From contig NW_024883437.1 of NCBI RefSeq assembly GCF_019059575.1, positions 19,685-83,684 on the forward strand: a stretch of 64,000 nt of DNA. The letters are read 5' to 3'. The DNA comes from Amphibalanus amphitrite (taxonomy: Eukaryota; Arthropoda; Thecostraca; Balanomorpha; Balanidae). Each line of letters begins with the position of its first letter. The stretch's first letter is position 1. This document shows positions 1 to 64,000 of the stretch, in pieces. The notes under the pieces are model-generated. The model searched no databases, was not told the DNA's origin, and was given only the letters and a program-made list of their open reading frames with translations. The position numbers were made by a program, and so were the translations under genes.

Positions 1-135
1 CGGTGGACAGCGAACAGTGGACGGTGGACGGTGGACGGCGAACAGTGGACAGTGGACGGTGGACGGTGGACGGCGAACAGTGGACGGTGGACGGTGGACG
101 GCGAACAGTGGACGGTGGACGGTGGACGGGCCACT
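1..135. repeat. GTGGAC-rich minisatellite
   Basis: Tandem array of a unit of about 21 bp made of GTGGACGGTGGAC plus GGCGAACA variants, running off the left edge of the window. Any reading frame through it gives a repetitive W-T-V-D-G peptide with no coding signature, so it is treated as noncoding. Confidence 0.85.
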
Positions 136-683
136 CTGACTCTGTGGGCAGTGGCCGGTGGGATGAGGCGGTGGTTGAAGCTGGACAGAGGGCGGAGGGT
201 GCCGGCGGCACGTCTTACGCTGTTGGATGATTAATGGGCTGCATTGTGATGGCCGCAGTGATATCAGAAGCCGACACGGCGCACAGTCAGCTCAGCCCAG
301 CGCGGATCAGCTCAGCGCGACAGACCCGGATCAGCTCAGCGCGGCCCGCTGAGGCCCGCTCAGATCAGCGCGGCCCCCACCAGGGCGCCGGAGGGGCGGG
401 GCGGGGCGGTGTGACCGATCCACTCAAACCGATGGCTGCCCAACACGTCAAAAGCGCACCCACTGAGGGACGCTGGCTGCAACATTTTCTTGCTTCGTTA
501 ATGTAGCTGAAAGCCATGCTATGTCCCCAATGACTCTCAAGCGTCCTAGGGACAAATAAACTGTATTTTCTATTAGTTTCAAAAGCGTAAACACTTCCTA
601 AATAGTTGTTTTGCATGCATGTCAAAAGCCCCTGTGGCCCCAATCTCAAGGCGACAGAACCCTGAGCAGGGCGCAGCCTGCCA
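136..683. other. Intergenic, no gene seen
   Basis: GC-rich in the first part, with short imperfect repeats of the string GATCAGCTCAGCGCG around 300-370. I see no domain-bearing reading frame, RNA gene or element end here. Confidence 0.5.
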
Positions 684-693
684 GTCTCTCTCT

Positions 694-770
<77 letters not shown>

Positions 771-808
771 TCTCTCTCCTCCTCTCTCTCTCCTCCTCCC
801 TCTCTCGG
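684..808. repeat. (CT)n microsatellite
   Basis: About 120 bp of CT dinucleotides with a few CCT interruptions. Ser-Leu and Arg-Glu dipeptide frames over it are low-complexity artefacts. Confidence 0.95.
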
Positions 809-2001
809 CGGCGCCCTGTGTCGGACCGATCTGGGCGCTGCTGCTCTGCGCCGGCCAGTCGCTCGTGCAGCGTGCACGTGCAAATAGCGCTAGGTCACGG
901 CACAGGCCATCAGTCCGCTAGCGCCTGAGAGATGGAGTGTATTTAGTCGGACGGCCCGACAATGCCTGCCGGCTCTGTCGAAATGCCTCTCCGGAGGTGT
1001 CGGAACTGACCGGGGGGGGGGGGGCGATGGGATCGATGGGGTGGGGAGAAGGCGAGAGGGAAGGGTGGGAGTGAGAGTAGGTGGGACTAGGGCTCAGCTA
1101 TGAGTAAATACGCTCGTGCAAATGAAAATATACGCCCAAGAGAAGAATGCCGAGGGCTCCAAAGTGAGAACTCTGGTCATGACATGTGATCAAATTTAGC
1201 CATGAAGTCGTCACTGTGTGACTGGGTGAGGAGACACAGTGGTATGCAAGCACGCATAATTTGATGAATCGGCCTCGGGTAAAAAAAAATCGACGGTAGA
1301 CATTGTGTGAAACGCTTAGATGTCCTGTATACCAGGCATTTATTTATTATGAAATCAGCAAAAGATAAGGCGAGTGGCGAGCGTGATAGATTCATCCTGC
1401 AGCTGTTTTCCCCGTGTAACATCTTACAATCTACATTATGTATATACAGATCGAAATATGGTGTGCTTACCAGGCCACATTCACGACCACCCCGTTACAT
1501 ATGAGCGCCAACACGGCCCGGCCCCTAGATAACCCTGCTGGCGGCTGTAAATTCCCCTGACATGGGCGCCGATGCTAATCGCCTCGCAGTCCATTCGCCG
1601 CATGTCGCTGGCGCGCTGACCTGAATGGGAGCGCGGTGGCAACACGGGCCCACGCGGCGCGCCGGTCTCAGCCGCTGGCCGGCCCGCTCCGTTCTCCAGT
1701 GCAGCCCCCGTGTGACAAATGGAGCGATGGACGGCAGGGGGCGGCGGCATGAGCGGTCGGTCGAACACGGGCGGTGGCCGCAGCTTTGTGACACGTTCCT
1801 GCGGCATGTCCGACGTACCCGGCGGGAAGGTGGTGGAGCGGCGGAGCGGTGAGATATCGGACGGTATGCCGGGCTGAGTGTTCACTCATGATCAGAGAGC
1901 GGTCCTGATGTGGCGACCTGTGGGGTGGAGAGGACCGGCTGGAAGGGTTTGGTAAATAAATCGGCTGTAGGTCAGCAAGAGAATTTGCCACCCCCGGCTA
2001 G
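809..2001. other. Intergenic stretch with CpG-rich patch and poly-G
   Basis: A G13 run lies near 1012-1024, and a CpG-rich patch at about 1500-1860 has several overlapping short frames, none with a recognisable domain. No splice-consistent gene model could be built. Confidence 0.45.
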
Positions 2002-2605
2002 TTAACCCACGAGCCGCTGGGGGGGGGGGCATAAAGTTGCCCCCCCCTTTACGTTTTGTGGAATATCTCCGAAACCTGATGAGCTACGAGCGTGAAACTT
2101 GGCATAGCTTCAAATGAATACCTAGGCAATGTTTGAAGAAAGTTTGGTGGTTGTAGCATCTAAGATGACGTCACAGTGACGTCATAAAGTTTTGTCGTTT
2201 TCCGATATGGACCGTTTCTGATGACGCTGAGCATGAAACTCAACTGTAAATGAACTAGACAGGACCTGCTGTCATCCTAAAAGAGCTAAGTACACTTCCA
2301 TCTAGTTCCTAACCAATAATCGGCCCTTTATATTCGGTCCCATATACCTGATGTATCGTGAGGAAACTGAGAGTCGCAAATCTACAATTTGACTTATGAC
2401 GTCACTGTGACGTCATTTCAAATGGGATCGACACCAAATTTGGACACAACCTCGGCTAGGTATTCAGGAAGATGTGTGCAAAGTTTCGCTTCTCTATCTC
2501 TTCGCGTTGCGACGATATCGCCGCGGAAGTAAAGGGGGGGGCAACTATATGCCCCCCCCCCAGCGGCCGGCGGGTGGCGCGGAGGCCCAGCGGCCGCCGG
2601 GTTAA
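2002..2605. mobile_element. TTAA element T1 (piggyBac-like MITE)
   Basis: Flanked by TTAA on both sides (2002-2005 and 2602-2605). The left end reads TTAACCCACGAGCCGCTGG and the right end is CCAGCGGCCGCCGGGTTAA. A second copy of the right terminal motif lies about 30 bp further in. Just inside each end is a G-run, a GCA...TGC core and a C-run. The interior is noncoding, with two TGACGTCA-type sites and a sequence near 2060-2110 (AATATCTCCGAAAC, then GAAACTTGGCA) that recurs in other elements of this window. No transposase is present, so it is non-autonomous. PiggyBac affinity rests on TTAA plus the CCC start only. Confidence 0.8.
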
Positions 2606-4735
2606 CCACGAAAAAATAGCCAATTCTAACTACGCATAGTTTTATATATTAGGTATGTTGGTTCCTTTTTCTTCTTTCAATAAATGAATGCTAAATTTAT
2701 TATGATAGTATACCTACCTGCCATGAAATCCATTGAAAGTCCCCATCCCTCGGCCCCGTACGCATTCTGACAGCCCTGGGACCTCCTAACGCCCGTCCTG
2801 CCTCAGATGACCACCGGTGTCCGGTCCCACCTCTGAGGCCACGCGGCCGCCTTTGATTGGCTGACGGCCCGTGTCGCGGCCGCTAATCACCGGTTCGCGG
2901 CCGCGCCTGATTGGTCGAGAACAAAGCCGGCTCGTTGGCCGCTGCCGGAAACGGGCGGCGAGGAGCGGCGTACCGCGGCGGAGCCGGGGCGGCGGCACAG
3001 GTGGGGGGGAGGGGGACGGGGCGTGGGATGAGTGGGGAGGTATAAGATAAAAGGTAGATGCGTTAAAAGTTGTACCTATAAGAGCACTAAGTAACAAAAG
3101 CAATAAAATATATGAGTATGCCAGACCAACTTTACAGCCTAAGAGAAAGCCAGTACAGCAGCAAAAATTGAAGCTTCTTGACTTCCTAGCTAAACTTCGT
3201 TCAATAGATATTTAACAGGCAGGTACTTATTCGTTATTTTCATATCATCATATGCTTAAAACAGCATTCCAAATGAAATTCCGCGATAAAGAATACATTA
3301 AGTGCAAGCTGACACTAATTTTTGTCTGGCACAAGCCGCAGAGCCGCCGGACCTAAGTAGTGGTCAGAGTCACACCAATCTCCCGAAACAAACAAAAGAG
3401 CGCCGACAGCCACCGTGCGAGGCGTGTTTCCGCGCCGTTTCTGCCGCAGTGCGCCGTGTCCGCCGCGCCGGTCGATGGCGATCCAGTTACAAACAATTAA
3501 ACCCAATTACAATTAGCGGCGCATTGGCACCGCGGCGGGGCGCCGGGGGCGTCCGCAGACGGGGGGGGGGGGGGGGGGGGCAGCGGGGACTCGGGAGGGG
3601 CTCTGGTCGGTGGAAGGGGTGATCAATCAGAGGACTAACTAGCTGCCGACAGTTGACTAACTAGCCGCCGACAGGGGACTAACTAGCCGCCGACAGCGGA
3701 CAGTCACAGGACGAGCGGCGAGGAACAGGACAGGATGGCCCCAGCGGGGCTGCCTGGCCCCATAGAAGGTCCCTTGGGGGATAGGCCTTCCACTGGGATA
3801 TTGCCAACACGTGTGTGCTTGTTTGAGGATGGCCGTGACCCCGACTATAATAAGGGAGGCACGTCAAATATGTTATCATTGTTCAAATCTCTACATATCT
3901 CGAGACATTCAGTTCTGTGCAGCTCAAGTGTAGCTGTGTGCAGATCTCACATTTACTCAGTAGGATACTGTAGTCCGTAATACACAATTTCTCATAGTTC
4001 ACGGTGCCATCGGAGCATACGACCTTCTAAATTCACTGGAGTAGATACCAAACGACTGTCGGTGTGCACAATGTCACTATAAATCCGTGGATACGGTGAC
4101 GTGAAATCCGACCGCAGAAAGGAGCTGCACATAACTTGAGGCCCACACATTTGCGAGGGTCTGGTTATAAACACCATCTCAACATTGTAAATGAGGCATG
4201 AGAAAGAGAGAGGAATACAACGCGAATTGATATTGATGAGATGGCTGCATGCAGAGAGAAGAGCTTGAAATGCTTTATATGTAATTGCTAAAAATAATGC
4301 TAAAAATAAGCAAGCTCTAAGACAAGTCACCGCGCTAAAACGTTTCATAAGCTGCCCTTCAATACGCTGTAAGCCGACCGAGCCACACTAATCCGGCATT
4401 AACATAGAGGAGGCGAATTCGGGTAAAACGTCATGAATCGCAGCGAAGTCACACGTTCCTGGCGGCTCAGTCCAAAGAGGGCTGCCTTTTGTCACGGTTT
4501 GCGGCCGGCGCAGGCGGGGCCGTGTGGCGGCGATGCTATCTCAAAGGTGTCTGCTGATGAGTGGAGGCCGCCGCGTCGGCCGGGTAGCCCCCGCCGCGCC
4601 ACTGATGGGTCGCCGACACCGACGGACGGGGCGGGGGAAGGAGGGGGAGGGGAGGCGGAGCTGGTGGAAACAAGATGGGGTGTGGTCGCACGCACGGATA
4701 TGGATAGGAGTGCGTTTGAGTGAAGGGCGACTGTG
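2606..4735. other. Intergenic with CpG-rich, CCAAT-containing patch
   Basis: At 2790-3010 a CpG-rich patch has several GCGGCCGC sites and two inverted CCAAT boxes (TGATTGG near 2853 and 2908), as in arthropod or vertebrate promoters, but no downstream gene can be recognised on either strand. A second GC-rich patch spans about 3400-3620 and includes a G20 run at 3561-3580. About three tandem copies of a GACTAACTAGCCGCCGACAG-like unit follow at 3632-3698. The remainder is AT-rich and featureless. Confidence 0.5.
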
Positions 4736-5799
4736 TATATGTTACAGGGAGTATGCGATTTCAGTTAGTTTGCAACGACCCTAGGGTGGTTGTAACCTCC
4801 CTGAACGATCAGTTTGTTTGCAACGACCCTAGGGACGTTACAAAATAACTGCTCGTTCCGGGACGTTGTAACGAAACTAGGGTCGTTGCAACCTCCCTAG
4901 TTAGTATGCAACGAACCTAGGGTTGTTACAAAATAACTAGGGAGTTTAAGTATTCATCGAGTCTCGTTTCACAGGAGGGCCGTCAACAATCTTGTCCAAT
5001 GAAAATCGTGTTCAATCTAGTTCAGTTTAAAAGAAAAGGAGAACAAAATTTGAACATTCAGCTCAGGAGCATATGTCGTGCCCGGGACAAAGCACGTAAC
5101 TGTGATAATGTTGGCTGCATTATATCGCCAGCATATGCTTACATGTAGAAAATATAGTTACTGGGGTAGGTGTGATGGATATCCGTCGCTATCCGTGTGC
5201 GGGTTATCCCTCACACTTTTAGGGGTGCGGGCCGGATAAAATCCCTCGTTTTTCGCGATTATCTCGCGCTAAAAGTGGCCGATCGTGACGAAACTTTGAG
5301 TGTCCTCGGACTTATCTACGTTACTGGTTACACATTCGCTATACAGTTAATGATCCTGAAACCAATGACCTTTGATCTTTGATCTGATTTCTGAGACCAT
5401 GGCAGACCGAAATGATTTGTCGTTTATGTTAGCGCACATAAAATTGCGTTTCCAGACTTCTATTGGGATTACATACATATAAACGTGCCAGCATGTGAAC
5501 TGATGGTTGTCCCATGTGCATCGTGATGGGTTTCAAGTTGACTTGCCAGTTGTCTGCCAGGTCAAGGTCATTGACGTTTGGTGACTTCGGGTGACTGTTT
5601 CAAATTTTACGATTTTAAGGGATTTTTTAGCTTATTTCGAATCCAGCATTCGTTGAGACAGTTGAGAAGTACTTATAGTTGTGGTGCCAATGCAACTTGC
5701 TACGAAGCTGTCGCTGGTGGTTTAGGTACACCTGCTATAAACAGGTGGTGCGGGTGGGACCCCTAATACTTGACCCAAACTTACCTAACCCAGCCTAGC

Positions 5800-6752
5800 T
5801 TAATCCTCGTCCCCCCTAGTTTTTTTTCGCGATAGCTCCGAACATGCCAGCAACAGAGAGCTGAAACTAGGCATACCTGACCTTTGATTCAAGCCGGATC
5901 TTGTGACACCAACCAAATTTTCAGGTCAGGTCAGGTTACTGACCTATGACGTCATAAGTGGACGGTCCTCAGATGCCGCAACTTCGCAACGCCCTCAGTC
6001 CCAGAGGAGCTTTTACAGGGGGATGAAACTTACAGTACGTGCATCTTCTAGAAGCCTCACAACTTGTACCTCTAGGATTTTTCCTAAAGATCACATGAGG
6101 TCAGGTCGGTCACGTGACCTAACCACTATAAGTCAATGAAGAAAAATGAAAACTGCTATTCTGGCGCCGGGAACGATCTCAAACTACCTCAAGCACACGG
6201 ATCGTGATTTCATGCACTCCTTGCAAGGTTAGATGCTTCATTTTTGCAACTTTTCGTCAATAACTCCCGATCAAACTGAGCTAGCGAGTCGGTCAAGCCA
6301 CCAATGGACTGAGGAAGAGCTGCCGAATCGAATAATATGCCACACGACCTCCTTTGACCAATTTCGCGACCTAGGTGTCTCTGACCTGACCTTGACCCGA
6401 GGTCAACACCTCAAGTTGACCTCACCCGAACAAAAAGTACCTATACCATTCGACGCGCCTGAGCAAGGCGAGCACGTTGATGCTAAAATCGCCCTCGGCG
6501 ACTGTTTTTTAAGAAGTTATTAATCAAAAACCGAACCCGTGTGTTGGGTCACTTGACCTGACCTCAGAGGACACCGGTTGACCTGAGACCTGAAAATTGG
6601 GTACTAGTTGCTGTGTCTCCTAACGGCACACACGCTCGTTTTTTTCCGCGACGCTCTAACTCCATCAGGGGCGAAAAACGACGAGGGGGTCGTACCAACC
6701 CTCCCCCGGCCGGCGCGCATGTAGAAAACCAACAGGTCCTGCGGTGTCAACT
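5800..6752 (-). mobile_element. TTAA element T2 (degraded, T14 family)
   Basis: Starts TTAATCCTCG at 5800, then TAGTTTTTTTTCGCGATAGC, which matches the reverse complement of the right end of T14. Its right end (6660-6750) matches the reverse complement of the left end of T14, including the string CGCATGTAGAAAACCAACAGG minus small changes. It is therefore an inverted, older copy. The right TIR has decayed (GTGTCAA in place of GGGTTAA) and the left G/C hairpin is lost. Confidence 0.65.
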
Positions 6753-7437
6753 CTCGCCTTTATTGGTGTTTTGCTAGCCGCAAACGCACATGGCGGGGCT
6801 AGGTTATTGGTTGACCTTCCAGGTCAGGTCAGTGACTCAAAAGTCGGGAAAATCGGGACCTGTTAAAGAGAGTTAGGTTGTTACGAGGTTTTTCGGGGCG
6901 CTGATCACGAATTTCATATTAGCTTTGATCACCGATGATGTCTTGATGTTTTTAGGCCAAGTCGGGTCAAGTCAGGTCAGGTCAACCAGTAGGCGTCTTG
7001 CTAGCTGACCATATAAGGTGTCAACCAACACTGACAGCTTCGTGACCGGGTACGAAGGCGCCAACATTACTTCGTAAATGTTCAAATGGATGCTACATTC
7101 GAAATCAGCTCCAAAAACTAGCCTAAACATATATGAACCCAGAAGAAGCGAACTAAGGTCATCAAAGGTCAATGACCTTGACCTGACCTTCACGTGACCT
7201 TGACACCCACCATAATGCATGGGACCACCATCATTTCACATGTTTGGACGTTTACAATCACAAAAAGATTGAAAACGAGCGGATAATAGCCGTTTTTACG
7301 AAGGCTTCCTGGCGAATGCCCATCTAATTTGAACAAATCTGCACCAAATGTGCACCTAATCTGCACAAAATGTGTACTTGATGGCCGTCGTGAAATACAC
7401 CAGAGCTGAATGTTCAAATTTTGTTCTCCTTTTCTTT
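6753..7437. mobile_element. Truncated T9-family fragment
   Basis: About 6790-7300 is colinear with the interior of T9 (43575-44080): both have a GGTTGACCTTCCAGGTCAGG stretch, then CGGGAAAATCGGGACCTGTT and CGCTGATCACGAAT-like sequence, and end in GACCTTGACACCCACC. Neither terminal repeat is recognisable. The last ~40 bp (7401-7441) belong to the right terminal repeat of the large 4736-9669 element. Confidence 0.6.
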
Positions 7438-8452
7438 TTAACCCGCGCACCGACGGGGGTCTGTGCCAACTTAGTACCGACGGGGGGGGGGGGGGGCGGA
7501 TGACCGCCCCCCCCCTGAGATCTCGAGAACGAAGCAAGATAGCGACAAGCGGTAAACGGCATCGGATACGCACGGTCAAGATCTACAATTTTTACTAAGG
7601 TCATTTTCAGGTCAGGTCAAAGATGACGTCACAGGGGTCGAAAAAGTCAAAATGGCGGCGCTAAATATGGAGAGAGTTTTTCTCGAATAACTTTTGAATT
7701 AGTCAAGATAGGAACAAACTAAGGGCATCATCGTGATCCTCTCGTCAATCCGCATCGAATGATATATATGTTGACCTCGAAAGGTCAAGGTCAAAGGTTG
7801 ACCTCAGGTCACGTGACCTCGAGGTCATCATGTATATCATTCGATGCGTCTTGACGAGCTGAACACAATGAGACCATCCACGCGTCTGTATCTTGTTCCT
7901 GTACGGAGTTATTGGCCAAAAACCATTGGTGACCTTTGATGACGTCACATGACCTCACAGCTGCCCAACAGCAAAACAGACCTCAAGGTAGTGAAGGTTG
8001 ATCGTATATGAAGTCATGTATGGTATATGGGGCCATTCCGACCCGTTTTAGTAGTAAAAACAGTGAGTTGATTTTTCCCCCATTGACTTATAATGGGGAG
8101 GTCACGAAATTGACCTGACCTTAGGTCACCGATATCAAAATTCCGAGATAAAAATTGTAGCTACTAATGACCTAATAACATCCTGCGACTTTCAAAGGCC
8201 TCCGACATCTACTGTAGCTCTGGCACGGTGACAAAGTTGCAAAAAAGTGACTTGAGGTTGGGTCATTCAAAGTGACCTGGTGACCTGACCTTGAAAGGTA
8301 GGAGGTTCAAACTTGCACACCATGTGTAAAATTGATAAGGGAATAGTCATACCAAATTTCGCGGCGCTACGCGCCGCGGTTTTCCCGCTATTCGCGAAAA
8401 ACCTCAGGGGGGGGCGGATATCCGCCCCCCCCCCCGTCGGTGCGCGGGTTAA
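7438..8452. mobile_element. TTAA element T3
   Basis: TTAA at 7438-7441 and 8449-8452. Ends are TTAACCCGCGCACCGACGG and its complement; the left terminal motif is repeated once more about 20 bp inside. G-run/core/C-run hairpins lie at about 7482-7515 (core CGGATGACCG) and 8407-8435 (core CGGATATCCG). The centre holds inverted arms CGCATCGAATGATATA (7751-7766) and TATATCATTCGATGCG (7833-7848) around a cluster of GGTCA/TGACC motifs and the palindrome AGGTCACGTGACCT at 7806-7819. The copy in 20153-21168 (T7) is close to identical. No transposase. Confidence 0.85.
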
Positions 8453-9379
8453 CCCGCGAGTTGCTGGGGGGGGCGTTAAACGCCCCCACTTTTTTCGCCG
8501 GGCCATAGCATAAAAACGGCGCGCCGTAGGCGCGCCAAATTTTGGGTACCTGTAGAGAATTGATTGAAGTTTATGGTGACAATTTTTTTTTGAAAAAAAT
8601 CGATCGGAAAATTTTTGAGATATCGAGGTTTTAGTGACGTCATGATTTCTGAGTTTTCGACCAAAAACGGCATATGTTCAAAAAATCATATAAAATCACA
8701 GAATAGACATACAGACATGCCGTAAACGCCATTAGACTGCCAATACCATGAACAATCAAATGGCTATCTTCGATTATTGATTATCGTTCCGCATTTTCCA
8801 AAATATTGAACTGAATCTCGGCAATTTCTCGTGACTACTTCACCACCATGATACATGCATTTTTTTAAATTTAACTTCTTGAGCCAAACGCGTACACATA
8901 TGATAAAATGAATGTCACCATCGTGTTCTACGCCTCAAATTACCCATAAAACATGTGTCACAGGCTGCGAATATCAGTTTTGATTTTCGGGGATATTTGC
9001 CTACCCGGTTGACCTGACCTTGACCCTGACCTATGCTTGACTGACCTTTACATGGAGCTGACACTCTTGTAGGCCTTATATGATGGATTGTGCACCGTTT
9101 TGACAGAGTTTATGACCAGAGGCGCCAATTGCGAAGTCCTGAAGTCCATGCTACTGAAAGCCCGATTTCAGGTGTTTGACCTGACCTTGACCCCACCTGT
9201 GACCTCAAAATTCAACTTTAAAGTACTCATCTGAAGCGCCTTGTCGCGTTCTTTCGTTTGCCGCCTCGTGCGTTTCGCTGCGCCTATTGGTTCTCGAGTT
9301 ATCGGCTGGGGGCGTTTAACGCCCCCCCCCCCCCCAGCAAACGGTGGGTGGCGAAATACCCCAGCAACTGCCGGGTTAA
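8449..9379. mobile_element. TTAA element T4, sharing its TTAA with T3
   Basis: Begins at the TTAA that closes T3 (8449-8452) and ends at TTAA 9376-9379. Left end TTAACCCGCGAGTTGCTGG, right end CCAGCAACTGCCGGGTTAA with a second, diverged copy about 30 bp inside. Hairpins are G-run, GCGTTAAACGC, C-run on the left and GCGTTTAACGC on the right. The interior has fewer GGTCA motifs than T3 but keeps the CACCATCGTGTTC core (near 8917). Noncoding. Confidence 0.82.
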
Positions 9380-9669
9380 ATGAACTAGATTGAACAAGAT
9401 TTTCATCGGACAAGATTGTTGACGGCCCTCCTATGAAACGAGACTCGATGATTTCTTAAACTCCCTAGTTATTTTGCAACAGCCCTAGGTTCGTTGCATA
9501 CTAACTAGGGAGGTTGCAACGACCCTAGTTTCGTTACAACGTCCCGGAACGAGCAGTTATTTTGTAACGTCCCTAGGGTCGTTGCAAATAAACTGATCGT
9601 TCAGGGAGGTTACAACCACCCTAGGGTCGTTGCAAACTAACTGAAATCGCATACTCCCTGTAACATATA

Positions 9670-10110
9670 TAAAGTAAAGATGAATGCATTAAAGTAGGGA
9701 AAGTGGGACAAACCTATCACCCGGGGCATAGCGGCCACCCGGGGCAAAGCGGCTACCCGTTTGAGCCCACCACAACTGGTGTCAGCTCCAATTTATGGTT
9801 GGTTGCCATTTGCCAATTATACTTTTCTTCGCGGTTGTTCAAATGAGCCAGACCGGGGTTTCCGACCGTCCCTATTTTCCGTGACAGACAGAAAGACATA
9901 TTTTTCCCAAGTAATCCTTATCATCCTAATATTCTTACGCTTTTGAACTTTTTTTTTGTCTGGAAGTTTATTCAAGTGTTCTTATTCCTGCATTGAATGG
10001 TTACAGTACTTTTGCCCCACTAAAATAACAGAGCTGGATTTTTTTTGTCTCGGATGGTAAAAGTAGGGCAAAGCGGACTGGGCAGAGTGGACAACTCCTT
10101 ATTCCAGAAG
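9670..10110. mobile_element. Possible TIR-element remnant with GGGGCAAAGCGG motifs
   Basis: From about 9693 the sequence GTAGGGAAAGTGGGACAA is followed by repeated CCCGGGGCAAAGCGGC and, near 10070, GTAGGGCAAAGCGGACTGGG. This recalls the ends and subterminal motifs of the element at 31925-32866 (GTAGGGGAGAGTGG), but no matching right end or target duplication can be delimited. Confidence 0.35.
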
Positions 10111-11039
10111 TTGCTTCAGCTTGGACAACAAGCGTTATTGATATAAAATGAAAAGTTATTCAATAAAAGCTATTTAGTCAGGTTCTTCTTTCTAACCAAA
10201 AAGGAACGACAAAACCTTTACCCATTTTGGACACCCAGAAAGAAGGAGATGTCCCTACTACGCCAGTACCTATATAGACATTAGAATACCTACACATAAG
10301 CTTTTATAAAATTTTGAACCATATTTGAAGAAAACGCATTTGTCGTGTCAAAAGTGCGCTTATCGATTCTACCTCAACTGCTCAAAAGCTTGCCGTATTT
10401 TAAGCAATAAGAGAGGTCAAAGATGAATCATTTTTTGTATGCAATTCTTTTCAGGTTACTTTGTTTTGCTAGACACATGCGCATTCATAACAAATCATAA
10501 CAAGTTACCTGACCACTGACCAGTGACAACTGACGTTTTGTCGTCAGTGAGGGCGAAGACATGTGATTGGTGCATTTAGAAAAGAAAATTGTAAATTATA
10601 AGCTGCGTATAATACCACTTTTTTGAAATTTTTGTCCGGATAAAAGGCTGTAACGATTGAAATGAAACTGAAAGGAGATGTTTCGCAACAGCATGTTTGA
10701 AGAAAAGCTGCCTGGATGCTTTAAGTGGTAGTTAATGTATACCTAAGCATATTCAAAATACAAGGAACCTAGACGGCTCAATTATACCTACACCCATTCA
10801 CTAATTAGAGCTAAGAGCCTAAAATAAGGACTTGCTTCAAGACTGCACCATCAATTACCAAGGTAGGAACTAGGACTAACTAGAAAACGCGGTGTGCTTG
10901 GTACCAGGTTTGGAACACACGTGTATGCATAGTTGGAACTACCCATTATTTGAACGGACGATTGTCGCTCGAAAACATTGAACATTGAGCAGTCGCTCAA
11001 TAAAACGGCATGCTCGAACAGTACCGCGCACCCAGCCGC
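10111..11039. other. Intergenic, no gene seen
   Basis: AT-rich unique-looking sequence. No reading frame with recognisable protein features and no clear repeat boundaries. Confidence 0.45.
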
Positions 11040-11320
11040 CTGATCTCACCTGGATGACGTAGCTGACAGTGACGTCACTGCTTCCCATGACGTCGGCACG
11101 GCGCGCTGATGTTGGCTCCGTCGAGCCCGATGACCGCCGCCTTCCACCGCCGCCGACGCCGACGGGTGCGGCGCCAGGCTCCGCCCACCGCCCGCTGATT
11201 GGCTGTGCTCGGGCCTACGTCACGGTTGAGCTGTCTGAGCAGACCGGTATCCCCGCCATACCTACCTCTGTGCGGACCAGAACGAACGGCCGTGCCGGAC
11301 CAAACTGGCGGCGGGACGGC
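11040..11320. promoter_or_regulatory. CpG-rich patch with three CRE-like sites
   Basis: TGACGT at 11054, a full TGACGTCA at 11070-11077 and TGACGTC at 11088 lie within 45 bp, followed by CpG-rich sequence with an inverted CCAAT box (TGATTGG near 11196). This looks like a promoter, but neither strand shows a convincing coding exon next to it. A 100-codon frame covers it and has no domain. Confidence 0.35.
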
Positions 11321-13239
<1,919 letters not shown>

Positions 13240-14241
13240 TTAACCCTATTCCTGGCGGGCTCCGCCGGGACAAGAAACTGGCGGGGGGGGGGGCCGATTC
13301 GGCCCCCCCCCCCTGAGATCTCGAGAACGAAGCAAGATAGCGACAAACGGTAAACGGCATCGGATACGCACGGTCAAGATCTACAATTTTTACAAAGGTC
13401 ATTTTCAGGTCAGGTCAAAGATGACGTCACAGGGGTCGAAAAAGTCAAAATGGCGGCGCTAGATATGGAGAGAGTTTTTCTCGAATAACTTTCGAATTAG
13501 TCAAGATAGGAACAAACTAAGGGCATCATCGTGATCCTCTCGTCAATCCGCATCGAATGATATATATGTTGACCTCGAAAGGTCAAGGTCAAAGGTTGAC
13601 CTCAGGTCACGTGACCTTGAGGTCATCATGTATATCATTCGATGCGTCTTGACGAGCTGAACACAATGAGACCATCCACGCGTCTGTATCTTGTTCCTGT
13701 ACGGAGTTATTGGCCAAAAACCTTTGGTGACCTTTGATGACGTCACATGACCTCACAGCTGCCCAACAGCAAAACAGACCTCAAGGTAGTGAAGGTTGAT
13801 CGTATATGAAGTCATGTATGGTATATGGGGCCATTCCGACCCGTTTTAGTGGTAAAAACAGGGAGTTGATTTTTCCCCCATTGACTTATAATGGGGAGGT
13901 CGCGAAACTGACCTGACCTTAGGTCACCGATATCAAAATTCCGAGATATAAAAATTGCACATACTGGTACCCTAACTAAAGCCTGAAGAGAAGAAATTGA
14001 TCGGTCAAAAACTCTAGCTCTGGCGTGATTGCAAACTTTTCTGAGGTAGGGTCACCAAACCGCCTCTGGTGACCTGACCTGAGGTCAGATCAACTCAACA
14101 TTTTCAGACATGTTGCGTAGAAGCCTTTTAGGAAAAGTCAGAAAATTTGAGCTTCCTAGCTCAACGCGTTTGGGAGAAATAACCAAAAAACCTCAGGGGG
14201 GGCTCCTGAGGCCCCCCCCCCCCCGCCAGGAATAGGGTTAA
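13240..14241. mobile_element. TTAA element T5 (chimeric)
   Basis: TTAA at 13240-13243 and 14238-14241. Ends are TTAACCCTATTCCTGGCGGG and its complement, with a second TIR-like motif just inside on the left. The left two-thirds (about 13313-13960) are nearly identical to T3 and T7, including the central inverted arms and AGGTCACGTGACCT. The right third is different and its last part (TTTTAGGAAAAGTCAGAAAA near 14130) matches the right end of T10. Terminal repeats match each other although the interior is a mosaic. Noncoding. Confidence 0.83.
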
Positions 14242-15239
14242 GCTAAGATCATCACCTTTGCTATCCGCATTAGAGCGGACGCTCCGGACTCCGTAGTGTC
14301 CACATCCGGAGGTTCACGTTAGAGCTGCTTTCTCCAGGTGTCTGGCAGTTCGATTTCTGAAGTACATATGTAATTATGAGTTTAAAAATACTATTTGTAA
14401 ACTCGCTATTACATAATTCGGGATTATTGTTTAATATCATTACTTCGCATAAGCGTAGGAACCATAGGTGCAGTGGGTGCAGCTGCACCGACAATAATTA
14501 TCCAATGGGTGCAGGCAATGTATTCTGCACCCACAATAATCTGAAGCAAAAAACATTTTTCGCATCAACGCTACTTCCCATGCAGCATGACGAGTTCAGG
14601 ATATTTTACCCCACTTGAAGAAAGGCCAAGTCGGCTGATTTTATGGCGTGAATTAGGTATTGACATAATGAATACTTCAAAGCACAATTTTTGAAACTAA
14701 TTATTTCGACTTTCTGAACCCCCCGAAGATGGCAATGAGCCTCCCGTCTCAACCTGTTTCCTCATATCAGCGGCGATACATACCGAAGTCGAGGGAGAAC
14801 ATCCCGTTGCCTATCCTACCCCCCCCCCCGCTCCACCGGCTATGGCTGGATTTTTGCACAAATGCACCCACAATTTTCCAGCCGTTCCAACGCCCATTAG
14901 TTGTTAGTAATTATTACCTACTCACGATAAAATATGAACAATACATTTGTAACAATTTAGAACTTGCTTCTCGTTTGCAACGTTGGTGGACTGACTTCCC
15001 AAATACAGGGAAGTCCGAGCATGTGATCTAGATCCAAGGATAAATAATTCAGTTGTTTTTTTTTCTGACTCGTGACCTCAGGCCTCCTTCGGACACCTTT
15101 ATAGTAACTTGTCCCGCTCACCAAGTGAGCTGACAAGACTTTGAGGAGGTAGGTGTTCATGGATTATTGTGGACTTGTTTGCCATTGGCACTAGATTCCC
15201 AAGGACAGATAATATAGGCTGAAGTAGGTGGCTATCTCA
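14242..15239. other. Intergenic, no gene seen
   Basis: Contains the self-complementary GGTGCAGCTGCACC (near 14475) and other GTGGGTGCA-like motifs at 14440-14540 and 14850, possibly a decayed repeat. No gene model. Confidence 0.4.
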
Positions 15240-18080
15240 ATAACCCGGCACCGCCTGGGCTATTTCCGTACCCACGACAGCCTGGGGGGGGGGTCGGATC
15301 CGACCCCCCCCCCCCTGTTATCTCGAGAACCAATGGTCGCATCGAGCCCCGCGAGGCGGCGTTCGAAAGGTTTCTACGAGACCTTCCCAAAGCACTCTTA
15401 AGATTTTAAGATTGAGGTCAACTTTCGGGTCAAGGTCAGGTCAAAGGTCAAATTCTGGGGTTTTGCATGATTAGGCTTACGGACAGCGGAATCGATACCT
15501 GCTGCTCGAAACTCACCATAAATGACCTCAAAGACCTAGTAAAGGTACCATGTGCGTATAGGGGTCATACTAAGTACGGGTCAAGGTCAGGTCAGGTTAC
15601 GAAAGGTCACGGTTTTCACTTTCTGCTACATGGGCGTGCGACACATGTTTTATGGCTTATTTTTCACGCCGAATCCGATGGTAATGGTTATATGTGACCC
15701 CAAGTCACTGTGCTGGTGATAAGTGTGCATTGAAAGCATAAAAAATCGTTTATACCATACATAACTAAACGAACTAAGAAAAAAGGTCAAATTTTCAACT
15801 TTTTATTTTTGACATGAAAATGCACTTTTCTAGACGAGCTTTGTCCTAGGAATCTAGTGGTGCCATTTGTTTTCACATGCGATGTTCAGAAGTGCCTCTA
15901 ATTCACGAAAATGCTTATGACGTCACCATGCCCTATGCATGTTGGAGCTATTTTTTACAATTTGGGGGTCAAAAATCAAGATAGAAAGTTGAAATTTGGG
16001 ACATCTAATTTTCTAATAGAGCTCTATAACATTTCCGGTTTTTTGGAAATTCTCAAAATTTTGGATTTTATTAGCTGTTTTCCAAAAAATAAAGTTTTTT
16101 GAATTTTTGGGGGTGAAAAACGCATTTTATGGAAAATCCGAGATAGCTATTTTAAAGAACTCGTTGAGCTGCGTCTATTCATGTCCTTAATTTGCAATTT
16201 TCTTTAAACCCTGATTTTTGGCGATTTTTTAAACATTTACCATTTTTGACAAAAAAAGGCCATGTAGTTACATCACTAAAATCGATATATCTCAAAAAAA
16301 AATTGGGAAAATTTTCTTAAAAATTACACACGAGACGTCAAATTGATGGAGAAGAAGGTATGCCAAGTTTCAAGTTGGGGCGTTCCACGACAAATCGACA
16401 AGTGCCCTGCACCCTCATATTTTATTTTTTGCTTAGAATTGGTCTAATGGGTTGTGATGGACGGGGAAGCCAGCTGTGGCAAGGATTTTTTCCTTCGAAC
16501 AACGGTTTCCGAGATATAGCCTCGGGCAATTCTTGGAGTTCGCGCTGCAGCCCTATGTTTGGCGGTCTATAACTCAGAAACTATTGGCTTTTTACGATAA
16601 AAACTTTATATGGTTCAACTCACAATCAACCAACAAACATTTTGGCTATCTCGGATTTTCAATTTTTGAAAATTTTGATCACGTGACCTTTTGTCCTATT
16701 TCTCGAAGAGTGACCTTGATATTTTCCCCACTGAAAGTTGCAATTTTGTCTGATGACGATTAAAGCCTTATCAATTGTCATTCATATGCGATAATAAAAA
16801 AGTGGTTATCGCCCTGCGTTGACCTCAGGTAAGGTCATTTTTATGACCTGTCCATTATTACGAGCGGGAGCGACAGCGAGATCTCGAGAATAAAGCAAGA
16901 TAGCGACAAGCCGTAAACGGTAAAGGGTACACACGGATAAGGTCTATAATTTTTACTGAGGTCATTTTCAGGTCAGGTCAAAGATGACGTCACAGGAGCT
17001 AAAAGGAAGTCAAAATAGCGGCACTATACATGTATATGAAGTTTTTCTCGAATAACTTTCAAGGTATCCCAGCTAGGAACAAACTAATAGCACCATCGTG
17101 ATCCTCTCGTCGATCCGCATCGAAACATATGTTTGTTGACCTCGAAAGGTCGAAAGGTCAAAAGTTGACCTTAGGTCACGTGATCTAAGGTCAACTTTTG
17201 ACCTTTCGACCTTTCGAGGTCAACATACATATGTTTCGATGCGGATCGACGGGAGGATCACGATGGTGCTATTAGTTTGTTCCTAGCTGGGATACCTTGA
17301 AAGTTATTTGAGAAAAACTTCATATATATGTATAGTGCCGCATTTTAACTTCCTTTTAGCTCCTGTGACGTCATCTTTGACCTGACCTGAAAATGACCTC
17401 AGTAAAAATTATAGACCTTATCCGTGTGTACCCTTTACCGTTTACCGCTTGTCTCTATCTTGCTTTATTCTCGAGATCTCGCTGTCGCTCCCGCTCGTAA
17501 TAATGGACAGGTCATAAAAATGACCTGACCTGAGGTCAACGCAGGGCGATAACCACTTTTTTTTATTATCGCATAGGAATGACAATCGATAAGGCTTTAA
17601 TCGTCATCAGACAAAATTGCAACTTTCAGTGGGGAAAATATCAAGGTCACTCTTCGAAAAATAGGACAAAAGGTCACGTGATCAAAATTTTCAAAAATTG
17701 AAAATCCGAGATAGTCAAAATGTTTCTTGGTTGATTGTGAGTTGAACCATTTAAAGTTTTTATCATAAAAAGCCAATAGTTTTTGAGTTATAGGCCGCCA
17801 AACATAGGGCTGCAGCGCGAAATCCAGGAATTGCCCGAGGCTATATCTCGGAAACCGTTGTTCGAAGAAAAAAATCCTTGCCACAGCTGGCTTCCCCGCC
17901 CATCACAACCCCTTACACCAGTTTTCAACGAAGAATAAAATATGAGGGTGCAAATTTGATTTTTTATTTGTCGATTTGTCGTGGAACGCCCCAGTTGATA
18001 GCGTAAGCGGTTCATGAGTTATTCAAGAAAAACGGAGGGGGGGTCGGATCCGACCCCCCCCCCAGGCGGTCGCGGGATAA
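15240..18080. mobile_element. Element T6 (2.8 kb, ATAA-flanked, with internal palindrome)
   Basis: Flanked by ATAA at 15240-15243 and 18077-18080. Left end CCCGGCACCGCCTGG, right end complement CCCGCGACCGCCTGG. Both hairpins have the same core: G-run, TCGGATCCGA, C-run (near 15290 and 18040). From about 16374 to 17994 it is a near-complete inverted repeat centred on CACGTG at 17177-17182. The innermost ~300 bp of each arm match the left interior of T3/T5/T7. Mirror-image reading frames of 95 codons in the two arms are by-products of the palindrome, not evidence of a gene. Confidence 0.82.
16374..17994. repeat. 1.6-kb palindrome inside T6
   Basis: Arms of about 800 bp, highly similar with a few substitutions and short indels, meeting at GGTCACGTGATC. 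Left-arm landmarks (TTGGGGCGTTCCACGACAAA, GGGGAAGCCAGCTGTGGCAA) recur in reverse complement near 17980 and 17885. Confidence 0.88.
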
Positions 18081-18889
18081 TTTCCCAAACAAATGCTCAT
18101 TGGATCGCCTTCGGCCAGACAGCCCCTAAACCTCATGGAATGGATCGTCTAATAGACACTAGCGCCACCTGAGTAGAGCACACCGCGCCCTGGCGGCCGA
18201 GCTGGAAAACAGGGCCGCCAAGGCGCTCTCCATACCAGCAGCGAGAGCCGTGTACCTAAAACAGTCAGACTCTAAACCTCTAAACACAAGATTCGTCGAC
18301 ATTTTCGGAGAATTACAAAAGATGCAAGGTAGGGTACTTTACTAAATATCAACGTGATACATATACGAGTGCATCCATGGTCACCGATTCCACAAAAGAC
18401 ATTATGATGAACATAAATATAGGCGGATGTAAACTACACGACGATTACATGCAAAGGAATATAAACAGGTCCCGACATTAGTGGTTGCGTATGCTTCAGG
18501 CTGCAGTACCGTCACAGTGAATCTGTGCATCTCAGCGTGACTTATACCCATTGTCCTAATTTTTCGGTCACGCTGGTCACGATAACTTTCGATAGACGGT
18601 TGGGATACACAGACAGTCATATCCTAAATCTGGTCACTCGTATTGTCTCCATGGTAACGACATTGAGTGTTTAAATGACAAAAATAAATGCATCATAAAA
18701 TGAGCAAAAAAACAAACAAACAAAGGAATGGTAAAATGGACATCGAAATACATCATGGAGGGATTTACAAGAATCTTGCCAGTCATAGAAAATTTAATGA
18801 CCTATCTCCTTTTGAACCGTGCTCTCTATAAGGCACTTTCAGTAAAGAAACAAATCACTCCTTTAAACCATTGCCATGCTGTTCATGCA
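18081..18889. other. Intergenic, no gene seen
   Basis: Mostly unique-looking sequence. A GC-rich bit at 18160-18240 shows no domain. Confidence 0.45.
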
Positions 18890-19330
18890 CGTAACTGAGC
18901 CCCATTCGGTCGGTCCGATATCCCGCCCCGATCTGTGCCCTCCACCGTGACGGGTCGGCGCCGGCGTCACTGCCACTGACCCCCGCTGGCGACACGGACG
19001 GCACGCGCCGCACCGGTCCGGACCGTCACGTAACGTCACTGTCACGGGCCGGTGACGGCGTGCAGCCGCTCGTGACGCCCGGAGACGCCGCGCGCCGCGT
19101 CCCCGCTCGTGACGCCGCCGGACGTACTCAGTCGGGGTGAGACGTCCGGGGGTGAGACTGGCACCGTCAGACGGTCTCAGGGCGGTCGAGTGGTGGCAGA
19201 CCGCAGGATCGGTGTTCCAGCTACTGGTTTGTGTTCAGAGGACAGTGCGAGGTACGGAAGGCCTGAAGAGCGTGAGTCACTGGTAATCGTGTGTGATCTG
19301 CGGAACGGTATAGCGGAACCAGGAGGGTGG
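18890..19330. promoter_or_regulatory. CpG-rich region upstream of the ZP gene
   Basis: Dense CpG with repeated CGTGACG and CGTCACG strings. It lies 0.5-0.9 kb upstream of the first recognised ZP-gene exon and may hold its promoter and an untranslated exon. No transcription start can be fixed from sequence. Confidence 0.35.
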
Positions 19331-19436
19331 CGAGGCTGAAAGGGCAGAGCCGACCACTCGGAAGGGTCTGTACCGGGAGGCCAGGTGTGGTCACCGGAGT
19401 GGGACAGTAGCTGTACAGCAGCGAGACAGGTGGAGC

Positions 19437-19496
19437 TGAGACCGGACAGTGACCGGACAGTGACCGGACAGTGACCGGACAGTGACCGGACAGGTG
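19437..19496. repeat. 11-bp tandem repeat GACCGGACAGT
   Basis: Five near-perfect head-to-tail copies of GACCGGACAGT upstream of the ZP gene. Confidence 0.85.
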
Positions 19497-19762
19497 CAGG
19501 TGTCTGGGCGGGACAGTGACCGTGGAGCGTTTTATTAGGATAGTGGCGTGGAGGCTGTGTTTGATTGGGACAGTGGCTGGAGAGGAAGTGCTTGATTGTA
19601 ACGGTGCTCGGAGAGGTGAGCTTCAGGACACCTGCTGACATATTCGTCCGGAACTAGACGGTGACACGATAGTGGCTATTCGCTGGGGACCACGTGAAGT
19701 GCCAACTCCGAGTTACTGCTTCGCTTCAGAGAGGTGCACCAACTGAGCAGCCAGACTGAGCG

Positions 19763-19798
19763 TGATTGGAAGAGCGTTACTCCGGGGGGAGTATAAAT
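19763..19798 (+). promoter_or_regulatory. CCAAT box plus TATA-like box just before the ZP start codon
   Basis: GATTGG at 19763 and GTATAAATAAGG at 19790 have core-promoter spacing, but the TATA-like string lies only about 15 bp before the ATG at 19808, too close for a transcript that includes that ATG. It may be fortuitous, or transcription may start further upstream. Confidence 0.3.
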
Positions 19799-19807
19799 AA
19801 GGACACG

Positions 19808-22800
19808 ATGACGGCGTTACTGTGGCTGCTGCTACTGCTCGGAAGCTCTTTGGTAGGTAGGCAATACACATACCTCCACATGTTGTTGAGAGCATTCAGC
19901 GCTTAAAGTTGAATTAAAATGTGATTTTTTAATAGATATGAAAATTAATTGATTATACAGTCTTACTCTTGGCAAGAGCATACCTACTATGTAGAAATGG
20001 AACATTGATGTCAAATTCCATAATACTAGGCGCCTAGTCTATGTTTTTGCCCATTAACCATTTCAAAATATTCGTACGCAACGTCAGCCCGGCAAAACAA
20101 ACGGTTGTTGCATGTAACCAAACAAATAATAAGCAACGTCTTATGATTGCCTTAACCCGCGCACCGACGGGGGTCTGCGCCAACTTCGCACCGACGGGGG
20201 GGGGGGGGCGGATGACCGCCCCCCTGAATCTCGAGAACGAAGCAAGATAGCGACAAGCGGTAAATGGCATCGGATACGCACGGTCAAGATCTACAATTTT
20301 TACGAAGGTCATTTTTAGGTCAGGTCAAAGATGACGTCACAGGGGTCGAAAAAGTCAAAATGGCGGCGCTAGATATGGAGAGAGTTTTTCTCGAATAACT
20401 TTCGAATTAGTCAAGATAGGAGCAAACTAAGGGCATCATCGTGATCCTCTCGTCAATCCGCATCGAATGATATATAGGTATGTTGACCTCGAAAGGTCAA
20501 GGTCAAAGGTTGACCTCAGGTCACGTGACCTCGAGGTCATCATGTATATCATTCGATGCGTCTTGACGAGCTGAACACAATGAGACCATCCACGCGGCTG
20601 TATCTTGTTCCTGTACGGAGTTATTGGCAAAAAAAAAAACGTTTGGTGACCTTTGATGACGTCACATGACCTTACAGCTGCCCAACAGCAAAACAGACCT
20701 CAAGGTAGTGAAGGTTGATCGTATATGAAAACATGCATGGTATATGGGGCCATTCCGACCCGTTTTAATGGTAAAAACTGGGAGTTGATTTTTCCCCCAT
20801 TGACTTATAATGGGGAGGTCGCGAAATTGACCTGACCTTAGGTAACCGATATCAAAATTCTGAGATATACAAGTTGTAGCTACTAATGACCTAATAACAT
20901 CCTGCGACTTTCAAATGCCTCCGACATCTACTGTAGCTCTGGCACGGTGACAAAGTTGCAAAAAAGTGACTTGAGGTTGGGTCATTCAAAGTGACCTGGT
21001 GACCTGACCTTAAAAGGTAGGAGGTTCAAACTTGCACACCATGTGTAAAATTGATAAGGGAATAGTCGTGCCAAATTTCGCGGCGCTACGCGCCGCGGTT
21101 TTCCCGCCATTTGCGAAAAACCTCAGGGGGGCGGATATCCGCCCCCGTCGCGTCGGTGCGCGTGTTAATTAAACCGGACATGAATAGACGAACTATCAAA
21201 CCCAAACGATTCACAATTAATTATATAATTAGTCTTCATTTATAAAAAAAGGTACCAAACCGTCCATAGCTGTTGTTTCCTCCATAGATGAAATGGCTGA
21301 GGGTAGATAAGAAAGCAGGCATGTGAAACAATAATGATGCACCTTGTAGCTGATCGCTTACGATTCAGCGGTCGGAAACTAAGCTCCCATCATGCATCAG
21401 TAACTCATTCTTTTCTTTCTTTTCAGTTATGTGCAGCTGCAGGACAAGATTATGAAGGTAAGTGCTACAAATAATCATGAATTTTATCATTTTACTATTT
21501 CCGTATGTTGATTTTCAGTGTAGTTGCCTTTCATCCCAGAGACTCCTTATTATTTCTACTGACCCCAACAATCAATATCTGAACCCTCTCTCGCAGTTGC
21601 CGTCTACTCCATACTGCCTCGGATCTAAACACTCTACCTATTTTTATCTATTTCTATTTTTATCTATCACTCTATCTATTTTTGTCTAAAATGACTGCGA
21701 TCATATCAATTCCCTATTCAGTATTCACCCTCCTACCTACCCACAGTGTCCAAAATATGACCCTCCCCCCCCCCCTCCGTCCCGGCAGTGGCCGAGATCC
21801 GGTGCAGTTTCTCCGGGGACGGCGGCGCTCCGGACCGCCTCTCGGCCCGGCTCCGGAAACCCCCCGGATTCCGGGGCGACCCGCTGTTCGCCGACGACCG
21901 TCAGGTGATCCCCCAGCTGGACAGCGCGTGTCAGATCCGGGCCGACCCGAGCGACCCGGACCGACTCATCTACAGCCTGCTCGTCACGGACTTCTCCCGC
22001 TGCGGGGTGCTCAAACGAGACGTGAGTGCCGCACACGTCACGGGAGCTGCACGCTATATAAATTCCTGTTTTTTTCATGTTGTTTTTAACGGTTTTGAGG
22101 AAGGCATAGGAAGTTAGGAATGTCTCTCTTGCATTTTTATCTGAGGGAGTATCATAAATATTCAAAGAGAGAAGCAATGCTGATGCAACTAGGCAGATAA
22201 CAGACCAAGATCTGCTTCCGTTTTTATAAGGGTTGCAACAATTTTTTTTTTTATAACATCAAGTCTACAATGAAGTTATAAGTTCAAAGAATATTATACA
22301 AAAATAGCATCCGTTGAAACTGCGTGCATAGTCTGAGAAATAACTAAATTGCTTTCTATCTGCATTAGTCACTAAGCGATTTAGAAATGTCTTTCTTACA
22401 ATTGAAGTAAATTGGAGAAAAATCGATTCACTCTATTGCACGCCCAATTACACCCCTGTCCAATTCATAGACTGCTCTTCAAATCACCGACAATTGCTCA
22501 CTCCATGCCAGCGGTCCGTCTAACAACCGCTCATTCTCTGACCTTGTCGCCGTCATTAGTGTCTGTCGCTGGTTTATTCCGTCTGTGTTATTCCCGTCCG
22601 GTGGGCGAGTGACCAGCGCGGGTCGCGCTCCGCCGGCAGCGCGTGCTTCCGCCGCCTGTTTGGTGTCGGACAGCCACCTGTTTGTGACGCTGGTCGGTGT
22701 CAACATCCTCCCTCGTGTGTACGCACGCCTTCCCTCTTCAAGGCCGGCACGGCGGCGGGCCCCGGCGACTAATTAGGAGACGTCTGCTGGCGGAATAAGT

Positions 22801-25800
22801 GGACCACAGTCCTTGGACCTGTCACGGTTTTTAGAAGATGACATTTCACTATGGCTATGGCAAGAGTCGACTGTTATTGCAGCAGGAGAATCATACCTAC
22901 AGGTCCACCGTTGGAAACCCGATTGTTTGCTCGGCGGAATGGGTAGGCTGCACCGCATTACACCAAAGCCCGGCGGCACAGTGCAGCCTCCAGGCAGCGA
23001 TAAGCTGTGATATGTTTTTGTGTCGCAATGCAGTCGCCAAAGCCCGGCGGCACAGTGTTGCTTCCAGGCAGTGATGTGTTTCTGTTCTGCGATGCAGTTA
23101 CCATGGACTGCCCAGCGGCACAGTGTATCTTCCAGGCAGGGATTGGCTTTCCAGGGATCCCAGGCGCAATGCGGTTAACGTCGCCTATGTCCGTTGTTCT
23201 TCTGCCGAGTAAAATTCATTTAATGTCAATTATCTCTAGGCTGTGTCCAGGCCCGGTGGGATTGCGTCTCGGCCCGCCACCCGGTAAGCCACCCGGTCTG
23301 TGTCTCGACCCGGCAGAGAGTCACCCGGTCTGTGTCTCGACCCGGCAGAGAGTCACCCAGTCTGTGTCCCGACCCGGCAGAGAGTCACCCAGTCTGTGTC
23401 CCGACCCGGCAGAGAGTCACCCGGTCTGTGTCTCGACCCGGCAAGACACCTGGGCTCTGTCTCGGCCTGCCGCCTTCCTGCGCGGCGCACAACCACCATG
23501 TCCACCGTTAATGAGCGACGTACCGCGCCGTGCGTCGCGTCACGCCACCTGACCTCGCAAATAGAGCGGCAGCGCCTCCTGCGCGCGAATCTACCGCTCC
23601 CTCCCCGTAACGCGGCGCTGTTCGCACTCACGGCGGACGAGGTCGGCGATTATCTCCGCCATGTGACTCCGGCAGCCTGGCCCGCGGAGACGGTGCGGCG
23701 GCGGCTCCAGGGCACTGGGTCGCGCCTCTCAGACCCGAGGTGGGCGGGCTGACACCGGTGTACGACACAGTCACGTGACCCGGTGGCGTGACGGCCTTTC
23801 AGCACCGACAGGGTGGTAAGCGCGTCACGTGGTTTCTCGGTGTGCCAGAGGAGGTGCTAACATCACAAATGTCCTCCTGCGCAAGCTGGAGTGGTACGGG
23901 ATCGACCCGACCTGGTTTGGTAGTTATCTTGGCGGCCGGGGGCAGCTGGTCAGGGGCGGCAGAACAGTCCTGCCGGTCCCCTGCGGGGTTCCGCAGGGAT
24001 CCATAGCCGGGCCGATCCTCTTCAGCCTGCTAACGAACGACCTGCACTGCCATCTACCGGACTGTCGGATGATCGCATATGCTGACGATGCCCAGCTGCT
24101 CGATCACTCGCGTCCTGACCCTCAAAATTTAGCATCACTAAAACAACGTGTCGAAAACTCCTTGGATGTCATGAAACACTGGTTTAGCTCAAATTCTCTT
24201 AAAATGAACCCTCAAAAGACCGACTTCATTCTCATCGGAACCCGCCAGACTCTCAGCAAGGTCGAAAACTTTCATATCTGCATAGCTGAGTCAGTCTTAA
24301 AACCGTCACCAACCATCAAATTGTTGGGGGTGACTGTCGACTCGTGTTTGGCCTGGGACGCCAACATCAGTCACATCGTCAGGAGGTGCAATGCCCTCCT
24401 CATATCCCTCTCCAAGTTCCGCCACCATTTTGACCAGGAAACGCTTAAGTTACTCATTGAGACCCACGTGTTCCCTCACATTCTGTACTGCATTTCGGTG
24501 TGGGGCGGAACCACAAAAAATCAACTCACTCGGATCCAAAAACTCATCAACTTCAGTGCTCGGATCGTGACAGGCGTGCGGCGTCGGGAGAGGGTCGGGC
24601 CGGCTCTGGCATCCCTGGGCTGGCCCAGAGTGGAGCGGCTGGTGTGGGAGAGGGACCTACTGAAGGTGTGGAAGGCGCTCCACATACCAGCTTACCCTCT
24701 CTCCATCCGCCGCATGTTTGTGTCCCGCTCTGAGGTGTCTGGCCGGGTCACACGCTCTGTAGAAGCTGGCGCCCTGGAGCTGCAGAAGTGTAGGCTCTCT
24801 TCCACACAGAGAACGTTTAGTTACCGCGCTGCTGCCGCGTGGAACCGGCTGCCGCCGGCCGTCAGGGAGCAGCCCACGCTGACCGCGTTTCGCCGCGCAG
24901 TGGCGGCCAGCGAAGCCTGAGATCTTGGGGTGCTGTGTTTTATTCCGGTTTTAGTGCAATTAGTTGTCTTATTTTATCTGCCAGTGCCTATTGCCTTCTT
25001 GCACTTTACTGTATTGTGCATGACGCTGAATCCTGAAAAACCATGTTATGTGGATGGATTTTAGATCAATACATACATACATACATACATACATACATGC
25101 ATATAGAGGCACAAGGCGTCAATATTTACATACAAATGTTGGTGTGTGCCGCTCATGTGAACACGCGTGCTTCGTTATCCCAGATTATGAGTGATAACGG
25201 TCCGTAGTTCCATTGTGTTAGTGTGTCAGCCGCTTCTGAGGAGATAAAAACCACCCACCCGTTGAATGACAAGCAGCAGTTTTGCGAACGATACTAAATG
25301 ACAAATTGTGTCAATACGTAAAGAGCCTAAAAATGTGGGTTCTGCATGGGCCAGGCATGACCCAAGACGGGTGTGGAGGCCTCGCTGTCACCTTCCTGCA
25401 GAGGATTTTCTTCCCAGCCCTCCTCCCATCCTCCAGTACTCGCGTCCCTTGTAGCTGCCGATCCCGGTCGTGGACCCTCTTCCCTGCTGGATGAGCTGGG
25501 TGGGACCGTTCCTGCGCGGTGCAGCGGAACCGCCCTCCTTGGCCGCCCCATTGCGTCACCGTGGCGTCACGCGCATGGACCGCCCGCGCACAGCCGGGCG
25601 GAACGAGCGCCGCTCAGTCACGGCTCAGAGGCGCACATCCGCGACGCACGCGACGATCGCACCGCTGTGCGGTTAGCCAACGAGTGTATAATCGGTCGTG
25701 GGGGACCGCTCGTGCTCGGAGCTATAGTTAGCGGATCAGTAATGCTCCTCGCTCGTTGGCTTGGCTGCCTCGTTGTGTAATATTATGTAACAATGGAGGA

Positions 25801-28800
25801 CTTTTGGGGTTATGAAAAGTTAATTCGCTGAACTTGAACAGCAAGCCCAAACGCAAAGCTGAGGCAACACTTTAATCCACATAATTCATTTTCTAAACGT
25901 CCATAGTAGTTAATGTGTTTATGAGCGTGAGGGGTGAAGCTAAATATTGCCTTCCTGGCTGAATTCGCTTTTGTGATTCACGTGATCAACTATGGCCAGT
26001 CGGTAAGAAGGGTGCGTATGAATTATGCTTCTCTATATCTGTTACAAGCAGGGGTGCGGAGCCGGAGCCGGAGCTGGAGCCGGAGGCGCCGGAGCCGGCA
26101 TCCCGGAATCGGAGCCGGAGCCGTGAAACAATATAGCCCGGAGCCGGAGCCGTCAAAAAAGGGGCGACTCCGGCTCCCTTTTTTTGAAGAGGAAAAAATT
26201 AATGACCTAGTTCGGTTTGACAGTTCAAAGCAGCAAACTATGCGGTATTAACCTTCGCCCCAGTGGGGGGGGGCATATGTTACCACCCTGTCGCGTTTTT
26301 CGCGTGTGAATAAAAAACTGCGGCGCGTAGCGCCGCGCCGCTTGGAGTAGCTTTTGGTATATCGATTTTGGACAATGTGTGAAATTTTTGACCCCAGGTC
26401 ATGTCAGGTCAGGTCACCAGGTCAAGTTAACTGACCAAGCCTAAAAAAACGTTTGCAATCCTGTCCAGCCTGCAGTGTTTGTCAGAAAGGTTTCAAACTT
26501 GGTGGATTGCATGATGTTATGGGCACCTACAATTTGTATATCTCGGATTTTTTATATCCGTGACCTAATGTCAGGTCAGTGGCGTGACCTTACCATTACA
26601 AGTCAATGGAGAAAAATGAAAATGCCTCTAGATCCGTGTGTACGCATAGGAACAGTCCAAATATTTCAGAATCACAATGATTTATTCCACTCGGGATGAC
26701 CAAGGTGACATTTTTGCTGATAGCCTCTAGAAAGGTCATCCGAGGTCATTTGAGGCTACAAACAGTTTTTTGCCAATAACTCGCGATTGGAAAGAGATAG
26801 GACGCTGGGAATGGTCTCATTGTGTTTGTCTCGTTGAGACGCATCGACTGATATGCAACATGACCTTTTCCGGTCAGGTCATGACCTTGACCTGAGGTCA
26901 AATTTTCAAGTTGACCTTTCAAGGTCAATTTATAGTTCATTCGACGCGTCTCGGCAAGGGGAACACGATTCTGGTAATATAAATGTCGTGGCTTTTTGTA
27001 GTAGAAAGTTATTGTCGAAAAACACTTTTCGTAAAAACAGCTATTTTTGGAGTTTTTGCCCTCTGGAGGCTAAACCGTTTACCTGAGGTAAATATTGATA
27101 ATGACCTTTTCAAAAGAAAAGTTCAAAAGCTATCGATTGCTCTTTCATGCGTTTTTCTAGCTACCATAGTTCCTGAGATAGCGGCATGTGTTCTGAGAAA
27201 TATAATGACATTTGGCAAATTTTGACCTTTGATGACCTACAGTGACCTCAATATTGCTCTAAGATGAAAATGACCTAAATACTTTCAAACGTCGCATTGA
27301 GAGCTGTCGACTGCTTTTTGCCGCGTCTTTTTAGCCCTCTTAGTTTTTGAGTTAGAGGTGGGTGGTAACATATGCCCCCCCCCCCCCCACTAGGGCGAAG
27401 TTGGTTGAGACCGCCACTGGGGCGCGGGTTAAAATATGAAAATAGCCTTGTTTGCAAATACAGAAGCAGCGTGCACCAATCCCATCTTCTTTTTTCTTCC
27501 ACCCGTATTTAATTGCATAGGGGATGTACTGAATAATGGAGCTGGAGCCGGAGTCGGAGCCGCCGGGGCCGGACCATTTTACTCGAAGCCGGAGCCGGAG
27601 CCGCCATGACATTTCACCCGGAGCCGGAGCCGGAGCCGGAGGCGATTTTTTTTTTCTCCGGAGCCGGATCCGGAGCCGTCTGAAATTTCCACGGCTCCGC
27701 ATCCCTGGTTACAAGTCATATCTAACCGACCTACCTTGAACTGAGAACCATATGACTGCGTCACTCGAAACATGACAATGAAAAGAGCAGCGCTGGCAAA
27801 ATGGCACCCAATTTGCATGAGCATCCATTGCAGAGATCCCGCCTCTTCCGCTTTTTCGGCTCGTTAACCACGCTCATTGCAAAGGTGCATCATCCCGGTC
27901 AGAGTGCGTATCGGCGTCCCTTTGTCCAGTGGCCGTGAGTTGAGACAGCCCCGGTCACGAGCTGAGACAGCCCGCCCATCCGCCGTGGCTCCGCTCCGCG
28001 CCTCCGCCGCGGGGGGTCGCCGGCGGGTAGCGGAGGTCAGGAGCAGAGGATGACCGGTGCAGCAGCGACCTGCAGCCGGTCGTTACCCACGCGGACACGG
28101 TGGGAGGGCAAGAAAAGAACACGGTCGCGGCCGGAACAGGGAGGAGAGACTGAACCGCCCACAGTGCCGACAGCCGACGGACACGCCGTGTCGATGCCCG
28201 GCCGACGTACTGCGTGCGTCGAGCTGTGTGATTTAGGAGCTAGACGTGACTGGACGCCTAGGTTATATGACTTCTTAGGTTCATGGATAAAACAAGCCTG
28301 CGCAGGTGTTGAAGATTAATTGCATGACGTTGTAGGAGACACCGGAATAGCCAAGGGAAAATTATGCTTTCATCGTATAATCAAAAACTGCTCTTTGGAG
28401 CTACCTGAAGTCCTCACAATCACCCAACACAGGTAATCAAATCCTGCTCGACACAACGAACAGCGACCGATGCCTCCTGACTTATGTTTTTTATATTTGT
28501 CCACCGAGTGTCAGCTCCTACGCAATGCCGTTCTCTTGCAATAGGTACCGATTCCCCATCTGCAGGTTCGATTCCGCTGACGGTTCCCGTTTTCCCGTGC
28601 CGGCAGGGTTTCGTGAACGTGCGGCTGTGGTTTCCGCAGCTGCCCGGAGTGGTGATGATGTCCGACCAGGAGGTCATCATCATGTGCAAGCCCACCCAGG
28701 CGACCGTGGTCGAGGAGCGCGTGGCAGCCTTCGCCGGGAGAGTGTGAGTGTGCAGCTAAGTGTCCACGAGACAGCGAGGGTTGCTGTCCGAGCGTGAAAA

Positions 28801-30991
28801 TACAGACGACTTCCATGATCTTACGTGACTCTTGATCTCTGTGGGCAGTGTTGAGCCTGGTAAAGGGTTCATCTCAGGACTTTACCCTTTATAGATCGTC
28901 CACGCCAGTATCATTTTTAGGGCTGTAATGTGACTTCGCTTGAACCTTCCCTGCTGTAGCCTCAGACCCTCCGGCGTCCAGCTGTAACCATCCCTGGAGT
29001 GGCCCTCAGACCCTCTCAGCAGTCAGCTGTAACCCTTCCTGCTGTACCCCTCAGCCCCTCCGGCGGCCGTGTGTCCGGCGTCGTGGAGGAGTCGCCCGGC
29101 CGGCTGGAGTACGAGGTCGGCCTGTTCCGGGAGAACAGCCTCAACAGCGGCAAGTTCAGCGTGCCCGTCGACGAGCCAGTGCCGATCGGGACGCGGCTGC
29201 AGCTGCTCACCAGGATCAGCACTGACGCCGGTGGGTGATCGGGGTGGACGGGTGGCGGCGCGGGGTCGGGATTTAGGAAAAATAAAGTGAGCAACAATCG
29301 AGTTCCTCGGGGATGGCGGCTAGTCGGAGAAGATCTTCAAGGAGCAGTGGACACTCAAATGCAGGACGTAGTTTAGATTGTACAATAAAGTTACGTGATA
29401 ATAGCTAGGCGCGATGAAAATGTTCCAGACGAGTAGTGTTTAGCCTCGTATCACCTCTTTCACTCCGGGTAACCATTATTCTGGTTCTGTGTGACAGCGT
29501 GGAAGTACGCCGAGCTGCTGGAGGTGACGGTCTCCGGCAGTCAGACCGACCCGTACGCACCGGGATTCGTTCAGCTCGTCCAGGACAGGTGAGGATAACG
29601 CACCGCTGCCCAAACCCAAATACGAAGAGCCAGGAACAATCAGACAAGCAAGGAATGTCCATGATTTTGACCAATGTCAGAAGGTCGAAGTGCCTCGACA
29701 CGATGCAGTACAATGTCCTCCATTATGCTCTAGTTCGTCAGTAGTTTGCTCTTTGCACATGACCCATCCGTGTCTCTTTCTAGCACCGTCCAACTTGACC
29801 CTGACCCACCCGCTCCCGGTGTGTTGACGCACCCTGGCGATGTTGGCGCACCCGTCACTGATCCTCCCCCGACCCGGCTGTTTCAGCTGCCGTAACCCGG
29901 AGCTCACGTCGATCGTGCTCACCCAGCCGTACCAGACGGCCGAGCGGCCGCACGAGGTGCGTCTGACCCTGGAGGCCTTCCTGCTGGGCCAGGCGGACGG
30001 CCAGCAGGACGCCACCCAGCTGTGGCTGCACACCAAGGTGCTCGCCTGCGCCCGAAAGGACGACTGCAAACCGGTACGTGGTCCCAACGGACGGCTCTGG
30101 TTCGGTGGCTGACCAAGGATGGTCGCTAGGGGCCCCTGGTCCTCCGAGGCCGAGGGGACTAGGAGAGACGAATGGCGGATCACTGATAAGACATCCAATG
30201 TCCAGTGATGGGTATTTCCAGGGTGATCGCTGACGTTCCCTCCGCCGCCCCCCGGCAGGCGTTCTGCCTGGACCTGTTCCAGCCATCGGGTCACGGTCGC
30301 CGCCGCCGCCGCTCGGCCAGAGCGCCCGTCACCGAGGCGCCGACCACCGCGCGCAGTCTGTCCTCCAACCTCACCAGTTTCGGGGATAACATCGGCATCA
30401 AAGTCGTAATGCCCGAAGGTGAGCTATAACGTCCGCACCCAAAGCCCACGAAAGTGACAAGCCTCTATGCGTCAGCCTTGTGTCCTTGGGTGAAAAAGTC
30501 TAAGAGGAAGAACCGATTTAGTTTATTGTATCCAAGCACCGTTTTGCAGTGGTCCCTCTTGCATTCGTAGCAGCCGACTGAATGATGAGCTATTTCACGC
30601 TCTGGCGGCCTTGTGCTTCAACATTCGTCTTACATGCCGCGACGGTGCAATTGGTGTCTTCCTCCACCTAACGAGCCTCCGTACTCCGGCAGATTTTTAC
30701 GTGGCCGCCTCGCGGATGCAGAGTTCGTGCTCGTCGTTCGCCGTGCTGATCTCTCTGATGGGCTGCTTCCTGGCCATCTCGTGTGGTCTGCTCTGCTTCC
30801 TCGCCGTGCGGTTGCAGCGCTCGCTGGCCGCGCAGAAACGAGAGTCCCTGGACGACGTCATCTTCCGGCACATGCGTCAGCTGGAGAGGGAGCGGGAGCG
30901 CGTGCGGAAGCTGCACCACGAGAACCTCAGCAACCCCGAGTACGCCACCGACACGAGCACAATCTCAGCCGGCTCCGTGGCCGAGTTCTGA
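19808..30991 (+). CDS. ZP-domain single-pass membrane protein, 452 aa, nine exons
   Basis: Exons: 19808-19852, 21427-21457, 21789-22021, 28607-28743, 29055-29230, 29498-29588, 29887-30073, 30259-30418 and 30693-30991. All introns have GT/AG ends, phases agree throughout, and the reading ends at a stop after residue 452. Residues 1-20 are a Leu-rich signal peptide (MTALLWLLLLLGSS). The ZP-N half (about 24-150) has four Cys (in EIRCSF, SACQI, SRCGV, MCKP), and the ZP-C half (about 160-305) four more (SCRNP, LACA, DDCK, AFCLD). R314-R318 (RRRRRSAR) is a furin-type site, followed by a TM helix near 369-392 and a 60-residue charged tail (RQLEREREREV-like). Known role of this family: secreted or apical-membrane proteins that polymerise into extracellular or cuticular matrix after furin release. 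The exact orthologue is not recognised. Introns 1 and 3 contain mobile elements. Confidence 0.88.
20153..21168. mobile_element. TTAA element T7 in ZP-gene intron 1
   Basis: TTAA at 20153-20156 and 21165-21168, ends as in T3 (CCCGCGCACCGACGG) with the second left TIR copy, and an interior colinear with T3 along its whole length, including the central arms and AGGTCACGTGACCT near 20517. It differs from T3 by shortened G/C runs on the right, small indels and point changes. It sits in an intron in the sense orientation and does not touch splice sites. Confidence 0.85.
22022..22960. other. Start of ZP-gene intron 3, no element recognised
   Basis: AT-rich at 22090-22400, then GC-rich at 22600-22780. 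No coding exon for the ZP protein is missing between exons 3 and 4, because the splice phases and the domain run on directly. Confidence 0.45.
22960..23160. repeat. ~70-bp tandem repeat, about three copies
   Basis: Three diverged copies of a unit containing GCCCGGCGGCACAGTG and CTTCCAGGCAG, in intron 3 of the ZP gene. Confidence 0.75.
23280..23455. repeat. 33-bp minisatellite, about five copies
   Basis: Tandem copies of a unit containing CGACCCGGCAGAGAGTCACC and GTCTGTGTC. Because the unit is a multiple of three the frame stays open, giving a repetitive Pro/Arg/Cys peptide, but nothing supports translation. Confidence 0.88.
23840..25100 (+). pseudogene. 5'-truncated LINE, CR1/L2-like reverse transcriptase (C-terminal part)
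   Basis: An open frame to a stop at 24918-24920 encodes the C-terminal ~350 residues of a non-LTR reverse transcriptase: GVPQGSIAGPILFSLL (RT motif 4) near residue 55, IAYADDAQLL (catalytic YADD) near 85, then the thumb and the usual C-terminal region with AAAWNRLPPAVRE near 345. The palm motif A with the first catalytic Asp and the whole endonuclease are missing, so it is a dead-on-arrival copy. The 3' end is an (ATAC)n tail at 25070-25100, as in CR1/L2-type elements. It lies in intron 3 of the ZP gene, same strand. Confidence 0.85.
25101..26040. other. Remaining intron 3 sequence with CpG-rich patch
   Basis: A CpG-rich patch at about 25540-25700 carries GCGTCACC- and GCGTCACG-type CRE half sites. 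Overlapping frames here have no domain. No other feature seen. Confidence 0.4.
26049..27707. mobile_element. hAT-type MITE built of GGAGCC repeats (copy 1), split by T8
   Basis: Perfect 8-bp target duplication GTTACAAG at 26041-26048 and 27708-27715. Ends are CAGGGGTGCGGAGCCG and, reversed, CAGGGATGCGGAGCCG, the CAGGG start being typical of hAT elements. Both flanks are dominated by GGAGCC/GGCTCC hexamers in opposite orientations, so the element can fold back on itself. T8 (26248-27432) is inserted inside; without it the element is about 475 bp. No transposase. Confidence 0.88.
26248..27432. mobile_element. TTAA element T8 nested in the hAT-type MITE
   Basis: TTAA at 26248-26251 and 27429-27432. 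Left end TTAACCTTCGCCCCAGTGG, right end CCACTGGGGCGCGGGTTAA with a second TIR-like copy (CACTAGGGCGAAG) 30-40 bp inside. Here both inner G/C structures share GCATATGTTACCACCC, which is less self-complementary than in the other elements. The centre (26820-26960) has GACGCATCGACTGATATG, the T3 arm in reverse complement, flanking a dense GGTCA/TGACC block. The interior is clearly related to T11. Confidence 0.82.
27716..28606. other. End of ZP-gene intron 3, CpG-rich in part
   Basis: A CpG-rich patch at 27950-28240 carries an 89-codon frame of unknown meaning. No domain, no splice-consistent exon. Confidence 0.4.
28955..29054 (+). repeat. Tandemly repeated 3' splice-site region in ZP-gene intron 4
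   Basis: Three diverged copies of a ~43-bp unit containing CCTCAG followed by A/CCCCTCCGG or ACCCTCTC and AGCTGTAACC. The third copy provides the acceptor used for exon 5 (CCTCAG ending at 29054). In the first copy the same acceptor would give the same first residues (PSG) and then a stop. Confidence 0.6.
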
Positions 30992-31924
30992 GAGACGAAC
31001 TGCTCTCCCGGAGCGAGGCAATCGTGTGTGCGATGGACATGAGTACAAGTGGCGGAATAATGAGCGACGCTAGGTGAGTCGAAGAAGCGGTGTGATGCCG
31101 AACGATTACAATGCTGAAAGGTGGCGTCTTGTGAATGTAGCGCAAGTAGGCGTGTTCGCAGAAGCGAAGGGAAACGCGGAGAGTTATAGAAGCATAGATA
31201 AAAAGACAGAAGGGACGATCTCGACAGGAACGCACAGTTGAGTCCGAAGTTGTCAGAAGTGTCACAAGAAACGGAAGTCGACATCTAGATTAAGCTTTCT
31301 TATTTCGCTTAATAAGTAAAATAAGAAATTGGGCACGAGTAGCCGCGAGTAAGCTGTGTCATAGCCACAGTTCACCAATGGATATATCCGATACCTAACT
31401 GGACTTGCGTTCCGCGGTGACGTGTTCCCACAGTCACCGTCGTGTTGCCCATCCGCCGTCAAGCACGCGGTTCAAGGGATGTTCCGGAACAGGCCAGTGC
31501 GTGCCGGTCCGCTGCCGCGCTCCGCCCGCCCGTGACGCCCGGCGCCGGCCCGTGGCGGCCTGTGACGGAACGTGACGAGCGGGTCGTGCCGGGGTGACCG
31601 ACCCGGACACTTCTGCCGGCCATCAACCCAGCAATGTCTGCAGTTGCAGTTCAGCACCGTCGTGACAGGGAGCCCCGGACGGCGAATGAGCACGCAAAGA
31701 CGAGGAAGAGGCAGAGTGTCACGAAGAGAAGCAGGGTGTCTCGGACAGATAAAGTGTCATTCCCGGTCGGCATAACTACCCAACAGTCATGACCGTTTGG
31801 GGATGACCATGAAAATGTCCTAGCCGACACAATCACTAAGTTTCCATGACACGTCTAAATCGATTTAGCGAAATTTCACGTGCGTTTTTCTCGGAAACTA
31901 TTTACCTTTTGCAAAAAATGAGCG
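30992..31924. other. Downstream of ZP gene, no gene seen
   Basis: It should contain the 3' untranslated region of the ZP gene, but no clear AATAAA signal was found close to the stop. A CpG-rich patch at 31500-31640 shows no coding features. Confidence 0.45.
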
Positions 31925-32866
31925 TAGGGGAGAGTGGTGCAGGAGGCCCCCCCCTTAAGCTCAGTTGCTATTTTTAGACAAATGATAATATTTAAGAGCT
32001 AACGTGTGCATGCGCTGTGAGCATGCATCATTTTCCCATACATATTTGCATTCAAAATGAATCTAGGGGGTACACAAACCGTAAACTTTAACATTTTGGA
32101 AAAAGTTGCAAAAGGGCCTCTTACACTATGGGTATGGTAAGACGCCCCCCCCCCCCTCGGGCGTTTTACAATTCAAGTCGACTTGTAAAAGACGCTTTGC
32201 GAACACAGCTGCAAGGCCTTTTATTTCGAAGCGCTAAGCAAATACGGTGTTATCGAAACCAATAACACTTCCAAAGCACTCGAACAATGCGAAAACTAGC
32301 ACAACCAAACGCTGATGACCAACGAAAATTGTACCTATTACCTCTAAGAAAAGAAACAGAAAAAAGAAACAAAAACAAACTCCTTGAAAAAAAGAATGCC
32401 ACGCCTGCCGCAGGTGCAGGCGTTTTAGCATCGGGGGCATTTTTTATCGGGGGGGGGGGGGGGGCGTTTTATCATCCTCGAAGGGAGGGCCTCTTAAAAA
32501 AATGCAGTGTTTTAACGTCACAATCTTTATGGCTTATGAGACATTTGCAGCGCACCAGAACATGGTCTATTCTGAAGCTAACATGTGACAAATTTCGATG
32601 AGATAAGATTGCATTTGATAGCCATTGTTTTTTCAGATATATAAGGGTGATAAAGATGCATATATCTGGCAAGTAAAGGGGCAAAAACAGAAACAGGCTT
32701 ACCAAAAGTCTCTGCGACGCACCTGATACCTCAGGTTTCGTGAGTTGTTGTTTCAAGAGGGCTTCTGCTTTACAAGAACATTAAAAAATAAATAACATTA
32801 TTGGTTTGGTAAAAAAAGCGATGGGGCCTCTTACCGACCCTGGGCGTCTTACACGGATCTCCCCTA
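31925..32866. mobile_element. TIR element with GTAGGGGAGA ends
   Basis: The left end reads TAGGGGAGAGTGGTGCAGG and the right end is TCTCCCCTA; TA could be the target duplication. Subterminal copies of GGGCCTCTTAC and GGGCGTTTTAC or GGGCGTCTTAC recur inside near both ends, next to C-runs and a G-run (about 32448). Noncoding MITE of unknown superfamily. Confidence 0.65.
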
Positions 32867-32887
32867 CATATGGTTTTATATAATACT

Positions 32888-33013
32888 GAACGAGGCCGGT
32901 GTAAATAAATTTTCAAGACCGAGGTCCTTACTGGATTTTTGAACGAGGCCGAAGGCCGAGTTCAAAAATCAGTAAGGACTGAGGTCTTGAAAATTTATCA
33001 CCGGCCGAGTTTG
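32888..33013. repeat. Foldback repeat, ~62-bp arms
   Basis: Near-perfect inverted repeat: the left arm with GAACGAGGCCGGTG and TCAAGACCGAGGTCCTTACT is mirrored on the right around GGCCGAAGGCC near 32950. Foldback-type MITE or snapback structure. Confidence 0.8.
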
Positions 33014-34401
33014 GTATGTATTTTACTGTATGCCAACGATAAATTTATTTTCTGGACCGAAGCTCTTAGCCGACTTAGGAACGAGACCATCCCAAAATGT
33101 TCGCTTAAGTGCATTCTGGTAATGCATTTTTGACCGTGGTCAATTTGCTTACACCAGTTATTACCACACCCCTCTGGCTAATGTATTTGAATAGGCCAGG
33201 CATACAGTAATAGCTAGCACCTAATCCTATATTTACATTTTCAAATTATGCCTAAATGCTATGATTGAGGAAATCCATTTTTCAAAATCGGCTTAGCTTG
33301 TGCCATGGAAACGTATAGCCAGTGTAGCCTCGTACACGAACCGATTCGAACTGAAAACGACTTAGAAGTGAACTGAGACTAGAATGAAACTGACAACTGT
33401 TTTAGGGACAGTGAATCACATGTGGTGTATTGGGCATTATTTGCAATTGCAAGTGGATCTGAGTGGCTGGGAAGCATGAGTAAAAGATGCAGTTTCTGGC
33501 CGTTTATAATTATATGCATGCTTATTGTGACATTTGCGCGCTTACCTACAATAAGTAAGGCATTCGAAGTGATAAGTCACTCCGTTGAATAAATGGCTCT
33601 AGAACGCATCCTGACATGTAGGTGGTAGTGTGAAACAATGCATGTACATAAAACCTATAATTGTGTGGATTGTCGTTCAATTTCCTGATAAAGTCGGTGC
33701 ATTAATCCCAAAAGCAATTTGATTGGGGTTCCTCGTCCCAACCCAAACATTCCTTCATCACATCTGCAAGGGGTACCTAACAGCTAAATCACTTCACTTA
33801 TACACTGGGTGTATCGGTGTATGGAGCGCTTCATTTGCATTGTGTATACACCATTAGCTTCAAATTTCAGCCATTTTGCTTTTGACCGCTTCTATGAATT
33901 CAAGATCCGGGCATGTAAAATGTCATGTACCTTGTATATTGATACACCAGCAAGAGATCAAGCTCATAAGCATACAGACGCACAAAACACTAAATGATGT
34001 AAGCGTAGATACACATTTAATATACAGATGATGTGTAAAAAATGACGAATTGGTACCTACTGGTAAAATGATTCAACTTGCGACACATCTCTGATCTCAA
34101 TCACGTACGGAAGAATCACTCAAATGAAATCAATCTATTGGGAATACGGAACTAACGACTCGTCAGGCATTAAAATTGATTTCGACTTCACTGGCAGTTC
34201 CACCTGAACACTTAACTTTCATGCTCAGTTTTAAAACCGGTTTCAAACAAATAAATACTGAGCTGGGCCTACCGACTGAGCCCACATGATCCCAACGCAC
34301 CACCATTGTCTCAGTTACCAGTTCAGCACGGCCAGTAGCGGTCTGCCACGTCAATATGAGCGTCCAGGCGGCGGCGGGTCCACGATCTCGGGCGCCACGT
34401 G
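33014..34401. other. Intergenic, no gene seen
   Basis: AT-rich unique-looking sequence, presumably including the 3' untranslated region of the canopy gene on the minus strand, next to 34402. Confidence 0.45.
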
Positions 34402-42773
<8,372 letters not shown>

Positions 42774-43170
42774 ACCTGGCCAACTGATCAGCAAAATTTC
42801 CAATAAAATTTATTTTACAATTTGAATTGGATATAGATTCAAATCACATCAATACCATGCGCCGTAAAAATAACAAGATCACCTAATTTTGTCAAAGTTT
42901 ACTTCTGTTCAGTATCTCCGATTTCGGCAAGAAATAAATAGCAGTCGCAGCAAGTCACCAATGCAAGGGCTAAAATGTTCCTAATATTTCAGTTTTGCGC
43001 AGAGTCATTACAAATCGAATACACTTAGGACGTAGCACATGCGCATATTACGCTTCAAACAAGCGCTGCCATATCGAGTAAAGGTGATACCAAATAACAA
43101 AAATGTGCAGCTAGCCAAGAAATATCTACCGACTGAATACATTTGGAATGCATAGCCTTGCTGAATACGA
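42774..43170. other. Region upstream of the canopy gene
   Basis: Should contain the minus-strand promoter of the canopy gene. It is AT-rich with no obvious TATA box, initiator or CpG island. Confidence 0.4.
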
Positions 43171-43174
43171 TCAC

Positions 43175-44580
43175 GTATGAGTGACTCCGGAGTTCGGACG
43201 ACGAGACGGTGTCCGTTCCCTCTTTTCCATCCTCAGAACAGGCAAATCCTCCCTCACGCCTCAGCCCCCTGCTCCGGGCTGGATGGGCAACTGTAGGTAT
43301 CCCATGCGGGCGGGACGGGATCAGTGGCGGCGGAACACCGGGCCGGAGCACTGCTGGTACTTTTGGTCCCAACTCCCATTCTTTCCTTGCAACGCCCATA
43401 GGGCTTATGTTAACCCTCGCCGGCACAGGCCATTTTGAGTCCTTCGACGGCACAAGGAGGTGGGGGGTTGGTACGACCCCCCTCGCGTTTGGCCCCTGAT
43501 GGAGCTAGAGCTTCGCGGAAAAAACGAGCGTGTTGCCCGTCACGAGAGGAAGCCAATGATACCCAATTTTAAGGTCCTAGGTCCTCGGTTGACCTTCCAG
43601 GTCAGGTCAATGACCCAAAAATCGGGAAAATCGGGACCTGTTAGAAAGTCGTAAAGTGTTGGTGCTAAGGGGTTTTCCGGGGTGCTGATCACGAATATCG
43701 TGTTAGTTTTGATCACAGATGATGTCGTTAAGCGTTTAGACCAGGTCGGGTTAGGTCAGGTCAGGTCAACCGGTAGGGGTCGTGACGGGTATTCGTAGTA
43801 CCTGTCATCCGCCTCTGACAGCTTCGTAACATGTTACGAAGGCACCAAAACTACTTCGTAAATGTTCCAATGGTTGCTAAATTCGAATTCAGCTCCAAAA
43901 ACTAGCCTAGGAACATGTACAACTCGAAAAAGTGATTGTGAACCGAGGTCACCAAAGGTCAATGACCTGACCTGACCTTCAGGTGACCTTGACACCCACC
44001 CTAATGCATGGGAGCAACATCAAATCACATGTTAAAACGTTTGAAACCACGAAAAGCTTGCAAACGCTAGGCTAATGCGAGCTGACATACGCCGAATCGC
44101 GATTCCGGCCAAACAAGGTCTCGGAAGAGAGGTCACAGGTCAAAGGTCATTTGGGTCAGGGTCATGAAATTGTCAGAGTAGGTGTAAAATTGATTAATGC
44201 GAGAGTACTGAAACTTTCGTTGCGATCGGCCGCTTTTTACGCGAGTTATTCGCGAAAAAACCTTAGGGGGGTTGTATCACCACCCCCCGTGCCGGCGAGT
44301 GTTAAAATGCCAAAATCAAAGGGGGGCACGATGCTCCGGTGCCCCCCCCCAATTCAGCCGCCTATGTGCGGGATTGCCCGTAAGAGCACGCCCGTAGCCG
44401 GGTGCGGTGAGTGCCTGGAGGGCTGGTCGGCCTGCCGGTCCTCTGGACGGGCAGGCCGACCTGGCGACTCACTAGGGTGCTCGCCCAGACCAATGTCTCC
44501 CCCTAATTCCTATCATCCGTCTGGCCCTGAAATGGTCTCGCCCGGGCCGAAAGGGCCTTACCCAGCAAAACAAACAAAAA
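43175..44580 (+). mobile_element. SINE-like repeat A, copy 1, split by T9
   Basis: Left piece 43175-43409 and right piece 44306-44580 are together homologous to the reverse complement of 45775-46145. Shared landmarks are TTCCATCCTCAG, CATGCGGGC, GTAGCCGGG, CCAGACCAATGTCTCCCCCT and TGGTCTC. The copy ends with CAAACAAAAAAA, an A-rich tail like that of a SINE. No tRNA or 5S head could be identified. A hairpin GGTCGGCCTGCC/GGGCAGGCCGACC lies at about 44425-44462. Confidence 0.6.
43410..44305. mobile_element. TTAA element T9 nested in repeat A
   Basis: TTAA at 43410-43413 and 44302-44305. Left end TTAACCCTCGCCGGCAC, right end GTGCCGGCGAGTGTTAA. Hairpins have GGGGGGT...ACCCCCC arms. The left ~150 bp resemble T14 and T2, while the middle is the sequence also present at 6790-7300. 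Many GGTCA/TGACC motifs. Noncoding. Confidence 0.82.
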
Positions 44581-45273
44581 AATCAGACGACGGAGTCCGG
44601 GTTAACTGTGGCATTACGTTATTTATTACAATAACTTTGCAGTATTGTGGGTGTCAGCTTCAGGGTAGGTATATGTCAGCCTGGCGTATCGTTGGTATCG
44701 ATGGACAATGGCACCAGACACCAGATTGGCCGGCGATCGTAATGTCTACTTATGTAGATACATGATTCGGCGCATACATCATACACTCATTAGTATAGTA
44801 ATAACGGTGATTTGTGTTTGGTCAGCGGCGAGGCCGTATAACAAGAAAAGCCACGGCGATTTGTAATTTATATGTGTTTATTAGTTAGCTGCAGTCCGCA
44901 GCGACTGGGCGATGGTAGGGAGACGAGGACGTCTGTTCTGTTGGACCATACCTATACATACATATTCACGGTGCTGCAGCCTGCATGCACCTATATCTGC
45001 CGTTTGTCGGTCTGTCCGTCCAACGCAATCTCGAGATACCTAGATGACAGGTAGCACACGTGACGCTATAGCGTCACAAAAATAATGTTGCAAATGCAAC
45101 GTACATGCCTGAAACGGTCGCAGGTCCAGTGAACCAGGCTGCAGGCTGGTCCGAATCGAAACATTTGCACTAATAGGAGCATCTCCCTCCGAACCATCTA
45201 AGCGAATACGTACCAAAGGTCTGCGTGCTGTGCATATATTTCAATTTTCAGCTGCAGCATCATGACGAAATAT
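44581..45273. other. Intergenic, no gene seen
   Basis: No recognisable reading frame, RNA gene or repeat boundary. Confidence 0.45.
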
Positions 45274-45748
45274 TTAAAGGGACCCTCCCACCTTCAAAAA
45301 AGTTAATGAATTGGCACGAAAGTGATGTCGCTCGGTTCAGAAAGAGCGAAAACGAATATCTACCAAATTTCATCGAAAAATATTCACCGGTTTTCAAGAT
45401 ATTAGACTTTTACTTTTGTTTACTTTTTGGGATCTCCGCTGTTCCTAGCGACTTTATTTGAAAGTGCGGCATTTGTTGCGCGCAAAGCAGCATATACCAC
45501 CGCGTGCTACCAAACGTTTTAGTAAAAGATTTAAAAATCGTTAGATCTCCGCTGACGTCACAAATTCTAAGGGGGCATACCAATGCACTAGCCCCTTAGA
45601 ATCCGAAAACTGCAAGTTTGAAATTCCATATCTCCGAATTAAAGCATTTGTCGATGTTGTGAGTGCCCAAACCGGTATTTGCAGGCCATGGCCACCAATT
45701 TGGCTATCTCAACTCAAAACTAATGTTAAGGTGGGAGTGTCCCTTTAA
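45274..45748. mobile_element. 475-bp TTAA MITE with AGGGACCCTCCCACCTT ends
   Basis: TTAA at 45274-45277 and 45745-45748. TIRs are AGGGACCCTCCCACCTT and AAGGTGGGAGTGTCCCT (one mismatch). This is a different family from T1-T14: no CCC start, no G/C hairpin. It contains one TGACGTCA. Noncoding. Confidence 0.82.
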
Positions 45749-45774
45749 CTCGTGACTAGTTGGATGGTGGACAC

Positions 45775-46145
45775 ATCAAGTTTTTTCTTGTTGGGCTAGG
45801 TCCTTTCGGTCCAATGAGACCATTGGAGAACCGGGAGGATGATAGGAATTAGGGGGAGACATTGGTCTGGGCAGGCACCCTAGTGGATCACCGGGGCTGA
45901 GCCCGCCCGAATGGACAGGCTGACCAGCCCCAAAGTAGGTACTCACTGCGCCCGGCTACGGGGTGCGCTCCCTCGGGAGCAGCGGCGCCGCTCCAAGGGA
46001 GCAGCCCGCATGAGATAAAGGTGCCCGTCCAGTCCGGAGTGGGAGTTGCGGCGTGGAGGAGAAGGATTTCAGTATCCTGAGGATGGAAGCGACGGAACGG
46101 AGGGACATCAAGCTGTCGACAATTCGCATAAAGCACCACTTAGGC
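45775..46145 (-). mobile_element. SINE-like repeat A, copy 2 (inverted)
   Basis: Reverse-complement homologue of copy 1. The A-rich tail is at 45778-45788 (TTTTTTCTTG on the plus strand). It contains an extra hairpin CCCTCGGGAGC.../GCTCCAAGGGAG near 45970-46000. Similarity fades near 46130. Confidence 0.6.
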
Positions 46146-46747
46146 ACTTAGTGGCGACCACTTTGTTCGTAAGTACCGACTCCGCCAACAGGTGCGCAGT
46201 AAAAATTGAGGAGCTTTTACTATCATACCAATGCCACACTGCCTTTAGATTGTACACAGGTCGTCTTTTGATCATACAAAGACCTCCCTAGCTACCTGAA
46301 CTGAAATCCCAGAGAGGATATCACAGACGGGCCAGACGAGGCAGCTGCGCGGTAGGCGCCCCGTGCACCCCTGGCGCCGCCTAGCGGCAGCGGCCCGGCG
46401 GCTCCTGAGCGGTCTCCGCGCTCCCGGCATCCTCGGGACCCTCCTGGCCACAGCGGCGGCGCCACCCGGCAGTTGCAGGCTTAGCCGGCGAGGGGGCGCC
46501 ACTGAGGGCTGAGCAGACGGTGCCACCTGGGACTGGTGAGGTGTCGGTACCGTAGGACGGACAGATGGCGCCAGCTGCAGCTGGTGAGGTACAGCCGCCT
46601 ACAGCGGCCTCCACCAGAGTAGCCAGGTCGAACAGGTGTTGATCACACTCTTCAGGTATGTTTCTGCGGAACCGATAAAAATACAAGCCGTTAATGATTC
46701 TACGAGTAGACCTGTTTTAATTCCCGCCGGACCTGAGTCGCCTTTCT
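46146..46747. other. Intergenic, GC-rich in part
   Basis: 46320-46640 is GC-rich, with short repeats around GCAGCTGGTGAGGT. Overlapping frames have no domain. Confidence 0.4.
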
Positions 46748-47642
46748 TTAACCCTATTAGTGGCAGGCTCCTGGCTACCCCTATTAGTGGCAGGGGGGGG
46801 GGGGGGGGGGCTGTTTACGACCCCTCCCTGATATCTCGAGATCTAACGGGCCGATTTTCAAAATTCAAACGGCATTCGATTTTGCTCAACGTGATCTACA
46901 TTTCTAAAAATAAAAATTAAAAGATGTCAATAGGGGGGTAGAGGGGGGTAAAAACGGGCAAATTGCAGATACATTTTAGACTGTTTATCACGGCCAGGTT
47001 TCTGAACCAATCTTAACGCAACTTTTGCCGATCGATAGAGAATGAACCAGGAATTCACATGGATCCTAACATCATAGGCGGATACAGATCATTGAGATTG
47101 GGGGTACACAAAAACTATAGTAAATAAGGTTTTTGTTGGTACTGTTTCTAAAAAGGGTGGACGGTGGTAATGGTCTTGTTATGTTACAATTTTCTTATGA
47201 GAGAACGACTACAATTGTATTGGTCATGCATAGGCGGTGTCAGGGCACCTATGTTGGGAGGTAAAACATAACCCCCCTTTTTGGACGCCTGGATCCGCCT
47301 ATTATAGCAAAAACGTGTTGAAAGAGGATGCACAATAACTTTGTATATGTTATCACATGATACCTTTCATTCACTGTTCGTAAATCTGATGCATACAGTT
47401 ATAATACATCAGCATCGTGATCTTCGCCCAAATGACTCGCTTCACCAATAGGACCCCCCAATTCCCAGTGCTCTGGAGCTGCCCCTGGTGAAGGTATGAA
47501 CTTGAAATTTTCAGGGAATGTGCCCAATTTAGTTTTAGGAAAAGTCAGAAAATTTCAGCATCGTAGCTTCAGCGGTTTCGGAGATATTCCCAAAAAACCT
47601 GAGGGGTGAATGAAAACAACCCCCTGCCACTAATAGGGTTTT
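46748..47642. mobile_element. TTAA element T10
   Basis: Left end TTAACCCTATTAGTGGCAGG with a complete second copy CCCTATTAGTGGCAGG about 30 bp inside; right end CCTGCCACTAATAGGG followed by TTTT, a probable mutated TTAA. G/C structures are less self-complementary. The right-end interior matches T5 (GTTTTAGGAAAAGTCAGAAA). Unlike most of the set it has few GGTCA motifs. It contains the nested MITE at 47074-47302. Confidence 0.75.
47074..47302. mobile_element. 229-bp MITE nested in T10
   Basis: Ends ATAGGCGGATACAG and, reversed, ATAGGCGGATCCAGG. Noncoding. Target duplication not resolved (TA- and AT-rich flanks). Confidence 0.6.
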
Positions 47643-48527
47643 GATTAAACACTCTGACCGAGGAAAGACAGGCAGGTACATACGAGCTCCTCGCCATTTC
47701 ACCCCTAACCGAGGTAGAGTTTCGCGAAAAACGAGGTGTATGTAGCCGGAAGTGTGCAACGTTACGTGACGCAGCGACAGGCACCCCACTAGCAAATTTT
47801 GTTTCTTTTCTTCATTTGATATTCTATTTGGCTCGTTCTCTCAACCCAACCTCGTTGCTCCATGGTCCCAATAATGCCTCCCTAGCCTATTTATTTCCTG
47901 CCCAATTTTTATGTATTCACTTTGGCCTTACAATTACCTTTTGTGATGCATCATTCAAAGATTCTTGTTCACTCCAAATTAAAAGAAACTTTCATGGTCT
48001 TGAATGCTCGAAATCACCCATTCAAAAACCGATTACGTTTATTATCTGACCTCGAAAATGAAATAAGGTAAGCATGACTATGATCTAAAAATGATAATCT
48101 TTCATAATTGCTCATTCATCAAGGTTGTGTCGCAATATATACAAAGAGTACAAAACACGGGTGGTATCAATTCACCCAATGAATATTGATGGACGTCTAA
48201 CGACTATCGGTAATTTCCATCGGTCGGATAGTGCACTGCGCTCCTGCACGCGGCGAGCGCGTGCGTCCGTGGCGTGTAGCAGGTAGGCCGGCAGCTCCGG
48301 CTTATACATTCCACATGGCGACCCAGCCGCTGATTAACCCACATTGGACGGGGTGGGGTGGAGGGGCGTATGGAGGGGGGCAGGAACATTAGTCCCAACA
48401 GACCACGCGTTGATTACCGAGTGCGTGGTGTGGTACGGTGATCGCCATGGCGCAGCGTAATCATGGAAGTGCCGCTCATAGTTACACGGCAGTTGCCAGG
48501 CGGACTCCATATCCTATGCATGGTACT
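47643..48527. other. Intergenic, no gene seen
   Basis: No element ends or supported reading frames. Confidence 0.45.
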
Positions 48528-49707
48528 ATAACCCGCGCCGTGCTGGGGGGGCGTTTTTACGCCCCCCCCTCAGGTTTTTCGCGAATATCTCAAAAACGGC
48601 GGCGCGCAGCGCCGCCGTTTTTGGTACACGTGTTCCTACATCATTTCCGCACATGTTGTGAAAATTTCAGACCTAGGCCGTTCAAGGTCAGGTCACCAGG
48701 TCACGTCAAGTGACCTTACCTCAGAAAACGTTCAAAGGCTCGCTATAGCTACACCGACTGAACGATCACTTTGAAACTTTCAGCGATTGATATGAGTAAC
48801 AGTATGTATAAAATGTATATCTCGGATTTTTGATATCTGTGACCTAAGGTCAGGTCAATTTTGCGACCTCTCCATTATAAGTCAATGGGAGAAAATTGAA
48901 ATGCGCCTCTTTTGGACGAATATCGTTCAAAACGCTCTCAAACATCGGTTCATAGGTAAACATGACACACTGAATAGGAAAAATGCACCTGTGACCCCTC
49001 TGTGTGCCCCTGAGGTCATCTCAGGTCATGAACGGTCGCCAGCAGTTTTTTGGCTATAACTTTTGATAGAGACGTGCTAGAGCGGTGAAAACACGTCAGA
49101 TGTGTTCAGCTCGACGATACGGATCGACTGATATGCAACATGACCCTTTTCGGTCAGGTCATGACCTTGACCTGAGGTCAAATTTTCAAAATGACCTTTC
49201 AAGGTCAACGAATAGTTCATTCGACGCGTCTCGACGAGAGGAACACGATGCTGGCAAAAGTAATGTCATGGCGCTTATGAGTCAAAAGTTATTGACGAAA
49301 AAACGTTTTTCGTAAAAACGGCTATTTTTGGAGTTTTTGCCCTCTGGAGGCTAAACCGTTGACCTGAGGTCAAATCTGAGAACATTACTCAGAAAGGTCT
49401 GTAAAAGGGCTATCGAATGCGCTTTTCCGCGGCGCTGTAGCTCTATCGGTTCCCGAGATAGCCGTTGGCAGTTTCCAAAATGTTGAAATAGTCAACATTT
49501 TACCTTTGGTGACCTCTGGTGACCTGACCTTTGACCTGACCCAAAAAATGACCGAAGTGTTTTCGTCTTTATTTTTGACGCTCTTTCGATTGCCGCTTAC
49601 CGCGTGTCGCTACGTGGCCCAGGAGCCGAGTTAGACGGGGGGGCGTGAAAACGCCCCCCCCCCAGCACTCGGCGGAAAGTTCAGGCCACCAGCACGGCGC
49701 GGGATAA
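48528..49707. mobile_element. Element T11 (ATAA-flanked)
   Basis: ATAA at 48528-48531 and 49704-49707. Ends are CCCGCGCCGTGCTGG and its complement, with a second TIR-like motif (CAGCACTCGGCGG) on the right. Hairpin cores GCGTTTTTACGC (left) and GCGTGAAAACGC (right) keep paired arms but differ in the loop. The interior is related to T8, with the central module GATCGACTGATATGCAACATG near 49125 (arm) and TTCATTCGACGCGTCTCG near 49216. Noncoding. Confidence 0.83.
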
Positions 49708-49800
49708 TAACTAATATGCACGTGTAATAGGACCATTTGACCCATTTGAGGTTTGACGCATGAGTAGGTAAGTGTCAAGCGACTAAAGCCGGGTGCAGTT

Positions 49801-52800
49801 TTACTGAACTCGTGCTACTCGGTCCCTGAATATCAACAAACAAGCACACAAACACTAAACAAAGATAAAAACAAACAAATGAATAAATGAACAAACAAAC
49901 CAACAAACCAACAAAAGAGAACCACATACCACATACCAGATAATGGCCCTCTACCCCTCGCAGCGCGCTCACCGTTTCATGAATCTGACCAGCTGGAGCA
50001 CGTAGTCGGCGTTGGGGCCGCACCTGCCTCTGGCGGCGGCCACCTGGGCGGCCAGTCGGGCCAGCGGCGCCTCCCCCAGCCACAGCGGGTTCCGCTCCGT
50101 GGCCAAGTAGATGGTGACGGCGAACGGCGGCCGGCCCGGCTCGCGGGGCACGAACGCCACACGCCGCGTCTGGTAGCCGCCCAGCACCACCTCTCGGCCA
50201 TCCAGGTAGCGCAGCGCTGCCCGGTCCGTCACCAGGAACGCGCAGCCCCACGTGGTGCCCTGGGGGACAGGCAGTGCTTAGGATCACTTCAGGGTCGCGT
50301 AGCCCCATGTAGTGCCGTGCAGGAAAAGCGCAAGTTCGGAACCTAGTGCATTATTTTCCAGTCTTTCGAAGGAGACCTGGTGCCACTTGGCGATGTCATA
50401 TCGATCACTCAGCCTTTGCTGCTCGTTAACTTGCCAAACAGAACGTGTTTATGCTGCGTTAAACCCCGTGTCATGTTCCCCATCGCTCTATCGTTAGTTT
50501 CTGGCCACAAATGACCCAAGACCCAAGAGCGATTATAGGACCAGCACGGTCATACCTGATGAAGCCGCCTTTTAATGAAGAACCCCACCTACAGCCAAGC
50601 CGCTGGATGGCACACATGGTGTGCCAGTTATTAGTAATGGATATGCATATAAAGACCCCATGCATGTGTGCGCTCTATAGAGCGCACACATGGGTATACC
50701 CACGGGGTATACCCACTGGGTATACCCACTCGCTGACCGACATGCCTTCCGTGCGTGAGGGTTCCGGTATGTATGTACCGACAGGGCCATGGTCCTTGTG
50801 CGACGTGCGTGACAATACAAACCAATTATTGCATGCCGTATGCTCCCCGGTGGGAAACTGATCGGGTACTAAAGCTGACCGCTCACTTTGTTTCCGGGCC
50901 GGGGACGGTGCGTGGGGGGAACTCTATGCATGTAGGTAGTATTCCGTCTAGCTAATGACGAATAACTACATATGTAGTAGGTAACTGCTTCGGGGTGAAG
51001 AACAAATAAGACTACAAAAGATGCATACAGAAACGTGACTTAAAAATTGGCATAATGTAGCAATGTTTGGGCATTAATACCTAATTAATTCTGCCACGAA
51101 TACCTAACCATAAAATCTATAGTCTGCGACTGTCACTGCATCAGGTAACCTATACCTAAATGACATCAATATCTTTACCGTTAAAAATACGTGTATATTG
51201 ATTATGTTCCTAGCTCCTGCAACAGCCGACAACGGCACTCTATGGTCGTCCCGTCGCATTTCAGTTTGCAAATGTAGATCTGGCGGCGAGAGACTGCAAC
51301 GCCTGGTCCCTCAATAACCCTGGCGCCTGCCTGAGTGGGTATGCTGTGCCGCCGGACTCCGGAGTGCTGCGGGTGGCCTACCTTCCAGTGGCCGCGGGGA
51401 AACTTGTGGATATTCACCGCAGTGCAGACGATTCCTCCGAGCTGAACTAGTGGGACGTTTCCTTGAATGAAACGCTATAGGCACTAAACAGTGCCTCGAT
51501 ATTTTTGTAAATGCTCCAATACATATACTCGGAGGTAAATAAAAACAATAAGCATTTACTTTGTGACCTGTAGGCCTTGTACTAACAGATGTTAAAGGAA
51601 ACGTTTAGGTAGACCTAAACGTTTCCTTTAACATCTGTTAGTACAAGGCAACGTTCGGCAAAGAGCAATCGTTAGTGACTGCAAGGTAAGTATCGCTGCC
51701 TGACTGAGTGTAGCTTAGTCGATATGCAAGCAGTGTGCATATTTCATTAGCACGGACCAGCTATAGTGGGGTCATGCGAAGGAGTGCGCTGATGGAAATG
51801 TTATGGAGCACCTGTTCGGTACCATTAGCACCCGACAGTCCCAATAAGACATCGGAGCCATTCGAACACTTCCAAAGTAATTGTATTTCCAAATTGCATT
51901 AATTACTTTTGAGTAAGGAATTAATTCAGTGGGTGCCTAATTAGTCATTGAGTCAATCAGACAAGATTTACTGGACGGAATTGGTATAAAACGTTTTGTT
52001 GTATAAAACGTTTTGTTCTCGTGTTCCATGTAATCCAATAAAAAAGATATAGTTGTTCTCGCATCTCCTCAGGTTTCTCAGGGAAAGGTAGATAGGTAAC
52101 TAAATGGCTAGTAAGCAGTCGGGGTAGTTGTTTAGGTGCGTAAATGACCGATAAGGGAGCAGACCTCTGTTCCCCAGTCAATGTCCCTCCGTCCCCGTCC
52201 CGGCAGTGGATGTCCCTCCGCCTCCGTCCCCGTCCCGGCAGTGGGTGTCCCTCCACCTCCGTCCCCGTCCCGGCAGTGGGTGTCCCTCCGTCCCCGTCCC
52301 GGCAGTCGCGGTCCCTCCGTCCCCGTCCCGAGTCTGTGTCCCGCCGCCTCACCTGACTGTGTTCCACCAGAGTCGCGACTCGGCCCGGCTGAAAACAGAG
52401 ACCACACATAGTGAGCGCAGGCGAATGCGTTAGTGAAAAAGGTAATTATAAAAACTGCACCAGTGGGTGTGAGACTGAGTATATACGAGTAAATATATTT
52501 ACGTCTGCTTTCACTTAGCAGCCCACTGCTTTATCGGCAAGTGCCGGAGCAAGTAAGCCCAACCTGCACTTCACTGTCCGACTCCTAGATCAGATTGCGT
52601 CGTGCAATTCAAAACTGACGGAAGTTGCAATAAGGCACCACACGATGTAGGTAATTGGACTGAGGTAGGGAAATCGGCGGGTAGGTATAGCTTTCCAGAG
52701 TATTCGAGCCTGGTAACGGCCATTTGTCTAGTCGGTCAGAGCTCACTACGTCGGTCTGTCGCTCAGAGCTCACTCTTGTCGGTCTGTCAGTCAGGGCTGA

Positions 52801-53254
52801 CATTCTGTCAGTCTGTCGATCTGTCGGCCAGAGCTCACTATGTCGGTCTGTCGGTAAGAGCCTACCTGTCCCTCCGTCGGTGCTGATCTCACCTGCTGGG
52901 GTGTACCGCAGTGGGTGACGCTCCCCAAGTCTCTATGTTGGTCAGTTAGCTCACCTGCCCCTCTTAGAGCTCACATATCCCTCTGTCAGCTGATCTCACC
53001 TGCTGGGGTGTCCCGCGGTGGGTGACGCTGCCCTGCCAGAACCTCCGGCTGAATCCCTCCACACGGCCAATCCGGCGCTCCCGGTACGAAAAGCCGGGCT
53101 TCCAGCACAGCGAGCCGTACCCAAACACCCACAGGTGAGCCCGGTCCGACTCCTGCGCGACCTCTGACCTCGGGTCGCGGGATGAGGACCACTCCTCAGA
53201 GCAGGGGTCACCAGCGGACAGCGGCTGCTCAGCCGTGCAGGAAGGCGGCGTCAT
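49801..53254 (-). CDS. ChaC: ChaC-family gamma-glutamylcyclotransferase, 200 aa, four exons
   Basis: Minus-strand exons: 53254-53000, 52388-52353 (36 bp, 12 codons), 50259-49973 and 49825-49801. GT/AG introns, phases agree. Residues 1-40 are a non-conserved hydrophilic extension. Then [15 protein letters not shown] (residues 41-55) holds the substrate-binding YGSL loop, followed by [25 protein letters not shown], and [12 protein letters not shown] with E120 as the likely catalytic acid. PLWLGEAP and [14 protein letters not shown] end the fold. ChaC enzymes split glutathione into 5-oxoproline and Cys-Gly in the cytosol. The family identity is firm. The last exon adds only eight residues and is less certain, since reading through the exon 3 donor gives an immediate stop. 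Whether it is CHAC1- or CHAC2-like cannot be decided by eye. Confidence 0.87.
50663..50740. repeat. 30-bp perfect palindrome and GGTATACCCA tandem repeat
   Basis: CATGTGTGCGCTCTA and its exact complement meet at 50677/50678. Immediately to the right are three copies of GGGTATACCCAC. In ChaC intron 2. Confidence 0.85.
51575..51648. repeat. Perfect 36-bp inverted repeat with 2-bp spacer
   Basis: The left arm 51575-51610 (CCTTGTACTAACAGATG...TTTAGGT) is exactly mirrored at 51613-51648, separated by AG. In ChaC intron 2. Confidence 0.95.
52176..52345. repeat. ~30-bp minisatellite beside ChaC exon 2
   Basis: About five copies of a unit with GTCCCTCCGTCCCCGTCCC and GGCAGTGG. It ends within about 10 bp of the 5' splice site of the 36-bp exon on the minus strand. 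Confidence 0.85.
52735..52995. repeat. Degenerate GTCGGTCTGTC / AGAGCTCAC repeat in ChaC intron 1
   Basis: Repeated short motifs TCGGTCTGTC, CAGAGCTCAC and a duplicated CTCACCTGCTGGGGTGT. The last duplication (near 52886 and 52998) copies the 3' end and donor of ChaC exon 1. Confidence 0.7.
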
Positions 53255-53640
53255 CGCTCTGAGAGGCTTGGTGTCAGTTATGTAGTCTTGTCGGTTATTT
53301 AGTCTTAATTAGAGCCATGAAGAAATCCAGGAAGTAACAGGTAGAGGATTAGACAGAGCCTTTACGAGATACGGCTACCGGAGATATGAAAATGTCTATC
53401 CGGATTGGGACAGACTCCCAGTATGGCTGCTATCACACCTCTGCTGGCTTCCAGAGCTTCTGCAGCTCAATGCTGTACTGACGGAGACCACACGGGCCAG
53501 GGACAGCCCCGCCGACACCGACGAGCCACAGCGCAGCCGCTGCCCCCTCCCCCACCGGACCAACAATCGATGATCCTCAGGTCACAGCGGTGGGCGGTGC
53601 AGCATTGACGGAGAGGCTGACGACAAATGATAGGTATTAA
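53255..53640. other. Region upstream of ChaC
   Basis: Expected to hold the minus-strand promoter. No clear TATA box or CpG island seen. Confidence 0.4.
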
Positions 53641-53644
53641 TGAC

Positions 53645-55047
<1,403 letters not shown>

Positions 55048-55350
55048 ATTACCAGTAAAACGCCTTTTGGGCGAAGAACGAGCGAGCGAGATAGTGAGCC
55101 CTGCACGTGCGGAAGGGCGAGAGGGTGCTTCCAACGGGCTTGCGCAAAGCACCCTTCTAACCGGTCGCTAGCAGCGTGCCAAATTTGAACGCAATCGGCC
55201 CAGCCGTTCCTGAGATCTGGAAGCGGCATTCTGCACGTGCGCACGTGCAAACGGGGTCCAAAATGACTTTTGCACGGCACCCTACTAACTGGTCCCCAAC
55301 CGTGTACCAAATTTGAGCGCAATCGGCCCAGCCGTTCTCGAGATCTGGAA
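55048..55350. repeat. Repeat B, copy 1
   Basis: About 300 bp, near-identical to 56768-57075. It carries two CAAATTTGA(A/G)CGCAATCGG blocks followed by CCCAGCCGTTC and GAGATCTGGAA, plus GCACGTGC palindromes. No TIRs or target duplication could be defined. Confidence 0.85.
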
Positions 55351-55379
55351 ACGCCCCGTTTTTGTGATTTCGGGTGCCG

Positions 55380-55455
55380 GTCGCTCTAGCTTGGTGGAAT
55401 GATGATGGATCATTGGAAAAACTTCAACGTGGAGTCCCGGTTCGAGCCTCATCGG
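55380..55455 (+). other. Pol III A/B-box-like pair (tRNA-like remnant)
   Basis: TAGCTTGGTGGAA resembles a tRNA A box, and GGTTCGAGCC 50 bp later a B box, close to normal spacing. A full cloverleaf cannot be drawn (no good acceptor or anticodon stem), so it is at most a SINE head or tRNA relic. Confidence 0.2.
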
Positions 55456-56767
55456 GGCTCCGGCTACTTTTCCGAGTTAGGATCTGGTTTGATTTTAGTG
55501 GTTGCGAGCCATTTATACGGTTTTATATCTACATGTCGATTGTCGATTGATTTATTCATTCATTCATTCGTTCATTTATTACATGTCGACATTTAGCATA
55601 CGAATTGACATCCAGGATCAATCCGATCAATCTACCATTTTCATAAGCGTATTGCCTAAATATCATGCATATATGTGGCACAAGACCTATGGTTGCCTCG
55701 ATACTGTGCCTGAAATCACGTTTTGCACAATGCACAAGTAAATTATATTTTCTGGGTCTTCCGTGCATTGTGCTTAGCAAAAACAGGAATGCAATTTTTA
55801 AGCGACGCAAAATGTGCAATGCAGCAAGTGACCACACAACCCGCCCAGCCCCCATGGTCCACCAACACTCCCCACACCACTCCCCAGCCCACGCCAACCA
55901 CCGAGACGAGCCCCTCCCCCCGCGCTGGTCTGACGTGACAGCTGGTCTACAAAGCGCTCCACCCGGCGACCCGAGCCGATGTCAAACGGCGTGGGTAGAC
56001 TGTGCCGCTTCACTCTCGGGTCATGCGGCACAGCCTACTGGTACCAGGCGGCTGCTGCCAATGCTGAGCCATAGGAACCCGGTGGATAAAGAGTAGGGGA
56101 CCATCAACCTGTACACGACTGTACGGGGAAAACAGCATCGTGTAGAGAATCGAATGGGCTATCGAATGGTGTGCGGTGCAGGGGTTGGCACGCGCCACGT
56201 GCACCGGGGAGGACACTTTCTTTTGAAAAATGGACGTTTTGGACGGATTTTGGAATTTATATTAATTTCAGGTGATCGTCAGACGGAATGAGTTGAAACA
56301 GCGGCTATTAGCAATAAAAATGTACCGTCTCTCATGGAAAAATTGTGAAAAGCTAATTGATCAAAACAATGTGGAAAAAACGCTGAATTAAATGGTATTT
56401 GTCCAAAATGTGCCACTAAATAATTACACGGATTTTGCTGCTTAACCTGATACGTTTGACAATTGAAAATGCTATCATTGGAGAGAGCATTCAATTCTCT
56501 CCAAGATCCAATCATCACGTTTGCATGACAAGCAGCAGTATTCTTAAAAATATAAATGTTTCAAACCTCTGCAAAACGATTTTTAGTGAAAATTATCTAC
56601 GCCTTTAATTTGTCATAAAACTACGCGCCTAAATTATAAAGCACATTTGACAGATTCTGAATTGTGGAAAGCATGCTTATCAGACACGGGCACCTCGATG
56701 CGGTGGATATTTTTTCCACAAACCAAAACATTTAGCCGTCAAAAAGCATTCGACCGAAATGGATAGA
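55456..56767. other. Intergenic, no gene seen
   Basis: AT-rich on both sides of a Pro/His-coding GC-rich patch at 55830-56060 that lacks any recognised domain. Confidence 0.45.
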
Positions 56768-57075
56768 CCAGTAAAACGCCTTTTGGGCGAAGAACGAGCG
56801 AGCGAGGTAGTGAGCCCTGCACGTGCGGAAGGGCGAGAGGGTGATTCCAACGGGCTTGCGCAAAGCACCCTTCTAACTGGTCGCTAGCGGTGTGCCAAAT
56901 TTGAACGCAATCGGCCCAGCCGTTCCTGAGATCTGGAAGCGGCATGCTGCACGTGCGCACGTGCAAACGGGGTCCAAAATGACTTTTGCACGGCACCCTA
57001 CTAACTGGTCCCCAACCGTGTGCCAAATTTGAGCGCAATCGGCCCAGCCGTTCTCGAGATCTGGAAACGCCCCCT
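56768..57075. repeat. Repeat B, copy 2
   Basis: Same orientation as copy 1, about 1.7 kb away. Similarity starts at CCAGTAAAACGCCTTTTGGG and ends at CTGGAAACGCCCC. Related but diverged AATCGSCCCAG blocks continue to about 57530. Confidence 0.85.
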
Positions 57076-57817
57076 GCACGTGCGCACGTGCAGTAGCACC
57101 CTAACCGCAACACATGGGAATGCATTGCCTTTTGGGTGCCTACCTGTATGCCAAGTTTCAGCGAAATCGCCCCAGTAATTACCGAGTTACTGAAATGGGA
57201 ACAAATTTGGCACCTCTTATTGTTGTATTTTGCACGTGCACTGGGGGTGACCCACATGCATCGAGAGTATCCTATTTTGGGTAGAAGGGATGCTGCTACC
57301 CTACAAAAATTACCGCAAGTCAATCGCCCAAGCGGCTGCTAAGAAATGAGCCTCTCAAAATCACTACTTTTGCAAAACAGCTTGAACACCCTTGACTTTT
57401 CACGTGGCACGTGCCACAACGGCCACTGAGATGTATCAAAAGTAGTCAATTACGGGGTAGAAGGGATGGGGCTACCCAACAAAAAAGACCGCAGGCCAAT
57501 CGGTCCAGCGGTTGCTGAGATATAAGCCTCTCAAAAGCGTTACAGGCCGGGCCGGGCCGGGCCGCTCATACTGAGATTTTTCCGTTATATTGAAAAGACT
57601 CACTTCGCTCGCTGCGCTCGCTCGCTCGTAAAGACTTCGCTTCGCTCGCTGCGCTCGCTCGCTCGTAATAACCCAACCGACACAAGAACAACCGAACACC
57701 CGCCGATCGAAAATATCCCTTTTCGCGTTGCGGAGCACGCGGGTCACCCTAGTTTTTGCTATTTTAGATGCTTATGTTATTGTTGACCCTTATTTGTAGT
57801 GTTTGTGGCGTTCGTAG
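57076..57817. other. Decayed repeat B-like sequence and a CGCTCG tandem
   Basis: 57076-57530 has further TTTCAGCGAAATCGCCCCAG-type blocks and CACGTGC motifs. 57600-57665 holds two copies of a ~30-bp unit rich in CGCTCGCTCG. No gene. Confidence 0.5.
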
Positions 57818-58247
57818 CAGGGGTGCGGACTGCGGAGCCGTAGCTAGTGCTGGAGCCGGAGCCGCCGGAGCCGGCATATTTTGCCCGGAGCCGGAGCCGG
57901 AGCCGGAGCCGTCAAAAAGGGGGTGACTCCGGCTCCTGTTTTTTTTTAGAGGAAAAAATGATTGACGTAGTTCGGTTTGACAGCACTTACAAGGCAGTGA
58001 CAGTACATGTGGTATTCAAAATAGCCTTGTTATGCAAATACAGAAGCTACGTGTACCAATCCCATCGTCTTTTTGTTCCACCCGTATATAATTGCATAAG
58101 GGATGTACTCAGTACTGAAGCCGGAGCCGGAGCCGGAGGCCGGAGCCGCCATGACATTTCACCCGGAGCCAGAGCTGGAGCCGATTTTTTTCTCCGGAGC
58201 CGGAGCCGGAGCCGGAGCCGTTTGAAATTTCCACGGCTCCGCATCCC
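57818..58247. mobile_element. hAT-type GGAGCC MITE (copy 2, uninterrupted)
   Basis: Starts CAGGGGTGCGGA at 57818 and ends CGGCTCCGCATCCCC near 58247. Colinear with copy 1 at 26049-27707 except that T8 is absent, which independently confirms the T8 insertion point. No right-hand target duplication is found; sequence of a LINE begins directly after it, so the junction may be a deletion. Confidence 0.82.
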
Positions 58248-58249
58248 CG

Positions 58250-60195
58250 CGCCTGCCGCGTGTCAGCACCGGCCGGTTCCAGGTAGCGCCTGTTACACCG
58301 GAGCAGCTGCGGCGCGTTATCGGCCGGATGGCGAGCAGCACGTCGTGCGGGGCGGACGGACTGTGTGCGCGGTTCATCAAGCAGTGTTTCGACTCCATCT
58401 GCCCTTTCATCACCCACATTGTCAACACCAGCATCAACTCCCACACCGTCCCAACATCATGGAAACTAGCCCTAGTCCATCCTATCCAGAAGTCGTCCAA
58501 ATCCACTGACCTATCCAATTTCCGTGTCCGTCCCATATCAATCCTACCAACCATCGCCAAAATAACCGAACGTGTCGTTTATGAACAGCTTTTTACGTAC
58601 TTTACAACCCATCACCTTTTCTCCTCTAGTCAGCACGGTTTTAGATTGAACCACTCGACCGACACAGCGTTACTCACTGTAACTGACAGAGTGTTTGAGG
58701 CCATGGACCGGAAAGAGATCACCCTTCTGTGTTTAGATCTATCAAAGTGCTTTGATGTTGTACCTCATGATGGACTTCTGAGAAAATTGGAGCTGTACAA
58801 TGTGTAGACACTCGCTGGTTTAAGAGCTACCTGGCGGACCACTACCAGCAAGTAGTAGCTGGGAGCCAGCGAGGCTCGTGTGATCTGTCGTCGCCTCTGC
58901 CGAACCCGATCGGAACTTACCAGGGGTCAGCGCTCGGTCCGCTGTTGTACAGCATCTACGCCAACGACTTGCCGCTGTATGCTGATGACGCGTGCATAGT
59001 GCAGTACGCGGACGACACTCAGGTTCTCGTGAGTGGCAGGCCCGGAGACATTGGTGCCCTTGTTAGCTCCATGGAACGTAATCTTTCGCAACAAGCGGAG
59101 TTTTTACGACTTTTAAACTCGACATGTGACTAGCGTTTTGGTATTTTAGCACAATGTGTATGCGTGTGTGTGCTTGTGTTTTATATGTTTTTACTATTGT
59201 CATTGACTAGAAGCTGACACTAATCCATCATTGGAATGCTTCGCTAATACAATATACATATACATATACATATAACTTGCTCACTGGTTTGGCAAAAATG
59301 GCATGAAAATCAACGCTAAAAAAACACAGCTCATAGCTCTCGGCACTCGACAAAATCTTCGACAGGTACCAACCATTTCTATCAAGTTCATGGGCACGAC
59401 TGTCTCCGGTTCTCTCATGGTGCGAAACCTGGGTGTCGTATTCGACCAATTTATGACTTTTACCGCGCACATTGACGATGTGGTTCGGCGCTGCACAGGT
59501 ATTTTAATCGGTTTGAGTCACTGCCGTCATAGTTTACCTTCTGCGACGCTCACAACTCTACATCCAATCTCTAGTCGTATCACTTATTCGCTACTGTCTT
59601 AGTGTCTACGGAACCTGTAACACCACACAAACTGGTCGGCTACATAAAGTGTTGAATTTCGCAGCACGCGTCATCTCCGGGCGTCGAAAATTTGATCATG
59701 TGAGTGACGTCCTTCATGAACTGCAGTGGCTTTCGGCGCGCAATTTACATGTTTTTCACACGCTGACATTGTTAAAGCGCATTCTGTCTACCTCTCAGCC
59801 CGAGACGTTATCCGCCAGCCTCACGCTTCGACGACATGTTCATCAGCGCGACACGCGACAGAACGAGCTGCTGAATGTGCCTACCATTAGATCAGAATCC
59901 GGTAGGAGACGCTTTTTATACTCAGCCGTGACCGCTTTTAATGACTTACCACAAACGATTCGCGACCTAGGCCTGAGCCCATTTAAAGAGAGCTGCGGAG
60001 GTATTTGCTCCAGCAACAGACCGATGCCGGCTAGTGACCCGCTCGCGGGAAGTGTGATTGGGTGTGCGTTTGTGAGAATGAATTCGTGTACGATGTGTGT
60101 GACCAACTATCCTTATTTTTAATTGTTACCTGATCCTAGAATAGCCACGCTTGTGTGGAATGGGTCTATGATGTGAAATAAATAAATAAATCCCT
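58250..60195 (+). pseudogene. Decayed CR1/L2-like LINE, 5'-truncated
   Basis: Plus-strand RT fragments in order: WKLALVHPIQKSSKS and RPISILPTIAKI near 58460-58560, HGFRLNHSTD near 58640, LCLDLSKCFDVVPHDGLL (palm motif A) near 58730, then a frameshift near 58800, TYQGSALGPLLYSIY near 58920, QYADDTQVL (catalytic YADD) near 59000, an insertion at about 59095-59275, and the thumb and C-terminal part (KINAKKTQLIALG, FAARVISGRRKFDHVSD, FNDLPQTIRDL). It ends with an AATA-type repeat tail at 60175-60193. Endonuclease missing. Not functional. Confidence 0.85.
59095..59275 (+). mobile_element. Short insertion with ACATAT tail inside the LINE
   Basis: About 180 bp interrupt the RT frame between ERNLSQ and LAHWFGKNG. 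The piece ends in (ACATAT)n and lacks coding potential, like a severely 5'-truncated tail of another LINE. Only AAC is shared at the two junctions. Confidence 0.6.
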
Positions 60196-60342
60196 GGTTT
60201 GTAGTATATGTATAGTGTACCTGTGAAGGATATTTAATGCATATGTGAACTCACATTATGCTCTTGCAGGAGCATAACGTGGACCACGTGAGGTCATGTG
60301 AGGTCATGGCAAGTTCAGCAACTGCAGTTTTAAGCAATATCA

Positions 60343-61518
60343 TTAACCCGCGCCCCACTGGGGGGGGCTATTTATAGCCCCCCTCCCGTTTTTCTGCAAT
60401 AACTTCCAAACCGCTTGACGTATCGACGCCAAACTTGCAGTACCTTCGGCTGCATCAATTTGACACCTTGTGTCAAAATTTGAACTTCGTAGCTACCATA
60501 GGTCGGCCGGAAATGACGTCAGAGTGACGTCATGTTCGTCCGATTTCGACGCAAAACATTGAACCACGGCAATCGCTCCCAAGAGCTCAGTTTTTAAGCT
60601 AGATCCAATTTCTTTGCATGAAAGGACTCAGGATTGACCGCGCTATCAAACTGCTATCTCGGATTTTCAAAATTTTGAAAATTTCGAAAATTTTATATAA
60701 TAATATTCAAATTTATATTTTTATATTTTTTTCAAAAAGTTTTTGACTTTTCGAAAAAACCGGAATATATGTGACAGAACGCATGATTATGACTAACTCT
60801 AGTAAGTTTTAGCTAAATATCTTAAAAAATGGCCAAGTTATACGCATTATTGCAAAAAATTCACAATTAATTTTTCAAATCACTTTTTCAGTACGTATTT
60901 GACATCGTACACCAATATAAATGGCACCATCGTGTTCCTGAGCTCAAACTGCATCCAATAGACACCTTTTTGTTGAAAAATGTTAACTTCAAAATTTGAC
61001 CTTTTTTGACCTGAAAGTGACCTGACCTAAGCTAAATTTGACTCAAATGACCTCAAATGACACAGACGACATCAAATTCGAAATCTATGGCCTAAATGGA
61101 CCATAAAACATGTGTCACGTGACCGACGCATGATATAATATTTTCGTGACCTGTGATGACCTGACCCTGACCTGAAAATCAAAGTACAAGTTTGGTACCC
61201 TCAAGGTATCTAGAGCATCTGTTCACGAGTGTGGAAACCAAAATGAGCCTGATCTGACTTGTAAGACGGCGGCCAGAGCCCAAAATGTGAACAAGCCAAA
61301 GTGCTAATAATTTTTACTTTGACCTGACCTGTGACGTCATCGGTGACCTCGAGGTCAATGAAATTAGGTTTCGCTCGACAGTTTTTCCGGGGCTATCAGA
61401 CGCCGTTTGAATTTTGACGATCGGCCCAGTAGTTTCGGAGTTAGGAGGGGGGGCTATGAATAGCCCCCCCCCCCCAGTAGGGCGTGTTATACACAGACCC
61501 CAGTGGGGCGCGGGTTAA
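60343..61518 (+). mobile_element. TTAA element T12
   Basis: TTAA at 60343-60346 and 61515-61518. Ends TTAACCCGCGCCCCACTGG and CCAGTGGGGCGCGGGTTAA, with a second TIR-like copy (CAGTAGGGCG) on the right. Hairpin cores are GCTATTTATAGC (left) and GCTATGAATAGC (right). The interior has an AT-rich half and a GGTCA/TGACC-rich half, two TGACGTCA-like sites and ACCATCGTGTTCCTGAGC (near 60927). Noncoding. Confidence 0.85.
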
Positions 61519-62597
61519 CCCGCCCCACCGGCGTCTGATAGCCCCGGTAAAACTGTCGAGCGAAACCTAATTTCATTGACCTCGAGGTCACCGATGACGT
61601 CACAGGTCAGGTCAAAGTAAAAACTACTAGCATTTTGGCTTCTTCACGTTTTGGGCTCTGGCCGCCGTCTTACAAGTCAGATCAGGCTCATTTTTGGTTC
61701 ACACACTCGTGAACAGATGCTCTAGATACTCTGAGGGTACCAAACTTGTACTTCGATTTTCAGGTCAAGGTCAGGTCATCACAGGTCACGAAAATATATA
61801 TCATCCGTCGGTCACGTGACACATGTTTTATGGTCCATTTAGGCCAAACATTTCGAATTTGATGTCGTCTGTGTCATTCTAGGTCATTTTGAGTCAAATT
61901 TAGCTTAGGTCAGGTCACTTTCAGGTCAAAAAGGTCAAATTTTGAAGTTATAATTTTTCAACAAAAAAGGTGTCTATTGGATGCAGTTTGAGCTCAGGAA
62001 CACGATGGTGCTATTTATATTGGCGTACGATGTCAAATTGGTGCTGAAAAAATTGATTTGAAAAAAATAATTGTTAATTTTTGCAATAATGCGTATAACT
62101 TGGCCATTTCTGAAGATATTTAGCTAAAACTTGCTAGAGTTAGTCATAATAATGCGTTCTATCACATATATTCCGTTTTTTTTCGAAAAGTCAAAAAAAA
62201 TGAAAAAGAATGTAAGAATATAAATTTTGAATTTTATTATATAAAATTTTCGAAATTTTCAACATTTTGAAAATCCGAGATGGCAGTTTGATAGCACAGT
62301 CTATTTTGAGTCCTCTCATGCAAAGAAATTGGATCTAGCTTAAAAACTGAGCTCTTGGGAGCGATTGCCGTGGTTCAATGTTTTGCGTCGAAATCGGCCG
62401 AACATGACGTCACTCTGACGTCATTTTCAGCCGACCTATGGTAGGTACGAAGTTCAAAGTTTGACACAAGGTGTCAAATTGATGCAGCCGAAGGTACTGA
62501 AAGTTTGGCGTCGATACGTCAAGTGGTTTGGAAGTTATTGCAGAAAAACGGGAGGGGGGGCTATAAATAGCCCCCCCCCCAGTGGGGCGCGGGTTAA
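61515..62597 (-). mobile_element. TTAA element T13, inverted copy of T12 sharing its TTAA
   Basis: Colinear in reverse complement with T12. The inner end is shortened: CAGACGCCG is followed directly by GTGGGGCGGGTTAA (reading inwards), so about 70 bp with one hairpin are deleted there. The outer end keeps the hairpin, with core GCTATAAATAGC, and TTAA at 62594-62597. Confidence 0.85.
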
Positions 62598-63637
62598 CCC
62601 TCGCCGGACCTATTGGTTTTCTACATACGCGCCGGCCGAGGGGGGGGGGGGGCGGGTACGACCCCCCCCCCTCGCCGTTTCGCCCCTGGTGGAGCTAGCG
62701 CGTCGCGGAAAAAACGAGCGTGTGCGCCGTTACGAGACGCAGAGATTGGTACCCGATTTTAAGGTCCTACATAGGTCAACCGGTGACCTCTGAGGTCAGG
62801 TCAAGTGCCCCAAGGTACGGTTCAGTTTTTGGTGAATAACTTCGCAAAAAACGGCCGCAGAGCGCCGATTTTGGCAGCATCGTGTTCGTCTCGCTCAGGC
62901 GCGTCGAATGATATACTTTTCGTCTGGGTCAGGTCAACTTGGGGTGTTGACCTCAGGTCAAGGTCAGGTCAGCACCCCCAGGTCACGAAGTTGGTCGAAA
63001 GAGGTCATGTCGCATATCATTCGATTCGGCAGGTCTTCCTGAGTCCATTGGTGGCTTTCCCGACTCGCTAGCTCAATTTGATCAAGAGTTATTGACGAAA
63101 AACTAATATGACCTTGATGACGTCATAAATGACGTCACGCAAGGTCAACATTGCAAAAGTGACGCATCTAACCTTGCAAGGAGTGCATCAAATCACGATT
63201 CTGTGTGCTTGAGATAGTTGGAGATCGTTCCCGGCGCCAGAATAGCAGTTTGAATTTTTCCCCATTGACTTATAATGGTGAGGTAACGAAAATGACCTGA
63301 CCTCATATGACCTTTAGGAAAAATCCGAGATATACAAGTTGTGGGACTCATAATGGATACTAGATCCTGCAAGTTTCATTTCCCTGTGACATCTCCTCTG
63401 GCAGTGAGGGCGTTGCGAAGTTGCGACATCTGAAGACCGTGCAGAGGTTCACTTATGACGTCATAGGTCAGTGACCTGACCTGACCCAAAAATGCGGTTG
63501 GTGTCAAAAGATCCGGCTTGGATCAAAGGTCAGGTATGCCAAGTTTCAGCTCTCTATCGCCAGCGTGTTCGGAGCTATCGCGAAAAAACCCTATGGGGGG
63601 GGCGGCACCCGCCCCCCCCTCGGCAGGCGAGGGTTAA
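62594..63637 (+). mobile_element. TTAA element T14, sharing its TTAA with T13
   Basis: Starts at the TTAA closing T13 and ends at TTAA 63634-63637. Left end TTAACCCTCGCCGGACC, right end CGGCAGGCGAGGGTTAA. The left has a CGGCCGAGG piece and a long G-run before the core, the right the core GCGGCACCCGC. The centre has CGCGTCGAATGATATAC (62896) and CATATCATTCGATTCGG (63011), the same inverted arms as T3. T2 is an inverted old relative. Confidence 0.83.
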
Positions 63638-64000
63638 TGGAAGCGTGACTGATGTATGGAAGGCAAACAACACATCCGAAATTGTATTCATATGTATTGT
63701 TATTGATGACATATGATAACATTAACAACATGATGACATTTAACATCAGTAACACTGTGTCAGCCCAAAGATGGCGCTGGGTGAGGTCACCACACTCGTG
63801 TTTTTTTTTTTTTACATTGTGCTTGGCACTTTAAAGTTTATCGAGAAATGTCCCAAAATCGGTACAGTTAACAGACTTTTTTGGATTGCATCGGAGGCCA
63901 CGACGTTGTTGCTTTTCAGAGATCCGTTTTGCTGAGGACGGTCCCTGGAAGGCAGAGGGAAAGTGCCGCCCCTCCCGAGAGACGTCCTGACAGTCACAAG
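63638..64000. other. Right edge of window, no gene seen
   Basis: Unique-looking sequence with a T14 run near 63802. No supported feature. Confidence 0.45.

Follow-up and report, generated by a model that had tools for sequence, protein, structure and literature searches.

The 14 TTAA-type elements found in a 64,000-nt stretch of the Amphibalanus amphitrite contig NW_024883437.1 (the window) are very probably non-autonomous members of the piggyBac superfamily, and the G-run/core/C-run palindromes behind their ends are putative transposase sites, read as duplex DNA and not as folded hairpins. We interpret the palindromes as duplex docking sites because they are placed where the moth piggyBac carries a palindrome bound by the transposase zinc domain.

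Results

Elements and frequency of the palindromes

The elements (T1–T14, Table 1) provide 28 possible ends, denoted S (short end) and L (long end), and by our own grouping form 11 families. Identical 4-bp flanks border 12 of the 14 (TTAA in 10, ATAA in T6 and T11; T2 and T10 lack them). The first bases are CCC at 23/28 ends, the others being T2S (TCC), T7S and T9S (both CAC), T8S (CCT) and T2L (none of these). Between the two 13-bp tips of one element 9–13 of 13 positions agree in 10 of the 11 elements compared, and 7/13 in T7, where the anchor was set by us. Both TTAA/ATAA duplication and terminal repeats of 12–19 bp starting with CCC or CCY, traits of the piggyBac superfamily, are thus found here, as are those of complex ends of the T. 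ni type: asymmetric palindromes at both ends and a second copy of the tip motif confined to the long end. Exceptions to the palindrome trait are T8, with the same non-palindromic core CATATGTTACCACCC at both ends, and T2S and T13L, where the palindrome is deleted and absent, respectively. ATAA/TTAT is a known minor target of the piggyBac-superfamily element Pokey, according to passages of PMC3849761.

Neither a piggyBac domain nor a zinc domain was detected in 54 frames covering all 14 elements, and T6 has no Pfam transposase domain. Among the 19 ORFs of at least 150 aa only one (44151–44765) overlaps an element, T9, and that in part. Since no transposase was found in the 14 elements, we file them as non-autonomous. 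The window also holds a reverse-transcriptase ORF.

An earlier note on this DNA had placed palindromes behind the ends of most elements, and this is confirmed far beyond chance: the full pattern is present at 22/28 ends and is weak at four (both ends of T8 and of T10). Stretches of five or more Gs, 3–20 nt and five or more Cs occur 23 times in the window, 22 of them at element ends. The expression GGGGGN{3,20}CCCCC gives 97 overlapping matches versus 1.1 expected, and the reverse order CCCCC...GGGGG gives none versus 0.95 expected. The core sequences quoted earlier are present as + strand readings. Runs of at least 7 Gs or Cs also occur outside the elements (9/44), and the longer G-run lies on the long end in 8/11 elements (the opposite in two, a tie in one), which is a weak trend. 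Rfam at gathering scores gave no match, nor did viral contigs scanned for exact copies of one tip. A scan for TTAACCC-N10-G7-gap-C5 returned four loci, which we take as chance; an inverted TTAA[CA]CC end is absent from the sequence surrounding them (1,039–8,427 bases examined).

Table 1. Elements of the window and positions of their palindromes (positions count from the first letter of the window)
Element	Position	Strand	Short end	Long end	Remarks
T1	2002–2605	.	left, 2019–2047	right, 2534–2561	604 bp; TTAA both sides
T2	5800–6751	.	deleted	6685–6707, decayed	T14 family; right TTAA lost; right border 6751 is our estimate
T3	7438–8452	.	right, 8407–8435	left, 7482–7515	
T4	8449–9379	.	left, 8466–8487	right, 9308–9335	TTAA 8449–8452 common with T3
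T5	13240–14241	.	right, 14196–14224	left, 13283–13313	
T6	15240–18080	.	right, 18037–18063	left, 15284–15315	2841 bp; ATAA both sides
T7	20152–21168	.	right, 21126–21146	left, 20196–20224	T3 family (94.5%)
T8	26248–27432	.	left, G-run from 26265	right, G-run 27388–27375 (- strand reading)	
T9	43410–44305	.	right, 44266–44288	left, 43462–43482	
T10	46748–47642	.	right, weak palindrome	left, 18-G run	degenerate TTAA at the short end
T11	48528–49707	.	left, 48545–48569	right, 49637–49663	ATAA both sides
T12	60343–61518	.	left, 60360–60383	right, 61447–61475	
T13	61515–62597	.	right, 62554–62580	missing	inverted T12 copy (93.5%)
T14	62594–63637	.	right, 63595–63619	left, 62640–62671	

One short and one long end

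The G-run begins at bp 14 after the TTAA in 10 of 13 short ends; exceptions are T14 and T10 (bp 15) and T7 (bp 19, with 5 additional bp ahead of the G-run), T7 and T10 being counted by eye. On the long ends it begins at bp 41 in 7/12 and at bp 40–42 in 10/12 (T5 and T12 at 40, T10 at 42; T14 at 43 and T9 at 49 lie further in). Measured from the inner edge of the 13-bp tip, the offset is 0 bp on the short end and ∼27 bp on the long end. The best second match to the tip block itself (bp 4–16) lies at shift 27 in 9/13 long ends, at 26 in two and at 28 in two (T2 and T14, both weak with 7/13 letters), and the sum for shift 27 over the 13 ends is 116/169. The 12 short ends give no more than a broad rise, with a maximum of 62/156 at shift 28. 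When each of the 11 families supplies a single long end, shift 27 sums to 99, compared with a maximum of 71 at any shift in 5000 shuffles. In what we take to be the sequence of the piggyBac right end (two stretches of it match passages cited in this text) the tip repeat also peaks at shift 27. The dyad of the short ends lies at bp 25.5 to 30 (T7S and T9S left out); a rigid complex would be expected to give less scatter, and this counts against our main reading. Neither the end asymmetry nor the tip-motif repeat of the long ends appears in the earlier note.

Core symmetry and covariation

In the cores of 25 ends 75/121 pairs are complementary, compared with 29% in letter shuffles (a value as high as the observed one appears in 0 of 20000) and 38% in a control with halves swapped between ends; with one core per family the count is 34/52 (P = 0.00015, half-swap). 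MAFFT on full cores placed gaps at the ends and was replaced by cores without central bases. Compared with shuffles of the same end, a dyad at the G/C palindrome is found at p ≤ 0.05 in 17/25 ends. This level is not reached by T1S (0.053), T2L, T7L, T8S, T8L, T9L and T10L, and in T9S the best dyad lies away from the G/C palindrome. The covariation between families is real, with core pairing in excess of controls, but two of five covariation measures are not above shuffles. The claim that the cores usually stay self-complementary is confirmed in part, as only 10/25 cores have at least 80% pairing. T8 and T10, previously named as the exceptions, are not the sole ones, because 8/25 cores show 50% pairing or less (T1S, T2L, T5S, T8S, T8L, T9L, T10L and T14L).

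The two cores of one element agree at 83/99 positions in the same orientation versus 61/99 when reversed (10 elements), and core agreement between families is 33%. Imperfect cores are near or fully identical at both ends in T1 (9/10) and T8 (12/12); two-end agreement is low in T5 (3/9) and T14 (6/9). Loops that vary while the arms stay paired are seen when the short end of T11 or T12 is compared with its long end. In T3/T7 at both ends and in T12/T13 at the short ends, by contrast, the cores are the same letter for letter and the run lengths differ. Run-length variation is most simply slippage in homopolymer tracts. T3 and T7 also retain the same distinct short-end core and long-end core.

Discussion

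Palindromes of this kind are bound in duplex form by the transposase in piggyBac, piggyBat and human PGBD3/MER85. With Trichoplusia ni piggyBac (LE35/RE63) the elements share the TTAA target, the CCC tip, a 13-bp repeat, and a palindrome at both ends with one end short and the other long. Passages of PMC4625184 give 13-bp repeats and, 3 and 31 bp further in, 19-bp subterminal repeats, and passages of PMC7351741 present the palindromic repeats as bound by a transposase zinc-domain dimer and call the asymmetric ends a puzzling arrangement. In contrast to the elements here, piggyBac is autonomous, has TGCGT half-sites and no G/C homopolymer arms. Its palindrome starts at bp 17 (3 bp past the 13-bp repeat) versus bp 14 for the G-run here, and no primary sequence likeness was noticed beyond TTAACCC. 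Human PGBD3/MER85 is likewise non-autonomous, with TTAA, 13-bp repeats and a palindrome 3 bp inside the tip which the transposase needs for full binding (42-bp fragments); its replacement loses 80% of binding, as stated in a passage of PMC3459987. However, this palindrome is a different and single one, near the 5' end, and the element is ∼140 bp long. In Myotis lucifugus piggyBat a GC-rich tip motif lies 3 bp ahead of an imperfect palindrome to which a dimer of zinc domains binds, but the left end has three copies and the right end lacks them, and both the zinc-domain fold and the palindrome are unrelated to those of piggyBac.

Among miniatures, Acropora coral CMITEs are TTAA families with differing terminal repeats and a conserved common interior, reported in tandem arrays; they differ in length (∼100 bp), and the section consulted describes no G/C-tract palindromes. 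Daphnia mPok elements are piggyBac-superfamily miniatures of ∼750 bp with TTAT/ATAA targets and insertion into a neighbour's TTAA, but have imperfect repeats of 12 or 16 bp, and the string 'palindrom' is absent from the main text of PMC3849761. The characterised palindromes lack homopolymer arms of 5–18 bp, which are the unusual part here; word searches in titles and abstract openings of open papers found no description of G/C-tract palindromes in piggyBac elements.

The layout, spacing, repeat, symmetry, common orientation and target-site duplications are direct readings of the DNA, and the following scheme would accommodate them. Each end carries a 13-bp tip, the first bases of which would form the TTAA/CCC site of cleavage and joining, and then the palindrome, directly after the tip on the short end and beyond a spacer and second tip motif, 27 bp inward, on the long end. 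If the analogy with piggyBac holds, the tip motif would be read by the core of a transposase dimer. The paired C-terminal zinc domains would bind the palindrome in duplex form and bend the DNA; the extra motif copy on the long end may help a second dimer to take its place, which would bring one short and one long end into synapsis. The transposase, its zinc domain, the binding and the contacted bases of the G/C tracts are all what we infer from this analogy. Two identical domains, each reading one half, would preserve the dyad symmetry, and a dimer site makes both this symmetry and covariation between families possible without a hairpin. If each transposase lineage has its own specificity, cores would differ between families. 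Recognition by a transposase, suggested before, is supported as the likely cause of the covariation. Speaking against the scheme, besides the scatter of the dyad, are the negative result for transposase domains in the 54 frames, the T8 core, the low two-end agreement in T5 and T14, a G-run that starts at bp 14 and not at bp 17, the homopolymer arms, and the two covariation measures that stay within shuffles.

A rival view, in which selection acts on the palindromes to extrude hairpins or cruciforms (or to make a quadruplex) and a protein recognises the structure, is in our opinion unlikely. Covariation fits both structure and duplex conservation; five of six palindromes folded as single strands give stems of –10.5 to –16.2 kcal/mol, and the absence of the reverse C...G order also agrees with a hairpin. 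But the register from the tip is nearly fixed and linked to the tip-motif repeat, and the evidence that separates the two possibilities favours the duplex: most cores have the same orientation at both ends, T8 among them, although its fold is no better than those of its shuffles, and G-T pairs are not enriched (3 versus 6.7 expected). A quadruplex within one run takes a minimum of 15 Gs, which only 2/25 G-runs reach (T3L with 15, T10L with 18), and it is rejected for most ends by run length. The earlier proposals of a selected hairpin or quadruplex and of non-standard end processing find no support, as position, tip repeat and asymmetry are those of a bound duplex palindrome of piggyBac type. 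The hairpin that piggyBac does form is, in passages of PMC7351741, the TTAA hairpin of excised ends.

It is very unlikely that the symmetry arose neutrally by mutation, with slippage extending the G/C tracts and template switching perfecting near-palindromes. Such processes would account for run lengths that differ between same-family copies with identical cores (T3/T7, T12/T13) and for the long runs outside elements, but not for the imperfect cores matched at both ends of T1 and T8, the distinct cores retained by T3 and T7, or a distance from the tip that is almost fixed. An origin from another superfamily duplicating TTAA seems extremely improbable. Sola3, for example, has TTAA as target site and, with no transposase in the 54 frames, our assignment comes from the ends; CCC tips, ATAA alternatives, asymmetric palindromes and the 27-bp tip repeat nevertheless match piggyBac.

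T5 is 98% identical to T3 in the interior (alignment columns 101–700) under different tips and cores, so that the end cassette acts as a module open to exchange. Identity between the two resumes in the inner C-run, and the short-end deletion of T2 stops at the C-run. A rather doubtful idea is that the G/C tracts are kept as exchange joints, where gap repair or template switching swaps the end cassette (tip and core) against the interior; T5 would be one such swap and the T2 deletion a failed one. If true, a successful interior could acquire ends read by a new transposase.

The long G/C tracts that flank the palindrome are an addition to the piggyBac-type layout. piggyBac, with its asymmetric ends, is a widely used gene-transfer tool. 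Within one window 11 families, by our grouping, keep the same asymmetry mostly within 1 bp while the palindrome core changes, which suggests that the asymmetric layout is a deep requirement and not a moth oddity. The families offer a natural series for the co-evolution of palindrome and transposase zinc domain.

Results

Stretches of at least five Gs, 3–20 bases (the core) and at least five Cs occur 23 times in the window, and 22 of them belong to ends of the 14 TTAA elements (T1–T14; 11 families by our grouping). Overlapping matches number 97, against ~1 in dinucleotide shuffles, and the same search found no match in the window to the reverse order, C-run then G-run. The one stretch outside element ends, near T9, is perhaps a decayed further element. 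The full pattern is present at 22 of 28 possible ends; it is weak at both ends of T8 and T10, deleted at the short end of T2 (T2S; S, short end; L, long end) and missing in T13L. When each of 25 ends was scored against its own shuffles, 17 had a significant dyad (p ≤ 0.05) at the G/C palindrome and T1S (0.053), T2L, T7L, T8S, T8L, T9L and T10L did not; the best dyad of T9S lies elsewhere.

The elements (604–2841 bp) make up 15,809 of the 64,000 bases. No piggyBac domain was found in 54 stop-masked frames spanning all 14, the few weak domain matches there (E 0.03 to 0.3) all being to unrelated families. Similarity within families is 94.5% for T3/T7, 93.5% for T12/T13 and 79% for T2/T14. Most of 12 aligned short ends carry a conserved block in the first ~45 bp inside the palindrome (consensus GGTTTTTCGGGAATANCTC), which T4 fits poorly; because the block is common to short ends, most families look related, and it is possibly a further binding site. 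Open frames elsewhere in the window that encode reverse-transcriptase and endonuclease domains (see table) suggest that the DNA comes from an animal.

TTAA stands on both sides of 10 of the 14 elements and ATAA on both sides of T6 and T11; the flanks of T2 and T10 do not match. For Daphnia Pokey and mPok, ~10% of insertions are reported at non-TTAA sites, mostly TTAT or ATAA (PMC3849761). A single TTAA is common to the neighbours T3/T4, T12/T13 and T13/T14; ~23% of mPok copies are described as sitting in a TTAA adjoining another copy (PMC3849761). Since T13 is without a long-end palindrome, T12 and T13 together resemble a single unit that has a short end on each side.

Features of the window and their positions
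Feature	Position	Remarks
T3	7438–8452
T5	13240–14241
T12 + T13	60343–62597	inverted copies joined at common TTAA
Inverted duplication inside T6	16408–17952	near-perfect, 1.5 kb, without spacer; arms 95–98% complementary, three pieces
298-bp inverted repeat	4730–5027 and 9378–9675	96% complementary; either side of T2–T4 region
Open frame, reverse-transcriptase domain	36044–38158	non-LTR retrotransposon type
Open frame, reverse-transcriptase domain	23829–24920	non-LTR retrotransposon type
Open frame, endonuclease domain	41625–42506	non-LTR retrotransposon type
Nested simple repeat	38832–39209	(GA)n, (GACGGG)n, (GA)n
G-run/C-run stretch outside element ends	44321–44350 (region 44302–44350)	begins 16 bp past TTAA of T9

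The layout of the ends is regular. Counted in bp from TTAA, the G-run begins at 14 in 10 of 13 short ends (15 in T14 and T10; 19 in T7, with five extra bases) and at 41 in 7 of 12 long ends (40 in T5 and T12, 42 in T10, 43 in T14 and 49 in T9, where it looks decayed), T2L, without an intact tip, being left out of the latter count. Bp 4–16 of the tip region are found again in the long ends, best at a shift of 27 in 9 of 13, of 26 in T5 and T12 and of 28 in T2 and T14, the match at 28 being weak (7/13 letters) and tied with another shift in T2. Summed agreement at shift 27 is 116/169 in long ends; short ends give only a broad rise (62/156 at shift 28). With one long end per family (n = 11) the sum is 99 at shift 27; across 5000 shuffles no shift gave more than 71.

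Of the 121 core pairs in 25 ends, 75 are complementary, versus 29% in letter shuffles and 38% with halves swapped. One core per family gives 34/52 (half-swap P = 0.00015) and each family's other end 30/53 (P = 0.0006); pairing is 50% or less in 8 of the 25 cores. The earlier note had proposed that cores covary, and between families this is supported: for 16 distinct cores, central bases removed, the covariation score is 0.287 versus 0.121 in shuffles (reached by 0/500; ≤0.091 when cores were slid), and Watson–Crick pairs number 44/64 against 25.9 expected. G–T pairs number 3 against 6.7 expected. In these 16 cores the counts of covarying pairs and of further pair types are unexceptional, 343/500 and 96/500 shuffles respectively reaching the observed values. 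Within families the claim holds more weakly, T3/T7 (both ends) and T12/T13 (short ends) having exact cores but differing run lengths.

Discussion

The palindromes are very probably the counterpart of the internal repeat of piggyBac-type ends, bound as duplex DNA. The 13-bp repeats of piggyBac are described as followed, 3 and 31 bp further in, by 19-bp subterminal repeats (PMC4625184). These have palindromic sequences, and a dimer of C-terminal cysteine-rich domains binds them and bends the DNA (PMC7351741). In piggyBat, an unrelated zinc fold binds in the same way to an imperfect palindrome after the tip motif (PMC11707139). In human MER85 the tip is separated by 3 bp from a palindrome of 16 bp, whose replacement in 42-bp fragments reduced transposase binding by 80% (PMC3459987). 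In the right end of moth piggyBac, in a sequence that agrees with stretches quoted in PMC7351741 and PMC3459987, the best tip-block shift is also 27.

The palindromes may form transient hairpins, and five of the six tried folded well as single strands. A duplex site is nevertheless favoured, since the place of the palindromes and the tip repeat match the known one, G–T pairs are not favoured, and the core of T8, identical at both ends, folds no better than shuffles. Moreover, short- and long-end cores of 10 elements agree more in the same orientation (83/99) than reversed (61/99), agreement being poor in T5 (3/9) and T14 (6/9).

Starting at the long-end palindrome and running inwards, T5 and T3 share 96.8% identity along 690 bp, and in alignment columns 101–700 the two agree at 581/591 positions, versus 571/591 for T3/T7 (both summed from alignment blocks). 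Identity restarts in the inner C-run and ends near column 725, beyond which the short half differs, and a segment of 75 bp close to the short end is 85% like T10. The cores of T5 differ from those of T3, as do its tips, which agree with each other at 13/13. A T3-like interior with different tips and cores means that tip and core behave as one unit. On these alignments T5 would be a chimera or the product of end-cassette exchange, the simplest reading being that its original interior gave way to one copied from a T3-type element; that G/C tracts might promote such exchange is a guess. Coral CMITEs are likewise reported to have common interiors under different terminal repeats (PMC2872659).

The palindromes and their elements are of an ordinary kind; their design is well preserved and has a single oddity. 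Three points merit a specialist's attention: the long G/C arms, how many families a single window contains, and the asymmetry of 27 bp.
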